Assembly: GCA_030581615.1 (NCBI GenBank) | Contig: JAKTTT010000042.1 | Coordinates: 62,001 to 126,000, forward strand | From: Alloascoidea africana | Lineage: Eukaryota; Ascomycota; Alloascoideomycetes; Alloascoideales; Alloascoideaceae | DNA length: 64,000 bases | Direction of reading: 5' to 3' | Part shown: piece by piece, positions 1 through 64,000 of the stretch | How the letters are laid out: every line of letters begins with the position of its first letter | Position numbering within the stretch: position 1 is the stretch's first letter | Translations under genes and position numbers: made by a program | The notes under the pieces: generated by a model | The model's database searches: none | The model's input: the letters and a program-made list of their open reading frames with translations, nothing else | Told to the model about the DNA's origin: nothing

Positions 1-1427
1 GGTGGGTTTGCCAAAGGTTGGAGCTGGGGAGGAACAGTAGCAGGAGGTTGAGGAATCACGCCTCCATTGGCCTGTATCTGTAACAGCCGGTCCACTCTTT
101 CCTTGATCTGGGGGTTATTTGGATCAAGAGCTGCAGCTTGTCGATAGGCACCCAAAGCGTCCTCGACCTGATTATTGCAAGTTTCATAAAGGGTTCCCAA
201 ATCGTACCAGACTTCGGAAATTCTGGGGTCTAAGCGAATAGCGCGGGAATATGCGTCCAGAGCATCACGATATTGGCTGATTTGATAATAAAGCACGCCT
301 ATAGAACACCAAAAAGTTGGATTTGAAGAGTCACGATTAACGGCCTGTTGGAAGGCTTCATAAGCCTTGTTGTAACTCTGGGAGGCCATATAGCATCTTC
401 CGAGTTGGTACCATGCCTGGGCATCGTTACCATCAATTTCCAACGATTTTGCCAGATAAGAAGCGGCAATTTCTTGGTCTGCAAAGGAAGAACCTTGTTC
501 GCTGTACAATATTCCCAAACGGAACAGGACTTTTGAATGATTTGGGTTTTCGGAGGGGACTTTTTCATAGGCTTCTTTTGCCAATAGATACTCCTTTTGT
601 TGTTCATAAATGTGACCAATTTGGAACCAAATGTCCACTTCTGTCAATGGAGCAGGAGGGTTTGATAAAATGTATTTAAAACATTGTAGACTTTGGGAGA
701 ATTTCGATTCGTGTTTGTATATAATTCCGAGTCTGAAATAGATCTCATTTGCTTTTTCAAAGTTTGGATCCATGTCCAAAACTCGGGAAAAGGCCTCCTC
801 GGCATACTCTATAGAGCCGTATCTGTCGTACAGTATGCCGATGCCATGCCATAGTTTGGGGACATTGTGATCGGGAAGATGACACAGAGCCTGTTGGTAG
901 GAGGAATAGGCGCTTTGTAAGTCGTCCATCATGAGGAAGCAGTATCCCAGTAACCCCCAGATTTCGCCATTTTCCTGGGCGATGCTGAGGACGGATTGGT
1001 AAAACTCGGCAGCCTTGTCGAACATGTCTTTACTGCGGTACAGATTCGCAATGGCGGTGAGCACCGCGGTGGAATACGGGTTGTGCCGCAGAGCGTTTTC
1101 GTAGGCACGGATGGCCTTGTCGGGGTCATCCAGTTTTTCCGCGAGCGTGCCGATGGTGAGCCAACAGTCAGAATTTGCGTTGAGCAGTTCTTTGTAGGAT
1201 TGAGGCATCTGGTCGGCCTGCTGTTGCTGCTGCTGTTGTGGAAGATGTTGTGGCAGATGCTGTGGCAGATGCTGGGACGGGGCCTGGAGGAGAGGCTGGG
1301 ACAGAGCCAGGGCGGTCTGCTGCTGGGGAGGTCCGTGTCCCTGCCCGTGGCCTTGCCCGGGGCCTTGGCCGTGGCCGTGGCCGTGGCTGTTTGTGTCTGT
1401 CGCGGAAGCAGAGGGAGCAGGTGGCAT
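1..1427 (-). CDS. CYC8: Cyc8/Ssn6 general transcriptional corepressor, TPR region (3' end cut by window edge)
   Basis: Encodes the first 475 residues of the Cyc8 (Ssn6) subunit of the nuclear Tup1-Cyc8 corepressor, which DNA-bound repressors recruit. The start is the ATG at 1427; an in-frame TGA lies about 80 nt upstream of it. Residues 1-80 are low complexity (HGHGQGPGQG, then a QHLP repeat and a Q run). From about residue 84 to 450 the chain is a continuous array of about ten TPR units. It matches S. cerevisiae Cyc8 closely, with blocks such as NVPKLWHGIGILYDRYGS and DAYTRAIRLNP-like segments recognisable. Past the last TPR a Pro/Gln-rich stretch (PQPPATVPPQLQP) runs off the left edge, as in the yeast protein, so the poly-Gln tail is missing only because of the window. 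The N-terminal third is much more GC-rich than the rest. The gene is divergent from the acetyl-CoA synthetase gene. Confidence 0.93.
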   Translation of the reverse strand, partial: MPPAPSASATDTNSHGHGHGQGPGQGHGQGHGPPQQQTALALSQPLLQAPSQHLPQHLPQHLPQQQQQQQADQMPQSYKELLNANSDCWLTIGTLAEKLDDPDKAIRAYENALRHNPYSTAVLTAIANLYRSKDMFDKAAEFYQSVLSIAQENGEIWGLLGYCFLMMDDLQSAYSSYQQALCHLPDHNVPKLWHGIGILYDRYGSIEYAEEAFSRVLDMDPNFEKANEIYFRLGIIYKHESKFSQSLQCFKYILSNPPAPLTEVDIWFQIGHIYEQQKEYLLAKEAYEKVPSENPNHSKVLFRLGILYSEQGSSFADQEIAASYLAKSLEIDGNDAQAWYQLGRCYMASQSYNKAYEAFQQAVNRDSSNPTFWCSIGVLYYQISQYRDALDAYSRAIRLDPRISEVWYDLGTLYETCNNQVEDALGAYRQAAALDPNNPQIKERVDRLLQIQANGGVIPQPPATVPPQLQPLANP

Positions 1428-1744
1428 TGGGTGTGTGGGTGGTGGAGAAGAAGAGAAAAACCGGGCGGGCTGCTCAAGAGAAACTGGCTTGGTCCCTCCC
1501 GGCCCGTGTCAGGTGCCGCCGCTGAGTCAGCACAGCTACCCGGGTGGGAAGGAAGGAAGCGGCACCCGCCCGTCCAGCAGACCCGCACGCGGCACCCGCC
1601 CCACCCGGGCGGGGAAGCGGCGGGTTCGCGCGGAGAGGCGCGGACGAGCGACTCGCCCAAACCTCCACGGAAAAGGGTATAAGAGCTTCACGGATTCGCA
1701 GAGGGAGCCAGCTGTATTCAACAGCAGAGACTTCACACCCAAAC
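1428..1744. promoter_or_regulatory. GC-rich divergent promoter CYC8 / acetyl-CoA synthetase
   Basis: This 317 nt spacer separates two divergent start codons and is strongly GC-rich, with many CG dinucleotides. A TATA-type element, TATAAG at 1678-1683, lies about 62-67 nt before the acetyl-CoA synthetase ATG. No comparable box is evident on the CYC8 side. Open frames extend through it in several phases, but these are a product of the high GC content. Confidence 0.6.
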
Positions 1745-3745
1745 ATGGCACCTCCAGTCGAAAGCACCACCTCCACGGGCAAGATCGAGCCCCATGCGAA
1801 AACGTATCTCCCCCCCGCGAGCTTCCACGACGCGCACCCAGGCAAGGCCCATCTCCAGTCGATGAACGAGTACAGGAGAATGTACCAGCAGTCGATTGAG
1901 GACCCAGAGACCTTTTTCGGCAACCACGCGCGCGAGCTGCTGACGTGGGACCACGACTTCACGACCGTCAAGAGCGGCGGGTTTGAGCACGGCGATGCGG
2001 CCTGGTTTTTGGAAGGCCATCTCAATGCCTGCTACAATGCGGTGGACAGGCACGCTGTCAAGGACCCCAGCAAAGTGGCCATCATCTACGAGGCCGACGA
2101 GCCGGGCCAGGGCCGCAACATCACGTACGGCGAGTTGCTCCAGGAGGTCTGCCGCGTGGCCAACGTGCTGAAGCGCTTTGGCGTCAGGAAGGGCGACACG
2201 GTGGCCGTGTACCTGCCCATGATCCCCGAGGTGATCATCACGCTGCTGGCAATTGTCCGTCTGGGTGCGATCCACTCGGTGGTGTTTGCCGGGTTCTCGT
2301 CCAGCTCGCTGCGGGATCGTATCTTGAACGCGGACTCCAAGGTCGTGATCACGACGGACGAGTCGAAGCGCGGCAGCAAGACGATCGAAACGAAGAAGAT
2401 CGTGGACGAGGCGCTCAAGCAGTGTCCGCGGGTGCAAAACGTGCTCGTCTACAAGCGAACGGGCACGGAGGTGCCGTGGACCAAGAACCGCGACTTCTGG
2501 TGGCACGAGGAGACCGTGAAGCACGTTGCCTACTGCCCGCCGGTGCCCGTCAACGCCGAGGACCCCATCTTCCTGCTGTACACGTCGGGCTCCACGGGCT
2601 CGCCCAAGGGCGTCGTGCACGCCACGGCCGGCTACCTCGTGTGCGCGGCCCTCACGGCCAAGTACACCTTCGACCTCCACAAGGACGACGTCATGTTCAC
2701 GGCCGGCGACGTGGGCTGGATCACCGGCCACACCTACGTGCTCTACGGGCCCTTGTTGCTGGGCTCCACCACGCTTGTTTTCGAGGGCACCCCGGCCTAC
2801 CCCAACTTCTCGAGATACTGGGACATTGTGGATGCTCACAAGGTCACCCACTTCTACGTTGCGCCCACCGCTCTGCGACTGCTGAAGCGCGCCGGCGACA
2901 AGTTCATTCACCACGACCTCTCGTCCATCCGCACCCTGGGCTCGGTGGGCGAGCCCATCGCGCCCGAGGTTTGGACCTGGTACTCCGACAAGATAGGCAA
3001 GGGCCGCGCCCATATCTGCGACACCTACTGGCAGACCGAAACGGGCTGCCATGTCGTCAGTCCCATGGCCGGCGTGTCGCCCACGAAGCCAGGCTCCGCG
3101 TCCTTCCCCATCTTTGGCATCGACACCATCATCTTGGACCCCAACTCGGGCAAAGAGTTGGAGGGCAACGACGTGGAAGGGGTGCTGGCCATCCGGTCGC
3201 CGTGGCCCTCCATGGCCCGTTCTGTCTGGGGCGACCATGTGCGCTACATGGACACCTATCTCAAGCCCTATGCTCCGTTCTACTTCACCGGCGACGGCGC
3301 TGCTCGAGATGGCGATGGCTTTTACTGGATCAGGGGCCGTGTCGATGACGTTCTAAACGTTTCGGGCCATAGACTGTCCACTGCGGAAATCGAGTCTGCT
3401 CTATTGGAAAATAGTAACGTTGCAGAGTCCGCGGTTGTGGGCATTACCGATGACCTTACAGGCCAATCTGTGAATGCTTTTGTATCTCTCAAATCCAAGC
3501 CCGAAAACGTTGATGATGTTAAAAAGGAACTCATTATTACTGTGCGTAAGGAAATTGGGCCATTTGCCTCCCCAAGACGAATCTTGCTCGTTGATGATTT
3601 GCCCAAGACACGAAGCGGCAAAATCATGAGACGTATCTTGAGAAAGATCCTGAGTGGTGAAGAAGACCAACTTGGTGATACAAGTACTTTGAGCAACCCG
3701 ACTGTGGTTGCCCATCTCATCGAGGTTGTTCACGCAACTACCTGA
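1745..3745 (+). CDS. ACS2: acetyl-CoA synthetase (AMP-forming)
   Basis: Makes acetyl-CoA from acetate, ATP and CoA, feeding lipid synthesis and protein acetylation. The 666-residue product aligns with yeast Acs2 over its whole length. The AMP-binding P-loop [11 protein letters not shown] is at 279-289, the conserved [10 protein letters not shown] and [12 protein letters not shown]-type blocks follow, and the catalytic lysine of PKTRSGK is K626. I chose the ATG at 1745 because it follows a TATAAG box by about 65 nt and because the protein begins there as Acs2 does; the frame stays open upstream, but with unrelated GC-rich sequence. Codon use is split: up to about 3340 (residue ~532) third positions are almost all G/C, while the last 130 codons have ordinary AT-richer usage with no break in homology. 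A 9-bp inverted repeat (ATGATGATG/CATCATCAT) lies a few bases past the stop. Confidence 0.96.
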
Positions 3746-4071
3746 ACATGATGATGTCATCATCATCATCACACTTCTTGCTTTCTCTTTATTTATATTT
3801 ATGACAATCTTTACGAAAAAAACAATGCAGCTTTTCACGAACACTTTTTTGCTTTTATCTGGACGAACTATGGGTTATGAATTATGAGTGAACTGTCAAC
3901 AATAAAAAAAAATAAAAAAATTTTGAATCAAAAAAGGACATCACAAAAAAAAATGAATGAATAAATAAATTGGCTTTCGTTATGTTTTCAATCTATTTTC
4001 TATTTTTCTACTTTTCTACTACTACTACTACTACACTTGAATAAATAAAACTCGTAGGGACACCCTATTGT
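3746..4071. terminator. convergent 3' region between ACS and pyruvate kinase genes
   Basis: This 326 nt spacer between two convergent stop codons is A/T-rich, with A tracts, a CTA trinucleotide run near 4017-4034 and a small ATG/CAT hairpin near 3749. It probably carries the 3' ends of both transcripts. No gene is visible. Confidence 0.5.
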
Positions 4072-6029
4072 TCAAAAAGCCTCGAGGATTCTGAGCGTGT
4101 TGGTATGTCCTAAACCATGGGTCCAACCCTGGATGGCAAGAACAACGTCTCCCTTTTTCAAAATTCCTAGGCTGACGGCCTCGTTGATGCCCCAACTCAA
4201 TCTCTCCTCAACGTCCTGCTGCCATAGTGAATTGTCGGTGAATGGCTTCTCGTAGATAAAGGGGTAAACTCCTCTGTACAAATGGGAAATCCTCGCGGCC
4301 CGTGGATTTCTCGTAATCATAATGATGGGACATAGAGGTCGGTATTTGGAACACAAACGAGCACTTGTGCCCGAAGTGCTGAGAACGATGATCGCCTTGG
4401 CGCTTTGCTCGAACGACGCAGACACGGCGGCACACGCAATCGTCTCAACCGTCTCGGTCGGCCTCTTGATCAACTGCCCGATTTCCTTGAGAGCTGGAGC
4501 ATATCCGATCGCTTTTTCAGCAATCAGACAGGTGTGGTGCATCATCTGGACAGCCTCCATGGGATAGTTGCCCTTGGCAGTTTCACCAGACAGCATGACA
4601 CAGTCCGCACCGTCGAGCACGGCGTTGCCCACATCGCTAACCTCTGCTCTCGTGGGCCTCGGGTTGTAGGTCATGGACTCCAACATCTGCGTTGCACAGA
4701 TAACAGGCTTGCCTGCCAAATTGCACTTTGCAATCAACTGTTTCTGAACAACAAACACCTCGTAGGCCGGAATTTCAATCCCCAAATCTCCACGCGCAAC
4801 CATGACACCATCCGTCGCTTCCAAAATCTCGTCAAAGTTGTTCACGCCCTGCTGGTTCTCAATCTTGGCAATGATCTGTATATGTTTACCGTCTTCTCCA
4901 AGAACCTTGCGGATTTCTCGAATATCGTTGCCTGTGCGGATGAATGAAGCAAAGATCATATTCACCTCGTTTTGAACCCCAAATCTGAGATCCGCCTTGT
5001 CCTTTTCCGAAAGCGCAGGTAAGTCCACATCTGTATTGGGCAAATTCACACCTTTATGGGAACAAATTTTACCAGAATTGATGGATTCAACCTTGAGTGT
5101 TCTATCATCCACAACCTCCACAACTTTAAACGAGAGAACCCCATCATCAATGTAAATGGTTTTCCCGGCTTCAATAACTTTGGACAAGTTTTTATAGTCA
5201 ATGTACATAATCTTGTCATCACAAGACTTTGCCCAGGTCTCATCCGTCGTAAACAACATTTGATGGCCCGCTTCAATAGGGTACTCAACTTCATTCCTTG
5301 TGGTCCCTGTTCTAATTTCAGGACCCTTGGTATCCAGTGCAATACCAAGTGGACGACCCGGATATAACTTTTCAGACTCTCTTGCATTATCAATCACAGT
5401 TTGATGATAATCATAAGAACCGTGTGAAAAGTTCATACGAACAATGTTTAGACCCGCTAAAAAAAAAAAAAAAAAAAAAATTAGTTAGATTGGAAATTAA
5501 AAAAAAATAAATTTAAACCCCCCGATGATGAAGGTGAAGCTCATCTTACCTTTTCGCAAGTCAACCATAATCTGGGCATTGTTTGTCTTTGGGCCTGGAT
5601 ATTAGGTAGGAAAGTTAGTTGACAATTCTAGAACAAGAAAAAGTATAGGAGGAGAGAAAAAAAAAACCGCATTGATTTGGATGGGATTAGGAAACAGCAA
5701 GCAATTGTTAGTGGTGTCCATTGGTGCTGGGGGACCAAAACATCAATCAAAAGCGTTGGGGGACGAAGACAAAAAAAAATTTAAAAAAAAAATGTAAGCG
5801 AGAACAAGGAGATTCTCAACGTGGTCAATCAATCAAGTTTTTTGATTGCCAATGTATGAGTCAATCGAAAATCGAAAATCAAAAGGTAGAGACATGTGTA
5901 TGTGGCTTTTTTGGACAGAGAGGGAAATTGAACGAACGTACCAATTGTGCCGATAATAGAGGTTCTTCTGTAATTCGCATGAGGAGTCTCCTTGACGTTG
6001 AAAGTGGTAAGCCAGTGAAGTTTGGACAT
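4072..6029 (-). CDS. PYK1: pyruvate kinase, three exons
   Basis: Catalyses the last step of glycolysis, phosphoenolpyruvate plus ADP to pyruvate plus ATP, in the cytosol. Exons by inspection: 6029-5942, 5594-5550 and 5456-4072, joining to 505 residues (yeast Pyk1 has 500). Exon 1 gives [10 protein letters not shown]...[10 protein letters not shown], exon 2 [14 protein letters not shown], exon 3 [14 protein letters not shown] onward; this restores the family sequence exactly. Intron 1 (347 nt) starts GTACGT and intron 2 (93 nt) GTAAGA. Intron 2 has CTAACTAA followed by 22 T and AG. The core carries the [22 protein letters not shown] and [12 protein letters not shown]-type blocks and the C-terminal allosteric domain. 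S. cerevisiae PYK1 has no intron, so two introns crowded at the 5' end are notable. High confidence in the junctions, since each intron removes a family-breaking insertion. Confidence 0.95.
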
Positions 6030-6424
6030 TTTGTGAAACTGTCTATCAGCAATCGATGGGAGTGATAACCAGTGGAGTATCAATTGGAAAAGGAAAACGT
6101 GGACGTGAAAGCAAAAAGTGGCAATGTGTTTTGGGGATCCTAGCAATACCACACAGATGCCTGGGAATAAATAGATAATGAGAATCTAAAGAGAAGAAGA
6201 ACAAGGGGGTGAAGAGGAAGAGGAAGAGGCAGAAAAAGAAAAAGCTAGGAGGCAGAGGGATGGCCAAGCACCGGACTAAAAGATAATTAGAGTTGTTTGC
6301 AGCGCCGGTACGAATTCGCAGCGCTTACTCGTATCTCAGCCAAATGGAAAGAAAAGGGAAAAGGGAAAAGGGAAAGGCCTCTGCGGCTCGCAGCGCCGCC
6401 GATCCGCCCTCCCCGAACAGCCTG

Positions 6425-6430
6425 GCACGT
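6425..6430. promoter_or_regulatory. CACGTG E-box (RTCACGTG on minus strand)
   Basis: CACGTGAT reads ATCACGTG on the opposite strand, the published core of the Cbf1-type bHLH site (RTCACGTG). It lies about 396 nt upstream of the pyruvate kinase ATG. Which factor binds is inference. Confidence 0.4.
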
Positions 6431-6496
6431 GATGTGTCGGAGAGGGACGGTCCCGGCTGGGCGAGCTGGAACCGTTCGCTGCCAGCCACAGGCCAA

Positions 6497-6526
6497 CTGC
6501 CTAGTTCTCTCGAGAGAACTAGGCAG
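6497..6526. repeat. perfect 30-bp palindrome
   Basis: The left half is CTGCCTAGTTCTCTC and the right half is its exact reverse complement with no spacer, the centre being the CTCGAG between 6509 and 6514. The flanking bases (A at 6496, C at 6527) do not pair, so 30 bp is its full extent. It sits in a GC-rich part of the pyruvate kinase promoter, about 470-500 nt before the ATG. It could be a dimer-binding operator or a cruciform-forming site; the sequence alone does not say which. Confidence 0.9.
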
Positions 6527-7242
6527 CGCAATCACAGAACATGCCCGAGTCCAGGATCCCCTAACGAGTGCTGTCCTGGCTGTTTGGCTGCTTTTCCCGC
6601 CCATGCCCTAGATCCTGCGGTACCTTGTAGATATCGTATCGTGCCCGTAGTTACGCCCCGTGCTGCAATGTACTGCAAATGAAGAGCAAAACCATTGTTG
6701 TTTTCTTTTCGTCCTTGCCTTGTTTCTTCAAGCCAGCGACAACGAGGTATGAACATGTTTTACTTCACACATGAGAAGAGAGGGGAAAATGAACGGATTC
6801 AGAACATGGATGATGAACAACATTTTACATTAACCTTATCTACATTAACTGATTTTCACAGTGATTGTTACAAAGTCTCTGACATTAATTTCTGTGTTCT
6901 TTTCCTCTTTTCCTCTTTTCATGTTTTAATGATTGACCGGACCATTACTAACATTATCATCATAGATGGATAAACTCCAATCACTGGACCAGAATCTATA
7001 GATCTTTACTACTCCTAGTATTTCTTGATATAGTTGAGGGGAAAATAAAAATATTCATAGTATCAAATAAAAAAGTCAAGAATCATTTTTTTATACACCA
7101 TTCTTTTTAACCTACTTTTACATACTTTATAACCTTTTTTTTTTTTTTGTTGTTTTAGTTATTCATAATACTAATAAAAAGTCAATGCCCCATATAGAAA
7201 AGCAACAACGATAATACAATTCCTCTCAAGTAACCACTACTA

Positions 7243-8997
7243 TCACTGATCAGTAACGTTACAACCAATTGAGAAAAAACTGTCACCTTCTGTTGATGCT
7301 CTACAAGTGGTACCATCAGCACATTGAAACAGGATCCATTTACCATGATCACAGATGGCAAATTCTCCTTGAGAGGAACATGCGAGTGCTCCATCTTTAC
7401 AGTTATCGGCGCTACCGTCAAAGTGCCCATCTGCGTAGCTCTTGTTCAAACACTCCGCTTTTGCAGATCCCTCTAGGGAAGAACAACTCGAAGAAGACGA
7501 TGAAGCCGAGCTCTCGGGGACAGAAGAAGGTGCAAGCTGTTTGCCCTCACCGGCGTCGAGTGAAGAAAGCGCCTGGGTGGAAGAGGGGGAAGAAGAGATG
7601 GTGGCGGTGACTCTGACTGTAATTGTAGACAGCGCCTCGGTGGAAGAATAGGATGAAGTAGAAGAAGCAGAAGAAGTAGAAGAAGAGATGGTGGAGGTGA
7701 CTCTGACTGTAATTGTAGACACGGATTTAGTGAGAGTGGTTGTGTCGGAATTGGAAGAGGAAGATGGTGGTGGTGATGACCAGACCGTGGCCATTGTAGA
7801 AGGAGTGAAAGCTCTGCTAGGAGATTCGTTAACTTGAGCTCCTTTAGTCGCAATGCTTAGCGTGTAATCTGAGGAAGCGGGCTGGAAACCGGTGCTAGAG
7901 TAGGCAGGAGCGATGCTTTGAATTGGTGAAGACCATGCTGGAGAAGCCACACTGGTATAGCTATCGCTATCGCTGCTGGTGTTGCTGCCACTATCACTGC
8001 TACTGGAGTCGCTGCTTCCGCTGCCGCTATTGCTGCCGCTATTGCTGCCACTGCTGCTGCCACTGCTGCTGCTTCCGCCGCCCAAGAGACTCTTCATCTG
8101 AACGGCAAAGTTGGTTCCATCAAGCGTGTTGGAGAAAGCCTGACTGACGTCCCAGATCGAAATACCTCCAAATACAGATTCCCCCAAAATGTTTCCCACG
8201 GCCGCTTTGACTACAGAAGGGTCCACGTAACCTGAGCCAGCAGCGCTAGGGGATCCAGGGAGACCTATGTAGATCTTGGTGTTTTTCTTGCCTGAGGCAT
8301 AATCGGCCCAAGTATCCCAGTTGAAGGCTTTTTGCAGAGCGCATGGGTTGTTGTAAAACTGGATAAAGACAAAGTCAATGTCCGAGGAGTCTAGAGAATC
8401 GCCAAGGCTCGCATCGGGATATACACATTGAGGAGCAGCCGAAATGTAAAACTGTTTCGAACCCGAGGCAAACTTCTCACGAAGAGAGGAAACAAGCGCC
8501 GAGTATCCCACCTGATTCCCATTTTCAATGTCAAGGTCAAACCCATCGAGAACAGCATCGTCAAACGGTCGCGATGAACCTGTACCCTCACCAAAGAGGT
8601 CCCACAGTTCCGTCGCGAAATCGCTTGCCTGAGAATCGCTGCTGAATCCGTAACTTCCTGTAGCTCCTCCTAGAGAAAGCAGCACGATTTTGCCCTTTTG
8701 TTGACATTTTTTAATATCTTCACCAATCTTGGGACAGTGCAAAAGGCCATCTGATCCAGTTTCGCTACATGCACCTGCAAAGTTTAGAGTGTTGGGTCCA
8801 GTGCCAAACCCATTCATAAAGGAGAGAAGAATAACGTCGACAGCATCGGAATCACAGTAGTCTCCCAAATCCTGTTGGGAACCAGCAGAGGCCTGGCCCC
8901 AATAAACGACAACGTTGTTGTTGGCATTTGCATCAAACGCAAAAACTGTGGTTACAGCGAAAAGCAAATAATAAAGAACGGAAATAAATGAAGACAT
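7243..8997 (-). CDS. CTS1: secreted GH18 endochitinase with CBM19 domain
   Basis: Hydrolyses chitin in the septum and wall so that daughter cells separate. The 584-residue product starts with a signal peptide (about residues 1-20, LYYLLFAVTTVFA). A GH18 barrel follows from about 25 to 305, with YWGQ near 32-35, the LLSLGGATGSYGF strand and the catalytic DGFDLDIE at 151-158 (acid E158). Residues ~310-500 are a Ser/Thr-rich, surely O-mannosylated linker with two copies of a TITVRVT-x-TISSS unit and Ser-Gly runs. Residues ~505-584 are a Cys-rich CBM19 chitin-binding module (CSSLEGSAKAEC...ICDHGKWILFQCADGTTC). This order is that of S. cerevisiae Cts1. The ATG at 8997 directly precedes the signal peptide. 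Confidence 0.95.
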   Translation of the reverse strand: MSSFISVLYYLLFAVTTVFAFDANANNNVVVYWGQASAGSQQDLGDYCDSDAVDVILLSFMNGFGTGPNTLNFAGACSETGSDGLLHCPKIGEDIKKCQQKGKIVLLSLGGATGSYGFSSDSQASDFATELWDLFGEGTGSSRPFDDAVLDGFDLDIENGNQVGYSALVSSLREKFASGSKQFYISAAPQCVYPDASLGDSLDSSDIDFVFIQFYNNPCALQKAFNWDTWADYASGKKNTKIYIGLPGSPSAAGSGYVDPSVVKAAVGNILGESVFGGISIWDVSQAFSNTLDGTNFAVQMKSLLGGGSSSSGSSSGSNSGSNSGSGSSDSSSSDSGSNTSSDSDSYTSVASPAWSSPIQSIAPAYSSTGFQPASSDYTLSIATKGAQVNESPSRAFTPSTMATVWSSPPPSSSSNSDTTTLTKSVSTITVRVTSTISSSTSSASSTSSYSSTEALSTITVRVTATISSSPSSTQALSSLDAGEGKQLAPSSVPESSASSSSSSCSSLEGSAKAECLNKSYADGHFDGSADNCKDGALACSSQGEFAICDHGKWILFQCADGTTCRASTEGDSFFSIGCNVTDQ

Positions 8998-11124
8998 CTT
9001 GTACTTTTTTGGGGAGGTGTTAGAGTGTCGTTAAAATGTCGTAAAGTGTAATGTCTTTTGGACCTTTTTATGTTTTGTTTTTGATCTTGTCTTGTCTTGT
9101 CAAAGATTGGATATCGAGTAGAAACGAAAATGTGTAGGAACGTAGCCAGAGGTTCTCAGTGTTATAACAATAATGTTATTTTTTTTGTGTGTGTAAAGGA
9201 ACGAACAAGAAACCAGCTTGCACGAAAGGAAAGAATGGATAAAACGTTAAAGAGAAAGAAAAATTCGGGGGGACAAGACCAGCTCGGGATCGTAAGTTGA
9301 GTCGTAAGTTAGTTTGTTTTAGAAGAAGGAAAAAAAAAGAAGAAGAGGGAAAGGGAGAGGCGAGGACCAAGTCCACAATTTATACAAACTTGATTCAGAT
9401 GTGTTTGATGTTGAAGGAGCAGACCCAAAAGGACATGCATGTCCATATGCAACTTGACCAAACTGAGAGAATAATAGGATTCAGTCAATAACATACATAT
9501 ACAAAAAAATGTGTCCGCGTTCCGCTCCGCCTCATTGTCGGTCGTGGATGATCTTTTTAGGTCTAAACTACTGGATGACGTGTGTGTAAAAATCTATTAA
9601 AAACATGTTTTTTTGCAACCCTAGTCGTTTTCTTTTTCTTTTTTTCTTATTCTTTTGTGCAGTCAGTCGCGATTGAGAAACACAAAGTCTTGACGATGAC
9701 AGAGATCAAACGCGGAAACGAAGAAGGGGGTGGTCCATTTGACTCCTGAAAAGCGTGTTAAAAACGTTAAATTGTAAAACCTTATAGTTGGATTTTGACT
9801 AGGGAGAGAGGATGGGCGTTGTCGTGTCACAGCTTTAGGTTTTGCCTGTTTTCCCTAAATTGTGTTTCGAGATGAAGACATTTCCACCCCCACTTCAACA
9901 TGCCAAACCCCCAAGACTTCAATCCAAGAAGCCAAAAAAAAATAGGGAATAAAAAAAATTGGTTTCAACTGATTTGAGTACAGAAAAAAATTTACTTAGG
10001 ATACCAAGAACAAACAATTTTTTATTTCTTCTTTCCACCTTCCTAGATCAGATGAAAGATGCATGTCAAAAAATTAAAGTTAAGCTCATCGCCTTTGGAT
10101 CCATGTTTGGTTCCTGAAACACGACAATGAATGAAGAAGACAACATTTTACACTTTTAGATATCTTTTTCATTTTGGTGTGTCTCGGATCTCATCCATCC
10201 TCATGACCAGCAGGCAAAACAGGAAGGAGAAAAGATGAACAAGATTTCAGCAAGGAGTGCACACACAATTTGACTGACCACAGATTGCTTGGTGTTTCGA
10301 ACGTCTTCCTCTTTCTTCTCCTTCTTCTTCTCCTTCCCGCTCGCTGCGTGAATGACGAAACCATGGACTGGTGAGAACCGCTAGCCATAGCAAAACCGCG
10401 CCCGCCGTTTTACTCTTTACGTTTCGATTACGAATATATCTTTAATTGTAAACAAGGCAAGGCAAGAGATAGTTCAATTCAATTCAGATCCGCTCGATCA
10501 TAGACATCCAATTCCTAAAAATCATGTAGGGCTTTTGTAGATTTGCGATTGTAGCAATCGCAAACAAAAAACATGTGTAAGACTCTTGCGCGGGTATACC
10601 CATCATATCCAAGTGGAAAAAGTGAAACCAACAAACAAAATTTGGACGGAGCAAAAGAGCAAAGCTCAACAACGCCTTCCCCCTTGTTCCTCATATTCCT
10701 ATCCTTTTAAATCCTTTCTTGTATCAGTTTTTACACATGTTTCAATTTCTTTTTTACTCTCTTTTTGTTCCTCCTCACTGGACTATAGACATGTTACAAC
10801 CTGCATTAATGTTGATTTGACAAGCCATTTTTTTTTACCACTGATCTTGGCACGTTCCTTCATAGTTTATGTTTGAAACTCTTTAACCTTGGGGGAGAAT
10901 TCCTCATCTTGACATTGGGGGTCTCACTCTATATTAAATATTTGGTTCTTTTAATCCAAGGGAGAAAAAAAAATTAGCGAAAGAGCTGAACTGCAACCAA
11001 GAACAATATGAAACTGCATTTACAGATTTTTAAAGTCATTTATATCTCCCAAATAAACACTAAGATGGTAAAAAATAGTGGGAAAGAAAATACATCTCTA
11101 ACCTGTTCTGTCCTATAAACCAAT
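8998..11124. other. 2.1 kb gene-free stretch (chitinase promoter, CUE5 3' side)
   Basis: No open frame on either strand has recognisable homology or convincing codon use. The sequence is AT-rich with many A/T runs. The part next to 8997 must hold the chitinase promoter, and the far end the CUE5 terminator. A 10-bp hairpin at 10542-10564 is the only clear structure. I looked for tRNA A/B boxes and spliceosomal RNA signatures and found none. An unrecognised non-coding RNA remains possible given the length. Confidence 0.4.
10542..10564. repeat. 10-bp perfect hairpin, 3-nt loop
   Basis: TTTGCGATTG at 10542-10551, a TAG loop, then CAATCGCAAA at 10555-10564, followed by CAAAAAAC. A stem of ten unbroken pairs in an otherwise featureless spacer could belong to a non-coding transcript or to a 3' processing structure. 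Confidence 0.6.
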
Positions 11125-12428
11125 CTATTTTAACTGGATTTGTCCCTCATTTTTCTTCTGATGTTCACTCTCATCGTCACTTTCCAACAAAAATGCATCG
11201 TGAGTCGAAACAGGAGTCGGTTCAACAGCATTCAAAGGCTCCCATTTGCTTTTAGTTTTCGGAGCAGTTGCCGCGCTCGAAGCTGTGGTGGTGGTAGTAC
11301 TGGTTGTGACTGGGGCTGAGTCTGTGACAGGGTTCAAGTCATTCGCGGTTGCTGGTCTTGGCGGTTTGGCTGGTGGCGGTTGTCCATCATTGGAAAGCCT
11401 TAAACCTGAAAAATCAGAAGGCAATTCCTCTGGATCAGCATCGAAATGTTTATTGACTCTTCTGTTTCTATTGCCTGCGTTGTAAACTCCACCTGTTTGA
11501 TACGCTGATGCTGTATTGTCCGATGCTTCATCTCCAAATGCACCCACCAGCTTAGGCGGTTGGGTCTGGTTCGAACCATACGCTGCTTGTCCATGGCCTT
11601 GGCCTTGACCTTGGCCTTGGAGGTGCTCGGGTCTTTGATATCCCTGTGGACCTTGGTTTGAGCTCGTCGTGTATGGTTCATCATCTTCCTCTTCAGTAAA
11701 CTTCTTCCTTAGATTCGTGTACCAAGTGTTCAACTTTGTACTTGTTTCCTGCAGTCCCTTTTGGAAACTTTCCTTGATCTGGGGCAGCTCTTGATCCAGA
11801 AACGATCTATCCTGTTCCTGCTCCTCGCTGTATCTATGAGGTCTCTCCCTTCCGTAGTAGCTATCACCATACTGAGGTCGTCTCTGTGGTCTTGTGACGT
11901 TTTGCTCGGCCCGAGCCTCTCTGTTACTTTCATTCGCATATTGACGGGCAAGTTGTCTCGCCAGTCTCTCATCTTCATCAATTTGGTTCTGAGAAGTGTG
12001 GGAAACCGGTGCTATGTCAACTGGTTGTTGAACCTGTGGTTGTGGTGGCGCCTGGATTTCAGGTTTGAAACTTGGATCCGTGAGAGCTGGCACACTTGGT
12101 GTTAGTAGTGGGTGTAATTCAAGATAGGTTATGATAGAGAGTTATACTTACACAACAACGCATTGAAGGCTGGATAGGTTTCGCCACTACTTGCAATCAG
12201 CACGGCCCGAACGTATTTTTCTTCAATATTGGGAAAGGCCTCCTTGAGCGATTGGGTTGCCTTTGATAAGGGAGACAAGGGTCTAGGAGGTGGTGGTGGG
12301 GGTGGTGCCTCAGGAGACTCAATTGCAGTCTGCTCAGACTGTTGAGTAGTATCAATTGGAGGCGATTGAGAGGAATTGTCAGCAGCAGGAACAGTACTGG
12401 TAATGCCGGTTCTTTGCTCTTCTGCCAT
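11125..12428 (-). CDS. CUE5: CUE-domain ubiquitin-Atg8 autophagy adaptor, two exons
   Basis: Cue5 binds ubiquitin on aggregated proteins and Atg8 on the phagophore, and so delivers aggregates to autophagy. Exons 12428-12152 and 12086-11125 give 412 residues. Splicing at GTAAGT (12151) and at the CCAG just before 12086 rebuilds the CUE helix as AFNALLSLTDPSFKPE; an earlier AG would break the frame. A CTAAC branch site lies 14 nt before the end of the intron. The CUE domain is at about 57-98 (KEAFPNIEEKYVRAVLIAS). The middle is disordered and charged, with a PPPPPPP run at 42-48 and a GQGQGQGHG tract. Near the C-terminus W374-E-P-L is a W-x-x-L Atg8-interacting motif, as in S. cerevisiae Cue5. 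Divergent from MIS18. Confidence 0.9.
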
Positions 12429-13042
12429 GGTGAAAAATCGTGATGAATATGTGAATGGGAATCAGATGGAGAAATCCAGTATCAGATGGCGATGGCGATG
12501 ATGGCAATGATGCAAAGTGCGTGTCCAGATATACGCACATCCGCGTAACTATAATCACAGATCCCCCGTTTGCCTATAAGTTTTTCATTTTGCCTTCTTC
12601 TCTTGTCTCCTTCTTTTTTTTTCTTTCTTTAAGCGTCTCTGTAAATATAGCTAGAGCTGGCTCTTATTTTGTTTCCATTAGGAGCTTAGTGTGGACAACA
12701 GAGGCAGAGCAACCATTTCCCAATGTAGGAGTCAGGTCAGAATCTTCTATCCGACCAGATTCCGTTGAAGATTGGTTCCCCCATATCTTTCTTCTCCAAT
12801 CGTTGTGCTTACATTTTATTTTTCTTTTGATTAATTAGACATTCTCAGATTGAACGCAATGAGAGTAACAAACATAATTTATACAATTGTAAAAGAGATT
12901 TCAAAAACTAGAAAACGAGTCAAAAAAAATGGGCCAGAATTTTTTGATTTTTGTATCCGGGTAACTACATACTATTTCTCTCACCAAACACACGTTGATA
13001 GAGCGAAAGAATACATTTGAACCAAACCAAGAGAAAGAAGCA
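12429..13042. promoter_or_regulatory. divergent promoter region CUE5 / MIS18
   Basis: A 614 nt AT-rich spacer between divergent start codons with CT-rich and T-rich runs (12595-12640). I see no clear TATA box or gene. Confidence 0.45.
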
Positions 13043-14410
13043 ATGCCAGACGCGTTGTCAACCTCGACAAACGGAGATGGCACAGCTGGTGAACCGATGG
13101 ATCTGGATACAGATTCACCGCCATCGTGGAACAACAACGACGACAATAACAACACTCCTATCATTGTATTTCAATGCAAGAAATGTCTTCGATCAGTGGG
13201 TGATTCATTTGCGTGGGTTTTGGCGAGTCCAGAGCTACAAACGTTTACGATACGGACTGTTGCGAAAGGTACGGTTGTGAGAAGTGAGACAGAACAGGTA
13301 TCTACGGATGAGCGCGATCGGGGGTTTAAATTTTATGAATTGAATTGTGCTCATTGCAAACAGGTTTTGGGGAAGTTGTATTCGGAGACGAATCAAGAAT
13401 ATAAGAGAATTGAACAGATGTATACATTTTCCATAACGCAGATGAACAACTATATGGCGGGATCGGGTGAAGAAGAGGGCGAGGGCGAGGGCGAGGGCGA
13501 GGGTGAAGCATCCAAGACGGTGGAATTGACTGATGAAGATATGGCTATTCTAAGACCTCGTCCTAGTGATATCAGCGCGAGACTTGCAATGTTGGAGACT
13601 TTGCTGATTGGGTTTTATGAAGAGATGGGCCATGTTTCATCGTTCATGACAAAGCTATCGGAATCGATTCCCGAGTTGCTCTCGGATTCTCTAAGCCAGC
13701 CTCTTGAGAAACTAGTGAAGCAATTGGGACCCATGAGCGTAGAATTGGAAGGTCTGAAGAAAGCAGCAGCAGCAGCAGCAGGAACAGCAGCAGGAACAGC
13801 AACAGGAACACCCGCGAAAAGTACACATGAAGGTACAGAACCCGAAAAGACAAGGCCAACAAGTAGCAAACCGTCTTTGCCAAAACCGAGTGGTGAGCCC
13901 AACAGAACAGGATCACCAACAGCTCACAAACCAGGACTAGCACTGGGAACTTCGATATTGAAGGGGACTACACCGAGCTCGCCAATTAAACCACCGGCAA
14001 AGGCATCATCTACTCAGAAGGATCAGACTCCGCCACCAAGAGTCAAAGCACATGTTCTGCCGTTCCCCAAGATCACATCTGCTCAGGGCAAAGTTTCTGA
14101 AAGTTTTGATCCGCGACATGCTCAAAAGAGCAAGAGTCTGAATCAAATCCAGCGTTCGAATCCAAATCTCAAACCATTGGGGTCCAGTTCTTCATTCTCG
14201 GGCAGTACCATAAACACACCGATCTCGTCCAACTATCAAAGCACACCGCTTGGGAAAATACAGTATGCCCAAGCTTCTCAATCGCCCTCGACTCCCAGTC
14301 CCAGCGTAGCGGGCACTCAAGCTCAAGCTCAGGCTCAGGCTCAGAATCGAAATCCAAATCAACGTTCAGGGTTGTTCTATTCTTTACCTGGGAAGCCCAA
14401 GGGGACCTGA
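13043..14410 (+). CDS. MIS18: Mis18-type centromere assembly protein with long disordered tail
   Basis: Mis18 primes centromeres for loading of the CENP-A histone in fission yeast and animals. The 455-residue product has the Mis18/Yippee zinc fold at about 41-137: VFQCKKC (C45, C48), GDSFAWVLAS, then LNCAHCKQVLGKLYS (C102, C105) and MYTFSITQMNNY, matching S. pombe Mis18 block by block. A helical segment around 175-250 (LEKLVKQLGPMSVELEGLKK) could be the oligomerisation helix. The remaining ~200 residues are Ser/Pro-rich and disordered, with EGEGEGE, poly-Ala/Gly-Thr and AQAQAQAQ repeats. S. pombe Mis18 is only about 194 residues, so this tail is unusual. The ATG at 13043 is the first in frame; the extension upstream has no ATG. 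S. cerevisiae lacks this gene. Confidence 0.85.
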   Translation: MPDALSTSTNGDGTAGEPMDLDTDSPPSWNNNDDNNNTPIIVFQCKKCLRSVGDSFAWVLASPELQTFTIRTVAKGTVVRSETEQVSTDERDRGFKFYELNCAHCKQVLGKLYSETNQEYKRIEQMYTFSITQMNNYMAGSGEEEGEGEGEGEGEASKTVELTDEDMAILRPRPSDISARLAMLETLLIGFYEEMGHVSSFMTKLSESIPELLSDSLSQPLEKLVKQLGPMSVELEGLKKAAAAAAGTAAGTATGTPAKSTHEGTEPEKTRPTSSKPSLPKPSGEPNRTGSPTAHKPGLALGTSILKGTTPSSPIKPPAKASSTQKDQTPPPRVKAHVLPFPKITSAQGKVSESFDPRHAQKSKSLNQIQRSNPNLKPLGSSSSFSGSTINTPISSNYQSTPLGKIQYAQASQSPSTPSPSVAGTQAQAQAQAQNRNPNQRSGLFYSLPGKPKGT

Positions 14411-14550
14411 ACCAACCACCATGATATACCATGATACCAATACTACTAATAATGATGATCCGGATGATATAGCACTGCACTCATTTGTAATCTTTATGTA
14501 AACTCCAAAAATCAATAATCTCATTGTTTTTTGATGTTTTGGATGTCTTC

Positions 14551-14556
14551 CACGTG
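14551..14556. promoter_or_regulatory. CACGTG E-box in ISA2 promoter
   Basis: CACGTGAC reads GTCACGTG on the other strand, again fitting RTCACGTG. It lies 131-136 nt before the ISA2 ATG at 14687, a typical distance for a yeast activator site. Confidence 0.45.
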
Positions 14557-14686
14557 ACACCGTTAGTAATCGAAATTATGGGATTCGCCATGTTAAGATG
14601 TTTGCTCCACCTTTACTGTTTTTTCCACTTTCTCTCTCTCTTTCTCTCTCTATCTTTTGTTTTATGGGTACAAGCATTTTTTAAGC

Positions 14687-15501
14687 ATGTCAATCCGGGT
14701 TTTCACAGAGATATTTCCACATAGGCCGATCACGACGAGTCTACGGACGACGGTCATAGGACTGGGCAAATTCCGAGCTTCGGCATCATCACAGATGAGC
14801 GGCATCCAGAGTCAGAGTCACAGACAAGGACAAGGACACAGACACAGGGAAAATCGGGGTCTCTGTGTGTGTCAGAGTTCACACCTAGCTCAGTATCGAT
14901 ACAGTTCAACACTTTCGAGACAGTTGGGGGATGGGGCCCGATGTCGGTTCTACAGCACAGCGCAGACGAGTAATGCTGGAGCAGGAAACGAGTCGGGACT
15001 GGAGAAAGGGTTCCCCAACAACGGCGCTGGAGAAACCGTGGTGAAGGCCAATCCTCGCAAGGACGAGAAGGGACAGGAGCTGAGACTATACATATCGGAG
15101 CGGGCAGCACAGGTAAGCTCTTTGTGTGTTTCTATTTACTGGGGAGTAATGGTTTGGCTAACTTTGGAGTGGATTAGCGGCTGAATGCAATCAAGGCAGA
15201 CGACCAGGGCGAGGACACGACCACGAGGCTCCAGATCCAGGTGGAAAGCGGCGGGTGCCACGGGTTCCAGTACAACCTGGCCCTGGTCGGCGGCGACAAG
15301 GTGGACCCGGAGGACACGATCTTTGCGCGGGACGGGGCCGAGGTGGTGATAGACGAGTCGTCGCTGTCGATTCTGCGCGAGTCCACGGTGGACTACACCA
15401 CGGAGCTCATCGGGAGCCAGTTCAAGGTCGTGGACAGCCCGTACACAAAGTCCAGCTGCGGATGCGGCACCAGCTTCGACTTTGACTTTTCCAAGGTGTG
15501 A
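14687..15501 (+). CDS. ISA2: mitochondrial iron-sulfur assembly protein Isa2, two exons
   Basis: Isa2 works with Isa1 and Iba57 to form [4Fe-4S] clusters in the mitochondrial matrix. Exons 14687-15112 and 15178-15501 give 249 residues. The 65 nt intron has GTAAGC, a GGCTAAC branch and TTAG; it splits the A-type domain just before RLNAIKAD. Key residues are the Cys of SGGCHGFQYNL and the C-terminal SSCGCGTSFDFDF, which resembles the SSCGCGSSFD of yeast Isa2 rather than Isa1. The N-terminus (MSIRVFTEIFPHRPITTS) is basic and hydroxylated, a good mitochondrial presequence. The ATG at 14687 is the first in frame. The second exon lies in a GC-rich patch while the first does not. Confidence 0.92.
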
Positions 15502-15838
15502 GCTCAGTGTAGATAGCTAGACGGGGTGAATATAGAAGGATTTAGAATGGATGGCGGTTGGCTTTTGTCCTGTGTGTGGCCTTTTCTTTTCTTTCGTATC
15601 CCTTCTCTTTCTCTTTCTTCTTCTTAACTCCATCACTCTTTCCATCTTCTCCAAACCGCAAAAAGCGACTGCAAAAAGCATCACCGGCACCCGGCCAGGA
15701 GTCTCCATCGTCCATCTGCAAACCATAATCCTTTTTCCCAGCCGGTCGAACCCAAAAGTGCCCGTAGTCCTCTTGTCTCAGAACCCACCACCCTCCGTCT
15801 TCCCCCCAGCTACAACAACACCTACACTTGAACCTGTC
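15502..15838. promoter_or_regulatory. spacer ISA2 to BBC1/AIM3-type gene
   Basis: 337 nt, CT-rich (15590-15660). The downstream frame is open here from an ATG at 15551, but the predicted N-terminus (a hydrophobic run, then low-similarity sequence) does not fit the family, so I treat it as promoter. A start at 15551 cannot be excluded. Confidence 0.4.
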
Positions 15839-18313
15839 ATGTTGTCATCTTCTTCAGGCAACGGAATCGACCCCGAGTCCTTCGCACCGCCGCCCTCGTT
15901 CAGAAGCGCGCCCTTGCCCCGGTATGTGGAGCCTCCCAAGGAGACTCCCACCAGCACCGACGAGATAATGCAACTGAACGGAAGCAGTTTCAGCTCAGAT
16001 CTCTACGACCCCGAGGGCAGAAATGGCTTGTCGGGCCCCAAATCCGCATCCTCTGGATCTCTCAGCACGGGGAATCCAGATCTCCCCAGCCAGCCCGCTC
16101 GATCTCGAAGGGCGTCGGATGCCTATAGCGGCACGTACGAGCCGGTGCTGTTACCTTCAAATGTGCCGCCTGGCAAGTATGACTACCGTCCGATTCCAGA
16201 AGAAACGAGAACGCTGGCATCTCCCATTGTGGCCTTCCCATCCTGTGGCATCGACCCCCATAGCTTTCTGCCTCCACCACCGCTGCCCAGTTACAAGGGG
16301 AAGAGAAGTGCGAGTGTGAAAAGAGATGATCCTCCTGCTTCTTCAAGACCACCAATGAGATTGCCATCGACAAGACAAAAAAGTAATGGTGGGGATGTTA
16401 ATACTGATGATGATGATGAGCCCTGGATGCCTCCTATAAGGGCCAAGCCAGTGCAACCAGCACAGCCAGCACAGCCAGTGCAGCCAGTTCAAGCTCAGCC
16501 TGAGTTACCGAGAAGGAAAGAAATGACCATATCACCTGAAGAGTTTGCACCACCGCCAAGTATTGTAGCAATGAGCAAGCCCAGGAACAAGTCTGGATCC
16601 TATGACAAGAAAAATGTGGATTCGGCATCGGCATCGGCATCAGCATCTATGGTTGATTCATTTACACCCCCTAGAAGCAGAAGAGCCAAATCATCTGCAA
16701 ATATAGTCCCAGATCTGCCATCTCAACCACCACTACACAAAGAAGAAGATGATGACCAGGATGATGGAATTAGTCCTGAACTGTCTATGAAATTGCAACG
16801 GGCAAGGGCATTTGAAAGCAACAATTCATCAACATCAACATTAGCATTAGCATCAACACCAGCATCCACACAAATCAAGCCGAAACCTAAACCAAAACCT
16901 AAGCCCAAACCCATGTTGAAACCCAAACCAACATTAACCAAATCCAAATCCTCGAGCATGTTGGCTCTAAACCAACGATTTGTACGATCGGATAATAACA
17001 AAATTGCATCTGATTCATCCTCGGATGATGTGGATTCGGAGCTCGCTTCCGCTTTTAACAAGTTGAGAGCAAGACGATCCACGAATGAAGGACTGGGCCA
17101 TACGAGTCCTATTCCTCCAGTTCCACCACTTCCAAAGAAAAAATCAATGACTTTTAATGTCCTGGCTTCGAATGGAGCGAGTGCTGCTGCTGCTGCTACT
17201 GCTGCTGCTGTTCCACCACCAGTGCCTCCAACAAGAAGTCAAACACGATCCCGGTCCTCATCGCACTCCAGCACAAACTTGATTGTTCCGCCGCCAGCTG
17301 TGCCTGCGAGACGGCGAGGACTCTCGAACTCGGGTCTCTATTCCAGTAACAACAGCTCTTCGTCGCTTGTTTCTCCAACGCCGCCGCCACCGCCTCCTCC
17401 GAGATCCAGACAGAGCTCGCTATCGCAGGCTCCTCCAGTGCCGCCTCCTTCCCGAAGCACCGCGAGCACCGCGAGCACTGCGAGCACTGGGTGGACACCC
17501 AGGCCGCTGGACCTGGAGCTGGACAGTGGATGGTACTCTGTGGACGACGATGACCAGCTCAAGCTGCCCTCGTGTCTCGCCAACAACGTGTATGCCACGT
17601 CCAGCGGCTACAACGGCCGCAGTGCGTACCGAGTCGTGGCTGTCCAGTTCCTCGACGACCTGTCGATTACCAAGATCCGCTTCGAGTGGCCGCGTTCAGC
17701 TGCCAGGCCTGTTGCTGCCAGGCCGGAGGTTCAACGGCAGGACACGCCGCCGCCACGGGCGCCCAGCGTTGCCGAGCTGGAGGCCGCGTGGGAGCAGTTT
17801 GGCGCCCATGTCAGCAGCTGGGCGGAAAAGAAGCTGGGCAAGGCCGTGGGCGACGGGTCTGGCGTGGCACTGGCCCACGAGGCAATTGACAAAGGATGTG
17901 GGCACTACGCCATGACCCCCCGGGGCCGGATCCACGGGGCGCTGATCTACAGCCAGGGTGGTCCCCAGGGTGGTCCCCAGGGTGGTCTACGAGGGTTGGC
18001 ACGACGGGGCCTGGCGGTGAAGCGCGGCGACATTGTGCAAGTGGAAGGGCTCGAGGACCGGGTGGCGTTCGAGGTGGGCGTGGTGGTTTCGTTCAACGAC
18101 GGGGGGTCTGTGTCCGGAGACGTGTCGCGGGACGTGGTGGACGTGGTCTACCAGCGACAGCATCAGCATCAGCGACAGCGGGTCCTCCGCGGCCAGCTCA
18201 GCGTGAAGGAGCGCGAGCTGGAGCGCGAGCTGGAGCGAGGCCACGGGCGGGTTTGCGTGTATCGGGTGATGCCCAGGGACTGGGGCCGCCAGGTCGAAGC
18301 CCGGTGGCCGTGA
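15839..18313 (+). CDS. BBC1/AIM3-type actin-patch protein (proline-rich, C-terminal protease-like fold)
   Basis: An 824-residue, mostly disordered Ser/Pro-rich protein ending in a conserved domain. Three copies of a motif of the form P-E/H-x-F-x-PPP-S occur at the start and middle (DPESFAPPPSF, DPHSFLPPPPLPS, SPEEFAPPPSI). Poly-Pro runs (PPPPPPPRSR, VPPPVPPTRS) suggest SH3 and actin-regulator binding. There are also KPKPKPKP and VQPAQPAQP repeats. The last ~230 residues (SGYNGRSAYRVVAVQFLDD..., then KLGKAVGDGSGVALAHEA) match from memory the C-terminal cysteine-protease-like domain shared by yeast Bbc1 and Aim3. No N-terminal SH3 domain is present, so it is more Aim3-like. Where relatives often have Cys after GDG, this one has Ser-Gly. 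A GGPQ repeat interrupts the domain. GC content rises steeply from about 17300 to the end. Confidence 0.65.
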   Translation: MLSSSSGNGIDPESFAPPPSFRSAPLPRYVEPPKETPTSTDEIMQLNGSSFSSDLYDPEGRNGLSGPKSASSGSLSTGNPDLPSQPARSRRASDAYSGTYEPVLLPSNVPPGKYDYRPIPEETRTLASPIVAFPSCGIDPHSFLPPPPLPSYKGKRSASVKRDDPPASSRPPMRLPSTRQKSNGGDVNTDDDDEPWMPPIRAKPVQPAQPAQPVQPVQAQPELPRRKEMTISPEEFAPPPSIVAMSKPRNKSGSYDKKNVDSASASASASMVDSFTPPRSRRAKSSANIVPDLPSQPPLHKEEDDDQDDGISPELSMKLQRARAFESNNSSTSTLALASTPASTQIKPKPKPKPKPKPMLKPKPTLTKSKSSSMLALNQRFVRSDNNKIASDSSSDDVDSELASAFNKLRARRSTNEGLGHTSPIPPVPPLPKKKSMTFNVLASNGASAAAAATAAAVPPPVPPTRSQTRSRSSSHSSTNLIVPPPAVPARRRGLSNSGLYSSNNSSSSLVSPTPPPPPPPRSRQSSLSQAPPVPPPSRSTASTASTASTGWTPRPLDLELDSGWYSVDDDDQLKLPSCLANNVYATSSGYNGRSAYRVVAVQFLDDLSITKIRFEWPRSAARPVAARPEVQRQDTPPPRAPSVAELEAAWEQFGAHVSSWAEKKLGKAVGDGSGVALAHEAIDKGCGHYAMTPRGRIHGALIYSQGGPQGGPQGGLRGLARRGLAVKRGDIVQVEGLEDRVAFEVGVVVSFNDGGSVSGDVSRDVVDVVYQRQHQHQRQRVLRGQLSVKERELERELERGHGRVCVYRVMPRDWGRQVEARWP

Positions 18314-18497
18314 GTCCCAAGAGGAACTCCAAGAGGAACTCCAAGAGGATCACCGAGACGAAGAGAAAGGGAGCTGGGAGAGCAGAAAGAGAAAGTGCTC
18401 CTCCAAGCGTGTAGACGAGGACATAGATGGTAATAGTAATAGTAACACTAACACTAACAGTAATGCTCACCTCCATCTCTCCTCCATCTGCTTCACC
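18314..18497. other. short GC-rich spacer with trinucleotide-like repeat
   Basis: Contains AGGAACTCCAAG repeats just after the stop and a TAATAG/TAACAC-type repeat at 18428-18466. ALG1 follows at 18498, so its promoter must be compact or lie inside the upstream gene. Confidence 0.5.
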
Positions 18498-19892
18498 ATG
18501 GCCCTCTCGCTCTGGCCCTTCGCGGCTCTGGGACTCTATCTGCTACTCCCGCTGGGGCTCCACCTGCTCGTGCCCAAGTACCGCAACCTGTCCTCGCTGG
18601 ACCGGCCCGTGCGAGTCGTGCTCGTGCTCGCAGACTCGTCCACGTCCAGGATGCGCTACCACGGACACAGTCTCGTCCACGGCGGTGCGCAAGTCGACGA
18701 GATCCGTCTCACGGGCTCGGGCTGGAGCTCGTGGCTCGGTCTGCTACGCCGGCTCTGGCGAGTGCGCGGAGCAGACTTTCTGCTCGTCCAGAACCCGCCG
18801 CCCAGGGACGTCATGGCGAGCTCGTCTCTGCTCACGGCGATCCGCCTCTACTCGCTGTTTCTCAGCAGAACCACTCGAGTCATCATCGACTGGCAGGACC
18901 TCGGATTTTGCCCGGGCACTGGCACTAACACCAACACCAACACCACCGTTGGCACTGGCACTGGCTGGGGATCGCTGGCTGGGGCACGAGCCCTCGTGGC
19001 AGGTCTGTATCGGCAGTTTTTCAGCACCGTGGCCTTCCTCCATTTCACCTCGACCGTCTCGCTGGCCCATGTTCTGCGGCGTGAGGTTGGCATCAGTGGT
19101 CGTCGCATAGTTCCCTTGCCCAACAGGCCTGGCACGGAGTTTATTCCCAGGGACTCGCACTCGGACTCGTCGGCAAAGGATCTATTTGGAGATTTGGACC
19201 ATGTGAGAGACAGACTCGTGGTCGTGACGGGTAGCATCAACGACACCAGGGCTCGCAATTTGTTGCTGGATGCGCTCACACTCTACAACGGATACGAAGA
19301 TGGTCTGAAAGTGCTGCCCCGTCTAGTCGTGCTTGCCCTTACAAAGGACTCGGATTCAGAATCAAAATCGGCACCAGAGCCAAAGATAGAGATGAAAAAG
19401 GCTCTGTTCAAAACCTGTAAGTGTCCAGAAGACAGATATGCCCAAGTTCTCGCAACCGCAGACATTGGCATCTATCTTCATGACAATGACCCCATCAATA
19501 GCCTTGCAACGGGACTCGACATGCCCATGATGATTCTCGAAATGTTGGGCTCTGGGTTGCCAGTTTTAGCCCGGTCGTTCCTGGCTTTACCCGAAGTTCT
19601 TCATCATGGTGAGAACGGACTTGTTTTCAAAGATTCCACGGAACTTGCATCCAATCTCAATTCCTTATTCAAGAATCCTCGACTCTTGGGAAAATTGAAA
19701 GATGGCGCGGGAAAAGAATCTGAATTGAATTGGGATACACAATGGTTGGCAAAAGTTGGACCTGTTTTTGGCATTGGTGAGTACAGAGGCGACTCCGAGA
19801 CATCTACTCCAACATCAACTTCAACATCTGGAGTTGGTTCTAGGACCTCTCGGTTTGAACAGTTTTCAACCTCCAGTGATTCAGATTATTAA
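18498..19892 (+). CDS. ALG1: ALG1-type chitobiosyldiphosphodolichol beta-mannosyltransferase
   Basis: Alg1 adds the first mannose, from GDP-mannose, to dolichol-PP-GlcNAc2 on the cytosolic face of the ER. The 464-residue product has an N-terminal membrane anchor (about 3-25, LWPFAALGLYLLLPLGLHLL). It then shows the family blocks: SRMRYHGHSL, ADFLLVQNPPP, IIDWQDLGF, LPNRPGTEFIP, GIYLHDN...ATGLDMPMMILEM and GLPV. The order and spacing fit GT33. It departs from the norm at DWQDLGF, where Alg1 proteins usually read DWHNLGYS, and it has low-complexity inserts (GTGTNTNTNTT near 137-147; a Ser/Thr tail). The first 220 codons are very GC-rich and the rest is not. Start codon context is CACCATGG. Identification as the true ALG1 rather than a diverged paralog is likely but not certain. 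Confidence 0.78.
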   Translation: MALSLWPFAALGLYLLLPLGLHLLVPKYRNLSSLDRPVRVVLVLADSSTSRMRYHGHSLVHGGAQVDEIRLTGSGWSSWLGLLRRLWRVRGADFLLVQNPPPRDVMASSSLLTAIRLYSLFLSRTTRVIIDWQDLGFCPGTGTNTNTNTTVGTGTGWGSLAGARALVAGLYRQFFSTVAFLHFTSTVSLAHVLRREVGISGRRIVPLPNRPGTEFIPRDSHSDSSAKDLFGDLDHVRDRLVVVTGSINDTRARNLLLDALTLYNGYEDGLKVLPRLVVLALTKDSDSESKSAPEPKIEMKKALFKTCKCPEDRYAQVLATADIGIYLHDNDPINSLATGLDMPMMILEMLGSGLPVLARSFLALPEVLHHGENGLVFKDSTELASNLNSLFKNPRLLGKLKDGAGKESELNWDTQWLAKVGPVFGIGEYRGDSETSTPTSTSTSGVGSRTSRFEQFSTSSDSDY

Positions 19893-20134
19893 GACTCTAC
19901 AACTGTTAAGACTGTTGAGACGCATCGACATTGTAATACCCAATAACGTCCGTCTATTACGCTCTTGTTCCTGTTCTTATAGTAGTGTCTAGTACATACA
20001 TCATATATATCTACCCTTTTAAAAAACTAAATTTGAAACCAGAGAAAAGTTATACGCACCATACTCAAAAACAGGCGATGGGAATAAAAAACCAAACAAA
20101 TAACCAAACAAACTACTAGCAGGATATTGGGTTC
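19893..20134. terminator. convergent 3' spacer ALG1 / transketolase
   Basis: 242 nt between convergent stop codons, AT-rich with TATATATC and A runs; no gene seen. Confidence 0.45.
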
Positions 20135-22331
20135 TTACAAAGCGTGCTTCAAAGGAGACTTGAGATGAGAACCTTTGTAAAACTGCACAACCTTCTTTGC
20201 ACGTTCCGAGATTCCTTCCACACTAAATCCAAAAGAATCGTAAACCTCTTGGTAAGGACCAGAGGCACCGAATCGGTTGATTCCAAACTGTTCGTGGGAA
20301 TAACGGGACCACCCGATAGTGGACATGACCTCGACAGATAAAACTGGCACGCCATCGGGGAAAACACTGAGTCGGTACTCTTCAGATTGCTTATCGAAAG
20401 TGTGCCAATCCGGAAGAGAAACAACTCCGACCTTGAGTCCGTCGTCCTTTTGCAACTTCTTTGCAGCGTCGACCGCAATGTAAACTTCTGAGCCCGTGGA
20501 TACCAAAATCAAATCGGGCTGGTCCACTTGCACCAGCGTATACCCACCCTTGATGGCCTTCTCGATCGAGGAGCCCTCCAACTGCGGCAGGTTCTGGCGC
20601 GAGAGTGCAATCACGGACGGAGTGTGTCTGCTCGTGAGGGCCTGGTAGTAAGCGGCAGAGGTCTCGTTACCGTCCGCGGGTCTCCAGACCTGGAGATTCG
20701 GAATCGCGCGGAAATGCGCCAGAGTCTCGATGGGCTGGTGAGTGGGTCCATCTTCGCCCAAGCCGATCGAGTCGTGGGTCGCGACCCAGATCACTTGGTG
20801 CTCGGACAAAGCGCTGAGACGAACGGCTCCCGCCGCATACGACACAAAGTTGAGAAATGTGCCGCCGTAAGGAATGATTCCGCCGTAGGCGTGAAGTCCG
20901 TTCATGATGGCCCCCATGCCGTGCTCTCGAACTCCGTAGCGGATGTAGCGCCCAGAGTAATCGCCCAGACCAGAGGATGGCGGCTGGAAGTCCACGGCCT
21001 CTTTCCATCGAGTCAAGTTGGACCCTGTGAGATCCGCAGACCCGCCAACCAGCTCGGGCAAAACCTGGTGGATGCTCTGGAGCACAATCTCCGAAAGCTT
21101 ACGCGAAGCAACTGGAGCATCCGAAGGTGAGTAAACCGGCAGGCTCTTTTCCCAGCCCTCGGGCAACTTGCCCGTGGATCGTCGCTCCAATTCGCTGCCC
21201 AGCTCAGGATACTGCTGCTTGTAGCTGGCGAAAAGCGCCTTCCAATCGGCCTCGGCTTGAGCACCAGCAGCAATCTTCTTGGAGTACAACTCCGCAACGT
21301 CAGAAGGCACGATGAACGAATCCTTGGGGTCGAACCCAAACTTGGCCTTGACCTGGGCAATGTCGTCGGGTTTAAGTGGACTTCCATGGACGCCGTGTGT
21401 GCCCTCGTTCAAAGACCCAAATCCAATAATCGTCGTGAGTCTAATTAGCGTGGGCTGGTCCTTGTTGGCCTGTGCTTGCTCAATTGCCTTTGCAATTCCT
21501 TCCAAGTCCTTGTTACCGTCCTTGACCCATAACACTTCCCAGCCGTATGCCTCAAATCTCTTCGAGACATCCTCGGTAAACGCAACGTTCGTATTACCAT
21601 CGATCGAAATATGGTTGTCATCCCAAATAGCAATCAACTTGCCCAATTTCAAGTGTCCGGCAAGAGAAGCTGCCTCCGAAGCAACTCCTTCCATCAGACA
21701 TCCATCGCCCAAAAACGTATACGTGTAGTTGTCAATCACATTGTAACCTGGTTTATTGTAAACTGCTGCAAGATGGGCCTCTGCTGCCGCCAATCCAACC
21801 GCATTCGAGATACCCTGGCCAAGAGGTCCAGTCGTCACCTCCACTCCAGGAAGGTCCGCCTCGGGATGGCCTGGGGTCTTAGATCCCAATTGTCGAAAGT
21901 TCTTGAGATCATCAATGCTCAAAGGATATCCAAACAGATGGAGAAGCGCATACAAAAGCATACATCCGTGGCCATTGGACAGCACAAACCTGTCTCTGTT
22001 GATCCAATTCGGGTTCTGCGAATTGAACTTCAAATATTGGTTCCACAAAACGTGTGCCACTGGAGCCATGCCCATTGGAGCACCTGGATGACCACTGTTG
22101 GCCTTTGCGGTGGCGTCCACCTATGAATTGTATGTGTTAGAATGCATCATGCTTCGTTTTCGTTTTTAATTGCTGTGGAGTCGTCGACGACAGAGTCGTC
22201 GGAATGGGGTAAGGGCAAAAAGAAAAAAGAAAAAAGCAAAAACCGGTGGAGTAATAGCAATCATGTATGTGGATACTTACAGCCAAGAGCCTAATGGTGT
22301 CAATAGCTTTGATATTTAGTAGAGAAGACAT
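20135..22331 (-). CDS. TKL1: transketolase, two exons
   Basis: A thiamine-diphosphate enzyme of the non-oxidative pentose phosphate pathway that moves two-carbon units between sugar phosphates. Exons 22331-22281 and 22120-20135 give 678 residues (yeast Tkl1 has 680). Exon 1 is only [17 protein letters not shown]; the 160 nt intron starts GTAAGT, has TCTAAC near its 3' end and stops at CATAG; exon 2 opens with [17 protein letters not shown]. ThDP site: [13 protein letters not shown] and the Asn of WDDNHISID. The pyrimidine domain carries [16 protein letters not shown]. The part coding roughly residues 300-560 is GC-rich compared with the ends of the gene. Confidence 0.96.
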
Positions 22332-23093
22332 TGGGGACACTGGTGAAGTTACGATAAGGGAGATGGAGAGAAAGAGAGAAGAAGAAGAGAAGAAAGAAAA
22401 AATGTATATTGGTTTGTTCGCACAGGGTAGGTAGGGTACCAACCCAAAAGCGAAAACGGTTGGGAGAATCAAACAGAAAAAAAAAGTCTGTAACTGCTCA
22501 AGAAAGTTTCCGCCGCCAAAATGGAGACGGACCAGAGCGGATTAGGATTAGGATTAGCTCAGCTTCGGATCCCATTATTAATCAATTGGGCTAGAATGAC
22601 CTTTCCTCCTCCTGCTTGCCTGTTTGCCTGTTTGCCTGTCGGCCTCTGTTCATCTTTACATCTCAATCTTCTATCCTGTTCTGTTCCGTTCTGTTCTGTT
22701 CTGTTCGTTAGGGGTAATTCCACCTCCATATAGCTAACAGTCTTCTTCTCTCACCAAGCCGTACCACAATTGCTGCCGAATTCGGAATACCGTCCCTTTC
22801 GTATCTGACTCGTATCTCTAACCCACAGAAATTATAATACCCATATTCAAATGCTTTCCCACAACAACATAAAACAAAAATTAAAAGAGATGTATTAAAA
22901 AGTGCTAATGAACTATCTATATGTTTTCTCCTTCCCTTTAACCCTGATAGATCCGTCTTATCATTGGTATGGTATGTGTACAGAATGACGCCACCGTACA
23001 TGGCTCTCAGGCTTCCAGAATCCGTCCAAACCGTACAAGCAAGCAAGTGAATGAATGAATGAATGAAAAAAAAAAAAAAAAAGTTCCCATATC
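22332..23093. promoter_or_regulatory. transketolase promoter / OPY2 3' region with simple repeats
   Basis: 762 nt without a gene. It holds GGATTA repeats (22540-22557), TTGCCTG repeats (22615-22640) and a TGTTC pentamer run (22674-22707). A long A run lies just downstream of the OPY2 stop. Confidence 0.5.
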
Positions 23094-25280
23094 TCATTGG
23101 TTTGGTTGTTTAGGTCTCGGTGACAATTGTTTAATCGAGTCTTTGTCGTTGAGATTTTCAGTAGATCCTGTAAATCCAACGGGGAATTCTATTCTTGATT
23201 CTGAATCCGTTGTTCCTGCAAATATTGGCAGAGTAATAGTGCTACCAACGGTTGATGTTGAAAAATGTGATCCCGTTGTTGATTTCGCAGTGACCAGACT
23301 AGAAGCATTGTCGTTGTTGTTTTGATTCATCATTACAAGAGGTGAATTCGCAAGCTCAACCTCCAACAACACACTCCCAGCATTACTGAGGGAGTCCCGA
23401 AAGCTGTAGAAATCATGTGCTGAGCCTGATCCACGAATACTACTCCCTAGAGACGGATGTCCACTTGCATTGAGATGGTTGAATGGTGGAGGGCTGGGAA
23501 GCATGGAATTGTGGATGCCGTATTCTTCCATGTTTAGATCAGGAAGTGAAGGCATTGTGCATCTGTTTCGTGGTGTATGTGGACTGCGACCCAGATTCTG
23601 ACTATCAGTCTCGTTCTGTTCTCGCGGTGGTGATGGTCTATTCGTAACCATCAAGGAGGAGGCTTGAGAAGCTGTTTGGTTCTCAATTTCAATTCCAATT
23701 CCAATTCCAGAAACGGTCGTGATATCCGATAGAGATTCAGAAAGCGAGGCATCCGAAGTGAAACTTACACTATCCAATTGTAATTTGGAAGAAGATTGTA
23801 CTTCTTTTGCAGTTTTGAATACTTCAGGAGTGGAAACTGGTTTTGGCGTTTGTTCTGGTGTTTTCCCCCCTAGGAAAGTCGTTTTCTTTTTCTCATTTTT
23901 TTCTCGATTCTTTTCCAATTCCTTTTCTTTTGCCTTTTCATCTTCTTCATCATCTTCTTCTTCATCCTCTTCTTCAATAAAATCTATTTGAAGTCCAGTG
24001 TGTTGTCGCTGTTTTGCCCCGCCTTTACCACCAACTCTGACAACTTTAAGAGGTCCCAAATTGCCCTGCCCGCCAATTACATGAAGACTGTTTTTGCTAG
24101 ACAACTCAGTCGTTCCAGCCAAAGCTTTATCACCTCCTTGTTGCTTGCCCTCTACTTTGTTGGCTCCTGCTACCGTCACCACCGTGGGGACCATAACCGC
24201 CGTGTGTGCTGTGTTGGTATAGTAAGCGGACCCTGGTCTACTCTCAATATCATCAAAATCACTGGTCATGACAGAGTCTCTTGACATGACGGATTCTCTT
24301 CCAATAGCCGAATTTGGTCTTATAGTGACTCCCGGAATGTAAGCTATGGGCAATACGTTCGAGGCTCGAGAAATGTTCGAATTTCTTTGGTAGCTGTTGT
24401 TGTTCATTGATCGCAACTGGTTCTCTCTAATCGCCCTGCTGTATTTGCTACTATTTCTGATTCCTCCGCTCTGGACTGATCTAATCTGGGTTGATTGAAT
24501 CTTTCGTATCCCGCCTTCTGCATCGTCTACAAGTTCTCTCACTTTGGTCTCGTCAAAATCGCCATTCTCCTGTGCTAAATTCTCATCATCTGTCCTGCTG
24601 CTGCGCTTTTTCCTAAAATGGTACCATAGGAAAACACCCAAAATGGCGAGAACAAGAATAAATCCTCCAACTGCTCCACCTACAATAGCACCGACATTCG
24701 TTTTGGATCCCGATTGGTTCGAGGAAGAGGAGGCTCCAGAAGACCCGGAGGACCCGGAACTTGAACTGCCACTTCCGCCTAGCATTGTAAGTTGTCCAAT
24801 ACTGGTCGATCCAGCAGCGTTGGAAGTTTCGCTAGTGGTTGGAGCGCAGTATACTAGAGCGCACTTGTTGCATGTTTGAGCAGTCATTACACACTCTTGA
24901 TCTCCACAATCAGGACACGATGGACTTGTGTCGCTACAAGTGACGCATGCTCGTTTGAACAGATGGAATCCAAACAGTTGATAACTCTCGTAATCAGGAT
25001 ATTTGCGATCGGGATCATAATTTACAGGAAGTCTTCTCACAAAGGCGCTGCTTCTATCGCTGCTGTCGCTGTTGCTACTGCTGCTAGTGTTGTCGGTTGC
25101 ATTTGAACTGTACCTGTCTTCTTCCACACCGTTAGCAAACAGATTCATATCCAAATCTGAGTCTATATCTGAGGCTGTTGTTGTATTCATGTATTTCTGC
25201 CGTATCGTTGTTTCAGAAGATTTGAGATCATGAATCGTTGTAAAGTCGTCAAAAGTGTAATCGTCTGAATATATTAGCAT
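23094..25280 (-). CDS. OPY2: Opy2 plasma-membrane anchor of the HOG pathway
   Basis: Opy2 tethers the Ste50-Ste11 complex at the plasma membrane for osmostress and filamentation signalling. The 728-residue product has an acidic Ser/Asn-rich N-terminus, then a compact Cys-rich ectodomain with eight cysteines at about 112-145 (CVTC...CPDC...C...C-x2-C...C). A Ser-Gly linker follows, then one membrane span at about 196-220 (VGAIVGGAVGGFILVLAILG) followed by HFRKKR. The cytoplasmic part holds the family block LPIAYIPGVTIRP and a Glu/Asp/Lys-rich stretch (EEEDEEEDDEEDEK). No cleavable signal peptide is seen with this start, the first in-frame ATG (25280). A later ATG (for example near 25148) or an unseen exon is possible, so the N-terminus is the weak part of the model. 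Confidence 0.87.
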   Translation of the reverse strand: MLIYSDDYTFDDFTTIHDLKSSETTIRQKYMNTTTASDIDSDLDMNLFANGVEEDRYSSNATDNTSSSSNSDSSDRSSAFVRRLPVNYDPDRKYPDYESYQLFGFHLFKRACVTCSDTSPSCPDCGDQECVMTAQTCNKCALVYCAPTTSETSNAAGSTSIGQLTMLGGSGSSSSGSSGSSGASSSSNQSGSKTNVGAIVGGAVGGFILVLAILGVFLWYHFRKKRSSRTDDENLAQENGDFDETKVRELVDDAEGGIRKIQSTQIRSVQSGGIRNSSKYSRAIRENQLRSMNNNSYQRNSNISRASNVLPIAYIPGVTIRPNSAIGRESVMSRDSVMTSDFDDIESRPGSAYYTNTAHTAVMVPTVVTVAGANKVEGKQQGGDKALAGTTELSSKNSLHVIGGQGNLGPLKVVRVGGKGGAKQRQHTGLQIDFIEEEDEEEDDEEDEKAKEKELEKNREKNEKKKTTFLGGKTPEQTPKPVSTPEVFKTAKEVQSSSKLQLDSVSFTSDASLSESLSDITTVSGIGIGIEIENQTASQASSLMVTNRPSPPREQNETDSQNLGRSPHTPRNRCTMPSLPDLNMEEYGIHNSMLPSPPPFNHLNASGHPSLGSSIRGSGSAHDFYSFRDSLSNAGSVLLEVELANSPLVMMNQNNNDNASSLVTAKSTTGSHFSTSTVGSTITLPIFAGTTDSESRIEFPVGFTGSTENLNDKDSIKQLSPRPKQPNQ

Positions 25281-26179
25281 TATTGTTGGAAAAATTGGAG
25301 CATTCCCAAAACCAAATAAAAACGATTTGATAGTATGATGATAAAAAAATAACAAGAAGAGCTGAAATTTTGGTCTTTAATGAATGGATTCCAGCCAGCT
25401 AGTATTGTTTGTGTTGTTGCTTTTTAATTGGTACCTGCCAGAGGCAAAATGCGAAATCCTAACAATTAAATTTAAAAAAAATGTAGTATAAAGGAGAGAA
25501 CTGAATGCCTAGTTTTTGATGATAGGAGGAAGAGAGAAGTGAAGAGAAGAGAAGAGGAAATGAAGGGTAAAAAAAAAAGATTGGCAGTGTATAGTCGTGA
25601 AGAGGAAGAAAACGCCTTGGATGTTGAGTACATCACCGACTCTTTCTAGAATCGTATTGAGCTGATGGTCCTGCAGTTTTTTAAAAAAAATAATTCGGGT
25701 CAATAGGTGGACAATGACAAACAGAAGAAGGCCAGAAAGAAAGAAAGAGCTTGAGGTCCCCGTTAGTGGTAGGTTCTAGTTTCTAGTCTTTTGATTCCTA
25801 AATGTGCAACACACTTTTTCATAAAGATAGGCATCATTGAGAATTGAAAAATACCATCTGTTGTTCAATTATCCAATTCTTCAAGCACTTTGTACTCTCT
25901 CACGTTGTTTTTGTTCTTGTTCCTGCCTTTTGCAAAAATGTCAGGGCACATATCTGCATATTTGTTTTAGAACAAACGATAAATGAGTAAACGCATAGAT
26001 ACATATACACACTGACTGTATCCCAGGGACAAGACAAGACAAAAAAAAGAAAATATTCAAAAAACAAATATGGCATTGACGTCTATAATTAAGTACTTAA
26101 TAAACACATACGAAAAAAAAGGAAAAAAATCATAAGGATTAGTTCAGTTATTCACTAATTCAATCAATGAAGAGCATCA
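25281..26179. promoter_or_regulatory. OPY2 promoter / ADH 3' region
   Basis: 899 nt, AT-rich, with A/T runs and no convincing open frame on either strand. The part next to 26180 must carry the alcohol dehydrogenase terminator. Confidence 0.45.
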
Positions 26180-27232
26180 TTATTTGGAGGTATCAACAAC
26201 ATATCTACCGATAATCTTACCAGCAGCCATTAGTTTATAAACCTCTGCAAGATCCGAAAGACCGACAATTTTGATGGGGCATTTGATAAGACCTCTTGAG
26301 AAAAAATCAATTGCTTCAGCAGAGTCAGCACGATTCCCAACGTATGAACCCTTGATGGAGAAAGATTTGACAACCTGGCCAAAGACTTGGGATTTACAAA
26401 CAGCACCTGCTGGTAAACCAACAAGTACAACTGTTCCACAAGGACGAACGTATTCTGTAGAGTTGTTGATTGCAGCCTCAGAGACCGAAACGTTGATAAC
26501 GCCGTGTGGACCACCGTTTGTAGCCTCGATAATCTCCTTCACAATGTCCTTTGATTCGAAAAAATCAACGTAAACCTCGGCGCCCAATTCTTTGCAAAAT
26601 TCGCCCTTGTCGGCACCTCCATCAATGGCCAAAACTCTGTATCCCATTGCCTTGGCGTATTGGATAGCAAGAGATCCAAGACCACCACCGGCACCGGAAA
26701 CAGCGACCCATTCACCGGCAGCCAGATCCGCCGTCTTGAGAGCCTTGTAAACGGTGATACCGGCACACAGGATGGGAGCAACCTCTGCCAAATTTGCCGT
26801 CTTGGGGATTCTTGCAGCGTGGACAGCGTTTGCAGTCGCGTATTGTTGGAAAGAACCATCGTGGGTATAGCCAGACAGGACAGCATCTGGGCAGTTTGAT
26901 TCAGCAGATTTTTGGCAATATTCACAGCTCAGACATGATCCATTGAGCCATTTGATTCCGGCATAATCGCCAATCTTCCAATTCTTGACGTTTGAGCCCA
27001 TACCGACAACAACACCGGCACCTTCATGTCCTCCGACCAGTGGGAGCTTTGTTGGCAGAGGCCAATCACCTTTCCAGGCGTGCAGGTCTGTGTGGCAGAC
27101 ACCCGAATACTTGACGTTGATGAGAAGCTCATCGGGGGCTGGAGTTGGCACTGGGATATCTTTGTAAACCAGTTCTCCGCCGTTTTTTTCAAAGACAACG
27201 GCTTTTTGGGTCTTTGGGATTGAAACAGACAT
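26180..27232 (-). CDS. ADH: zinc-containing alcohol dehydrogenase, cytosolic type
   Basis: Interconverts acetaldehyde/NADH and ethanol/NAD+. The 350-residue product closely matches the yeast ADH1/ADH2 class. Catalytic zinc ligands are C46 ([11 protein letters not shown]), H69 (GGHEGAG) and C156 (PILCAGIT). The structural zinc ligands are C100, C103, C106 and C114. The NAD-binding loop is SGAGGGLG at 179-186, with the Asp of LAIDGG ending the second strand. The ATG at 27232 gives [11 protein letters not shown], with no mitochondrial presequence. The frame is open upstream, but without another ATG. TATAAA lies about 106 nt before the ATG. Confidence 0.96.
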
Positions 27233-29083
27233 GTTATGATAAGTTTTTTTTTCCTTAAATGTAGAGCGCACGGTATTATAGAAATGAAGACAATACAAGA
27301 GAAGGGGATGGAGAAAACGTGTGGGAAAAAAGGCCCATTTATAGGAAAACTAACTAATTCGTATAACGTTTGCGGGAAAAGAGGAGGAAGCGGAGCAGAG
27401 CAGAGCAGCTCCTGATTCAGGTTTAGGTGGCTGCTAGTCTGATGATGGATTGGATGGAAAGTTTCATGACAAAGTGTATTTTCCTCAATAAACGTATGCT
27501 TATCTCGCTGGGATCAAAATCATCTCATGATGTCCCTGTTTGAGGCTGCTGTCCCATCACCATCACCATCACCATCACGAACCGGTTTCTCTCTGTTCCG
27601 CTTTGCCAGAGCGTCAATTGATTCGCAAGAAAAGCCATTGGCAGACATTTGTGTTTGAATGAGTTCATCCGTGGAGGTGGGGGTTTATTCCTCCAATTGA
27701 GATAGCAACTGTCGGCACTAGTGACAAGATCCGGACGATGCCCGTGCACACATAAATAATAGCCCAAAAAATTAGGTTTAAACTATCAATCAATCAATCT
27801 GGTGATATTCCAGGACCCAAGCCTTGTTACGTTAACAAAAACAGTCGAGGTTTCCAAATGCAAGCTCATAACACAACACAGGTGGGTGAGTGAGTGGCGG
27901 TCCAGTCAAGGCAAGTAAGTAAATCATTCATCCGTTTCATCTGGTGTAATTGAATAACGACGATTATGATGGTATGCACCATCATATGAGCATAAATCCC
28001 GGCATCTCTTGTAAATCGGATCTCTTGTTCTAAAACAAGGATAAGGATCCATTGGGTTAGTTTCTTTTCATAAATGCATTTTTGTACTTGGGTCATTTTG
28101 TACAATTTGACTACACACACACACAATAATAATAATTTTTTTTTGCGTTTTTTTGGGGACCGTTGAATTTCAATTAACAATAGAAAAGAGCATAAATTTG
28201 CTATACATAGTTAGCAAAATGGGGGGTGGTTTTTTTTTTCTTTCTTTCTTAAATACATAGATATTCATGAGTTATAGACTCATCCTCATCATACTCATAA
28301 AGATAAAAAGACTTAAGGACTTCAAAAAAAAAAAGAAGGAAAAAATTGTACTAGAAACACATATACACGTCAAAAAAATCCACAATAGTAGGCGTTTATA
28401 GAAATAATGCCATAAAGGCATCGATCGAGATAACGAAAAAAAAAAAAAAAAGGGAAAAGGAGAGAAAAAACAAATGATGATAATGATAATGATAATAATA
28501 GAGGAGACAAGAAACAAACAGCAGTTTTCATCCATGACTATAGAGATAGAGATAGATATGCAATCTGCCCAGAATAACAATAATAAAAAAAAGAGAGAGA
28601 ACCAGTAAAACACCAACAGCGATACAAACAAAAAAAGATAATTGAGATTGAGATTGAGAGTGGAAACCCACAATGTTAAAAAAATAGCTCTCTTGCAAAT
28701 ATAATTAATCAAAAAAAAAGCTAAAAAGTAATAGCAAAAGAAAGGGAAAAAAGGAAGTTGGAGAGGGGGCATTCACAAAAAAAAAAAAATTCTATAAAAC
28801 AGTCCGACTTGGAAACAAGATTCAAATAAATCTTTTATTTCTCCATTCAGAAATAACGAAACTGGTGCATTCAAGAAGACAAAAAAAAGATAGTGGGGGA
28901 AAGGGGGAAGGACAATAACAATCATAATAAAATGCTGGTGGTTAGCCATAGCTTGTTGTAATGAATCAAGCAGGGCTAAAACTACATTGGCGAGGTTTTT
29001 TATGCATGCAACAAGAGTAAGAACTTAACAACAACAACAGGGGGGAGGGGGGAGAGGAAGGTATTGATATCAAGGAAACCATG
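27233..29083. promoter_or_regulatory. ADH promoter and 1.8 kb AT-rich spacer
   Basis: TATAAA (minus strand, 27343-27338) fits the ADH start. A CATCAC hexamer repeat sits at 27553-27577. From about 28100 to 29000 the plus strand is dominated by A runs, which on the minus strand create a spurious Phe/Leu/Ile-rich open frame (28272-28772). I see no real gene. Confidence 0.5.
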
Positions 29084-31108
29084 CTAAGCCTTTTGATATC
29101 GAGCACTCATCACTGACACGGAGTTTGAAAGAGGAGACGCCGATCTTGAGTTTGTCATTCCACTTAGCCTTGCTTCCAATCTTTTTCGATCATGTTGTGC
29201 CTTTATCATATCTTCATAATGTCGTTTATTCATCTCAGAGGCCATTTTTTTCATTTCATGTCGTAATATAGCAGCTGCGGAGGATCCTCTAGGTTCTGGA
29301 GATGTATCCATACCATTAGGAGAAGAACCAATGGATGTTTGGTTATTAATAAGTCGTCGTCGACCACTTAACGGCGTTGAGGGAAGAGAATTCTGAGGTG
29401 AATAGAATTTGTTTGCTTGTGGACGTGAAGGAGAAGATGAACTGGTATTGTTGTTGTTGTTGTTGTTGTTGTCTTTACCCGATTCAAAGTTTGTCAGTAA
29501 GGTTGCAGGTGTTTCTCCCGAGGGTGATGATGATGTGTCAGAGATTGAAAACCCAGTAGAACTTGTGGATGTATATAACAATGAAGTTGTTGGGAAATTG
29601 TTTCGACCTATTGATTCCAATTTGTATTGTAAAGAGGCACTTTTCATCTCGTACATTTCGTTGTTTAACGAGTCGATTCTAGCATTAAGTTTTGAAATCA
29701 AATGTTCGGAATCAATTGCCTGTTGCGTTAATAGGTCAAGGTTTTGAACCGACTTGTCCAACTCTGTTTCCAAAGCATCACATTTCAATTTCCATTCACC
29801 AATAACGGATTTGAATGAAGACCGTTCATCATCGTATTGTCGTTGTAAATACATGTATTGATATTTGAGATCTTTTATTGTTTGTTTCAAATCTTTTGAT
29901 AAAACCTGGTTTGAATTTAATTGGCTTTGAGTACTTGAAAGCATTCTACGAAGGTTTTGAAAAGAGTTTAGGGTGTCATTAGAGCGGATGGCTTGGGAAT
30001 TTTGAATAGACATGGGAGAGGTAAGGTCGGTCTCTGCGCTTTCTGCAGACTCTGTGGAGGTGTTTGATGCAGATGATGAATTGTGAAGGTCATCGTCATA
30101 CTCATCATCCTCATCGAAAGAGGCATGGAATCTGCCATGTTCCAATACCTGTCGAGTAAGGCTGTGGTTGTTGGAAGAAGGCATTTTTTTTCTGCCCACG
30201 TTTAAAGGAGGTATTCTAGTCAGTGGTTGCTTTTGGTGTTCTTTCGTTTCCTTGTCCTGGACCAGCAGATCGATTAGATGTTTTGTCTGTGCGCATGGAT
30301 CGGACGTATCAAGCTTGTCCATTGTGATATTAATATCCCGGCTTGCCAGAATGGACGCCAAATATCCGTTTATCATGTCCACCTGGTTGGTTTCGGAGGA
30401 CGCGATTGCACTTGTGCTAGCACTTGTGCTAGCACTTGCACTTGCACTTGCACCTGTGGTTGCACTTGTGATGGCCAAACTACCGTTATTCAGATCTGAG
30501 TTTAACGAATAACCGAGAATTAGACATCCAATGCAGTGGTTCAATAAAGAATCTCGTAGTTTTAGTGCAGAGGCCGAGTTTGGAACTTGGTAGAGTAGCA
30601 GCTCGTTACACAGGTCGTCGAACTCGATTTTCGAAAGCACGATATACTGGCGTTCAGCTTTCCGGGACGAAGATATAAGGAGGTCAGTGGGCTCTGGAGG
30701 TATTATGGAGTCGAGATCTGGCCTTGGGTGTAGTTTTGTATTTAGAAAAATTATGGAAGCTTCCACGAGCTGGTGGATCATTATGGAGAGAGCAAAGTTT
30801 GAGCGTGAAAAATAAACGTCGTGTTTCAGCCGCTGGGACAGGTTGATGTTGAGGGACGGCAGATGGAGGCCCAGGAGGAATTTGGGGTCGAAGGAGGCTG
30901 TCAGGGTGGATTCGTCCTGGTCATTCTCGTTCTCGAGGAGGTTTCGGGAAGGTTGAGCTATGATAATATCGGGGGCAGAGTCAGGTTGTGGAAGCGACGC
31001 TGGTGGGCTAGTGGTGAGGTACAGCGGGTCCCAGGGCGAGCGCTGCGACGTGTCCCAGATGCGGAAAGGAGAGGACGCCAGCTGGAGTGGCAGGGGCACG
31101 GTCTTCAT
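29084..31108 (-). CDS. uncharacterised coiled-coil protein, possible Spa2-like polarity factor
   Basis: I do not recognise this 674-residue protein with confidence. The ATG at 31108 gives MKTVPLPLQLASS; the frame stays open upstream without ATG in GC-rich sequence. Residues 1-175 look folded (FLLGLHLPSLNINLSQ, SIMIHQLVEASIIFLNTK). Residues 149-173 (RKAERQYIVLSKIEFDDLCNELLLY) faintly resemble the Spa2 homology repeat. Then come Ser/Ala repeats (SASASASTSAST), an acidic segment (DEDDEYDDD) and a strong coiled coil at about 383-496. After an Asn run (NNNNNNNN), the C-terminus is basic with a short helix (ILRHEMKKMASEMNKRHYED). Overall shape suits a cytoskeletal or polarity scaffold. That role is inference; a GIT/SHD-domain search would decide. 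Confidence 0.6.
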   Translation of the reverse strand: MKTVPLPLQLASSPFRIWDTSQRSPWDPLYLTTSPPASLPQPDSAPDIIIAQPSRNLLENENDQDESTLTASFDPKFLLGLHLPSLNINLSQRLKHDVYFSRSNFALSIMIHQLVEASIIFLNTKLHPRPDLDSIIPPEPTDLLISSSRKAERQYIVLSKIEFDDLCNELLLYQVPNSASALKLRDSLLNHCIGCLILGYSLNSDLNNGSLAITSATTGASASASASTSASTSAIASSETNQVDMINGYLASILASRDINITMDKLDTSDPCAQTKHLIDLLVQDKETKEHQKQPLTRIPPLNVGRKKMPSSNNHSLTRQVLEHGRFHASFDEDDEYDDDLHNSSSASNTSTESAESAETDLTSPMSIQNSQAIRSNDTLNSFQNLRRMLSSTQSQLNSNQVLSKDLKQTIKDLKYQYMYLQRQYDDERSSFKSVIGEWKLKCDALETELDKSVQNLDLLTQQAIDSEHLISKLNARIDSLNNEMYEMKSASLQYKLESIGRNNFPTTSLLYTSTSSTGFSISDTSSSPSGETPATLLTNFESGKDNNNNNNNNTSSSSPSRPQANKFYSPQNSLPSTPLSGRRRLINNQTSIGSSPNGMDTSPEPRGSSAAAILRHEMKKMASEMNKRHYEDMIKAQHDRKRLEARLSGMTNSRSASPLSNSVSVMSARYQKA

Positions 31109-31601
31109 GGCGATGGGCGAGGATAGGCGAGCGAGAACCAGACGGTGAGCGAGAAAGAGAGAGAAGCAGAAGTGAGGGAGACGGCGAGAGAAGGAGAGAA
31201 GCAGCGAAAAGGGTCTTCGGAGGCACAGCACGCGAATCCAAAAGCCAAAAGCCAAAAGCCAAAAAGCCAAAGAGCCAAAAAGCCAGATCGCGGCTGGCAG
31301 ACGCGCCCGAGAAGCTTTCTGGCGGGCCCTGGGACGGAGACTGGGACTAAGACTGGGACACGGGCAGAGCTGGGAGCAGGCTGGGAGCAGACGGCGGTGC
31401 TGTTCTTCTGGTCGGGTCTGCTCAGCTCGGCTGGCCGCTGGACGGCTCGAAGGAGGTGTCTCGGTCTCTTCTCTTCTCTGGAAGACACGCCTCGGCCAGC
31501 TGGAAACGCGAGCATCTACGACAGGAACGGGCTAACTACGGGCAGAAGCAAGAAGCAAGAAGCAAGAAGCAGATGGAGGGCAACGGGACATGGCAGCTCG
31601 T

Positions 31602-31640
31602 TTTGTTTTGTTTTGTTTTGCTTTGTTTTGTTTTGTTTCG
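31602..31640. repeat. TTTTG pentanucleotide run
   Basis: Consecutive TTTTG units with one C interruption, on the plus strand. A simple sequence repeat, near the 3' end of CCR4. Confidence 0.8.
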
Positions 31641-31673
31641 TTTCGGACTGTTCTCCAAATCAACAAAAGGGAC

Positions 31674-31721
31674 ATTAGGATTAGGATTAGAATTAGTATT
31701 AACATTAGCATTAGCATTAGC
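31674..31721. repeat. ATTAGN hexamer microsatellite
   Basis: Eight hexamers in register: ATTAGG twice, then ATTAGA, ATTAGT, ATTAAC and ATTAGC three times. A shorter ATTAGG run occurs at about 22541-22557. Confidence 0.85.
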
Positions 31722-31783
31722 AGTCGCACTAGCAGACACCAGTCGCAGACACATTGTCACAGACACTTGTCAGACACTTGCCG

Positions 31784-33949
31784 CTAGCAAAACCGCGGCG
31801 CGGGCCTCTTTTTCTGCTCTTGACGGGCCCTCGTGAAGGCAAACTGGGCCATCAGCGGGATGTGATCCGACGGATGGTGGCCGTCTGGCAGCCCGACGAT
31901 TCGCTTCACGTACTCGCGGTCCACCGCTCCAAGCAGCCCTCGCACCGACAGCAGCTCCGTGCTGAACCAGACGTAGTCGATCGAGGCCGTGAAGTCGGGC
32001 GTGCAATTGGTGAACGGCAGCTCGCCAATCTCCTTGTAGGCCGACCGCAGGCTGAAGCGGTGCCGAAACCCTTCGCTCGTCAGCTTCCCGTAGTCCCGTC
32101 CGTCGGTGTCTTCGTGCCCGTGGACCGACCCATTCGCTAGCAGTTCGTACACGGCGCTATTCGTCTTCGAGTTGAAGTCGCCACATAGAACCAGGGCCAC
32201 TCGATGTCCAGAGCCATCCGCACTGGTGCCATCCGCACTGGTGCCATCCACACTGGTCGTCCCGGTTCTCGAGTACCTCTTCACGAGCGTTTGCAACTCC
32301 TCGACCAAGGCAATCGCCTGTATCAGCTTCACGTCGTTCAAAGCAGGGTCCCAGTGCAAATGGGTGTTGACCACCACCATTTTTTGCCCACTGGATTTGT
32401 GCTCCAAGTAAAGTGAAAGCGCGATATTGTCTCGGTTTACAACACGGTTGAAAATATCGTCCGTTTTCTTGAACCGGTCATTGCCCATGATGACCCGAGA
32501 AAATTCAATAGCATGCTTTTCAATCAGCTTGAACTTTCCCATCCGGTAGAAAGTAGCACATCCATCAACTTTTTTAGCCTCCTCCCCTTTCATCGTCTTG
32601 CATCGCGCTTTCGCATGGAAACACCCCTGGTATCCATGCGATTCGAGCTTTGGTTTCCAATATTCCTCAAACGTTTGCGTTTCAACCTCTTGTAAACACA
32701 GCACGTCCGCTTCCGATCCAACCAACTCCTTTTTTAGCCTTTCTCTTCGAATATGCCAGTCCAATGCCCATCTTGCAACATACTTGTACTGTGTTTCGGT
32801 TGCATAGTGCTGGCAAAGAGTATTGTAACTCATTACACTAAACTCATTCTCCGACCTGGGTTTGGGTTTGCTCACATCTGTGTCATCTTTATCTGCTGCT
32901 TCCTCATCCAAATCTTCTATTTCGCCATCCTCTCCAAATCGAATCCAGGGTCGCTGGTCCGGTGATTGCAACTTTGGCATTGTCTCCCGCAAATCGCGTA
33001 TCATTTTTTTAGTTCCAAAGGCTGCAATTTTTTGCAAAAATTTTGGTTCCAAATCATTACCTTCCAATCCAATATATTCCAATCGGAAAAGTTTGCCAAA
33101 TTCAACGGGAATTGTCCTGATTTCATTATCAAACAGATACAGATATCGAAGATTGTACAACATCCCCAATTCCCCAGGTAACTCCGTTATAAGATTACTT
33201 GAAAGATCCAATACCTTTAAACCTCGAAGCTTGGTAATTGCAATTGGAATTTGTTTGATTCTATTCCCGTTCAGATAAAGCCTTTGCAAAAAATTGTATT
33301 GGAACAACGCCAAAGACAAATTGATAATGTTTTGACCGCTGAGATCCAACATATACCACCAATTCTTCTGTTTCTCATCTTCCATATCGTGTATATTCTG
33401 ATCTTCATCCTCCCCCATAGGTACACTTCTCTTTGTCTCATAGTTGAATCCAGTACCGCCACCGAGATCCTCGTTGTTCCCCATTTCATCTTCACAACGA
33501 ACCATTTTGATAGTTGATTCCAACAAGGACAGATTATCTAATCCATTAATGCTACCACCGCCTTGCACATTGGAAAATTTCTTCAAAACCGCTTTCCTGG
33601 CATGGTAATGAGGTTGATTTGAACTTCTTGAAACCTGGCACAGAAAGACTTGCTGTTTCCACCAAAAACTTGTCACTAGAGAAAGATCCAACCTGGTTGT
33701 CATACTATGGTATCCCACAGACCTGAACCGCTGTTGTTCATCCATTCGGTCTCGCTGCTGAATAGGCTGCTGTACCTGTGGTTGAAACGGTGAAACGCTG
33801 TACACCTGTTGAGTATTCTGTTCATCCGAATTCAACCAAATATGGTCGTTTGTATTGTAGAAAGTATGTTGTGGTTGCATTGCAAACTCTTGTCCTTCGT
33901 GTTGTTGATGTTGTTGTGACGGTTGGAAATTTGGAGCTACTATTGTCAT
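31784..33949 (-). CDS. CCR4: Ccr4 poly(A) deadenylase, catalytic subunit of CCR4-NOT
   Basis: Removes mRNA poly(A) tails in the cytoplasm as part of CCR4-NOT. The 721-residue product starts with a Gln-rich region. A leucine-rich repeat segment follows at roughly 205-330 (LQRLYLNGNRIKQIP, LKVLDLSSNLITELP, LRYLYLFDNEIRTIP), which binds the NOT1-CAF1 module, then the EEP nuclease domain from about 365. Active-site blocks are SYNTLCQHY (~371), CLQEVE (~419), GDFNSK (~590) and SDHIPLMA (~694). Between the NTHLHWDP block and CGDFNSK there is a species-specific insert with SVDG/SADG repeats. ATG 33949 begins MTIVAPNFQ. The last ~170 codons are in GC-rich DNA and the rest is not. Confidence 0.95.
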   Translation of the reverse strand: MTIVAPNFQPSQQHQQHEGQEFAMQPQHTFYNTNDHIWLNSDEQNTQQVYSVSPFQPQVQQPIQQRDRMDEQQRFRSVGYHSMTTRLDLSLVTSFWWKQQVFLCQVSRSSNQPHYHARKAVLKKFSNVQGGGSINGLDNLSLLESTIKMVRCEDEMGNNEDLGGGTGFNYETKRSVPMGEDEDQNIHDMEDEKQKNWWYMLDLSGQNIINLSLALFQYNFLQRLYLNGNRIKQIPIAITKLRGLKVLDLSSNLITELPGELGMLYNLRYLYLFDNEIRTIPVEFGKLFRLEYIGLEGNDLEPKFLQKIAAFGTKKMIRDLRETMPKLQSPDQRPWIRFGEDGEIEDLDEEAADKDDTDVSKPKPRSENEFSVMSYNTLCQHYATETQYKYVARWALDWHIRRERLKKELVGSEADVLCLQEVETQTFEEYWKPKLESHGYQGCFHAKARCKTMKGEEAKKVDGCATFYRMGKFKLIEKHAIEFSRVIMGNDRFKKTDDIFNRVVNRDNIALSLYLEHKSSGQKMVVVNTHLHWDPALNDVKLIQAIALVEELQTLVKRYSRTGTTSVDGTSADGTSADGSGHRVALVLCGDFNSKTNSAVYELLANGSVHGHEDTDGRDYGKLTSEGFRHRFSLRSAYKEIGELPFTNCTPDFTASIDYVWFSTELLSVRGLLGAVDREYVKRIVGLPDGHHPSDHIPLMAQFAFTRARQEQKKRPAPRFC

Positions 33950-34751
33950 GTTTTTGTTATTCTCTCTTGAAGCAAAATTCAGGTCAACTTGTTTCTAGTG
34001 GGGGTTTAAAGTCCAAACTTGGCATATGCCAGAAGGCAATTGAGTATGGTTTTCTCTTCCACCGTTTCAAAGCTTTGTTCCAGTCTTGCGACCTGACCTG
34101 ATTGTGTGAAAGAAAAGGAAAAGGAAAAGAAACTTGATAGAAAGAAGAAAGAAACTAAAGAAAGAGAAGAGAAAGCGCCAAAAAAGCGTAGAAACAAGTA
34201 TATTTAGAAAAACAATTCCCTAATTTCTTTCAAATTAGAACCAATTCACTTCAAAGAAGGCGCTTTATCGCCTAGCGCACTGCATCTTTCATCATCTTCA
34301 CAGAAAGTAAAAGGTTGGTAAAACCACGAGGCGCATCTCTCACACGTTACAACAGACAGAGGGATCTGGAGGGGGATACGGGATGTTCAACTACGGATTG
34401 GGCCCGTTGGCGAAAAAAGATCTGGCAACTCAACTTACTTTACCGATTTGTGTTAGGTGAGTGCTAAAGAGCGTTTTGGTGATGCCAGAGAAGCTGGCAG
34501 AGATGGAATTATGTCATCCCGGTCAGAAGACCTCCTCCAGCCGCCATCCCCGGCGCCATGGACTTGGGCATTGGCAGGGCATTGGCAGGGCACTGGCAGG
34601 GAGGCCTGTTCTGTCTAGTATGTAGGGCTATGGACTATGGAAGCACGGCGGCCGGGGACGATAGGCTCGAAAAAGAGTGAAAAAAGAGTTGGTGGAACAG
34701 CAAAGATGCCGCCTGGGCTCATGAGACCGGTCTCGTAGTCTAGTGGAAGAG
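33950..34751. promoter_or_regulatory. CCR4 promoter / VAC7-like 3' region
   Basis: 802 nt. It is AT-rich near the CCR4 ATG and turns GC-rich from about 34480, including three tandem 11-mers at 34566-34598. No gene seen. A tRNA-like string near 34731 was examined and rejected. Confidence 0.45.
34566..34598. repeat. three tandem 11-bp repeats (GGGCATTGGCA)
   Basis: Two identical copies and a third with one change (GGGCACTGGCA), head to tail, inside the GC-rich patch downstream of the VAC7-like gene. Confidence 0.85.
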
Positions 34752-37172
34752 TTAGTGGAGTGCCAGTGCTACGCGAATGTCGCTGGAGATGCTTACTGTT
34801 GCGATTCGTGAGGTCCTGGTTCCGAACCCAAGAGGCCAGGGCAGCCTTGATTCGAGTGTGAGATGGCCCCGGACAAGAAGCACAAACGGGCGAGACGAGA
34901 TCTCGCTCCATGTTGGATTGGCGGATTGGCGGGCGGCGCCTTGGTCTTCTTGAATGAGCATCTTGGAAATGGGGACTCGAACAGATCCAGTACTGCTGCT
35001 AAATACACCACCGGGCGACTCTTGTAACCCATTTGAATCTGAATCATTTGCGGGCTTGCTTGAGACCAGCATTCTAAGCGCCTTGACGGGCCCAAGAGAA
35101 AAGATACCTGGAAATTCAAGAGCATCATCAAACGAATCAGCATGACCCAAGAAGAAAGTTGTAAACTTTGTTGACTTCTTCTCAATTATACCATCAAAGT
35201 TTTCCACTTGTTCACCTTCAAGCTCTAAATAACGACTTTTTGCGAAAACATCAACGCTTAAACTTTTAACTTGGAAATTATAGAATCCCATGTTTATCGC
35301 GTCAAAATCCATATCATAAATAACCGTATTTTCTGTTGTGATCACTTTCCCAATCTTCCGAGTTGTCAGCATTGTCAATGAAGGACCCGTGATGTTTAAC
35401 ATTTGCATTACAGAAAAGCCTTTACTGTATAGGTAAAACGTTATTGAGATTATGAAAACCGTTAAAACAATTGAAATCAGAACGAGAAAATGTCCCATGC
35501 ATTTCAAAAATCGGCTTCTGGTGGTGCTTTCTGTATCTGTATCATTAACGGCAATATAATCTTGGAAAGTCGTATATTTGGAAACATCAATATCAAGTGA
35601 TATTGGCTTTGATGCATTGTCAAGAGAATTTGAAAAAGAAAACATTAAAGAGTTGGAAAGAGATTTGGATCGACCATTATTAAAGAATATGGGATCCTTG
35701 TTACGAAAACCCAATTCTGGAACTGTGGCATGCCTATTGTGGTTTTTTTTGTTATGTTTCCTGCTTCGGTTATGCTTGCCATGATTAGGTGTAAAATTTT
35801 CAGGAAACTGAGATCTGTTGTTTAAAGCGGATTTAAGTGGAGTCCTCTCATTGTTCCAATCAGTACTATCCATTCCTTGTAAAATGCTGGTGCAATGCTC
35901 AGACATTTGGCGATTCGCATATTCTATGCTTTCATTGGGGAATACATCATCTCTAGTGCTCGTTTCTGAAATCGATCCATAGTTTGATCGAGAGGAAAAA
36001 GAAGAATGAAGGGATCTGGTTTTAGGATTCCGGCTTACGTTTATAAAACAGCCACTCCTAAAATCATCTTTGCCTTTTTCTTCATTGATTCCTCCTTCTC
36101 CATTAATACTACTATGGATAGATAAATCCTCCTGTAAATTTCTTGTTGGTGATATTCTTATGGAATCTTCAAAATCCGCATTGTATTGTTCACTGTACAT
36201 GCTCATGTTTGTAGTACCCATAAAAGAATGCAGAAAGCCATAATCAATTGGATTATAATTCTCGGGAGATAGTAGAGATTCAGTGAATACTGAAAAGTAT
36301 TCAGGACCATAATGATTGTTATATAAAGACGCCACAGTTTCGCCATCGTTTGATAATGGACAATGATTACCATCATCATTGGTTACAAAACTCTCCAGTG
36401 TCAAAAGTCCATTGGTAGTTGCAACCTGAGAGATTCCAAGAACTGTATCTATATCATCTTCTCGTCGTGTTGTTGTTGTATTTCGTTCAAACTCAGTTGA
36501 AATCGTTGATTCAGATACAGCCAAACTTTTAACCGTTTCACATGATCCATAACTTTTAAAGCGACGATGATTGGTCACAGTTTGAAGTGGAGTGGAACAA
36601 TCAGACTCTATATATCCGTGGTTATCATAAGATTCTGAAATGGTGGCACTTTTGGGTTTATCTCGGCATGAATCATGAACATTTGGTTGTATTCTGTAGT
36701 TTTTATCAAATCCGTTCGGGGGTTCATAAACCAATGAATCTATACTTTCTGATGGAAATCTGGATTGTTTCAAACCAATATCTATCTTTCGATCATCAAG
36801 GGATCTTGCTCCTTTGATTCTTGTATTAATTTCAATGTTTCTTCCCTTTAGAGTTTTCATTCGCAAAGCAGATTTATCCACCAAGTTGAGATCTGATTGA
36901 TCATCATCATCATCATCATCATAAGAAGGATATCGAAATATGATATCGTTTGTTCCACTTGACAGTGTCTTGCTTAAACCAAGAGAGGAAAAATTATATT
37001 TGTTGTTATTATCCTCTACCACACTTGAATCTTTTGGAGAAAAATGCTCAATACTTGAACTTTTAAAATGATTCCTAGATGGAATCACCACTCCCATTTT
37101 GTTCTGACAACCACATGGGGAAACAACTTCTAAATTAATTCCGCATCGGTTATTCCTTTTGCTGTTTGGCAT
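34752..37172 (-). CDS. VAC7: Vac7-like vacuolar membrane protein
   Basis: Vac7 activates the Fab1 lipid kinase complex that makes PI(3,5)P2 on the vacuole. The 806-residue product has a long disordered cytoplasmic part (about 1-555, Ser/Asn-rich, with a Cys-rich N-terminus and a DDDDDD run), then one membrane span at about 559-583 (FLVLISIVLTVFIISITFYLYS). A luminal domain follows with the blocks YDMDFDAINMGFYNFQVKSL, VDVFAKSRYLE and WSEISSRPFVLLVRGHL, which fit the Vac7/Tag1 family. I cannot fully exclude the related Tag1. The start is the first in-frame ATG, 37172. The last ~60 codons run into GC-rich DNA, and the protein ends TSRIATVSISSDI, like the family. Confidence 0.75.
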   Translation of the reverse strand: MPNSKRNNRCGINLEVVSPCGCQNKMGVVIPSRNHFKSSSIEHFSPKDSSVVEDNNNKYNFSSLGLSKTLSSGTNDIIFRYPSYDDDDDDDQSDLNLVDKSALRMKTLKGRNIEINTRIKGARSLDDRKIDIGLKQSRFPSESIDSLVYEPPNGFDKNYRIQPNVHDSCRDKPKSATISESYDNHGYIESDCSTPLQTVTNHRRFKSYGSCETVKSLAVSESTISTEFERNTTTTRREDDIDTVLGISQVATTNGLLTLESFVTNDDGNHCPLSNDGETVASLYNNHYGPEYFSVFTESLLSPENYNPIDYGFLHSFMGTTNMSMYSEQYNADFEDSIRISPTRNLQEDLSIHSSINGEGGINEEKGKDDFRSGCFINVSRNPKTRSLHSSFSSRSNYGSISETSTRDDVFPNESIEYANRQMSEHCTSILQGMDSTDWNNERTPLKSALNNRSQFPENFTPNHGKHNRSRKHNKKNHNRHATVPELGFRNKDPIFFNNGRSKSLSNSLMFSFSNSLDNASKPISLDIDVSKYTTFQDYIAVNDTDTESTTRSRFLKCMGHFLVLISIVLTVFIISITFYLYSKGFSVMQMLNITGPSLTMLTTRKIGKVITTENTVIYDMDFDAINMGFYNFQVKSLSVDVFAKSRYLELEGEQVENFDGIIEKKSTKFTTFFLGHADSFDDALEFPGIFSLGPVKALRMLVSSKPANDSDSNGLQESPGGVFSSSTGSVRVPISKMLIQEDQGAARQSANPTWSEISSRPFVLLVRGHLTLESRLPWPLGFGTRTSRIATVSISSDIRVALALH

Positions 37173-38307
37173 GCCTGAAGAGCCAAACTCCAATAACTAA
37201 ATAGGCTTTCAAAAATCCGTATTTGAAACCCCCCTTTGTTTCCTGATTCCAATAGTAATGGTTTTTTTTTTTGGTGTAACCTTACACAGAATTAATGTCC
37301 CCAAAGTTGCTCCCACAATCCGTAACAACAACAAATCGTGAGTTGGTTGTCCAAGGAAGGTAATATCTATTGTATAAGTACCTAGTCGTTGGTACACTGT
37401 TTATCATATAACCAAGCTTGAAGCCTTTAGCCTCTTACAATAATTGATTCCTATTACTACTGCAATGTGTCTTATCTCCAATATTGCAAGCATGTCAGAG
37501 AATATGCACCATCGCTCTAAAAAATTCAAAGGTCTCAAAAATTATTGCACTTTACTGATTCACTTTGTGTTCTTTCCCTTTTTTCCAAAAAAAACTTGCT
37601 TAAACTTTGTGAGTCCCCCCCCCCAAAAAATGTTAAGATTGAAGAACTAGAATACTTTCTCTACTATTTGTTGAGACGATTCTTGGTGATGGGGGAGAGT
37701 CGTGTCTAGACTGATGAAAATCTCGTTCCTAATGACAGAGGCGAATGGCCCTACTACCAACACTTGTACACAATGTGATAAGCTGAAACCAACAAGAAAG
37801 GATGCTGACAATTTATGTACAGATTGCCGGACAAGAAAGAGATTCTTATTTCCATATTCATATATTTATCGGTACTTTCAAGTTCAAAACCAAGTAGAGA
37901 TGCATTGCATCTTACTCTTAACTTGGTTTTAAGACCCAAAACTCTCTCCCGTGTAAGACTTTTAACAACTTTGGTTCCACCTCCTACAAATCATGCCTCA
38001 ATTTAATCCTTCTTTTATATCAAGCAAAAGATCTTTTACATCATATTATACGAATGGATGCTGACATGTCTAGTCGATCAGATACAAGTTATTCCCCTAA
38101 AGGATAAAAAATAGCGCCTAAAAAGTTCTGTGGATTAGCAACTCATAGAAAAGTGAATACCTCTGCTAGAATAAAGACGGTTTCAATTAATAGTAATGAT
38201 TCTTTTTAAGTGTGGGTTCCGAAATATCCAAAAGGTAAAACAACACAGAATCAGTCTTCTTTCCGCCCTTTCCAACGTTCCATTTGCACTTGACCTAGTG
38301 ATTTGCT
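37173..38307. promoter_or_regulatory. VAC7-like promoter / NAP1 3' region
   Basis: 1.1 kb without a recognisable gene; AT-rich, with small open frames lacking homology. Confidence 0.4.
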
Positions 38308-39498
38308 TTAGGCCTGTTTGCACTCACTTGGTTCCGGCTTGCTAGTATCGTCTCCTCCTTCTTCCTCATCATCATCATCATCCTCATCATCATCATCTTC
38401 TTCATCCTCAAACTCGGGCTCAAATTCCGCTCCATCGTACTCAAGAGCTGCTCCCGTAAACCAGTCCACTGCACGGGGTATAAGCTTATCCTTGATATGT
38501 TCGCCAAGCTCATAGTCCACTTCTAATCGAGCCTCCAGTTCTTCATCAATTTCTTCTTCATTTTCATTTTCATTTTCATTTTCTATGTTCTTGGGAGGCT
38601 TTGGAGGATTGAAGAAATTAAAGAAAGACTCTGTGGGTGTTATTTTCTCGATTATCCTTGTCTGTTTTGTATGCTTATTGCGTTGTTTCCTCTTCTCAAT
38701 TATAACGGTGAGATCCTTATTTGGAGCCACCCAATTGATCGTATCACCATCTGCATGGTCATATACATACTCTCCTGTATATCCCAATTCAGGCTGGTAA
38801 TGATATGTTTTTCGTAGAATTTTATTTGTAAAAAATGGGTTCTCCGAAAATTCAAAAAGTAGAGAAAATCCAGGGGTCTCCAAATATTCCAACCGGATAT
38901 CAATAAGATGCTTCAAAGCTTCCAGGTCTCTGTCCGAAATTATATCACTAAGCGGTGGTAAGTTCTCAAGCGCGGTAAGCCAGAAATTAGGAATGCCTTT
39001 TATGTCTTTATCGTCATCAGCTGCTTTTTCGGCTTCTTCAGTTTCGTGTTCTTCCTCGACCTGTGATTTGTCATCATCGTCATCTTCATCATCTTCATCG
39101 TCTAGATCCTCTCCCGCTGTAATCTCTTCAGGGGTAGGCTCAACATCGCCTGTGATGATTTTGGCCCGTCGTTCATAAAGGGGAACATATTTGGCGTAGT
39201 ATTTTTTCTCCAACTCCAGCAACTCTTTCTGGAACTCGGTTTCTAACTTGAGATGGTCCTGCTGAAGAGAACGAAGACCATTCACTCTATCCTTGACAGC
39301 CTTCTGCACAGTATTGTTGCCAGCGAGAGATCCAAGCTTTCCACTGATCAAGGATAGAAGCTGGGGATTTGCTCCTTCTTCATTGATAGTGGGGACAGTA
39401 GGATTTGCCCTAAGATATGATCCCGTGGCACTGGCTGGCGTATTTTGAGGGGTCGGAGCCTGAGCGATCTGACCTAGACGGTTCTTAATCTCAGTCAT
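38308..39498 (-). CDS. NAP1: nucleosome assembly protein 1 (histone H2A-H2B chaperone)
   Basis: Escorts H2A-H2B and, in yeast, also works with Clb2 and Gin4 at the bud neck. The 396-residue product has an N-terminal tail, the long dimerisation helix (KLETEFQKELLELEKKYY, YERRAKIITG), and an acidic insert (DEDDEDDDDD). The NAP core follows, with GIPNFWLTALENL, FEFSENPFFTN, YHYQPELGYTGEY and the SFFNFFNPP block. It ends in an acidic tail. All are hallmarks of Nap1. A repeated NENENENE lies before the last helices. The ATG at 39498 is clear, being followed by MTEIKNRLGQIAQAPTP. Divergent from MAM3. Confidence 0.96.
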   Translation of the reverse strand: MTEIKNRLGQIAQAPTPQNTPASATGSYLRANPTVPTINEEGANPQLLSLISGKLGSLAGNNTVQKAVKDRVNGLRSLQQDHLKLETEFQKELLELEKKYYAKYVPLYERRAKIITGDVEPTPEEITAGEDLDDEDDEDDDDDKSQVEEEHETEEAEKAADDDKDIKGIPNFWLTALENLPPLSDIISDRDLEALKHLIDIRLEYLETPGFSLLFEFSENPFFTNKILRKTYHYQPELGYTGEYVYDHADGDTINWVAPNKDLTVIIEKRKQRNKHTKQTRIIEKITPTESFFNFFNPPKPPKNIENENENENEEEIDEELEARLEVDYELGEHIKDKLIPRAVDWFTGAALEYDGAEFEPEFEDEEDDDDEDDDDDEEEGGDDTSKPEPSECKQA

Positions 39499-40301
39499 TC
39501 TTTAAAAAAGATCCAACGGTTGCTGAGATATATACAATCAGAAAATATGGTAAAACAAGCAAAAAAGGATCAGGGGAAAAAAAAGCCGCGTCAAAAATAG
39601 AACTGCCAATAATTCAGAACAACTAGACTTCAACACAACTAGATCCGTTCAGAAGAGCGAGAAAAAAACACACACAAGGGCTCTAAAAGGAAAAAAGAGA
39701 GGAATGGAGATCAGAACACAAGAAGGAGCGTGTACAAATGGGAAAAATCTTTCTATGGGTCACATGATATTGTTGAGACATCTTGGTCTCTTCTTTCGGG
39801 GGCCGGGTAAGTCCGAGATTGCAAATGTTGAGGTCTTTCTTTAGCACTTGGCAGTAAAATCTAAAATATTGGGGCTAATCAGATATACCTGCTGTTTCTA
39901 TTGCACTAGTCCGCTTGTGATAAACACATGTAATTGGTTTAATGGTATAGATTTTTAAGTTATGTGATGTCGGCTCAAGGACCCTGAAGAAAGAAGAAAG
40001 TGTCTGGTTTCACAGATAAGGCTGGTTGGGGAGCTCTTTATTCGGCTGGATCTAACATCTAGAACACCGACTGAAAAAGCACAAACTATATTTGCCCCAT
40101 GTCTACTGATCTCGGCATAACTCCATAGATCCAGGCAAGAACGCATTTCAATTTGAGAGACTCAAAGAACATCCGAGTCCGCGGCACGTGATCTGTGATA
40201 AGATGCGCTATCGAGGAAGAGCCTCATAGCCCCCATTGTATTTTGTCCATCATCCCCAAGTCGTTATTAGGACACCCATTACTGGCTTTGCTTCATACTG
40301 A
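39499..40301. promoter_or_regulatory. divergent promoter region NAP1 / MAM3
   Basis: 803 nt between divergent starts. A CACGTG box lies at 40185-40190, 112-117 nt before the MAM3 ATG. No gene seen. Confidence 0.45.
40185..40190. promoter_or_regulatory. CACGTG E-box in MAM3 promoter
   Basis: CACGTGAT, that is ATCACGTG on the opposite strand, the same RTCACGTG form as at 6425 and 14551. It lies 112-117 nt upstream of the MAM3 ATG. Confidence 0.45.
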
Positions 40302-42761
40302 ATGGCAGTGGGCTCTCAGGTTTTTCAAGAATTCAGCCATCGCGATGTTTTTTCCAAGGAATTCCCGCCGTATGCGGCCAGGCATCGCAAGAGCAGGGTG
40401 AGGATTGGCGCCAGTTGCCTCTGTTTTTTATCGTTGCTCTCTACCTTGACACCCCCGGTCCTCGGAGGGCCCGTTGGACAGTACTATCTCAGAGTGCGCG
40501 ACTCTGGAGACACAGACGACGCAGAAGAACCGTTAGTGAAAAATGGAGGTACTCTGTGGGCCTATTTGGCGTTATCGTGTTTCCTCGTGCTGCTTGGTGG
40601 GACATTTGCTGGACTATCTCTCGGTCTGATGGGCCAGGACGAAGTTTATCTCCAAGTTTTGTCCCAATCGGGAACCCCAACCCAGCAGAAGCATAGCAAA
40701 AAAGTACTCTCTTTGCTTAAGCGAGGAAAGCATTGGGTACTGGTTACATTGTTACTGGGAAACGTCATTACGAATGAAACTCTGCCAATTGTGCTGGACC
40801 GCTTTTTAGGGGGTGGTGCAATAGCAATATTTTCTTCAACGCTATTAATTTTCATATTTGGAGAGATAATACCACAGTCAGTTTGCGTTCGATTCGGTCT
40901 AAAAGTTGGAGCATTATTCGCCCCCTTTGTGCTCATGATAATGTATGCGTTTTATCCGATAGCATATCCGACTGGCCTCCTGTTGGACTACGTTCTCGGT
41001 AAAGACCACGGTACAGTATACAGGAAAGCAGAACTGAAAACGTTGGTCACTCTTCATCGTACGATGGGAGCCGAGAGGCTCAATCAAGATGAGGTAACAA
41101 TAATATCTGCAGTTCTCGATCTCAAGGAGAAGAGCGTTGGAGAGGTAATGACCCCTTTACAGAATGTCTACACGATGAGCTCGGATAGAATTCTGGACGA
41201 GAAAACAGTAGATGAAATTTTCAACGCCGGTTTTAGTCGAATCCCAATTCATCTGCCTAACGAGCCAACTAATTTCATCGGAATGCTTCTTGTCAAAGTA
41301 TTGATTCGCTATGACCCGGAGGACGCGTTACCTGTATCTTCTTTCCCACTTGCAACCCTTCCAGAAACAAGACCTGATACTTCCTGTTTAAAGATTTTAA
41401 ACTTCTTTCAAGAGGGTAAGTCGCATATGATAGTTGTTTCGGAAACTCCTGGAGAAGCAACGGGTGCAATTGGCGTGCTTACCCTTGAAGATGTGATTGA
41501 AGAGTTGATTGGCGAGGAGATTGTTGATGAGTCTGATGTGTACATTGATATACACAAGGCAATCAAGAGAAAAGAGCCGGGCCCTCTGGCTAGAACTCAA
41601 TATTCAAGGTACCTACAATCTTTGGCATCTTCTCCGAGACCATCAATGGAACTTGGTGCGGCGCTTAGGGCAGCCAGCACTAGATCCCCGATACCCAGTT
41701 CGTCAGAGTTTGGTGGTGGCAGCAACGCCACAAGAAATTTCGTACCTTCCAACCTGGCCTCTAATCCTATTCAAACGAATAAAACATTTGTAAAGATTAA
41801 AATGAATCCACAGGGAAACTCATCAGCTGAAGGCATCTCGAATCACTCAGGAACGGTCCGGAATGGCAGTGAACGTCGCCACTCTTTTCAGTATGATCCC
41901 TCCTCGCCTCTTTTGGACCCGAATTCCGATGGAGAAGATCTTGTTGTTGACAATTCTACGTTAAAAGTGGAGCTCCAAACTGTTGAGCCCATCATTCAAA
42001 CAGCTAATAACCAAGCCGCATCCAACTCTGTTAAAATACTCGAAAAAGATGGGGCAAGAATTGCAAACAAGTCAATGATAACCAAACTGATTACAGATTT
42101 GTCGTCAACTCCTAACATTTTCCAAGAAGTGAACGGTGAATATTCAACCTCCCCTCAGGCATCCAGCGCCCATTTGATAGAGAGTGATGATGACGAACCG
42201 GAAGACAGTGATTCGGATTATGAAGAGGAATCTCACTACCGATCATCTGGTGGAATTATTGAAAGTGTGGTAAACGTTAAGGGAATCAACAAGATAGTAA
42301 TCGAGAACGTTGTGAGTGATGAGGCAGAATCAGAGGAAGATGATTACGAAAATGACAGCTTTTCCGATTATGATTATGAGTCTGATGTTACTGCGCGAGG
42401 ATCAATGGCGAATTCCTCATCAGCTGCCAGCTCTATTGCAAGCCAGCAATGTTTGTTGAATAAGACTGGTACCAGTAATGATCATCATGTAAATAGAGAG
42501 ACAAAAACTAGGAGGAATCGGAGAAGAAAATCTGGCTCTAGATCGAGCTCCAGATCAAGCTCGCGATCACGATCACGATCAAAGTCTCGAGATGGATCTA
42601 ATTCAAATAGTTCATCCTCTCAGAGAGCTCCAGGGAGCGATAAAAGGCGTGGCTCCAATTTGTTTGAAGGTGTAAGGTCGTTCCTACTACATGCTAAAGG
42701 TACTACCCCAACTGATGAGGAATCAGGGGGCTATGAAGCTTATGAGTTACGCCAATCATAA
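40302..42761 (+). CDS. MAM3: Mam3-type CNNM/CorC membrane protein (metal homeostasis)
   Basis: Vacuolar membrane protein of the CNNM family linked in yeast to manganese and magnesium handling. The 819-residue product has a possible signal or first helix near 35-55. The DUF21/CNNM membrane domain is at about 85-255 ([45 protein letters not shown]). A CBS pair follows at about 275-425 ([41 protein letters not shown]). The C-terminal half is disordered: Ser-rich, then acidic ([25 protein letters not shown]), then a run of Arg-Ser dipeptides ([19 protein letters not shown]). The first ATG in frame, 40302, is used. Confidence 0.93.
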
Positions 42762-44317
42762 AGTTAAGTATATATTTATATGTTTTTTATAGCATACTAT
42801 AAACTGGGAATGTAAAAAATGAAGTACTTGGGTAGATAATTAGAGTTGAAACATTTTTAGACCATTATGCCTCTATCAATTTGAAGGTTCTGCTCTGCCT
42901 CAGATGAAGTATAGTGACAATTTGAAAATATTCAACGACGATAAAAAAGAATTAGCTTATTACAGTTCCTTTCTGATAATTCTACGGAGTCTTTTAAGTA
43001 TAGGCACATGGTATGCTCTGCGATTTTTACTAAACTTTGTATTGAAAATGCTATTCTATTTGAAACAGATAGATTCTATCAAGATTCGAAACATTCAATG
43101 CCAACGTGGCAATGAATACTGTTCGAATCTTTGATATCGGAAGAATTTTACCCCCCGCATGATAAAGACTATTATCAATGTTGGGATAGTTTGAGGGTTA
43201 TTTTGGGACTTTGTGAATGGGGATTCATGTATGTTGTGATCCATCTGATATCTTTTCTAGAAAGCCAAATCCTAAATACTCTCACCATAGAATATAGTAG
43301 AACAACACAACATCTTCTTTTCCCAAATCTTAACAATGCACAAGTAGTTAGAAAGCTCCAAATAAATTACTGCTTCTGGATATGGAAGAAGCATTTTTCT
43401 GTGAGGTAGGGATCTGAAAGAAATGAGATAACTGGATCCTTTAATTGAGGATCAGATTGGTGAAATTGTGGTGCGTCTGTCACTTTACTCTCCTCATTAT
43501 TATACCGATCCTATTATTACTATTACTCAGTCCAATTATAGCAACGTCGTATTTTTGAAAGTAAAGAGCATGTTAGGATTGATTCAAATACAAGGATGCA
43601 TGTGTCCCACCTTCATCAGCGGCTAATCTTAAGGCACTCTCGACCAATTGCCTTCTTTTTGTTGTGTTTAAAACTTACATCCTTCTACAATCAGCGAAGT
43701 AAACGTGTTTTATCTAGGTTTGCCTACTTTATAACAACACGGTTATAGTAACTGAGAGCATTGCTTGTTTAAAAGAGAAGCGATCCACATAGGTCATCTG
43801 CACCTGAACAAAAGCAGCCGTTTTATCCACATGCAGCAAAGTTTAATGAGCTTGGCAATGCAGAGGCAAATCCCTCAACTTTATTCCGACGGAAATACGA
43901 AGCTCCGGCTCCTTTTTGGTCGGTTTAGAAAATCAGGATAGAAAATCTAGTTAGTGCTATAATGTCAATGCTATAGTTGAAATGTCTAAAATGCAAAGCA
44001 AACCACAAGAACAGTGCTGTGCCAATACATAGATAGTTTCGTGCCTTCAAGCGGCTTTGGATAAGCATGGTTAGCAGATAGAGACGTATTCAGTAAGACA
44101 CTGCCCCGGGGAAAGTTCCAATTTTACTTTAACAAGGTCGGAACTGTATCTAACATATTCTCAAACGCTTTATTTTCATTGTCAGAAATGGGGGCTGTGA
44201 AAAGCTTTATTTGGCTACAAGAAAATTGCTATATAAGCAGCTTCAATCCATTAACCATTTTCATCTCCACAAGCAATACAACTTGGTATATCAATTAATC
44301 AAAACCACTCTACCATA
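42762..44317. promoter_or_regulatory. 1.6 kb spacer with promoter of the small GPI gene
   Basis: Mostly featureless AT-rich DNA with only short open frames. A strong TATA element, TATATAAG at 44230-44237, lies 81-88 nt before the next ATG. Confidence 0.45.
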
Positions 44318-44587
44318 ATGAAGTTTTCAACCGTCGCCGTTTCCCTTGTCGCCATTGCGCTTCCTATGGTTTCAGCAGCATCTTCTGAGTCTGCTCACTC
44401 TTCTGAATCTGCCCACTCTTCCGCTGTTTCGGCCACTGCACACGCTTCAGAATCAAAATCGGCCTCTAAATCCGCTTCAGGATCTGCTCACTCCTCTTCA
44501 AAGAAAAACGGAGCTGCAATGAACGAAGGTTCCTTTTTGGTCTCAGCAGCTTTGGTTGGAGCATCATTGTTTGAATTGATTTTGTAA
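44318..44587 (+). CDS. small Ser/Ala-rich GPI-anchored cell-wall protein
   Basis: An 89-residue secreted protein that I do not recognise by sequence. It has a clean signal peptide (MKFSTVAVSLVAIALPMVSA, 1-20) and a central Ser/Ala/His-rich part built on repeats of SSESAHSSESAHSS type. The end is typical of GPI attachment: polar NGAAMNEG, then a hydrophobic tail SFLVSAALVGASLFELIL. After processing only about 45-50 residues would stay on the wall, in the style of tiny structural mannoproteins. TATATAAG 81 nt upstream and an A-rich leader suggest high expression. The 1.1-1.6 kb spacers on both sides are unusually long. Confidence 0.8.
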   Translation: MKFSTVAVSLVAIALPMVSAASSESAHSSESAHSSAVSATAHASESKSASKSASGSAHSSSKKNGAAMNEGSFLVSAALVGASLFELIL

Positions 44588-45666
44588 AATCAACAATGGT
44601 TTCTTAAATCTAAAAAACTGAATTAAATCTACAGGCTATTTGTACAATTCTTTTGTTCCCATTGCAACAAAATGTTAAATAATTTATAATTAATATTTTC
44701 TTCAGATCTGGTTTGTGTCCCATTGAAAATTTAAGTCAACTTCAACAACCGCCACAAGTGAATCCAGTTTTTTTATCTAAATGATATCCCCTTTTCCTTA
44801 GATTTGGGTCTAGCTAGATTGCCATAAGTGGGACTATGTAGTAAACAGAAGACACAAAACTAATTATGTTTTGAAGTGCTGTTCAAGAACAAGGTTGAAT
44901 CCCTTTTAGAGTTGAAATAGAAGTAAATAGAGCAATCAAGCGGGATCTACCTAACTGTTGAAGCCCAGAGAAACTCTATTAAAAGGGGGGAATATTAGCC
45001 AGTACCTGATCGAAATAATGTACAGACAATTTACCTCTTATGCCATATAGAAGCTGAATGGTTTCACTCACAGAATCAGCCTGCTCCAAAAAAAACAAGC
45101 TAGCTGCCAGTAGTTATCTGTTTCAAGCCCGCCACACACAGAAGAGTATATCTGCAAATTGAACCCACCAAGTTATGCCTTCTTGTCTTGAAAGAGTTGT
45201 CCGTATTATGGTAAACTACTGTATTCGGTAGGTATTATTTTACCTTGGGTTCAGGTGGTGAGGTGGCTTACTACATGTGCTACTATGCAGCGTAATATTT
45301 ATCAGATATGACGTGTACGCCAAAAGCAGTGAGACTAGTGGAACTGGTGAAGGACTCAACCTGTTCAGTACGGCGATTAGGAATCAATAGACCAGCAATT
45401 GATTGTTGTTATCGACAGTTAGAGCAGTTTCGGACTACCAGATTGTTCCTAGGAAATCGCTAGTATGTTTCATGTCTTCTTCATCTAGATGCCGAAGTCT
45501 GCGGATCATCAATTGAGACAAAAAATAGGAGGTTGTGGAGCCACCTGATCTCATATACACAAGAAAATGGGATCAATCACCAGTTGTTAGTCCAAAATTG
45601 CATTATTTAAAGGCCCCAAATCTCTTGTTCTTTTCCAGATCTTGCTTCTCGTCAATCGTATCAAGG
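44588..45666. promoter_or_regulatory. spacer with GPM1 promoter
   Basis: 1.1 kb without a gene. TATTTAAA at 45604-45611 lies 56-63 nt before the GPM1 ATG. The GPM1 frame is open upstream to 45535 but has no ATG there. Confidence 0.45.
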
Positions 45667-46416
45667 ATGGTTCACACACTTATTTTATTGCGCCACGGTC
45701 AATCCGACTGGAATGAAAAGAATCTGTTCACAGGTTGGGTTGATGTTCGTCTTTCGGAAACTGGCGAGAAGGAAGCCCATAGAGCAGGCGAGTTGTTGAA
45801 GGAGAGTGGCCTGAAACCAAATATCTTGTATACTTCCAAGCTATCCCGCGCCATCCAAACCGCAAACATTGCTCTTGATGTTGCAGACAGGCTCTGGATT
45901 GATACCAAGAGATCCTGGAGATTGAACGAGCGTCATTATGGTGACTTACAAGGAAAGAACAAAGCGGACTCTCTGGAGAAGTTTGGTCCTGAGCTTTTCA
46001 AGACATACAGAAGATCATTTGATGTTCCACCCCCACCAATTTCTGATGAAAATGAGTTTTCGCAGGCAGATGATGAGCGATACAAGGATGTACCTGAAGA
46101 TGAACTTCCAAAGACTGAATCTTTGAAGTTGGTAATTGAAAGATTATTGCCTTATTGGGAATCTGACATTACTAAAGATATCCTCGAAGGAAAAACAGTT
46201 CTAGTCGCAGCACACGGCAACTCTCTACGTGGTCTTGTCAAGACTTTGGATGGAATCAGTGACGAAGACATTGCGAATTTGAATCTGCCAACAGGAATTC
46301 CCCTTGTGTATGAATTAGATGACGAACTGAAACCTGTCAAGCCGTCTTATTATCTAGATCCTGAAGCAGCAGCAGCAGGAGCAGCAGCAGTTGCGGCTCA
46401 GGGACAAAAGAAATAG
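45667..46416 (+). CDS. GPM1: phosphoglycerate mutase (2,3-BPG-dependent)
   Basis: Interconverts 3- and 2-phosphoglycerate in glycolysis. The 249-residue product begins [19 protein letters not shown]. The RHG motif has the phospho-accepting H10, ERHYGDLQG is the substrate loop, and AAHGNSLR supplies the second active-site His. The family C-terminal tail [22 protein letters not shown] follows. Size is as in S. cerevisiae Gpm1 (247). ATG 45667 is supported by homology to the very start and by a TATA-like element about 60 nt upstream. Confidence 0.97.
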
Positions 46417-46758
46417 GCTTAGACTAGTTTCTTAGATTTTTACATTTGGTTGAACACTGAGTAGAAGGAAATTGTTATCGGGATACTACATCCATCCACC
46501 TTCGTATCGGTGCCAGCTCATCTTCGCTGGCATTTCCGGAATCTCTAGGCTCCATGTATGGTCTAAAAGAGGTAGGTAACTAATGATCATATAACTTTCT
46601 TAAGAATTGGATTTGTAGATGAGCATTGTGTCCACAACTGCATTGAATCCATTTGAGTGTCCGAATGAAAGTAGACCTGCATTTCGTGAGCGTAGTTAGG
46701 GTAATTTTCCCAGTAAGTTTGACAGCTTCATACTCCTCCCATCTTCCACTTGAGTGCC
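46417..46758. other. spacer GPM1 to PMT gene
   Basis: 342 nt between genes on the same strand, without a recognisable feature. Confidence 0.4.
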
Positions 46759-49105
46759 ATGTCAGTCGCTAGTTCATCAGCACGCTACAAGTCAGACTTG
46801 AGTGGGACGTTACGCTCACGAAAAGCTGGATCCTCGGCACAAGGGACAAACACCGAGTCGGATTTAACAAAGCGAGAACAGTCCTCGGGAAAGGATCTGA
46901 AACCCAAGGGAAGATGGTTAAGACCTTTGAGACTGGCAGAAGCAATTCTTGCACCGATTGTCTTTACACTAGTAGGTGCATACCTGAGACTGAAGAACAT
47001 TGATAAGAATCGGAATGTTGTATGGGATGAAGCCCAGTAAGTTGATCTTTTCTCCGCATTACTGCTGCCTACTAACATCATGAAGTTTCGGCAAGTTTGG
47101 CGCTTATTACATTAGAAGGGAGTTCTATTTTGATGTTCACCCTCCCCTAGGAAAGCTCCTTGTTGCTTTATCCGAGTACCTGGCTGGTTTTGATGGAAGC
47201 TTTGAGTTTGAATCCAATGCAAAATACCCCGATAACGTCGACTTTGTCACCATGAGAGTCTTCAACTGCATTTTCAACATATTGTGCATTCCTGTGGCAT
47301 ACTTCACTGCTAAACAGCTGAAACTCTCGCTTTATTCGGTCTGGCTTTTGACATTAATGGTAACGTTTGAATTCACTTACATAACACTATCAAAGTTTAT
47401 TCTTTTGGACTCTTTCTTACTCTTGTTCACATTTACAACATTTTTCTGTCTTGCAAAGTTTCGCAATTTGAATCTCGAAAGAAAAGAATTTACATTTAGC
47501 TGGTGGTCATGGCTGATTATTTCAGGTGTCTCAATTGGATGCGTTTGTAGCGTAAAGATGGTTGGTCTTTTTATGACTGGTGTCTATGGACTCTATACTA
47601 TATTTCAACTCTGGGATTACTATTCTGACAAATCCGTTTCCTGGAAGCGCTTTTTCTCTCATTTTCTGGCTCGTGTATTAGGTTTGATCATTGTTCCCTT
47701 TTTGATTTTTGTGGGAGCGTTCAAAGTGCACTTTTACATTCTCTCAAAATCAGGAACGGGAGATGCAAACATGTCTTCGCTGTTTCAAGCAAACCTTGAA
47801 GGGAGCGAGATAACCTCCGGCCCTCGTTCTATAGCCATTGGATCTACGACCACTATTAAGAGCCAGGGATTAAGTCCAGGCCTACTTCATTCACATTATC
47901 AAGGCTACCCCTCGGGATCGAACCAGCAGCAAATCACCACCTACAATTTTAAAGATGATAATAACAAGTGGATATTTGAGTTTCCGAGGTCAAAAGAACA
48001 AAATTTCTACAGTGAAATTGGTGAATCTTTGCCGTTGATTTATATAACAGATGGCAACGTCGTCAGACTGCAACATTTCTACACAAAGGCCAATTTACAC
48101 TCACATAAAGTCGAGTCGCATGTCTCTAAAAAGAATTATGAAGTTTCTGGCTATGGTAACCAAGAAATTGGCGATTCCAAAGATAATTGGGTTATTGAAA
48201 TTGTGGAACAAGTTACCGCTCCAAACCAAGATCCAGAGGACCCAAATCAAATACATCCCATCACAACGTCATTTAGGCTAAGGCATCAGGATTTAGGATG
48301 CTATTTATCAACAACTGGAAATAACTATCCTGCATGGGGGTTCAGACAAGGTGAAGTGGTCTGTAAACAGTCGTACAATAAAAGAGACAAACAGACGTGG
48401 TGGAACATTGAAGATCACGAGAATTCAAGAATGCCTACCCCAGAATCATGGGCTCCGCCCAAGACCAGATTCTTTAAAGATTTCGTCCTGATGAACATTG
48501 CAATGCTGGCCAGTAATAATGGTCTTGTACCCGATTATGACAAACTAGATCCCTTAGCTTCTGTAGCATGGGAATGGCCAACTCTACACATTGGGCTTCG
48601 CTTATGCAGTTGGAGTGCAAGCGTTCACAAATTCTTCCTCATTGGCAATCCAGGCATTGTTTGGGTGTCAACGGCCAGTCTCTTGGTCTTTTCAATTGCT
48701 AGTCTCTTTGCCGTGGTGCTTTGGCAAAGGCAGCTGATCTATGTTTCATTACAAACCTTCCAGTACTATATTGGTGCTGGATTATTGCCATTTATCAGCT
48801 GGGCTGCTCATTACCTGCCTTTTATAACGATGGCAAGAGTTACTTATGTCCACCATTACCTCCCAGCTTCTTATTTTGCCATGCTGGTGTTTGTTTTTTG
48901 TGTTGACGAATTCGTTCGTCTCATCGGAGCAAAAGTGACCATTCGGTTGGGTCCTTTTAGGCTCGTTGATTTGTTTGTATACTATCCCATATTTGCACTG
49001 GTTGGATACAGCACCTACTATTTTGCCCCATTTGCATTAGGCATGGCTGGCCCTTCCAGTAAGTATGAGTATCTCAAACTACTGGATACTTGGGCTGTTT
49101 CATAA
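46759..49105 (+). CDS. PMT2: PMT2-class protein O-mannosyltransferase, two exons
   Basis: An ER membrane enzyme that transfers mannose from dolichol-P-mannose to Ser/Thr of secretory proteins; PMT2-class proteins act in PMT1-PMT2 type heterodimers. Exons 46759-47036 and 47086-49105 give 765 residues. The 49 nt intron (GTAAGT, TACTAAC, only 9 nt, AG) splits the codon for His in VVWDEAHFGKF, the luminal loop 1 motif with the essential Asp-Glu. Many membrane spans flank three MIR-type repeats (LLHSHYQGYPSGSNQQQ, LHSHKVES, YEVSGYGNQEIGDSKDNW). The wording of these repeats resembles human POMT2, so I assign the PMT2 class rather than PMT1 or PMT4. Which of Pmt2, Pmt3 or Pmt6 it equals is open. Confidence 0.88.
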
Positions 49106-49274
49106 ACATGTCTTCTTAGCAACAGCTTACATAGAATCAATAGGGTGTTAAATGTAGTTATAGTGCAGTTTTCCATGGTGGGAGACCGTAGCCTTGCCTT
49201 ATCTGTAATCGTTCCCATAGTGTGAGATTAGATGTGTACACACCACCTCATCACACATCAACATCACCACCAGC

Positions 49275-50812
49275 ATGTCCAAGCAAACCCCGAAGGACCG
49301 CCACCCGTATCGATGTCGAAAATGCCGACTTCCACTGACCATCCACAACTCTTTAACCAACCTAAGTGATGCCCACATAAATCTTTTGTTGAATAATTCC
49401 GGCTTATCAGGGGAATGGAGCACACCCTCCCCTTCATCCAAGTCACAAGGGCCCAACACCGTCTTTATAGCAGAGGAGAGACTTAAACGATACAAACAGG
49501 CCGCTTCTTCTTATGCCAAAGCTACAGAAGGTTTAGGCAAAGATAATAGTGCTTCTGCTACATTACAAACCGATTCATTTGTTCTTCTGCCGAACGATGA
49601 CTACAATAGCACTTCCGCAAATGGGTTTTATCATGGAAATGAGGATAACGATGAACATACCATTTCTAGACGGTTACAAACTCTTGAAGGCTTATTTCAA
49701 GCTCTCTCTTTGAAGTATGAGATTGACTACCCAGTGTGTTCCGACTGTTGTGATCTCTTGATTCAACAAATGAAGGTAAAGTTGGAGCAAGCGAGTAACG
49801 ACCGCGACTTGTACATTCAATTTTTAAAGAAGCTAAATGGGCAAGTTGCACCGGATAAAGAACAAATGGTGAAGTCGTTAGAAGAAATCGAAAACTTGAA
49901 ACGAAAAGAGAAAGAAGCTATGGCGAATTTGAAAAATCTAGAACAGGAACATCAAAATCTGGAAGCAGAGTACGAGTCGTTGCTTTATGAATCTGATCAA
50001 CTGAAGGATAAAGAGCAAGATTTGTGGAATAAGAAGAGTCGCCTTTCTATGGAAATGAATGAGCTGGACACGCAATTGGACCGGCTCAATTCCTTGTATG
50101 ACTCTGACACCAAGCTTCTGGCATGGCTGCAAAAGACAAACGTATATAACGATACATTTCGAATATCGCATGATGGACAATTTGGCACAATAAATGGCCT
50201 TCGGTTGGGGAGCCTAGAAACTTGTAAAGTAAGTTGATAAAGCTTCACAAACTAATAGGAACATTTTGTCTAACCATGCCTTAGGTACCATGGCCTGAGA
50301 TAAATGCCGCTCTAGGCCAAACTGTTTTACTTCTGGCCACTCTTGTTCAACGGTTGAATTTCAAATTGGATGGTTTTCGATTGAGACCCATGGGATCGAC
50401 CTCCAGTATTGAGAAAATTGGACGCGATCCTAAAAACCCGTTAAAATATGAAATCACCTGCCTAGAGCTATACTCCTCGGGCGAATATACCATTGAGCGA
50501 TTGTTCAACCATGGAATGTTGGATTCTGCTTTGGTTGCTCTTCTTGCTGTTATCCAACAGGTGGGAAATAGGCTAAAAAGCCTTGATCCCAGGATCGAAC
50601 TTCCGTACCCAATTTCTAAAGAGAAGATCGGGGGAGCAAGCATCAAGTTGTCAGCAAGGACGGCGAATATGGAATGGACTATGGCTTGCAAGTTTCTACT
50701 TACTAAGTATGTTTGCATATTTGATTCCCTTGTACTGTTGCTCAAGCTAACCGTTCACCGCTCTAGTGTTAAATACATCTTGGCCTATTCTAGTGCCCAT
50801 TTATCTAGATAA
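49275..50812 (+). CDS. VPS30: Vps30/Atg6 (Beclin 1), three exons
   Basis: A subunit of the Vps34 PI3-kinase complexes I (autophagy) and II (vacuolar sorting). Exons 49275-50228, 50285-50706 and 50767-50812 give 473 residues. Introns of 56 and 60 nt start GTAAGT and GTATGT, with CTAAC 10 and 15 nt before the end. N-terminal CxxC pairs are at C14/C17 (YRCRKCRLPL) and C155/C158 (PVCSDCCDLL). A coiled coil runs from about 160 to 280. The evolutionarily conserved domain begins near LQKTNVYNDTF and contains FGTINGLRLG, KVPWPEINAALGQTVLLL and FKLDGFRLRPMGSTSSIEKI. The last exon codes only 14 residues. Intron 1 lies at the K/V junction of the TCKVPWPEIN block. Confidence 0.95.
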
Positions 50813-53800
50813 ATGGTGTCTGGATCATTAAGGCTATACATCCCGACAAAATGTCAGTGCTTGGAAATAGTTTAGATTTGGAATTGCATTGCGCGAATTA
50901 AGAGCTTCGTGCTATTTTATTTAACTCTTTCAGAATATCCTGCAAAATTGGAAGTTCCTATTTTCTGTTTTGCTGAGCATCATCAATATCGCCTGGGTTT
51001 TATTTCTCCATTTAGTGCTGTACCATTTCGATATCATCGGGAATTTTTTTTTGATGTGGTAGCACGTCGAAAAATTTTTAAACACTGGAGAAAAAGGGGG
51101 AAATGTGCCATGTCAGATATCCTTTACGCTGCTTTTAATATCGCATTTCAGACGGCTCAACGGATAATAAGCGCCATATAATAGCAGAAACCCCAAGCTG
51201 GGAGGAAATCAGTCAAGAGCTTCTTGCAAAGGGGTGTTTTTACGACGGTTCCTTCTATAGTTAGACCGAGGAGCTCATAGGAACAACCTTATGAGATGTT
51301 TGAATTAAGAGACCCTTCAGAACAGATCATTTCCCCACCTCGTGAATGTCGATGCACAGTTTCCAATGTCGCTTGCGTATGCTTATCGTGTTATTCTCTT
51401 GCCCACATATGCTGTTGGTTGTATGGCAGATAGAATTGCATTCTCTATATTTTTTCCTCTTAAAATCATGGATATTGCATTGGATTTGTTCTTTGCAAGA
51501 AAGGAAATAATGACTGTTTTAGCGAATCAGATGCGAGATTCATCTAATCACGGAACACTGGAGAATGTCTTGAATAATAAGAGCAAGCTATGCAAAAATC
51601 AGTCTAGTGTTCTGCTCTGCTTGAAGCTTGTATACTCCCTAGACGTCTTCTGGTGCGTAGAACTGGCTGATAAACTCTCACCTTTCCCCTGGGATGACGA
51701 ATAGCCTTTTCTGTCTGAAATCGCTGTAGAATGAGGCTAAATGGCAACATGGGCAATGTGTGGTTCTACCAAAAATATCGATCTTGTGGTCCTCGTATAC
51801 CTGGCCCATCATCATCAGTTTTCCCCAATAAATTTTAGCTATCTCCCTATCAGCTATCTCCTCCGTCAGGTCAACAACAACTCAAAATAAAGCACCTTCT
51901 TTTTTCACTGTTATCAAAGCCAACTAATGAGAAAAAACCTTTGAAAAATAAAACGCCTCAGTGATCATATTTCCATTCCTCCCCCAAAGCCGTTGGTATA
52001 CCCAATTCGATCCTATTCAGCTTAAAAAGTAATTACAAAATAAGTTTATCATTATGATACTAAATAAATAATAAAATATATGAGACATGAGTTAACTGTT
52101 TTTGAAGGGTAGTTTATGTTCCTGTTAAGAATAAAAAATATTTGGAGTTGATAGAAGATATAGTGAGCGAGAGGCAGATAGTATTTTGTTTTGTGACTTC
52201 AAATTCTAACAGATTCTTCCCAATTTCTAGTAGTGATCTAACGGTAGTTTGTGCTAACTGATAAAGAATAACCTAACTTGTTGCAGTATACTGATGAGTA
52301 TCTAGGAGCTGTGCTACAATGATTCCTGAACTGTTTTCTCCATGATATGACCAAACAAACTTTCCAGATACTTTACCCTATCTTCACTTAGAACCTAGAT
52401 TTGTTTACGTATCCCTGACGTTACTGCCCCCGATTTCTATAAACTCAGTTAAATGAGCTTTCCGAAAAGCAAGACATTAAATTTCTCTTTTCATTCATCT
52501 ATTTAAAACTTGTTCAACTATTATTTATGGATAGTGCAGCCAATGCTGAAATATTTGGCCACCATGTATTTCTTGCTCTTGTATAATGGTAACACCATGA
52601 GCGATTGTGACCATTCATTATTCACTGTCCGTCAAAATAATAGTTGTAGTTTTATATGTCAAAGCTCAAGCTGTGTATAGTTTCTGCTATGCCAGAGACC
52701 AAACAACACTCATTAGAGACATCTTCCAAGGAATTGACATGATCTGTGTAACTCCATTCTATTAAATCTTAAATAATTTCTGATTCTGACTCTCAGAAGT
52801 GTATACTTTTATTCTATTGTGTTTGGTGGCCTCACAAAACCATGGGCAGACACTTGATGATTCTTGGCCTTTCGAAATAGGTAGCTTCAACTCGTTCAAG
52901 TAAATCCCTATAAGTTGGCAACTGCGCTCCTTGCACTATTCCAATTATGAAGTTTGCTCTATAGTATTATTATACGCACGAGACCTTATGGACCCTTTAA
53001 AACAGATCAAGAAGGCATGTCTTCCAGTTTCACAAGCAATAAAGCATTAACGCGCCCTCCAGCTTTTTTTTGGCACGCATCTGGGGAAACAATGCCGTGG
53101 GCCATAGAAATAATAGCAAAAATTTTCAATCCCCCTTTTTCAGTGGCTTTATTTTTTCTGATCTCATCTATCTGTTTTGACGCCGTCCTCCAAGCCAAGT
53201 TAAAGCAAGAATTCAATACGAATAGAACATAGCAGGGATGAGTGGTAGAAACCAAACCTCCTAGAAATGCCCGAACGTTTCTACCAAGAGGAAAATACCG
53301 TGGAATGCTGCTTTGAGTAAACTCAATGGCTATTCGAATTATAATGCATTCAAGTTCATACTAAAAGCAAGCTTAAATGAGAAAAAGGACTGGCATGCCA
53401 CTGGATATCGGAATACTAAAAATTGCTTAGAACAATGTTTCTTTTGCTAACAATATGACTCCGCATTATTAATTAAAGTACTCAGATTATTCACAACATA
53501 TGTATGCTTTCTTGTAGTGGGTAATTGTGGCTAATTTCTCTTCATCTGTCTTGGCTTTTTGAAAATTTTGATACAGAAAATAAACCAAAAAATAAACTAT
53601 ACACCAGGGAGCTCTCAGATCAGTCTGGAGACAGTTCATCCCATCTCACCCTCTGGATGACCTTTAGCACAGAGATACTGAGGGTCCGTTACCTCAATAT
53701 GGACCTGATGTGAAGAGTTTGGCATTTTACGATTTTATCTTTTCGTCATCAATGAGTGTCTGCTAAACTCCACCAAATATCCATGCACTTTAAAGAAGAC

Positions 53801-55041
53801 ACTGTGAAACAAAGGAAGACTGTGCTACTCGCTTTCATCCTTGAGAACGCATGGAACAGGCCAATGTCTGCTTGCAGTTGAAATCTTTCAATCTCTCCGA
53901 GACACATCAAAAGTGAATTCACAAGTTGGTTTGCAAACCACCAGAACAGGCAACTCAAGATCGTCAAATAATTAAGTCTACCACCCTTTGAATTTTAAAG
54001 ATTACGATAGAATGGATTCGAACAGAGTCATCAGGTGAAGGCAACAATATGGATGTCTATTCTTTTAGTCCACATCTTTCTGCAATGATTTCTGTCATGG
54101 CAAACGCCGAAATTCTAAAGTCGAATTCTGGGTAAATTGGACAAATAGGCGACAAGTGAGAGAAAGGGCACTGTCCAATGTACTGCTCAATTGAGAAGGT
54201 GAAAACAACCTTGCACCTTCCATCCTACACCAGCACGAACACAAACACGAGTTTAAGAAAGTTTCAGTTAGTTTAGATCCTAAACCTACAGGAAACTGTC
54301 CTCTTTGATTCCGTTCTCCAAAAACTTCCAGCGCTGGTGATTTGATGGCGGCGATCAATAATTTTAAAGGAACAGAAGAAATAGCATGAATTGTCCTCGG
54401 CGCTTATTCCCCACTATGTAAGCCACAAAGAGTCCTGCCAGTCCTTTGAGGAACACAAATGAAAGCAGGCTCTTAAAGGTGAAATACTTGAAAAAGGTTT
54501 GAATCATTATGCATTGTTGCTCAAGGGTGTGCCTTCCATATGTATGCCTTTGGGAGCGGGCCTGAACTCTACCTTGAGTTAAACCTTACCACTGGAAAGC
54601 CGGGGCACTGTTACATGGGTGGCTACCAATAGTACATTGGAGAATGCTCAGTGTATGTGGTCTGGTGATGATGTCACACTAGGCTAGTTGATGCTCTCTG
54701 AGATGAACACCTTTGAACCTTTGACGGGAACCAACAGACACTTGTAAAACAACAAAAAAAGATCTATAAAATATTCAAGGGAAAAAATCCTTATTGGCTG
54801 CCTTTAATCCGTTGACGGAAAATTCTCGTATCTTCAGATTGCGTAGTTTTAAGATTCAGAATTTATTTCATGGTCTAGTGAGGATGCTCTCACACAGCAT
54901 TTAAACTATCTACTACTAAGACCCTAAACCGCTCTGGAAAATTTATCCTTATCTTCTACCCAATTACTTCCCTCTACTCCTTCTATCATCACGCAAACAA
55001 GCCTTTATGACTTGGGCAACACAACAAGCCTGTATTGAGTA
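50813..55041. other. 4.2 kb gene desert with AT-rich core
   Basis: Between ATG6 and the first permease I find no open frame with homology, splice-supported gene, tRNA or mobile element. Short open frames at 50909-51181 and 51342-51704 have no recognisable product. A very AT-rich core lies at about 52020-52140. TATAAA at 54765-54770 and CTTATC (GATAAG on the minus strand) at 54948-54953 may belong to the permease promoter. The stretch may hold an unrecognised non-coding RNA, replication origin or centromere, or gene relics too decayed to read. Confidence 0.4.
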
Positions 55042-56796
55042 ATGTCATTTTTCAGAAAAGGATTCTCGAACTCCACGGCGCAGTTCTCGACCTCGGTTGA
55101 AACAAAGGGTGCTGCTGAAGCAACTCCCATTAAGATAAAAGATCTCAATGGCAAAGTGGAAGAAGAAGTTAATGATCATGGAGATAGTGCTTCTCTAAGC
55201 TCATTTCAGTCCAGGATAGAAGAAGAGTTTATCAAGAGACAGCTCAAAGGCAGGCATATTCAACTTATTGGAATAGGAGGAACCATCGGTACGGCATTGT
55301 TTGTTGCTATCGGCCAGGGCTTGCTCCACGGGGGCCCTGGGGGATTGTTCCTGGGGTTCACTTTATGGTGTATTCCTATTCTATGTATCACCGTTTCCAC
55401 TGCTGAAATGGTTACTTACCTTCCCATAAGTTCTCCTTTTCTGCGGATGTCAGGCAGATGCTGTGATGGTGCTCTAGAGTTTATGGCGGGGTGGAACTTC
55501 TTTATCCTCGAGGCCGTTCTGATCCCATTTGAAATCACCGCTCTCAACTCCGTGCTTCATTTTTGGATAGAAGGCTACAGCCCTGGAATTCCAGTTGCTG
55601 TACAGTTGGTTTTATATTTTCTCATAAACATATTTGCAGTCACTTGGTATGGGGAGAGCGAGTTTTGGCTTTCTTTGGGGAAGGTTTTGCTAGCGTGCGG
55701 ACTCATATGTTTCACCTTTATAACCATGTTGGGTGGAAACCCTTTACACGATAGGTTTGGGTTTAGATACTGGCAGGACCCAGGTGCATTTAAGGAGTAT
55801 ATCAGCACAGGAAGTTGGGGCAAATTTCTTGGTTTTTTTGCATGTTTTATTCAAGCGTGCTTCACGATTGCAGGACCTGAATATGTGTCTATGACAGCAG
55901 GCGAGGCTCAAAATCCCCGAAGGACTCTTCCTAGAGCATTTAAATCTGTTTTCTACAGACTTACCTTTTTTTTCGTTCTGGGTTCCCTCAGCGTTGGAAT
56001 CCTTGTGCCACATAACGACAAGCAACTGGCAAATGGTTTTGATAACGATTTACCTGGGGCCGCTGCTTCTCCATATGTGGTTGCAATGACAAGATTGAAA
56101 ATATCGTTTCTTCCAGATCTCATCAATGCCATGATTTTAACAGCTATCTTTTCTGCTGGAAACTCATATACTTATTGCGCATCTCGTTCACTTCATGGAC
56201 TTGCGTTAAACGGGCATGCACCTAAAATATTAACAAAATTGGTGAACGGCGTTCCAATTTATTGCGTCATTTGTTCATTGGCATTTGGTCTCCTTGGATT
56301 CCTTCAGCTGAGCAACTCTGCGGAAGTTGTATTAAACTGGATTATCAGCATGGTAACGGCTAGTCAACTGATAAACTTTGTTGTCATTTGCACGACCTAT
56401 GTTCATTTCTTTTATGCCTTAAAGGCTCAGGGGATAGATAGATCAACACTACCATTCAGAGGCTATTTTCAGCCGTGGCTAGCAGTGTTTGGTGGAGTGT
56501 CAGCATTCATAATGATTTTCATTTCTGGTTACTATGTATTTTTACCTGGGCATTGGAAGATTTCAACGTTTTTATTTTCATACATCATGGTTTTTATTGA
56601 TATAGTTCTCTTTATTGTCTGGAAGCTGTTTAAGCGGACCAAATGGAAAGGTCCACTGGAAGTCGATTTGACTACCGGTCTCCGAGAAATCGACGAATAC
56701 GAACAGGAGTTTAAAAAAGCAGTTGAGAATGGAGAGTTGGATTCCAAGGGATCCTTGAAATGGTACAACAAAATTCTGGACTTTTTGTTTGAGTGA
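55042..56796 (+). CDS. AGP2-like amino acid permease, copy 1
   Basis: A plasma membrane transporter of the yeast amino acid transporter (APC) family. The 584-residue product has a cytosolic N-terminus of about 85 residues and then about twelve membrane spans starting at QLIGIGGTIGTALFVAIG (the substrate-carboxylate GGTIGT loop). The family blocks SAEMVTYLP-type, TWYGESEFWLSLGK, NPLHDRFGFRYWQDPGAF, TIAGPEYVSMTAGE and GNSYTYCASRSLHGLALNGHAPK follow. The wording resembles the large AGP2-type group of filamentous fungi more than GAP1 or DIP5. Substrate is unknown; Agp2 in yeast handles carnitine and polyamines and acts as a sensor. A close paralog follows at 58584 in the same orientation. Confidence 0.88.
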   Translation: MSFFRKGFSNSTAQFSTSVETKGAAEATPIKIKDLNGKVEEEVNDHGDSASLSSFQSRIEEEFIKRQLKGRHIQLIGIGGTIGTALFVAIGQGLLHGGPGGLFLGFTLWCIPILCITVSTAEMVTYLPISSPFLRMSGRCCDGALEFMAGWNFFILEAVLIPFEITALNSVLHFWIEGYSPGIPVAVQLVLYFLINIFAVTWYGESEFWLSLGKVLLACGLICFTFITMLGGNPLHDRFGFRYWQDPGAFKEYISTGSWGKFLGFFACFIQACFTIAGPEYVSMTAGEAQNPRRTLPRAFKSVFYRLTFFFVLGSLSVGILVPHNDKQLANGFDNDLPGAAASPYVVAMTRLKISFLPDLINAMILTAIFSAGNSYTYCASRSLHGLALNGHAPKILTKLVNGVPIYCVICSLAFGLLGFLQLSNSAEVVLNWIISMVTASQLINFVVICTTYVHFFYALKAQGIDRSTLPFRGYFQPWLAVFGGVSAFIMIFISGYYVFLPGHWKISTFLFSYIMVFIDIVLFIVWKLFKRTKWKGPLEVDLTTGLREIDEYEQEFKKAVENGELDSKGSLKWYNKILDFLFE

Positions 56797-58583
56797 AATG
56801 TATAGCTTGAAGAGGACAGAATAGAAAAAAGCGGCATGTACCTTTAGTTTCTGAGGTTAAAAAAAATCTGACTATCATTTTTCTTCTTCCTATGAGCTAC
56901 TCTACTAGATCCCAACAGAAAAGAGGGGAGAAAACGGTTTGATCGTCGCCTGCTTGATCGTTCTATAGATAGCCACAGAAGCTACACTAAAGATGACTCC
57001 AAAAGAAACCATTCTGAATGGAAAAAAAAAAAAACAGCCTCTTAGAGAAGCTTTTTATGTTTTTGATTCCCCTCAATTGGGACACGAAGAAAAATATGGA
57101 AGCTGGCTTGGCAAACACAGGTTATTGAAATAAGAAACCAAAGTAGACGCATAGAAATTTCTAGTGTCAAGCGGCTACTTTTTTAAATAGACAAAATTAC
57201 GATAAACAATTTTGACAAGATGAGATTTCAAAGATCGTCCATTCAATGGTGAAAAATCAGATGCTGGAACTCATCCTTTCAGCGGTACATGCAGATCCGT
57301 CAAGTATCACCCTTTGTGGTCCTTCTTTGTTGAATCTATTTGTTGAGATGCATACATTCTTCTGGAGTTCGCCAGACACAAACCGGTATTCATTGCTCTT
57401 TATCATATCAAATGACTCTGAGAAGACCACACACACTGGCACATAAAGGAGGTTGGCCTTGATAACAAGGGTGTGCGGGTGTTGACGGATTAGGAATATT
57501 ATAGATGCTGAATTAAATTCAAAGATGGAAAAAAAAGCTGTAGCTGAAGCTAATAGCTGTCCGTTAAAGCACCTTACTAGAAAGACAAAAAATAGGCATG
57601 ATTGTCAATAATTAAACGGAACAGAGAAAAGCCAACTAAAGTCATAGGAGTGACTGAAGCAGAATAAAGCTAAGTTACCCTGCGGGAAGGACCATTTGCA
57701 CGCGCCTCCTTTTAGACAAGCTCACCATCAGATAGATCTTTAAATCGATAGGTAGTGTGACGCGGTTTTCACATAAATTGTGGGGTTTTACCATATTCGA
57801 ATAGCCCTTCGGAACTTGTCTTTGCTGCTAATATAGAGAAACACATACACCCGTAAACTCTACTCGTCTGATAATTTTAAGTACAAGAGATAATGTTGGA
57901 TATTTTTTCCCTGGATATGTACTATTTCATTCTTCTTGCAACTATGTTCCTTCTAAACCTCCATGGAGAAGGATGTGGAGAAGAGACAAACTACCATATC
58001 CTCAATGCAAGTAGGGCGTATTTAATCGAATTGGTTTCGGAGATTTGAAAAGTTTGGATAATAATTAGCTTTCATGTCTCGAGCACCTATTACGAGAAAA
58101 AGTGATCATGAGCCCCACTGGGTATAGTTATCGATTCGGGGATTCAGGTGACGATCTTTGGCCTGAAAAACTACCGCCAATGAGATCGTCGAAGGGCTTT
58201 TCCTGGCATACAGATTCGATGAAAGAGGGAAGACGCATATGAGATGATTAGAAAATCAAATCTGTGATGGCATAACAAAATATGCCTAAACCTCGACTTG
58301 CAGTCGTTTTTTTGGCGCCGAAGAGAATCTTAGCAGCAATACAAAAAACACTCAGACAAAAAGGGCCGTGTCGTTCGATCCATGATGTACTCTTAAAAGC
58401 ACAAGAAATATAGTCAATGCACATCTACCTCGGGCATGTATAGTGCTGTATTCTTTTTATTATCTTTGGCAACTCCATTTTCTTTTTATTATATTCCAAC
58501 GAAACACAGTATATAAAGATAATCGTTTCCCTTAAATGGCTTTCAGCTGAGGCTACACTCTCTAATAGTGGTTTATCTTCAAA
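56797..58583. promoter_or_regulatory. spacer between permease paralogs, promoter of copy 2
   Basis: 1.8 kb without a gene. TATAAA at 58512-58517 lies 67-72 nt before the second ATG. GATAA or its complement TTATC recurs (58127, 58460, 58518, 58573), compatible with nitrogen GATA-factor control, though the motif is short. A repeated TTCTTTTTATTAT occurs twice about 30 nt apart near 58452. Confidence 0.4.
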
Positions 58584-60356
58584 ATGGTCAACCTACCATT
58601 CAGCTTTGCAAACAAGCGCAATAGAAATGATCCATCTGCCAAGGATTCACAAAGACCGGACAGTCAGCTCGCCGCCATTTCCACAGCTACCTCTGCTAAG
58701 GGAATGCTATCTAATCCTGACAAAGAGAAAATTGGAGAGTCACAGTATCAAGACAGTGGATCAATTAGCTCTACGAGTAGTGAAGTGGAACTAGAACTCG
58801 AAAGGCGACAACTGAAAAATAGACACATCCAGTTGATTGGCATTGGTGGAACTATTGGAACTGCTCTGTTTGTGGCTATTGGCACAGCTCTCTTGAAGGG
58901 TGGCCCTGGCTCTCTGTTCTTAGGATTCACACTATGGTGTATTCCTATCCTGTTTATCACAGCTTCAGTGGCCGAAATGGTTTCTTATCTACCTTTAAGC
59001 TCACCATTCATTCGATTAGCGGGAAGGTGTTGTGATGAAGCCTTGGAGGTTATGGCTGGCTGGAACTTTTTCATGCTGGTCGGTTCCTTAATCCCCTTCG
59101 AGATTGTGGCCGTGAATACTATCCTTCATTTTTGGGTCAGTGGATACAGTCCTGCCATCTCGCTTTCTATCCAGGTTGTTCTGTATTTCTTTATTAACGT
59201 GTTTGCGATTACCTGGTATGGAGAAAGCGAATTTTGGCTCTCTTTAGGAAAGGTGATTCTCGCGACTGGTCTGATTATTTTCACCTTCATTGCAATGTTA
59301 GGCGGCAATCCTCTACATGACAGGTTTGGATTCAGATATTGGAACGATCCTGGTGCCTTCAAAGAGTATATTTCAACTGGTGATTGGGGTCGCTTTCTCG
59401 GATTTTTTGCTTGTATTATTCAAGCCTGTTACACAATTGCGGGACCTGAATACGTATCAATGACAGCTGGTGAAACCGTTAATCCCAGGAAAGTGCTTCC
59501 AAAAGCCTTCAAAGCAGTCTTTTACAGATTAACTTTCTTCTTCGTTCTCGGAGCACTCTGTGTGGGAATTCTGTGTCCATATGACGATGAAGAGCTTTCT
59601 GCAGCATTGACTGAGTCACGTCCTGGAGCAGCTTCTTCCCCATATGTCATTGCCATGAGACGGCTAAAGATCGGAGTCCTCCCCCATATTGTCAATGCAC
59701 TGATTCTTACTGCTTGTTTTTCAGCAGGAAACTCATACACCTACTGCGCTTCAAGATCACTTTATGGTCTGGCTCTCAATGGTCACGCACCAAAGTGTTT
59801 GACAAAAATCGTTAATGGTGTTCCCATTTATTGTGTCTTTATCGCACTTGCATGGTCCTTATTATCGTTTCTGCAGCTGGGAAACTCTTCAGCAGTTGTC
59901 CTTAACTGGATTGTTAATTTAGTGACGGCTTCCCAGTTGATCAATTTCATCGTTCTCTGTGTGACATATCTTTGCTTCTTTAAGGCTACTCAAGTTCAAG
60001 GAATCGATCGACGAACGTTTCCTTTCCGAGGATACTTCCAACCTTACATTGCAACCTTTTCCCTCTTTTGCGTTATTTGTATGACTTTCCTTCATGGTTA
60101 TACTGTTTTCCTTCCCGGTCGCTGGCAAGTTGAGACTTTCTTATTTTCATACGTGATGATTGGAGTCGATATTTTCATTTTTATTATCTGGAAGGTGACG
60201 AAAAGAACTCGTTGGAAGAAAAGTATTGAGATTGACTTGCATACTGGATTGGATCTTATCGAAGAGTACGAGAAGGAGTACCATAGGCGTGAACTAAATA
60301 CTCCGCCATCAGCTTTCAGATGGTATGATAAAATACTGGACTTTTTATTTACATAG
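58584..60356 (+). CDS. AGP2-like amino acid permease, copy 2
   Basis: The 590-residue paralog of the upstream permease shares the length, the ~12-span plan and nearly all motifs: HIQLIGIGGTIGTALFVAIG, TWYGESEFWLSLGK, NPLHDRFGFRYW, TIAGPEYVSMTAGE, GNSYTYCASRSLYGLALNGHAPK. The cytosolic tails differ most; copy 2 begins MVNLPFSFANKRNRND and ends YDKILDFLFT against YNKILDFLFE in copy 1. Synonymous sites differ widely, so the duplication is not recent and gene conversion has not kept the copies identical. A TATAAA lies about 70 nt upstream of the ATG. Confidence 0.88.
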   Translation: MVNLPFSFANKRNRNDPSAKDSQRPDSQLAAISTATSAKGMLSNPDKEKIGESQYQDSGSISSTSSEVELELERRQLKNRHIQLIGIGGTIGTALFVAIGTALLKGGPGSLFLGFTLWCIPILFITASVAEMVSYLPLSSPFIRLAGRCCDEALEVMAGWNFFMLVGSLIPFEIVAVNTILHFWVSGYSPAISLSIQVVLYFFINVFAITWYGESEFWLSLGKVILATGLIIFTFIAMLGGNPLHDRFGFRYWNDPGAFKEYISTGDWGRFLGFFACIIQACYTIAGPEYVSMTAGETVNPRKVLPKAFKAVFYRLTFFFVLGALCVGILCPYDDEELSAALTESRPGAASSPYVIAMRRLKIGVLPHIVNALILTACFSAGNSYTYCASRSLYGLALNGHAPKCLTKIVNGVPIYCVFIALAWSLLSFLQLGNSSAVVLNWIVNLVTASQLINFIVLCVTYLCFFKATQVQGIDRRTFPFRGYFQPYIATFSLFCVICMTFLHGYTVFLPGRWQVETFLFSYVMIGVDIFIFIIWKVTKRTRWKKSIEIDLHTGLDLIEEYEKEYHRRELNTPPSAFRWYDKILDFLFT

Positions 60357-60472
60357 AACTGTTCAAATCTATGCTGTAAAAAGATAGTTTATTATTTTGT
60401 TAGTGAATAAAGATGTTGCTTTTTCAGGGTTAACAAGGACCAAAACTAAGCCCCAAAGAATAATCATTAAAT

Positions 60473-61709
60473 CTATGCTACATTAAGGTAGGGATCATCA
60501 ACCAATTCATATTTCACCCATGTTGGCAAACAGTTTTCTTGTTCTAGCTCTGGAATTCCAACAAATTTTCCAGCTTCGCACCTGGAGCACCTAGAACTTT
60601 TAGGGCAGTTAAAGTAAGGAAAGTGCTCGTATCCAATATCTCTAAACCAGTGAATTTTGGATTTGTCTTCAAATAGGCCTAAACCAATTGAGTGAACTGG
60701 AGCATCTCCCCACCGTTCATAAAAAAATCCACCTGACTTATCCAGGTACTGAAACCAAGTATTGTATTTTTCACCTCTGAAAAAGTCCATGTTTCCAATT
60801 TCGAAATTAGACCAGAAATGACATGTTGAATATCCATTCGTGGTGTCAAAATGCCACTGGCGCTCAGAATTAGTTAACCACGCGAACGCTGCATTTTCGT
60901 GAACGTAATCCGGGTGCTGACTCACAAACTCCAGCGTAGAGGTCCATAGAGATCGGACACTTTGAGGAGCATCGTAAATGTTTATCACGAAGCCATACGT
61001 TTTGTTGTGATCTTCCATATACTGAAACACATCGTAGTCAATGTTGCAAAAGTATTTGGTTTTAGGCTCCACTCTCCAGTACCATTTGAACTCCTGAAGA
61101 CGAGGATGATTATAAAACATGCCACTGTTCCATCGGCACATTCTGTGATATGACTGTTTATCGGAGTACTGTATATCCTCAGACATCAACTTATCATTCG
61201 AAGCAGAGGCAAGAGAAGCATCAATCCAAGAAGGCTCCTCCCAATGAGCAGAAGGAATTTGTTCTGCAAAACTGTTAGCAATATCTTCAAGATTTCACTA
61301 CTCAGAAGCACTTACCAAAGTACACTTCGGCTGAAGTGTATTTTCGGACCTTTTGCTTGAACCTGTCAGAAAAGGGTTGGTCGTTTAAAAACACCCAAGG
61401 ATAGTTGAATTTGGAATTGAATGTTTGCTCAATCTGCTTCATGCTACTTATGATCCCACTCATTTCTTGATTCCTCACAAGGGAAAGGAAAGTTGCGTTT
61501 GCTCTGTTATGGCTGTCACCAGCACGGACTAAAGTGCCCTGTGGCTCATCAATAGATGCATGGATAATCTCATGAACCTTGAGGTCTGATAAGTGGCTAG
61601 ATTTAGAATACACGCCAGTTCCTGGACGATATACAAGGTACAAAAACAGAGATAAAGAGGTTGATATTACCAAAAGCAAAAGCGTAAATTTTCTGAAGGG
61701 ATGTGACAT
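60473..61709 (-). CDS. GT15 alpha-1,2-mannosyltransferase (KRE2/MNT1/KTR family), two exons
   Basis: A Golgi type II membrane enzyme that adds alpha-1,2-mannose to O- and N-glycans. Exons 61709-61316 and 61263-60473 give 394 residues. The 52 nt intron (GTAAGT, GCTAAC, 10 nt, AG) splits a Glu codon just before QIPSAHWEEPSWID. A signal anchor spans about 7-28 (FTLLLLVISTSLSLFLYLVY), followed by a short stem and the catalytic domain: NATFLSLVRNQE, YPWVFLNDQPF, YHRMCRWNSGMF, WYWRVEPKTKYFCNIDYDVF, CHFWSNFEIGNMDFF and GGFFYERWGDAPVHS, the last with the putative nucleophile Glu of YER. The ATG at 61709 is the first in frame. Which KRE2/KTR member it equals cannot be told by eye. Confidence 0.92.
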
Positions 61710-61785
61710 GGCTTTTTTGTCTCTCTCCCCAGGAACTGGAAACCTATCTCCACCCTTTCCTCCATACACCTTTCATTTCATTTCC

Positions 61786-64000
61786 TTAGGTTCTTGGATT
61801 TCCCTCGTAGCTACCACCATCTGTGCTAATGACAGGACTATCGAAAACCGCGCCTGACAAGAATGTGGGAAGGTTGAATATCCCTTGAGTCAAATAGGAA
61901 CCTATCGAAGTGGTTAGATCGAATTCTGTATCGATACCAGCCCCCGAATAGTAATCAGGATAATTAAAAGAAGCCGAATTTAGATCATAATTAGGCTGTC
62001 TGACCTGTCCCTGTTCCTGATATACATGACTGTTGCTATTGTTAAGTTCGTTTTGTGGGTCTCGAGGTAACCAGACGCTTTCTTGTTGACGGATATCATT
62101 CCTATAAAATGGTTGCGTGGGAGCGCCTGTTGTTCCATGAATGTTCGGAGCAGTCTGTTCTTCTGAAATGCTTCTTTGGGTTCCGGTATTTAAAATTTCT
62201 GAGGAGTGCTGCTGTCTCACCGGTTCTTCATTTTCTGGATATAACTTCTTTGACAGATATAGGAAGTGATGAAACAAATTTCCTATGCTTTCCCAAAATA
62301 GATGGCCTGGTGAAAACCCTAGCATTTTCCGATCTTCGAAACGTTTGATATCTTCAATGAAAACATCCATAAGTGCAAAGTTTTGCGAAGCTTCAGGGTG
62401 TTGGGGATGCAGTAAAATATACGTGAACAGAGCGAAAAACCCAGACACCGGATAATATGTAAGCCAATTATTGTAGAATGATATGATTCTGTTGTACTTA
62501 TGTGCCAGTTTCATAATTTCTTTTGCGGAAAGAAAGTATTTCTGAAGCGATCGATGTGCAAAGTTTTTCCCATTCTTGCAGCTGGCTAAAAAACTACTGT
62601 CCGAAGAAGAATCCGAAAAAGTCATTACAGCCCTGTTTATCGACATGATAAGGTCGTAATAATTGAATTGTAGGTATAGAATTATTCCGCCTATTGTTTT
62701 GATTCGTAGAGAAGCATCCTCAGCACAGCAAACTCGAAGGAGTTCGTTTTCTCCGGGTCTCAAAGTTTTTGGCAGGTTGTTTTCCCAAGCTGTCACTTTG
62801 GCTTCTAAATAGGTTGCGATGTCGACGACTTCTTGAAATGTCTTTCCTTCAAATGCTCGAGGGCAAAATAGTTTCTCAAAACACTCGCCAATAATCCAAT
62901 GAAGAGACCCATAAATCCGCTCAGCAGCCTTGTCAAACTGTTGCAAAAACTCTGATAATGTATTCTCAAAAGTCGGATCGTTCCCATTCAAGGCATGAAG
63001 AAGCTTGTTGGCCGCTAGATCCAGGTCTTCCATTTCGTTGGTTTCCCTAATGAATAGAGGCATCGTTATATCTCTTTGATGTGTTACTGGAGGCCTGCCA
63101 AATTTAATTGATGACTCGATATCTAGACAATAACATCTCCACCAAGCTTTTATTCGCCTATCTGCATTCTCGGGGGACAGCCCAGACAGGCTGGATTTAA
63201 GATGAAGACCAGACTCTTGGGCTAGTCTTACAACCGTTGAACAAAACATATACCCAATTTCTGGAGCTGTTACCATAGTAAACACATTACAGGCAAATAT
63301 CAGCGCTTGAATGCCTTGAAAGCCGTCGCCCACGATGGACAGTCTGTGGTAATAAAACACTGCATTTCTCACGTATTTGACAGATTTCTCTCGCCCCCAA
63401 ATTTCAGTTGATCCAACAAGGTTTACATTTCGGTTCTCTTTAGCTTCTTCTAGTAAATACCCGCACAAACAGATTAGATTCAGAATTAGCAACTCCGCGT
63501 TAGAACATTTTGTCTTGTAATAACGATCAACCATGTCGTTTCTGGAAGGTGGTTCGACAATATCTACAGATAATTCCATGCATTCACCCACGATATCAAC
63601 ATATTCCAGTAATGTTTTTTTAGGCGGTAATGGCTCAAGCTGGGAGGTATCTATAGGCTGAACAAACAGTTTCAGGTGCTTATTTATATAAGACAGGACC
63701 TTCTTCTTTGCCTCCATAAGCATATCCAAGTCTCTTCGAGTAACTTTAACTCTAGAGGCTACCCATTCTACTCCTTGTGGAGAAAACACAGAGAAATTAA
63801 TATGCGGACCGTTAAAATTTGAAAAATCAGATGCGAGCGATGGGTCGTTTGAGGCTTTTTCAATGTTTGAGGAGGCTTTCAGATTATTATTTGGAGGGCT
63901 AGAAGATTCATCGTCCGAAGAGTAAGCATCAGAGCTGTCGGAGTTACCATCTTCTTCTTCCTGAACAGCATCGAGAGGACGCTTTTTTGATTGTGAGTCG
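61786..64000 (-). CDS. fungal-specific transcription factor, C-terminal 737 residues (5' end beyond window)
   Basis: The frame is open from the stop at 61786 to the right edge, so the start lies outside. The visible N-terminal part is polar (KKRPLDAVQEEEDGNSDSSD) and is what usually follows a Zn2Cys6 cluster; that cluster would be beyond 64000 and is not seen. The middle-homology region (fungal_trans) is clear: GFQGIQALIFACNVF, APEIGYMFCSTVVRLAQESGLHLKS, DRRIKAWWRCYCLDIESSIKFGRPP. The C-terminal ~120 residues are Asn/Gln/Ser-rich, a likely activation region. The regulated genes are unknown. The stop lies only 76 nt from the start of the neighbouring GT15 gene, so that gene's promoter must overlap this coding region. 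Confidence 0.88.
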   Translation of the reverse strand, partial: DSQSKKRPLDAVQEEEDGNSDSSDAYSSDDESSSPPNNNLKASSNIEKASNDPSLASDFSNFNGPHINFSVFSPQGVEWVASRVKVTRRDLDMLMEAKKKVLSYINKHLKLFVQPIDTSQLEPLPPKKTLLEYVDIVGECMELSVDIVEPPSRNDMVDRYYKTKCSNAELLILNLICLCGYLLEEAKENRNVNLVGSTEIWGREKSVKYVRNAVFYYHRLSIVGDGFQGIQALIFACNVFTMVTAPEIGYMFCSTVVRLAQESGLHLKSSLSGLSPENADRRIKAWWRCYCLDIESSIKFGRPPVTHQRDITMPLFIRETNEMEDLDLAANKLLHALNGNDPTFENTLSEFLQQFDKAAERIYGSLHWIIGECFEKLFCPRAFEGKTFQEVVDIATYLEAKVTAWENNLPKTLRPGENELLRVCCAEDASLRIKTIGGIILYLQFNYYDLIMSINRAVMTFSDSSSDSSFLASCKNGKNFAHRSLQKYFLSAKEIMKLAHKYNRIISFYNNWLTYYPVSGFFALFTYILLHPQHPEASQNFALMDVFIEDIKRFEDRKMLGFSPGHLFWESIGNLFHHFLYLSKKLYPENEEPVRQQHSSEILNTGTQRSISEEQTAPNIHGTTGAPTQPFYRNDIRQQESVWLPRDPQNELNNSNSHVYQEQGQVRQPNYDLNSASFNYPDYYSGAGIDTEFDLTTSIGSYLTQGIFNLPTFLSGAVFDSPVISTDGGSYEGNPRT

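Follow-up and report, generated by a model that had tools for sequence, protein, structure and literature searches.

Genes and GC-rich islands of the locus

The analysed stretch of 64,000 nucleotides from the yeast Alloascoidea africana (contig JAKTTT010000042.1, positions 62,001 to 126,000) is referred to here as the window. Its first 35 kb, corresponding to contig 62-97 kb, carry among others the genes for acetyl-CoA synthetase, pyruvate kinase and transketolase together with discrete GC-rich islands (Table 1). We take the TPR gene at the left end to be CYC8-like, and the gene combining LRR with an exo/endonuclease/phosphatase domain is presumably CCR4.

Table 1. Genes, islands and candidate domain in the left part of the window (positions in the window)
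Feature	Position	Strand	GC	Remarks
Recombination-candidate domain	1-35000			contig 62-97 kb; short tandem-repeat arrays: 53, including 34 in the DNA between islands
CYC8/SSN6-like TPR gene, 5' part	1-1427	-		continues left beyond the window; TPR repeats by Pfam
Island 1	974-3386		0.627	covers CYC8/SSN6-like 5' end, divergent promoter (GC 0.65) and acetyl-CoA synthetase codons 1-547
Acetyl-CoA synthetase	1745-3745	+		GC3 80-98% over about 500 codons, then down to about 40%
Pyruvate kinase	4072-6029	-		three exons by eye; ATG at 6029
Island within pyruvate kinase	4358-4717			overlaps excess codon-identity tract with C32 copy
Noncoding island	6376-6666		0.632	upstream of pyruvate kinase
GH18 chitinase gene	7243-8997	-
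Weak island	7877-8265			inside GH18 chitinase gene
Iron-sulphur cluster assembly gene (Fe-S_biosyn)	14687-15501	+		intron 15113-15177, GC 0.40
Island	14724-16288			spans Fe-S gene and AIM3/BBC1-like 5' part
AIM3/BBC1-like gene	15551-18313	+		GC3 64-86% toward both ends, 26-44% across most of the middle
Island	17161-19338		0.626	AIM3-like 3' end, junction (GC 0.48), glycosyltransferase 5' half
Group 1 glycosyltransferase	18498-19892	+
Transketolase	20135-22120	-		upstream 5' exon likely, unannotated; Pfam match begins at profile position 29
Island within transketolase	20515-21407			GC-rich patch and codon identity common to C57 and C17 copies
Open frame, Pfam DUF7801 below cut-off	29084-31531	-		GC3 about 72% at 5' end, down to about 25%
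Island	30829-31600			over 5' end of DUF7801-like open frame
Island	31720-32378			over 3' end of CCR4-like gene
CCR4-like gene	31784-33949	-		LRR and exo/endonuclease/phosphatase domain; GC3 34%, rising to 86% at 3' end
Island	34518-34940			over 3' end of gene with Vac7 match and sequence beyond (GC 0.59)
Gene with sub-threshold Vac7 match	34752-37172	-

Islands were called on the whole 198-kb contig (GC 41.7%) by a two-state Viterbi segmentation with GC 0.60 against 0.41. The segmentation yields 18 islands totalling 13,778 bases, with 9,943 of these bases in the 35 kb of contig 62-97 kb and 3,835 in the remaining 163 kb. When the 18 islands were placed at random 1000 times, the best 35-kb span never held more than 9,656 island bases, fewer than observed. 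Simulating the contig five times with an order-3 Markov model, a control without gene structure, gives no island at all, and the rest of the contig is a fairer control than these simulations.

Ten islands, 0.3-2.4 kb long, fall within the first 35 kb, and the segmentation calls none between 36 and 64 kb. A preliminary description had picked out seven GC-rich patches by eye in the left half of the window, and all seven are recovered, six of them with outer edges matching within about 190 bp. The patch placed at 30820-32280 splits in two, and that at 15180-15480 turns out to be the core of the larger island over the Fe-S gene. The two weaker islands, inside pyruvate kinase and the chitinase gene, were absent from its list. 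It had also reported that single genes straddle island edges with codon usage switching in mid-gene, and acetyl-CoA synthetase bears this out, with GC3 of up to 98% followed by about 40%.

Base composition within the islands

All three codon positions are richer in GC inside the islands (GC1/2/3 of 0.608/0.488/0.710 vs. 0.485/0.409/0.403 outside), as is noncoding DNA (0.583 vs. 0.374). Along acetyl-CoA synthetase, GC3 in successive blocks of 50 codons reads 80, 80, 94, 86, 92, 98, 96, 84, 86, 88, 64, 38 and 44%, and GC1+2 stays steady at 44-56% over the gene. Amino acids with GC-rich codons are enriched in the islands (Pro 1.57, Ala 1.43, Arg 1.28, Gly 1.26), and Asn, Ile, Phe and Lys are reduced to 0.61-0.64. 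The noncoding response is uneven: three pieces are raised strongly (GC 0.59-0.65) and four weakly, namely junctions at 0.48, 0.43 and 0.43 and one intron at 0.40, against a background of 0.37 and an adjacent GC3 of about 64-88%. Several of the genes affected by islands serve central carbon metabolism. The window has acetyl-CoA synthetase, pyruvate kinase and transketolase, another part of the contig has citrate synthase, and C3 has malate synthase.

Shapes were fitted to the third-position profiles of nine stretches, one of which joins two others. Four profiles are graded, one is boxed, three are tied and one is peakless; the box, better by 6 AIC, belongs to the AIM3-glycosyltransferase stretch, and the fitted logit shift at the acetyl-CoA synthetase peak is about 2.9. 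Fitted peaks lie in gene bodies in the acetyl-CoA synthetase, transketolase, pyruvate kinase and Fe-S stretches, and two others at junctions. The idea that islands centre on promoters did not hold up, since five of the ten have an ATG no more than 300 bp away, where 5.2 are expected by chance. With gene starts not enriched and peaks mostly in gene bodies, a reading as yeast promoter-type meiotic hotspots is not supported. Among 36 non-island genes a 5'-3' gradient of GC3 is not significant either (19 of 36, p 0.16).

Codon adaptation was rejected. Highly expressed genes were represented by RPL3 and EF1A (two genes, 823 codons), with a GC3 of 0.43 and a preference for AGA, GGT, TCT and CAA, and the island codons are unlike theirs; moreover, only one of the seven acetyl-CoA synthetase copies is affected. 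L035, which from its translation we presume to be mitochondrial EF-G, was therefore dropped from the reference, and the conclusion is the same when it is included. As far as codon usage can tell, the islands are independent of the preference of these two genes, and they do not follow codon adaptation instead of position, an outcome which the preliminary description had set against its own reading.

Direction of change relative to paralogous copies

The genome holds seven acetyl-CoA synthetase copies, and only that of the window (C42) is GC-rich (GC3 0.79; others 0.38-0.52). Synonymous sites with G/C in the C42 copy and A/T in the C30 copy outnumber the reverse by 176:21 inside the island and stand at 18:18 outside. 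When changes are polarised by four of the remaining five copies as outgroups (L005 left out), the C42 branch gives AT-to-GC against GC-to-AT counts of 52:3, 61:4, 61:6 and 65:8 for the island part and 6:2, 9:7, 7:3 and 8:7 outside it, whereas the C30 branch runs in the opposite direction in the island part (11:45, 11:44, 11:42 and 8:27); saturated sites bias the polarising toward this same lean. Amino acid differences in the acetyl-CoA synthetase island have no GC direction (31:31).

In CCR4 compared with its C24 copy, synonymous differences with G/C in C42 against the reverse number 47:2 inside the island and 63:58 outside, and amino acid differences toward GC-richer against GC-poorer codons number 47:12 inside and 95:85 outside. 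Transketolase gives 39:37 inside and leans to G/C outside (64:41), the inside count being uninformative because within the island the paralog is as rich in GC as the C42 copy. For alcohol dehydrogenase, a gene located outside the islands, the C42 copy does not lean toward G/C against either of its two paralogs (48:68 and 49:66). Judged by these comparisons between copies, AT-to-GC directed differences are confined to the islands in acetyl-CoA synthetase and CCR4.

Inside and outside the island, acetyl-CoA synthetase is equally close to its C30 counterpart (0.83 and 0.81, respectively), and among within-genome copies C30 is sister for the island part as well (support 0.89). No phylogenetic conflict between the inside and outside of the island was found for acetyl-CoA synthetase among these within-genome copies. 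No CYC8 copy was found beside the C30 acetyl-CoA synthetase in the 4.5-kb stretch L002, and searches at the DNA level with the AIM3-glycosyltransferase island and with the 29-34 kb stretch returned short or distant matches only.

Tandem repeats and codon-identity tracts

Short tandem repeats reach 1.51/kb in the domain, against 0.18/kb outside contig 38-97 kb and 0.45/kb in eight 5-kb samples, and every Markov copy of the domain holds 0-2 arrays. They are dense between the islands too (1.36/kb). At 18 other loci no association of islands with repeats was found (0.30/kb for the 7 with islands, 0.38/kb for the 11 without). As expected beforehand, an island lies next to the GC-rich 5' half of the pyruvate kinase copy on C32, and 11 tandem-repeat arrays occur there within 4 kb.

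Only two tracts show an excess of codon identity with dispersed paralogs at z of at least 4, namely transketolase codons 381-500 and pyruvate kinase codons 221-320. Both overlap islands, and both fall where the protein is strongly conserved. Another four windows, lying elsewhere, pass z 3, two in alcohol dehydrogenase (3.1 and 3.2) and two in pairs of other acetyl-CoA synthetase copies (3.4 and 3.5). The two tracts look as they would after interlocus conversion, and the tracts and tandem repeats may both be marks of recombination. What is new here is the tandem-repeat-dense domain and the overlap of the transketolase and pyruvate kinase islands with such tracts.

Origin of the islands

These observations are matched best by GC-biased gene conversion within a domain of active recombination, a reading that on balance we consider probable. 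A domain of about 35 kb, or up to 59 kb with a weaker flank, would recombine, or have long recombined, far more than its flanks. Gene conversion repairing the breaks, between alleles and in part between duplicates at dispersed sites, would favour G/C over A/T, and over many substitutions the islands would climb toward GC saturation irrespective of gene or reading frame. Recombination would then be the cause of the islands and mismatch repair the source of the bias, and the recombination would be meiotic; a gene with a Spo11/TopoVI-A domain is present. The preliminary description had read the patches as footprints of such conversion at hotspots; acetyl-CoA synthetase and CCR4 support its position-bound AT-to-GC process, and its promoter-centred hotspots are not supported. 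A more specific version, which we regard as rather unlikely, is that the main driver of the islands is continuing conversion among dispersed duplicates in an anciently duplicated yeast genome and not allelic meiotic hotspots at promoters. Contig 62-97 kb would in that case be prone to breaks and rich in repeats, and ectopic conversion together with allelic conversion would lead there to GC saturation and to protein change of no adaptive benefit.

Change across frames and genes is predicted equally by a regional mutation bias, in which replication timing, open chromatin or repair directs new mutations to GC without recombination, and excerpts of PMC9246145 name this alternative for yeast GC3 domains. 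Such a bias would need to be extreme at kilobase scale to give a GC3 of 94-98%, does not predict the codon-identity tracts, and leads one to expect a full response of noncoding junctions that is not seen; it is unlikely. Selection for G/C-ending codons in certain genes or gene parts, acting on codons or transcripts, would account for a GC3 response exceeding that of several junctions and an intron, and several affected genes do belong to central carbon metabolism. However, RPL3 and EF1A avoid the island codons, shifts occur in mid-gene, the acetyl-CoA synthetase paralogs lack these codons, noncoding islands exist and CCR4 amino acids shift too, which makes selection very unlikely.

Homologous replacement from a GC-rich sister lineage, possibly tied to a hybrid or duplicated genome origin, is quite unlikely. 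It draws on some fairly sharp edges, above all the boxed AIM3-glycosyltransferase profile, on duplicated blocks, which point to ancient doubling or hybridisation, and on a shifted 4-mer signature in the non-island DNA of the domain. Against this, the other eight fits are graded, tied or peakless, ten islands in 36 kb would require many events, and both parts of acetyl-CoA synthetase are equally near the C30 copy, its sister for the island too. A donor which split off after the duplication stays compatible with that tree. The earlier exclusion of foreign DNA on the ground that genes straddle the edges was too strong, because homologous replacement could straddle genes as well. The paralog tree, which points to no outside donor, gives a stronger argument, for a single gene. 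It is very unlikely that causation is reversed, with the islands GC-rich for some other reason and GC-rich DNA drawing breaks, repeats and ectopic conversion. GC content reportedly raises recombination in S. cerevisiae (Kiktev et al., as cited in excerpts of PMC9246145 and PMC6730849), but the origin of the islands would be left unexplained and the repeats are dense between islands as well.

Comparison with known systems

Sharp regional shifts of GC in yeast have a counterpart in the left arm of Lachancea kluyveri chromosome C, reportedly a GC-rich continuous block at the scale of the arm, whereas the present islands are smaller than genes. An introgression has been argued for that arm (see PMC7449078). 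The islands resemble GC-biased conversion at meiotic breaks in S. cerevisiae and Candida, as presented in parts of PMC3020949, in that GC3 would follow the position of recombination sites in a graded manner at kilobase scale. In that work, coding sequence is practically free of breaks, and the model places the higher GC at gene ends; unlike this, the present islands are discrete, reach a GC3 of 98% and often lie within genes. High-GC3 gene clusters of Saccharomycotina, according to excerpts of PMC9246145, share a non-adaptive nucleotide bias varying along the chromosome, but are defined per gene in 20-gene windows, whereas here the switch takes place in mid-gene, within a few hundred bases. 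GC-rich regions flanking MAT in Cryptococcus (cited in the passages of PMC6730849 at hand) likewise tie local GC-rich fungal DNA to recombination, a tie which is here proposed from sequence, and no mating-type domain was found among the 25 proteins scanned with Pfam.

In S. cerevisiae itself, it is disputed whether gene conversion favours GC (PMC9246145). A gene passing between GC3 of about 40% and 98%, with sister copies lacking the jump, is an unusually clean natural experiment, and crossing or resequencing strains would allow the bias, its strength and its protein cost to be measured directly at this locus. The 48% GC reported for Geotrichum (PMC4479816) differs from the 41.7% of this contig. 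As a minor observation, Leu stands opposite 18 of 18 CTG codons, which, along with the protein matches, points to a yeast-like ascomycete outside the CTG-Ser clade.

Distribution of GC-Rich Islands

Contig JAKTTT010000042.1 (C42) comprises 197,881 bp of a 23.18-Mb genome held in 138 contigs. The encoded proteins (AIM3/BBC1, Opy2, a CCR4-like LRR-nuclease and Vac7, the last a sub-threshold match) are, judged by sequence, those of an ascomycete yeast-like fungus, and leucine stands at 18 of 18 CTG positions compared. By segmentation, the contig carries 18 GC islands; 10 fall in the first 36 kb of the window and none in the rest of it. This bears out the GC-rich patches reported for the left half in the preliminary description, whose listed patches were all recovered but with two of the 10 islands missing. 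The best 35-kb span holds 9,943 of the 13,778 island bases, against at most 9,656 in 1000 random placements. Islands are present elsewhere in the genome but look sparser: eight 5-kb samples of other contigs hold one in all, covering the 5′ part of a malate synthase gene and DNA upstream, and three of the six loci examined for acetyl-CoA synthetase copies possess one.

Composition and Codon Use

GC at third positions rises from 0.403 to 0.710 inside islands, the largest rise of all site classes, and it is also higher at first positions, second positions and in noncoding DNA. Nearly all G- and C-ending codon classes become commoner, including NCG codons, CAG and CGC/CGG. If this were codon optimisation, these codons should be favoured in RPL3 and EF1A, where they are little used, and the shift switches within genes; thus the islands represent compositional drive. 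High GC3 in acetyl-CoA synthetase ends after about codon 547, the shift in the CCR4-like gene is confined to the last 200 codons, and that in the AIM3-like gene lies towards both ends and is absent mid-gene. In a bell-shaped fit, the acetyl-CoA synthetase island peaks about 2.9 logits above background GC3; among the shape fits four are graded, one is a box, three are tied and one lacks a peak.

Duplicated Genes as Internal Control

Full-length RPL3 occurs in two copies, and EF1A-like genes, pyruvate kinase and transketolase in three each (the EF1A copies on contigs C20 and C1 being named by frame length and score only). The gene order transketolase-ADH-CCR4 of C42 (window 20135–33949) is found in parts elsewhere, transketolase and ADH at C57:67983–71833, ADH and CCR4 at C24:40562–46343. 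Split order and multiple copies suggest that the genome was doubled long ago or arose by hybridisation. Acetyl-CoA synthetase has seven copies among those found, grouping as three close pairs and one single; three are on C42 (including 63745–65745 and about 181–185 kb), others on C30, C112, C18 and C56. Only the window's copy is GC-rich.

Between this copy and the C30 copy, synonymous differences towards G/C against the reverse number 176:21 within the island and 18:18 across the remainder of the gene; for CCR4 and its C24 copy the ratios are 47:2 inside and 63:58 outside. With four of the five additional copies as outgroups, changes in the island part of acetyl-CoA synthetase run AT-to-GC on the C42 branch and mostly GC-to-AT on the C30 branch at the same codons; since polarising at saturated sites is itself biased towards such a contrast, more weight falls on the unpolarised comparison of inside with outside in a single gene. 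Amino-acid differences follow the GC direction in CCR4 (47:12 inside, 95:85 outside) and show none in the acetyl-CoA synthetase island part (31:31), the protein branch being longer in the C42 copy (0.138 vs 0.086). Transketolase gives 39:37 against the C57 copy inside its island, which is uninformative because that copy is equally GC-rich there, and 64:41 outside, where the C42 copy is somewhat GC-richer.

Origin of the Islands

No other single explanation accounts for the islands as well as GC-biased gene conversion in an actively recombining domain, and we lean towards it by a little. The preliminary description had proposed such conversion at promoter-centred hotspots; conversion remains favoured, and the promoter version is unsupported, as the 10 window islands lie at gene starts no more often than expected. 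It had also judged foreign DNA unfitting. For acetyl-CoA synthetase, the one testable gene, a foreign origin is not supported: island part and remainder resemble the C30 copy to the same degree, and that copy is the sister of the C42 copy in both trees (support 0.89 for the island part, 0.77 for the whole); a donor lineage that split after the acetyl-CoA synthetase duplication could nevertheless have supplied the island.

Short tandem repeats are a possible sign of recombination. Contig 62–97 kb holds 53 arrays (1.51 per kb, still 1.36 per kb between islands), 38–62 kb holds 14 and the remaining 139 kb 25, a density about eight times higher in 62–97 kb than outside 38–97 kb. At the threshold used, the 55 kb to the right (110001–165000) contain none, and the samples of other contigs 18 in 40 kb. 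According to one human study, meiotic break repair strongly raises indel rates (PMC7615360), and therefore a link between recombination and tandem repeats in this domain seems plausible. The C32 pyruvate kinase copy (locus L037) has GC3 near 80% over its first ~120 codons, hence a repeat-rich island was, informally, expected upstream; the single 4-kb stretch analysed there indeed carries an island at 1855–3702 and 11 arrays. At 18 other loci, islands come without repeat enrichment (0.30 per kb in seven with an island vs 0.38 in 11 without). The 5′ part of pyruvate kinase is GC-poor in the window's copy, these sister copies thus carrying islands at different places. Outside its islands, window 1–35000 departs in 4-mer signature from the remainder of the contig, at a centroid distance of 0.154 (0.083–0.123 for other contiguous blocks).

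Tracts of codon identity between paralogs may be a further sign of recombination. Identical codons at shared amino acids were assessed by permutation in overlapping windows of the paralog pairs at hand (347 with a C42 copy, 529 with other copies). Only transketolase (C42-C57, codons 401–500; C57-C17, codons 381–460) and pyruvate kinase (C42-C32, codons 221–320) reach z of at least 4, and both tracts overlap islands of their genes, an outcome that chance would give with a probability of roughly 0.46 × 0.26 by our estimate from how much of each gene is island, two genes being few. The transketolase C42-C17 pair reaches 3.6; windows with z of 3–4 also include two in alcohol dehydrogenase, away from islands, and two in acetyl-CoA synthetase pairs between other copies. 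The third pyruvate kinase copy, with 95% protein identity across the pyruvate kinase tract, has no codon-identity excess (29 of 68 vs 27.4 expected). Conversion between duplicate copies could play a part in the islands.

Noncoding segments of low GC within islands (window coordinates)
Feature	Position	GC	Content
Gene junction	18314–18497	within 0.40–0.48	AT-bearing tandem repeats
Gene junction	31532–31783	within 0.40–0.48	AT-bearing tandem repeats
Gene junction	15502–15550	within 0.40–0.48	
Intron	15113–15177	within 0.40–0.48	

Coding DNA beside the three junctions and the intron is GC-rich despite their low GC, which sits poorly with the conversion account, as do the mixed shape fits; constraint on promoters or terminators may keep the GC of the junctions low. 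Upstream of the ADH copy on C24 (L032:1300–1900) lies a 600-bp GC-rich block with as much as 73% GC per 100 bp; the corresponding upstream DNA of the C42 copy has about 45% GC.
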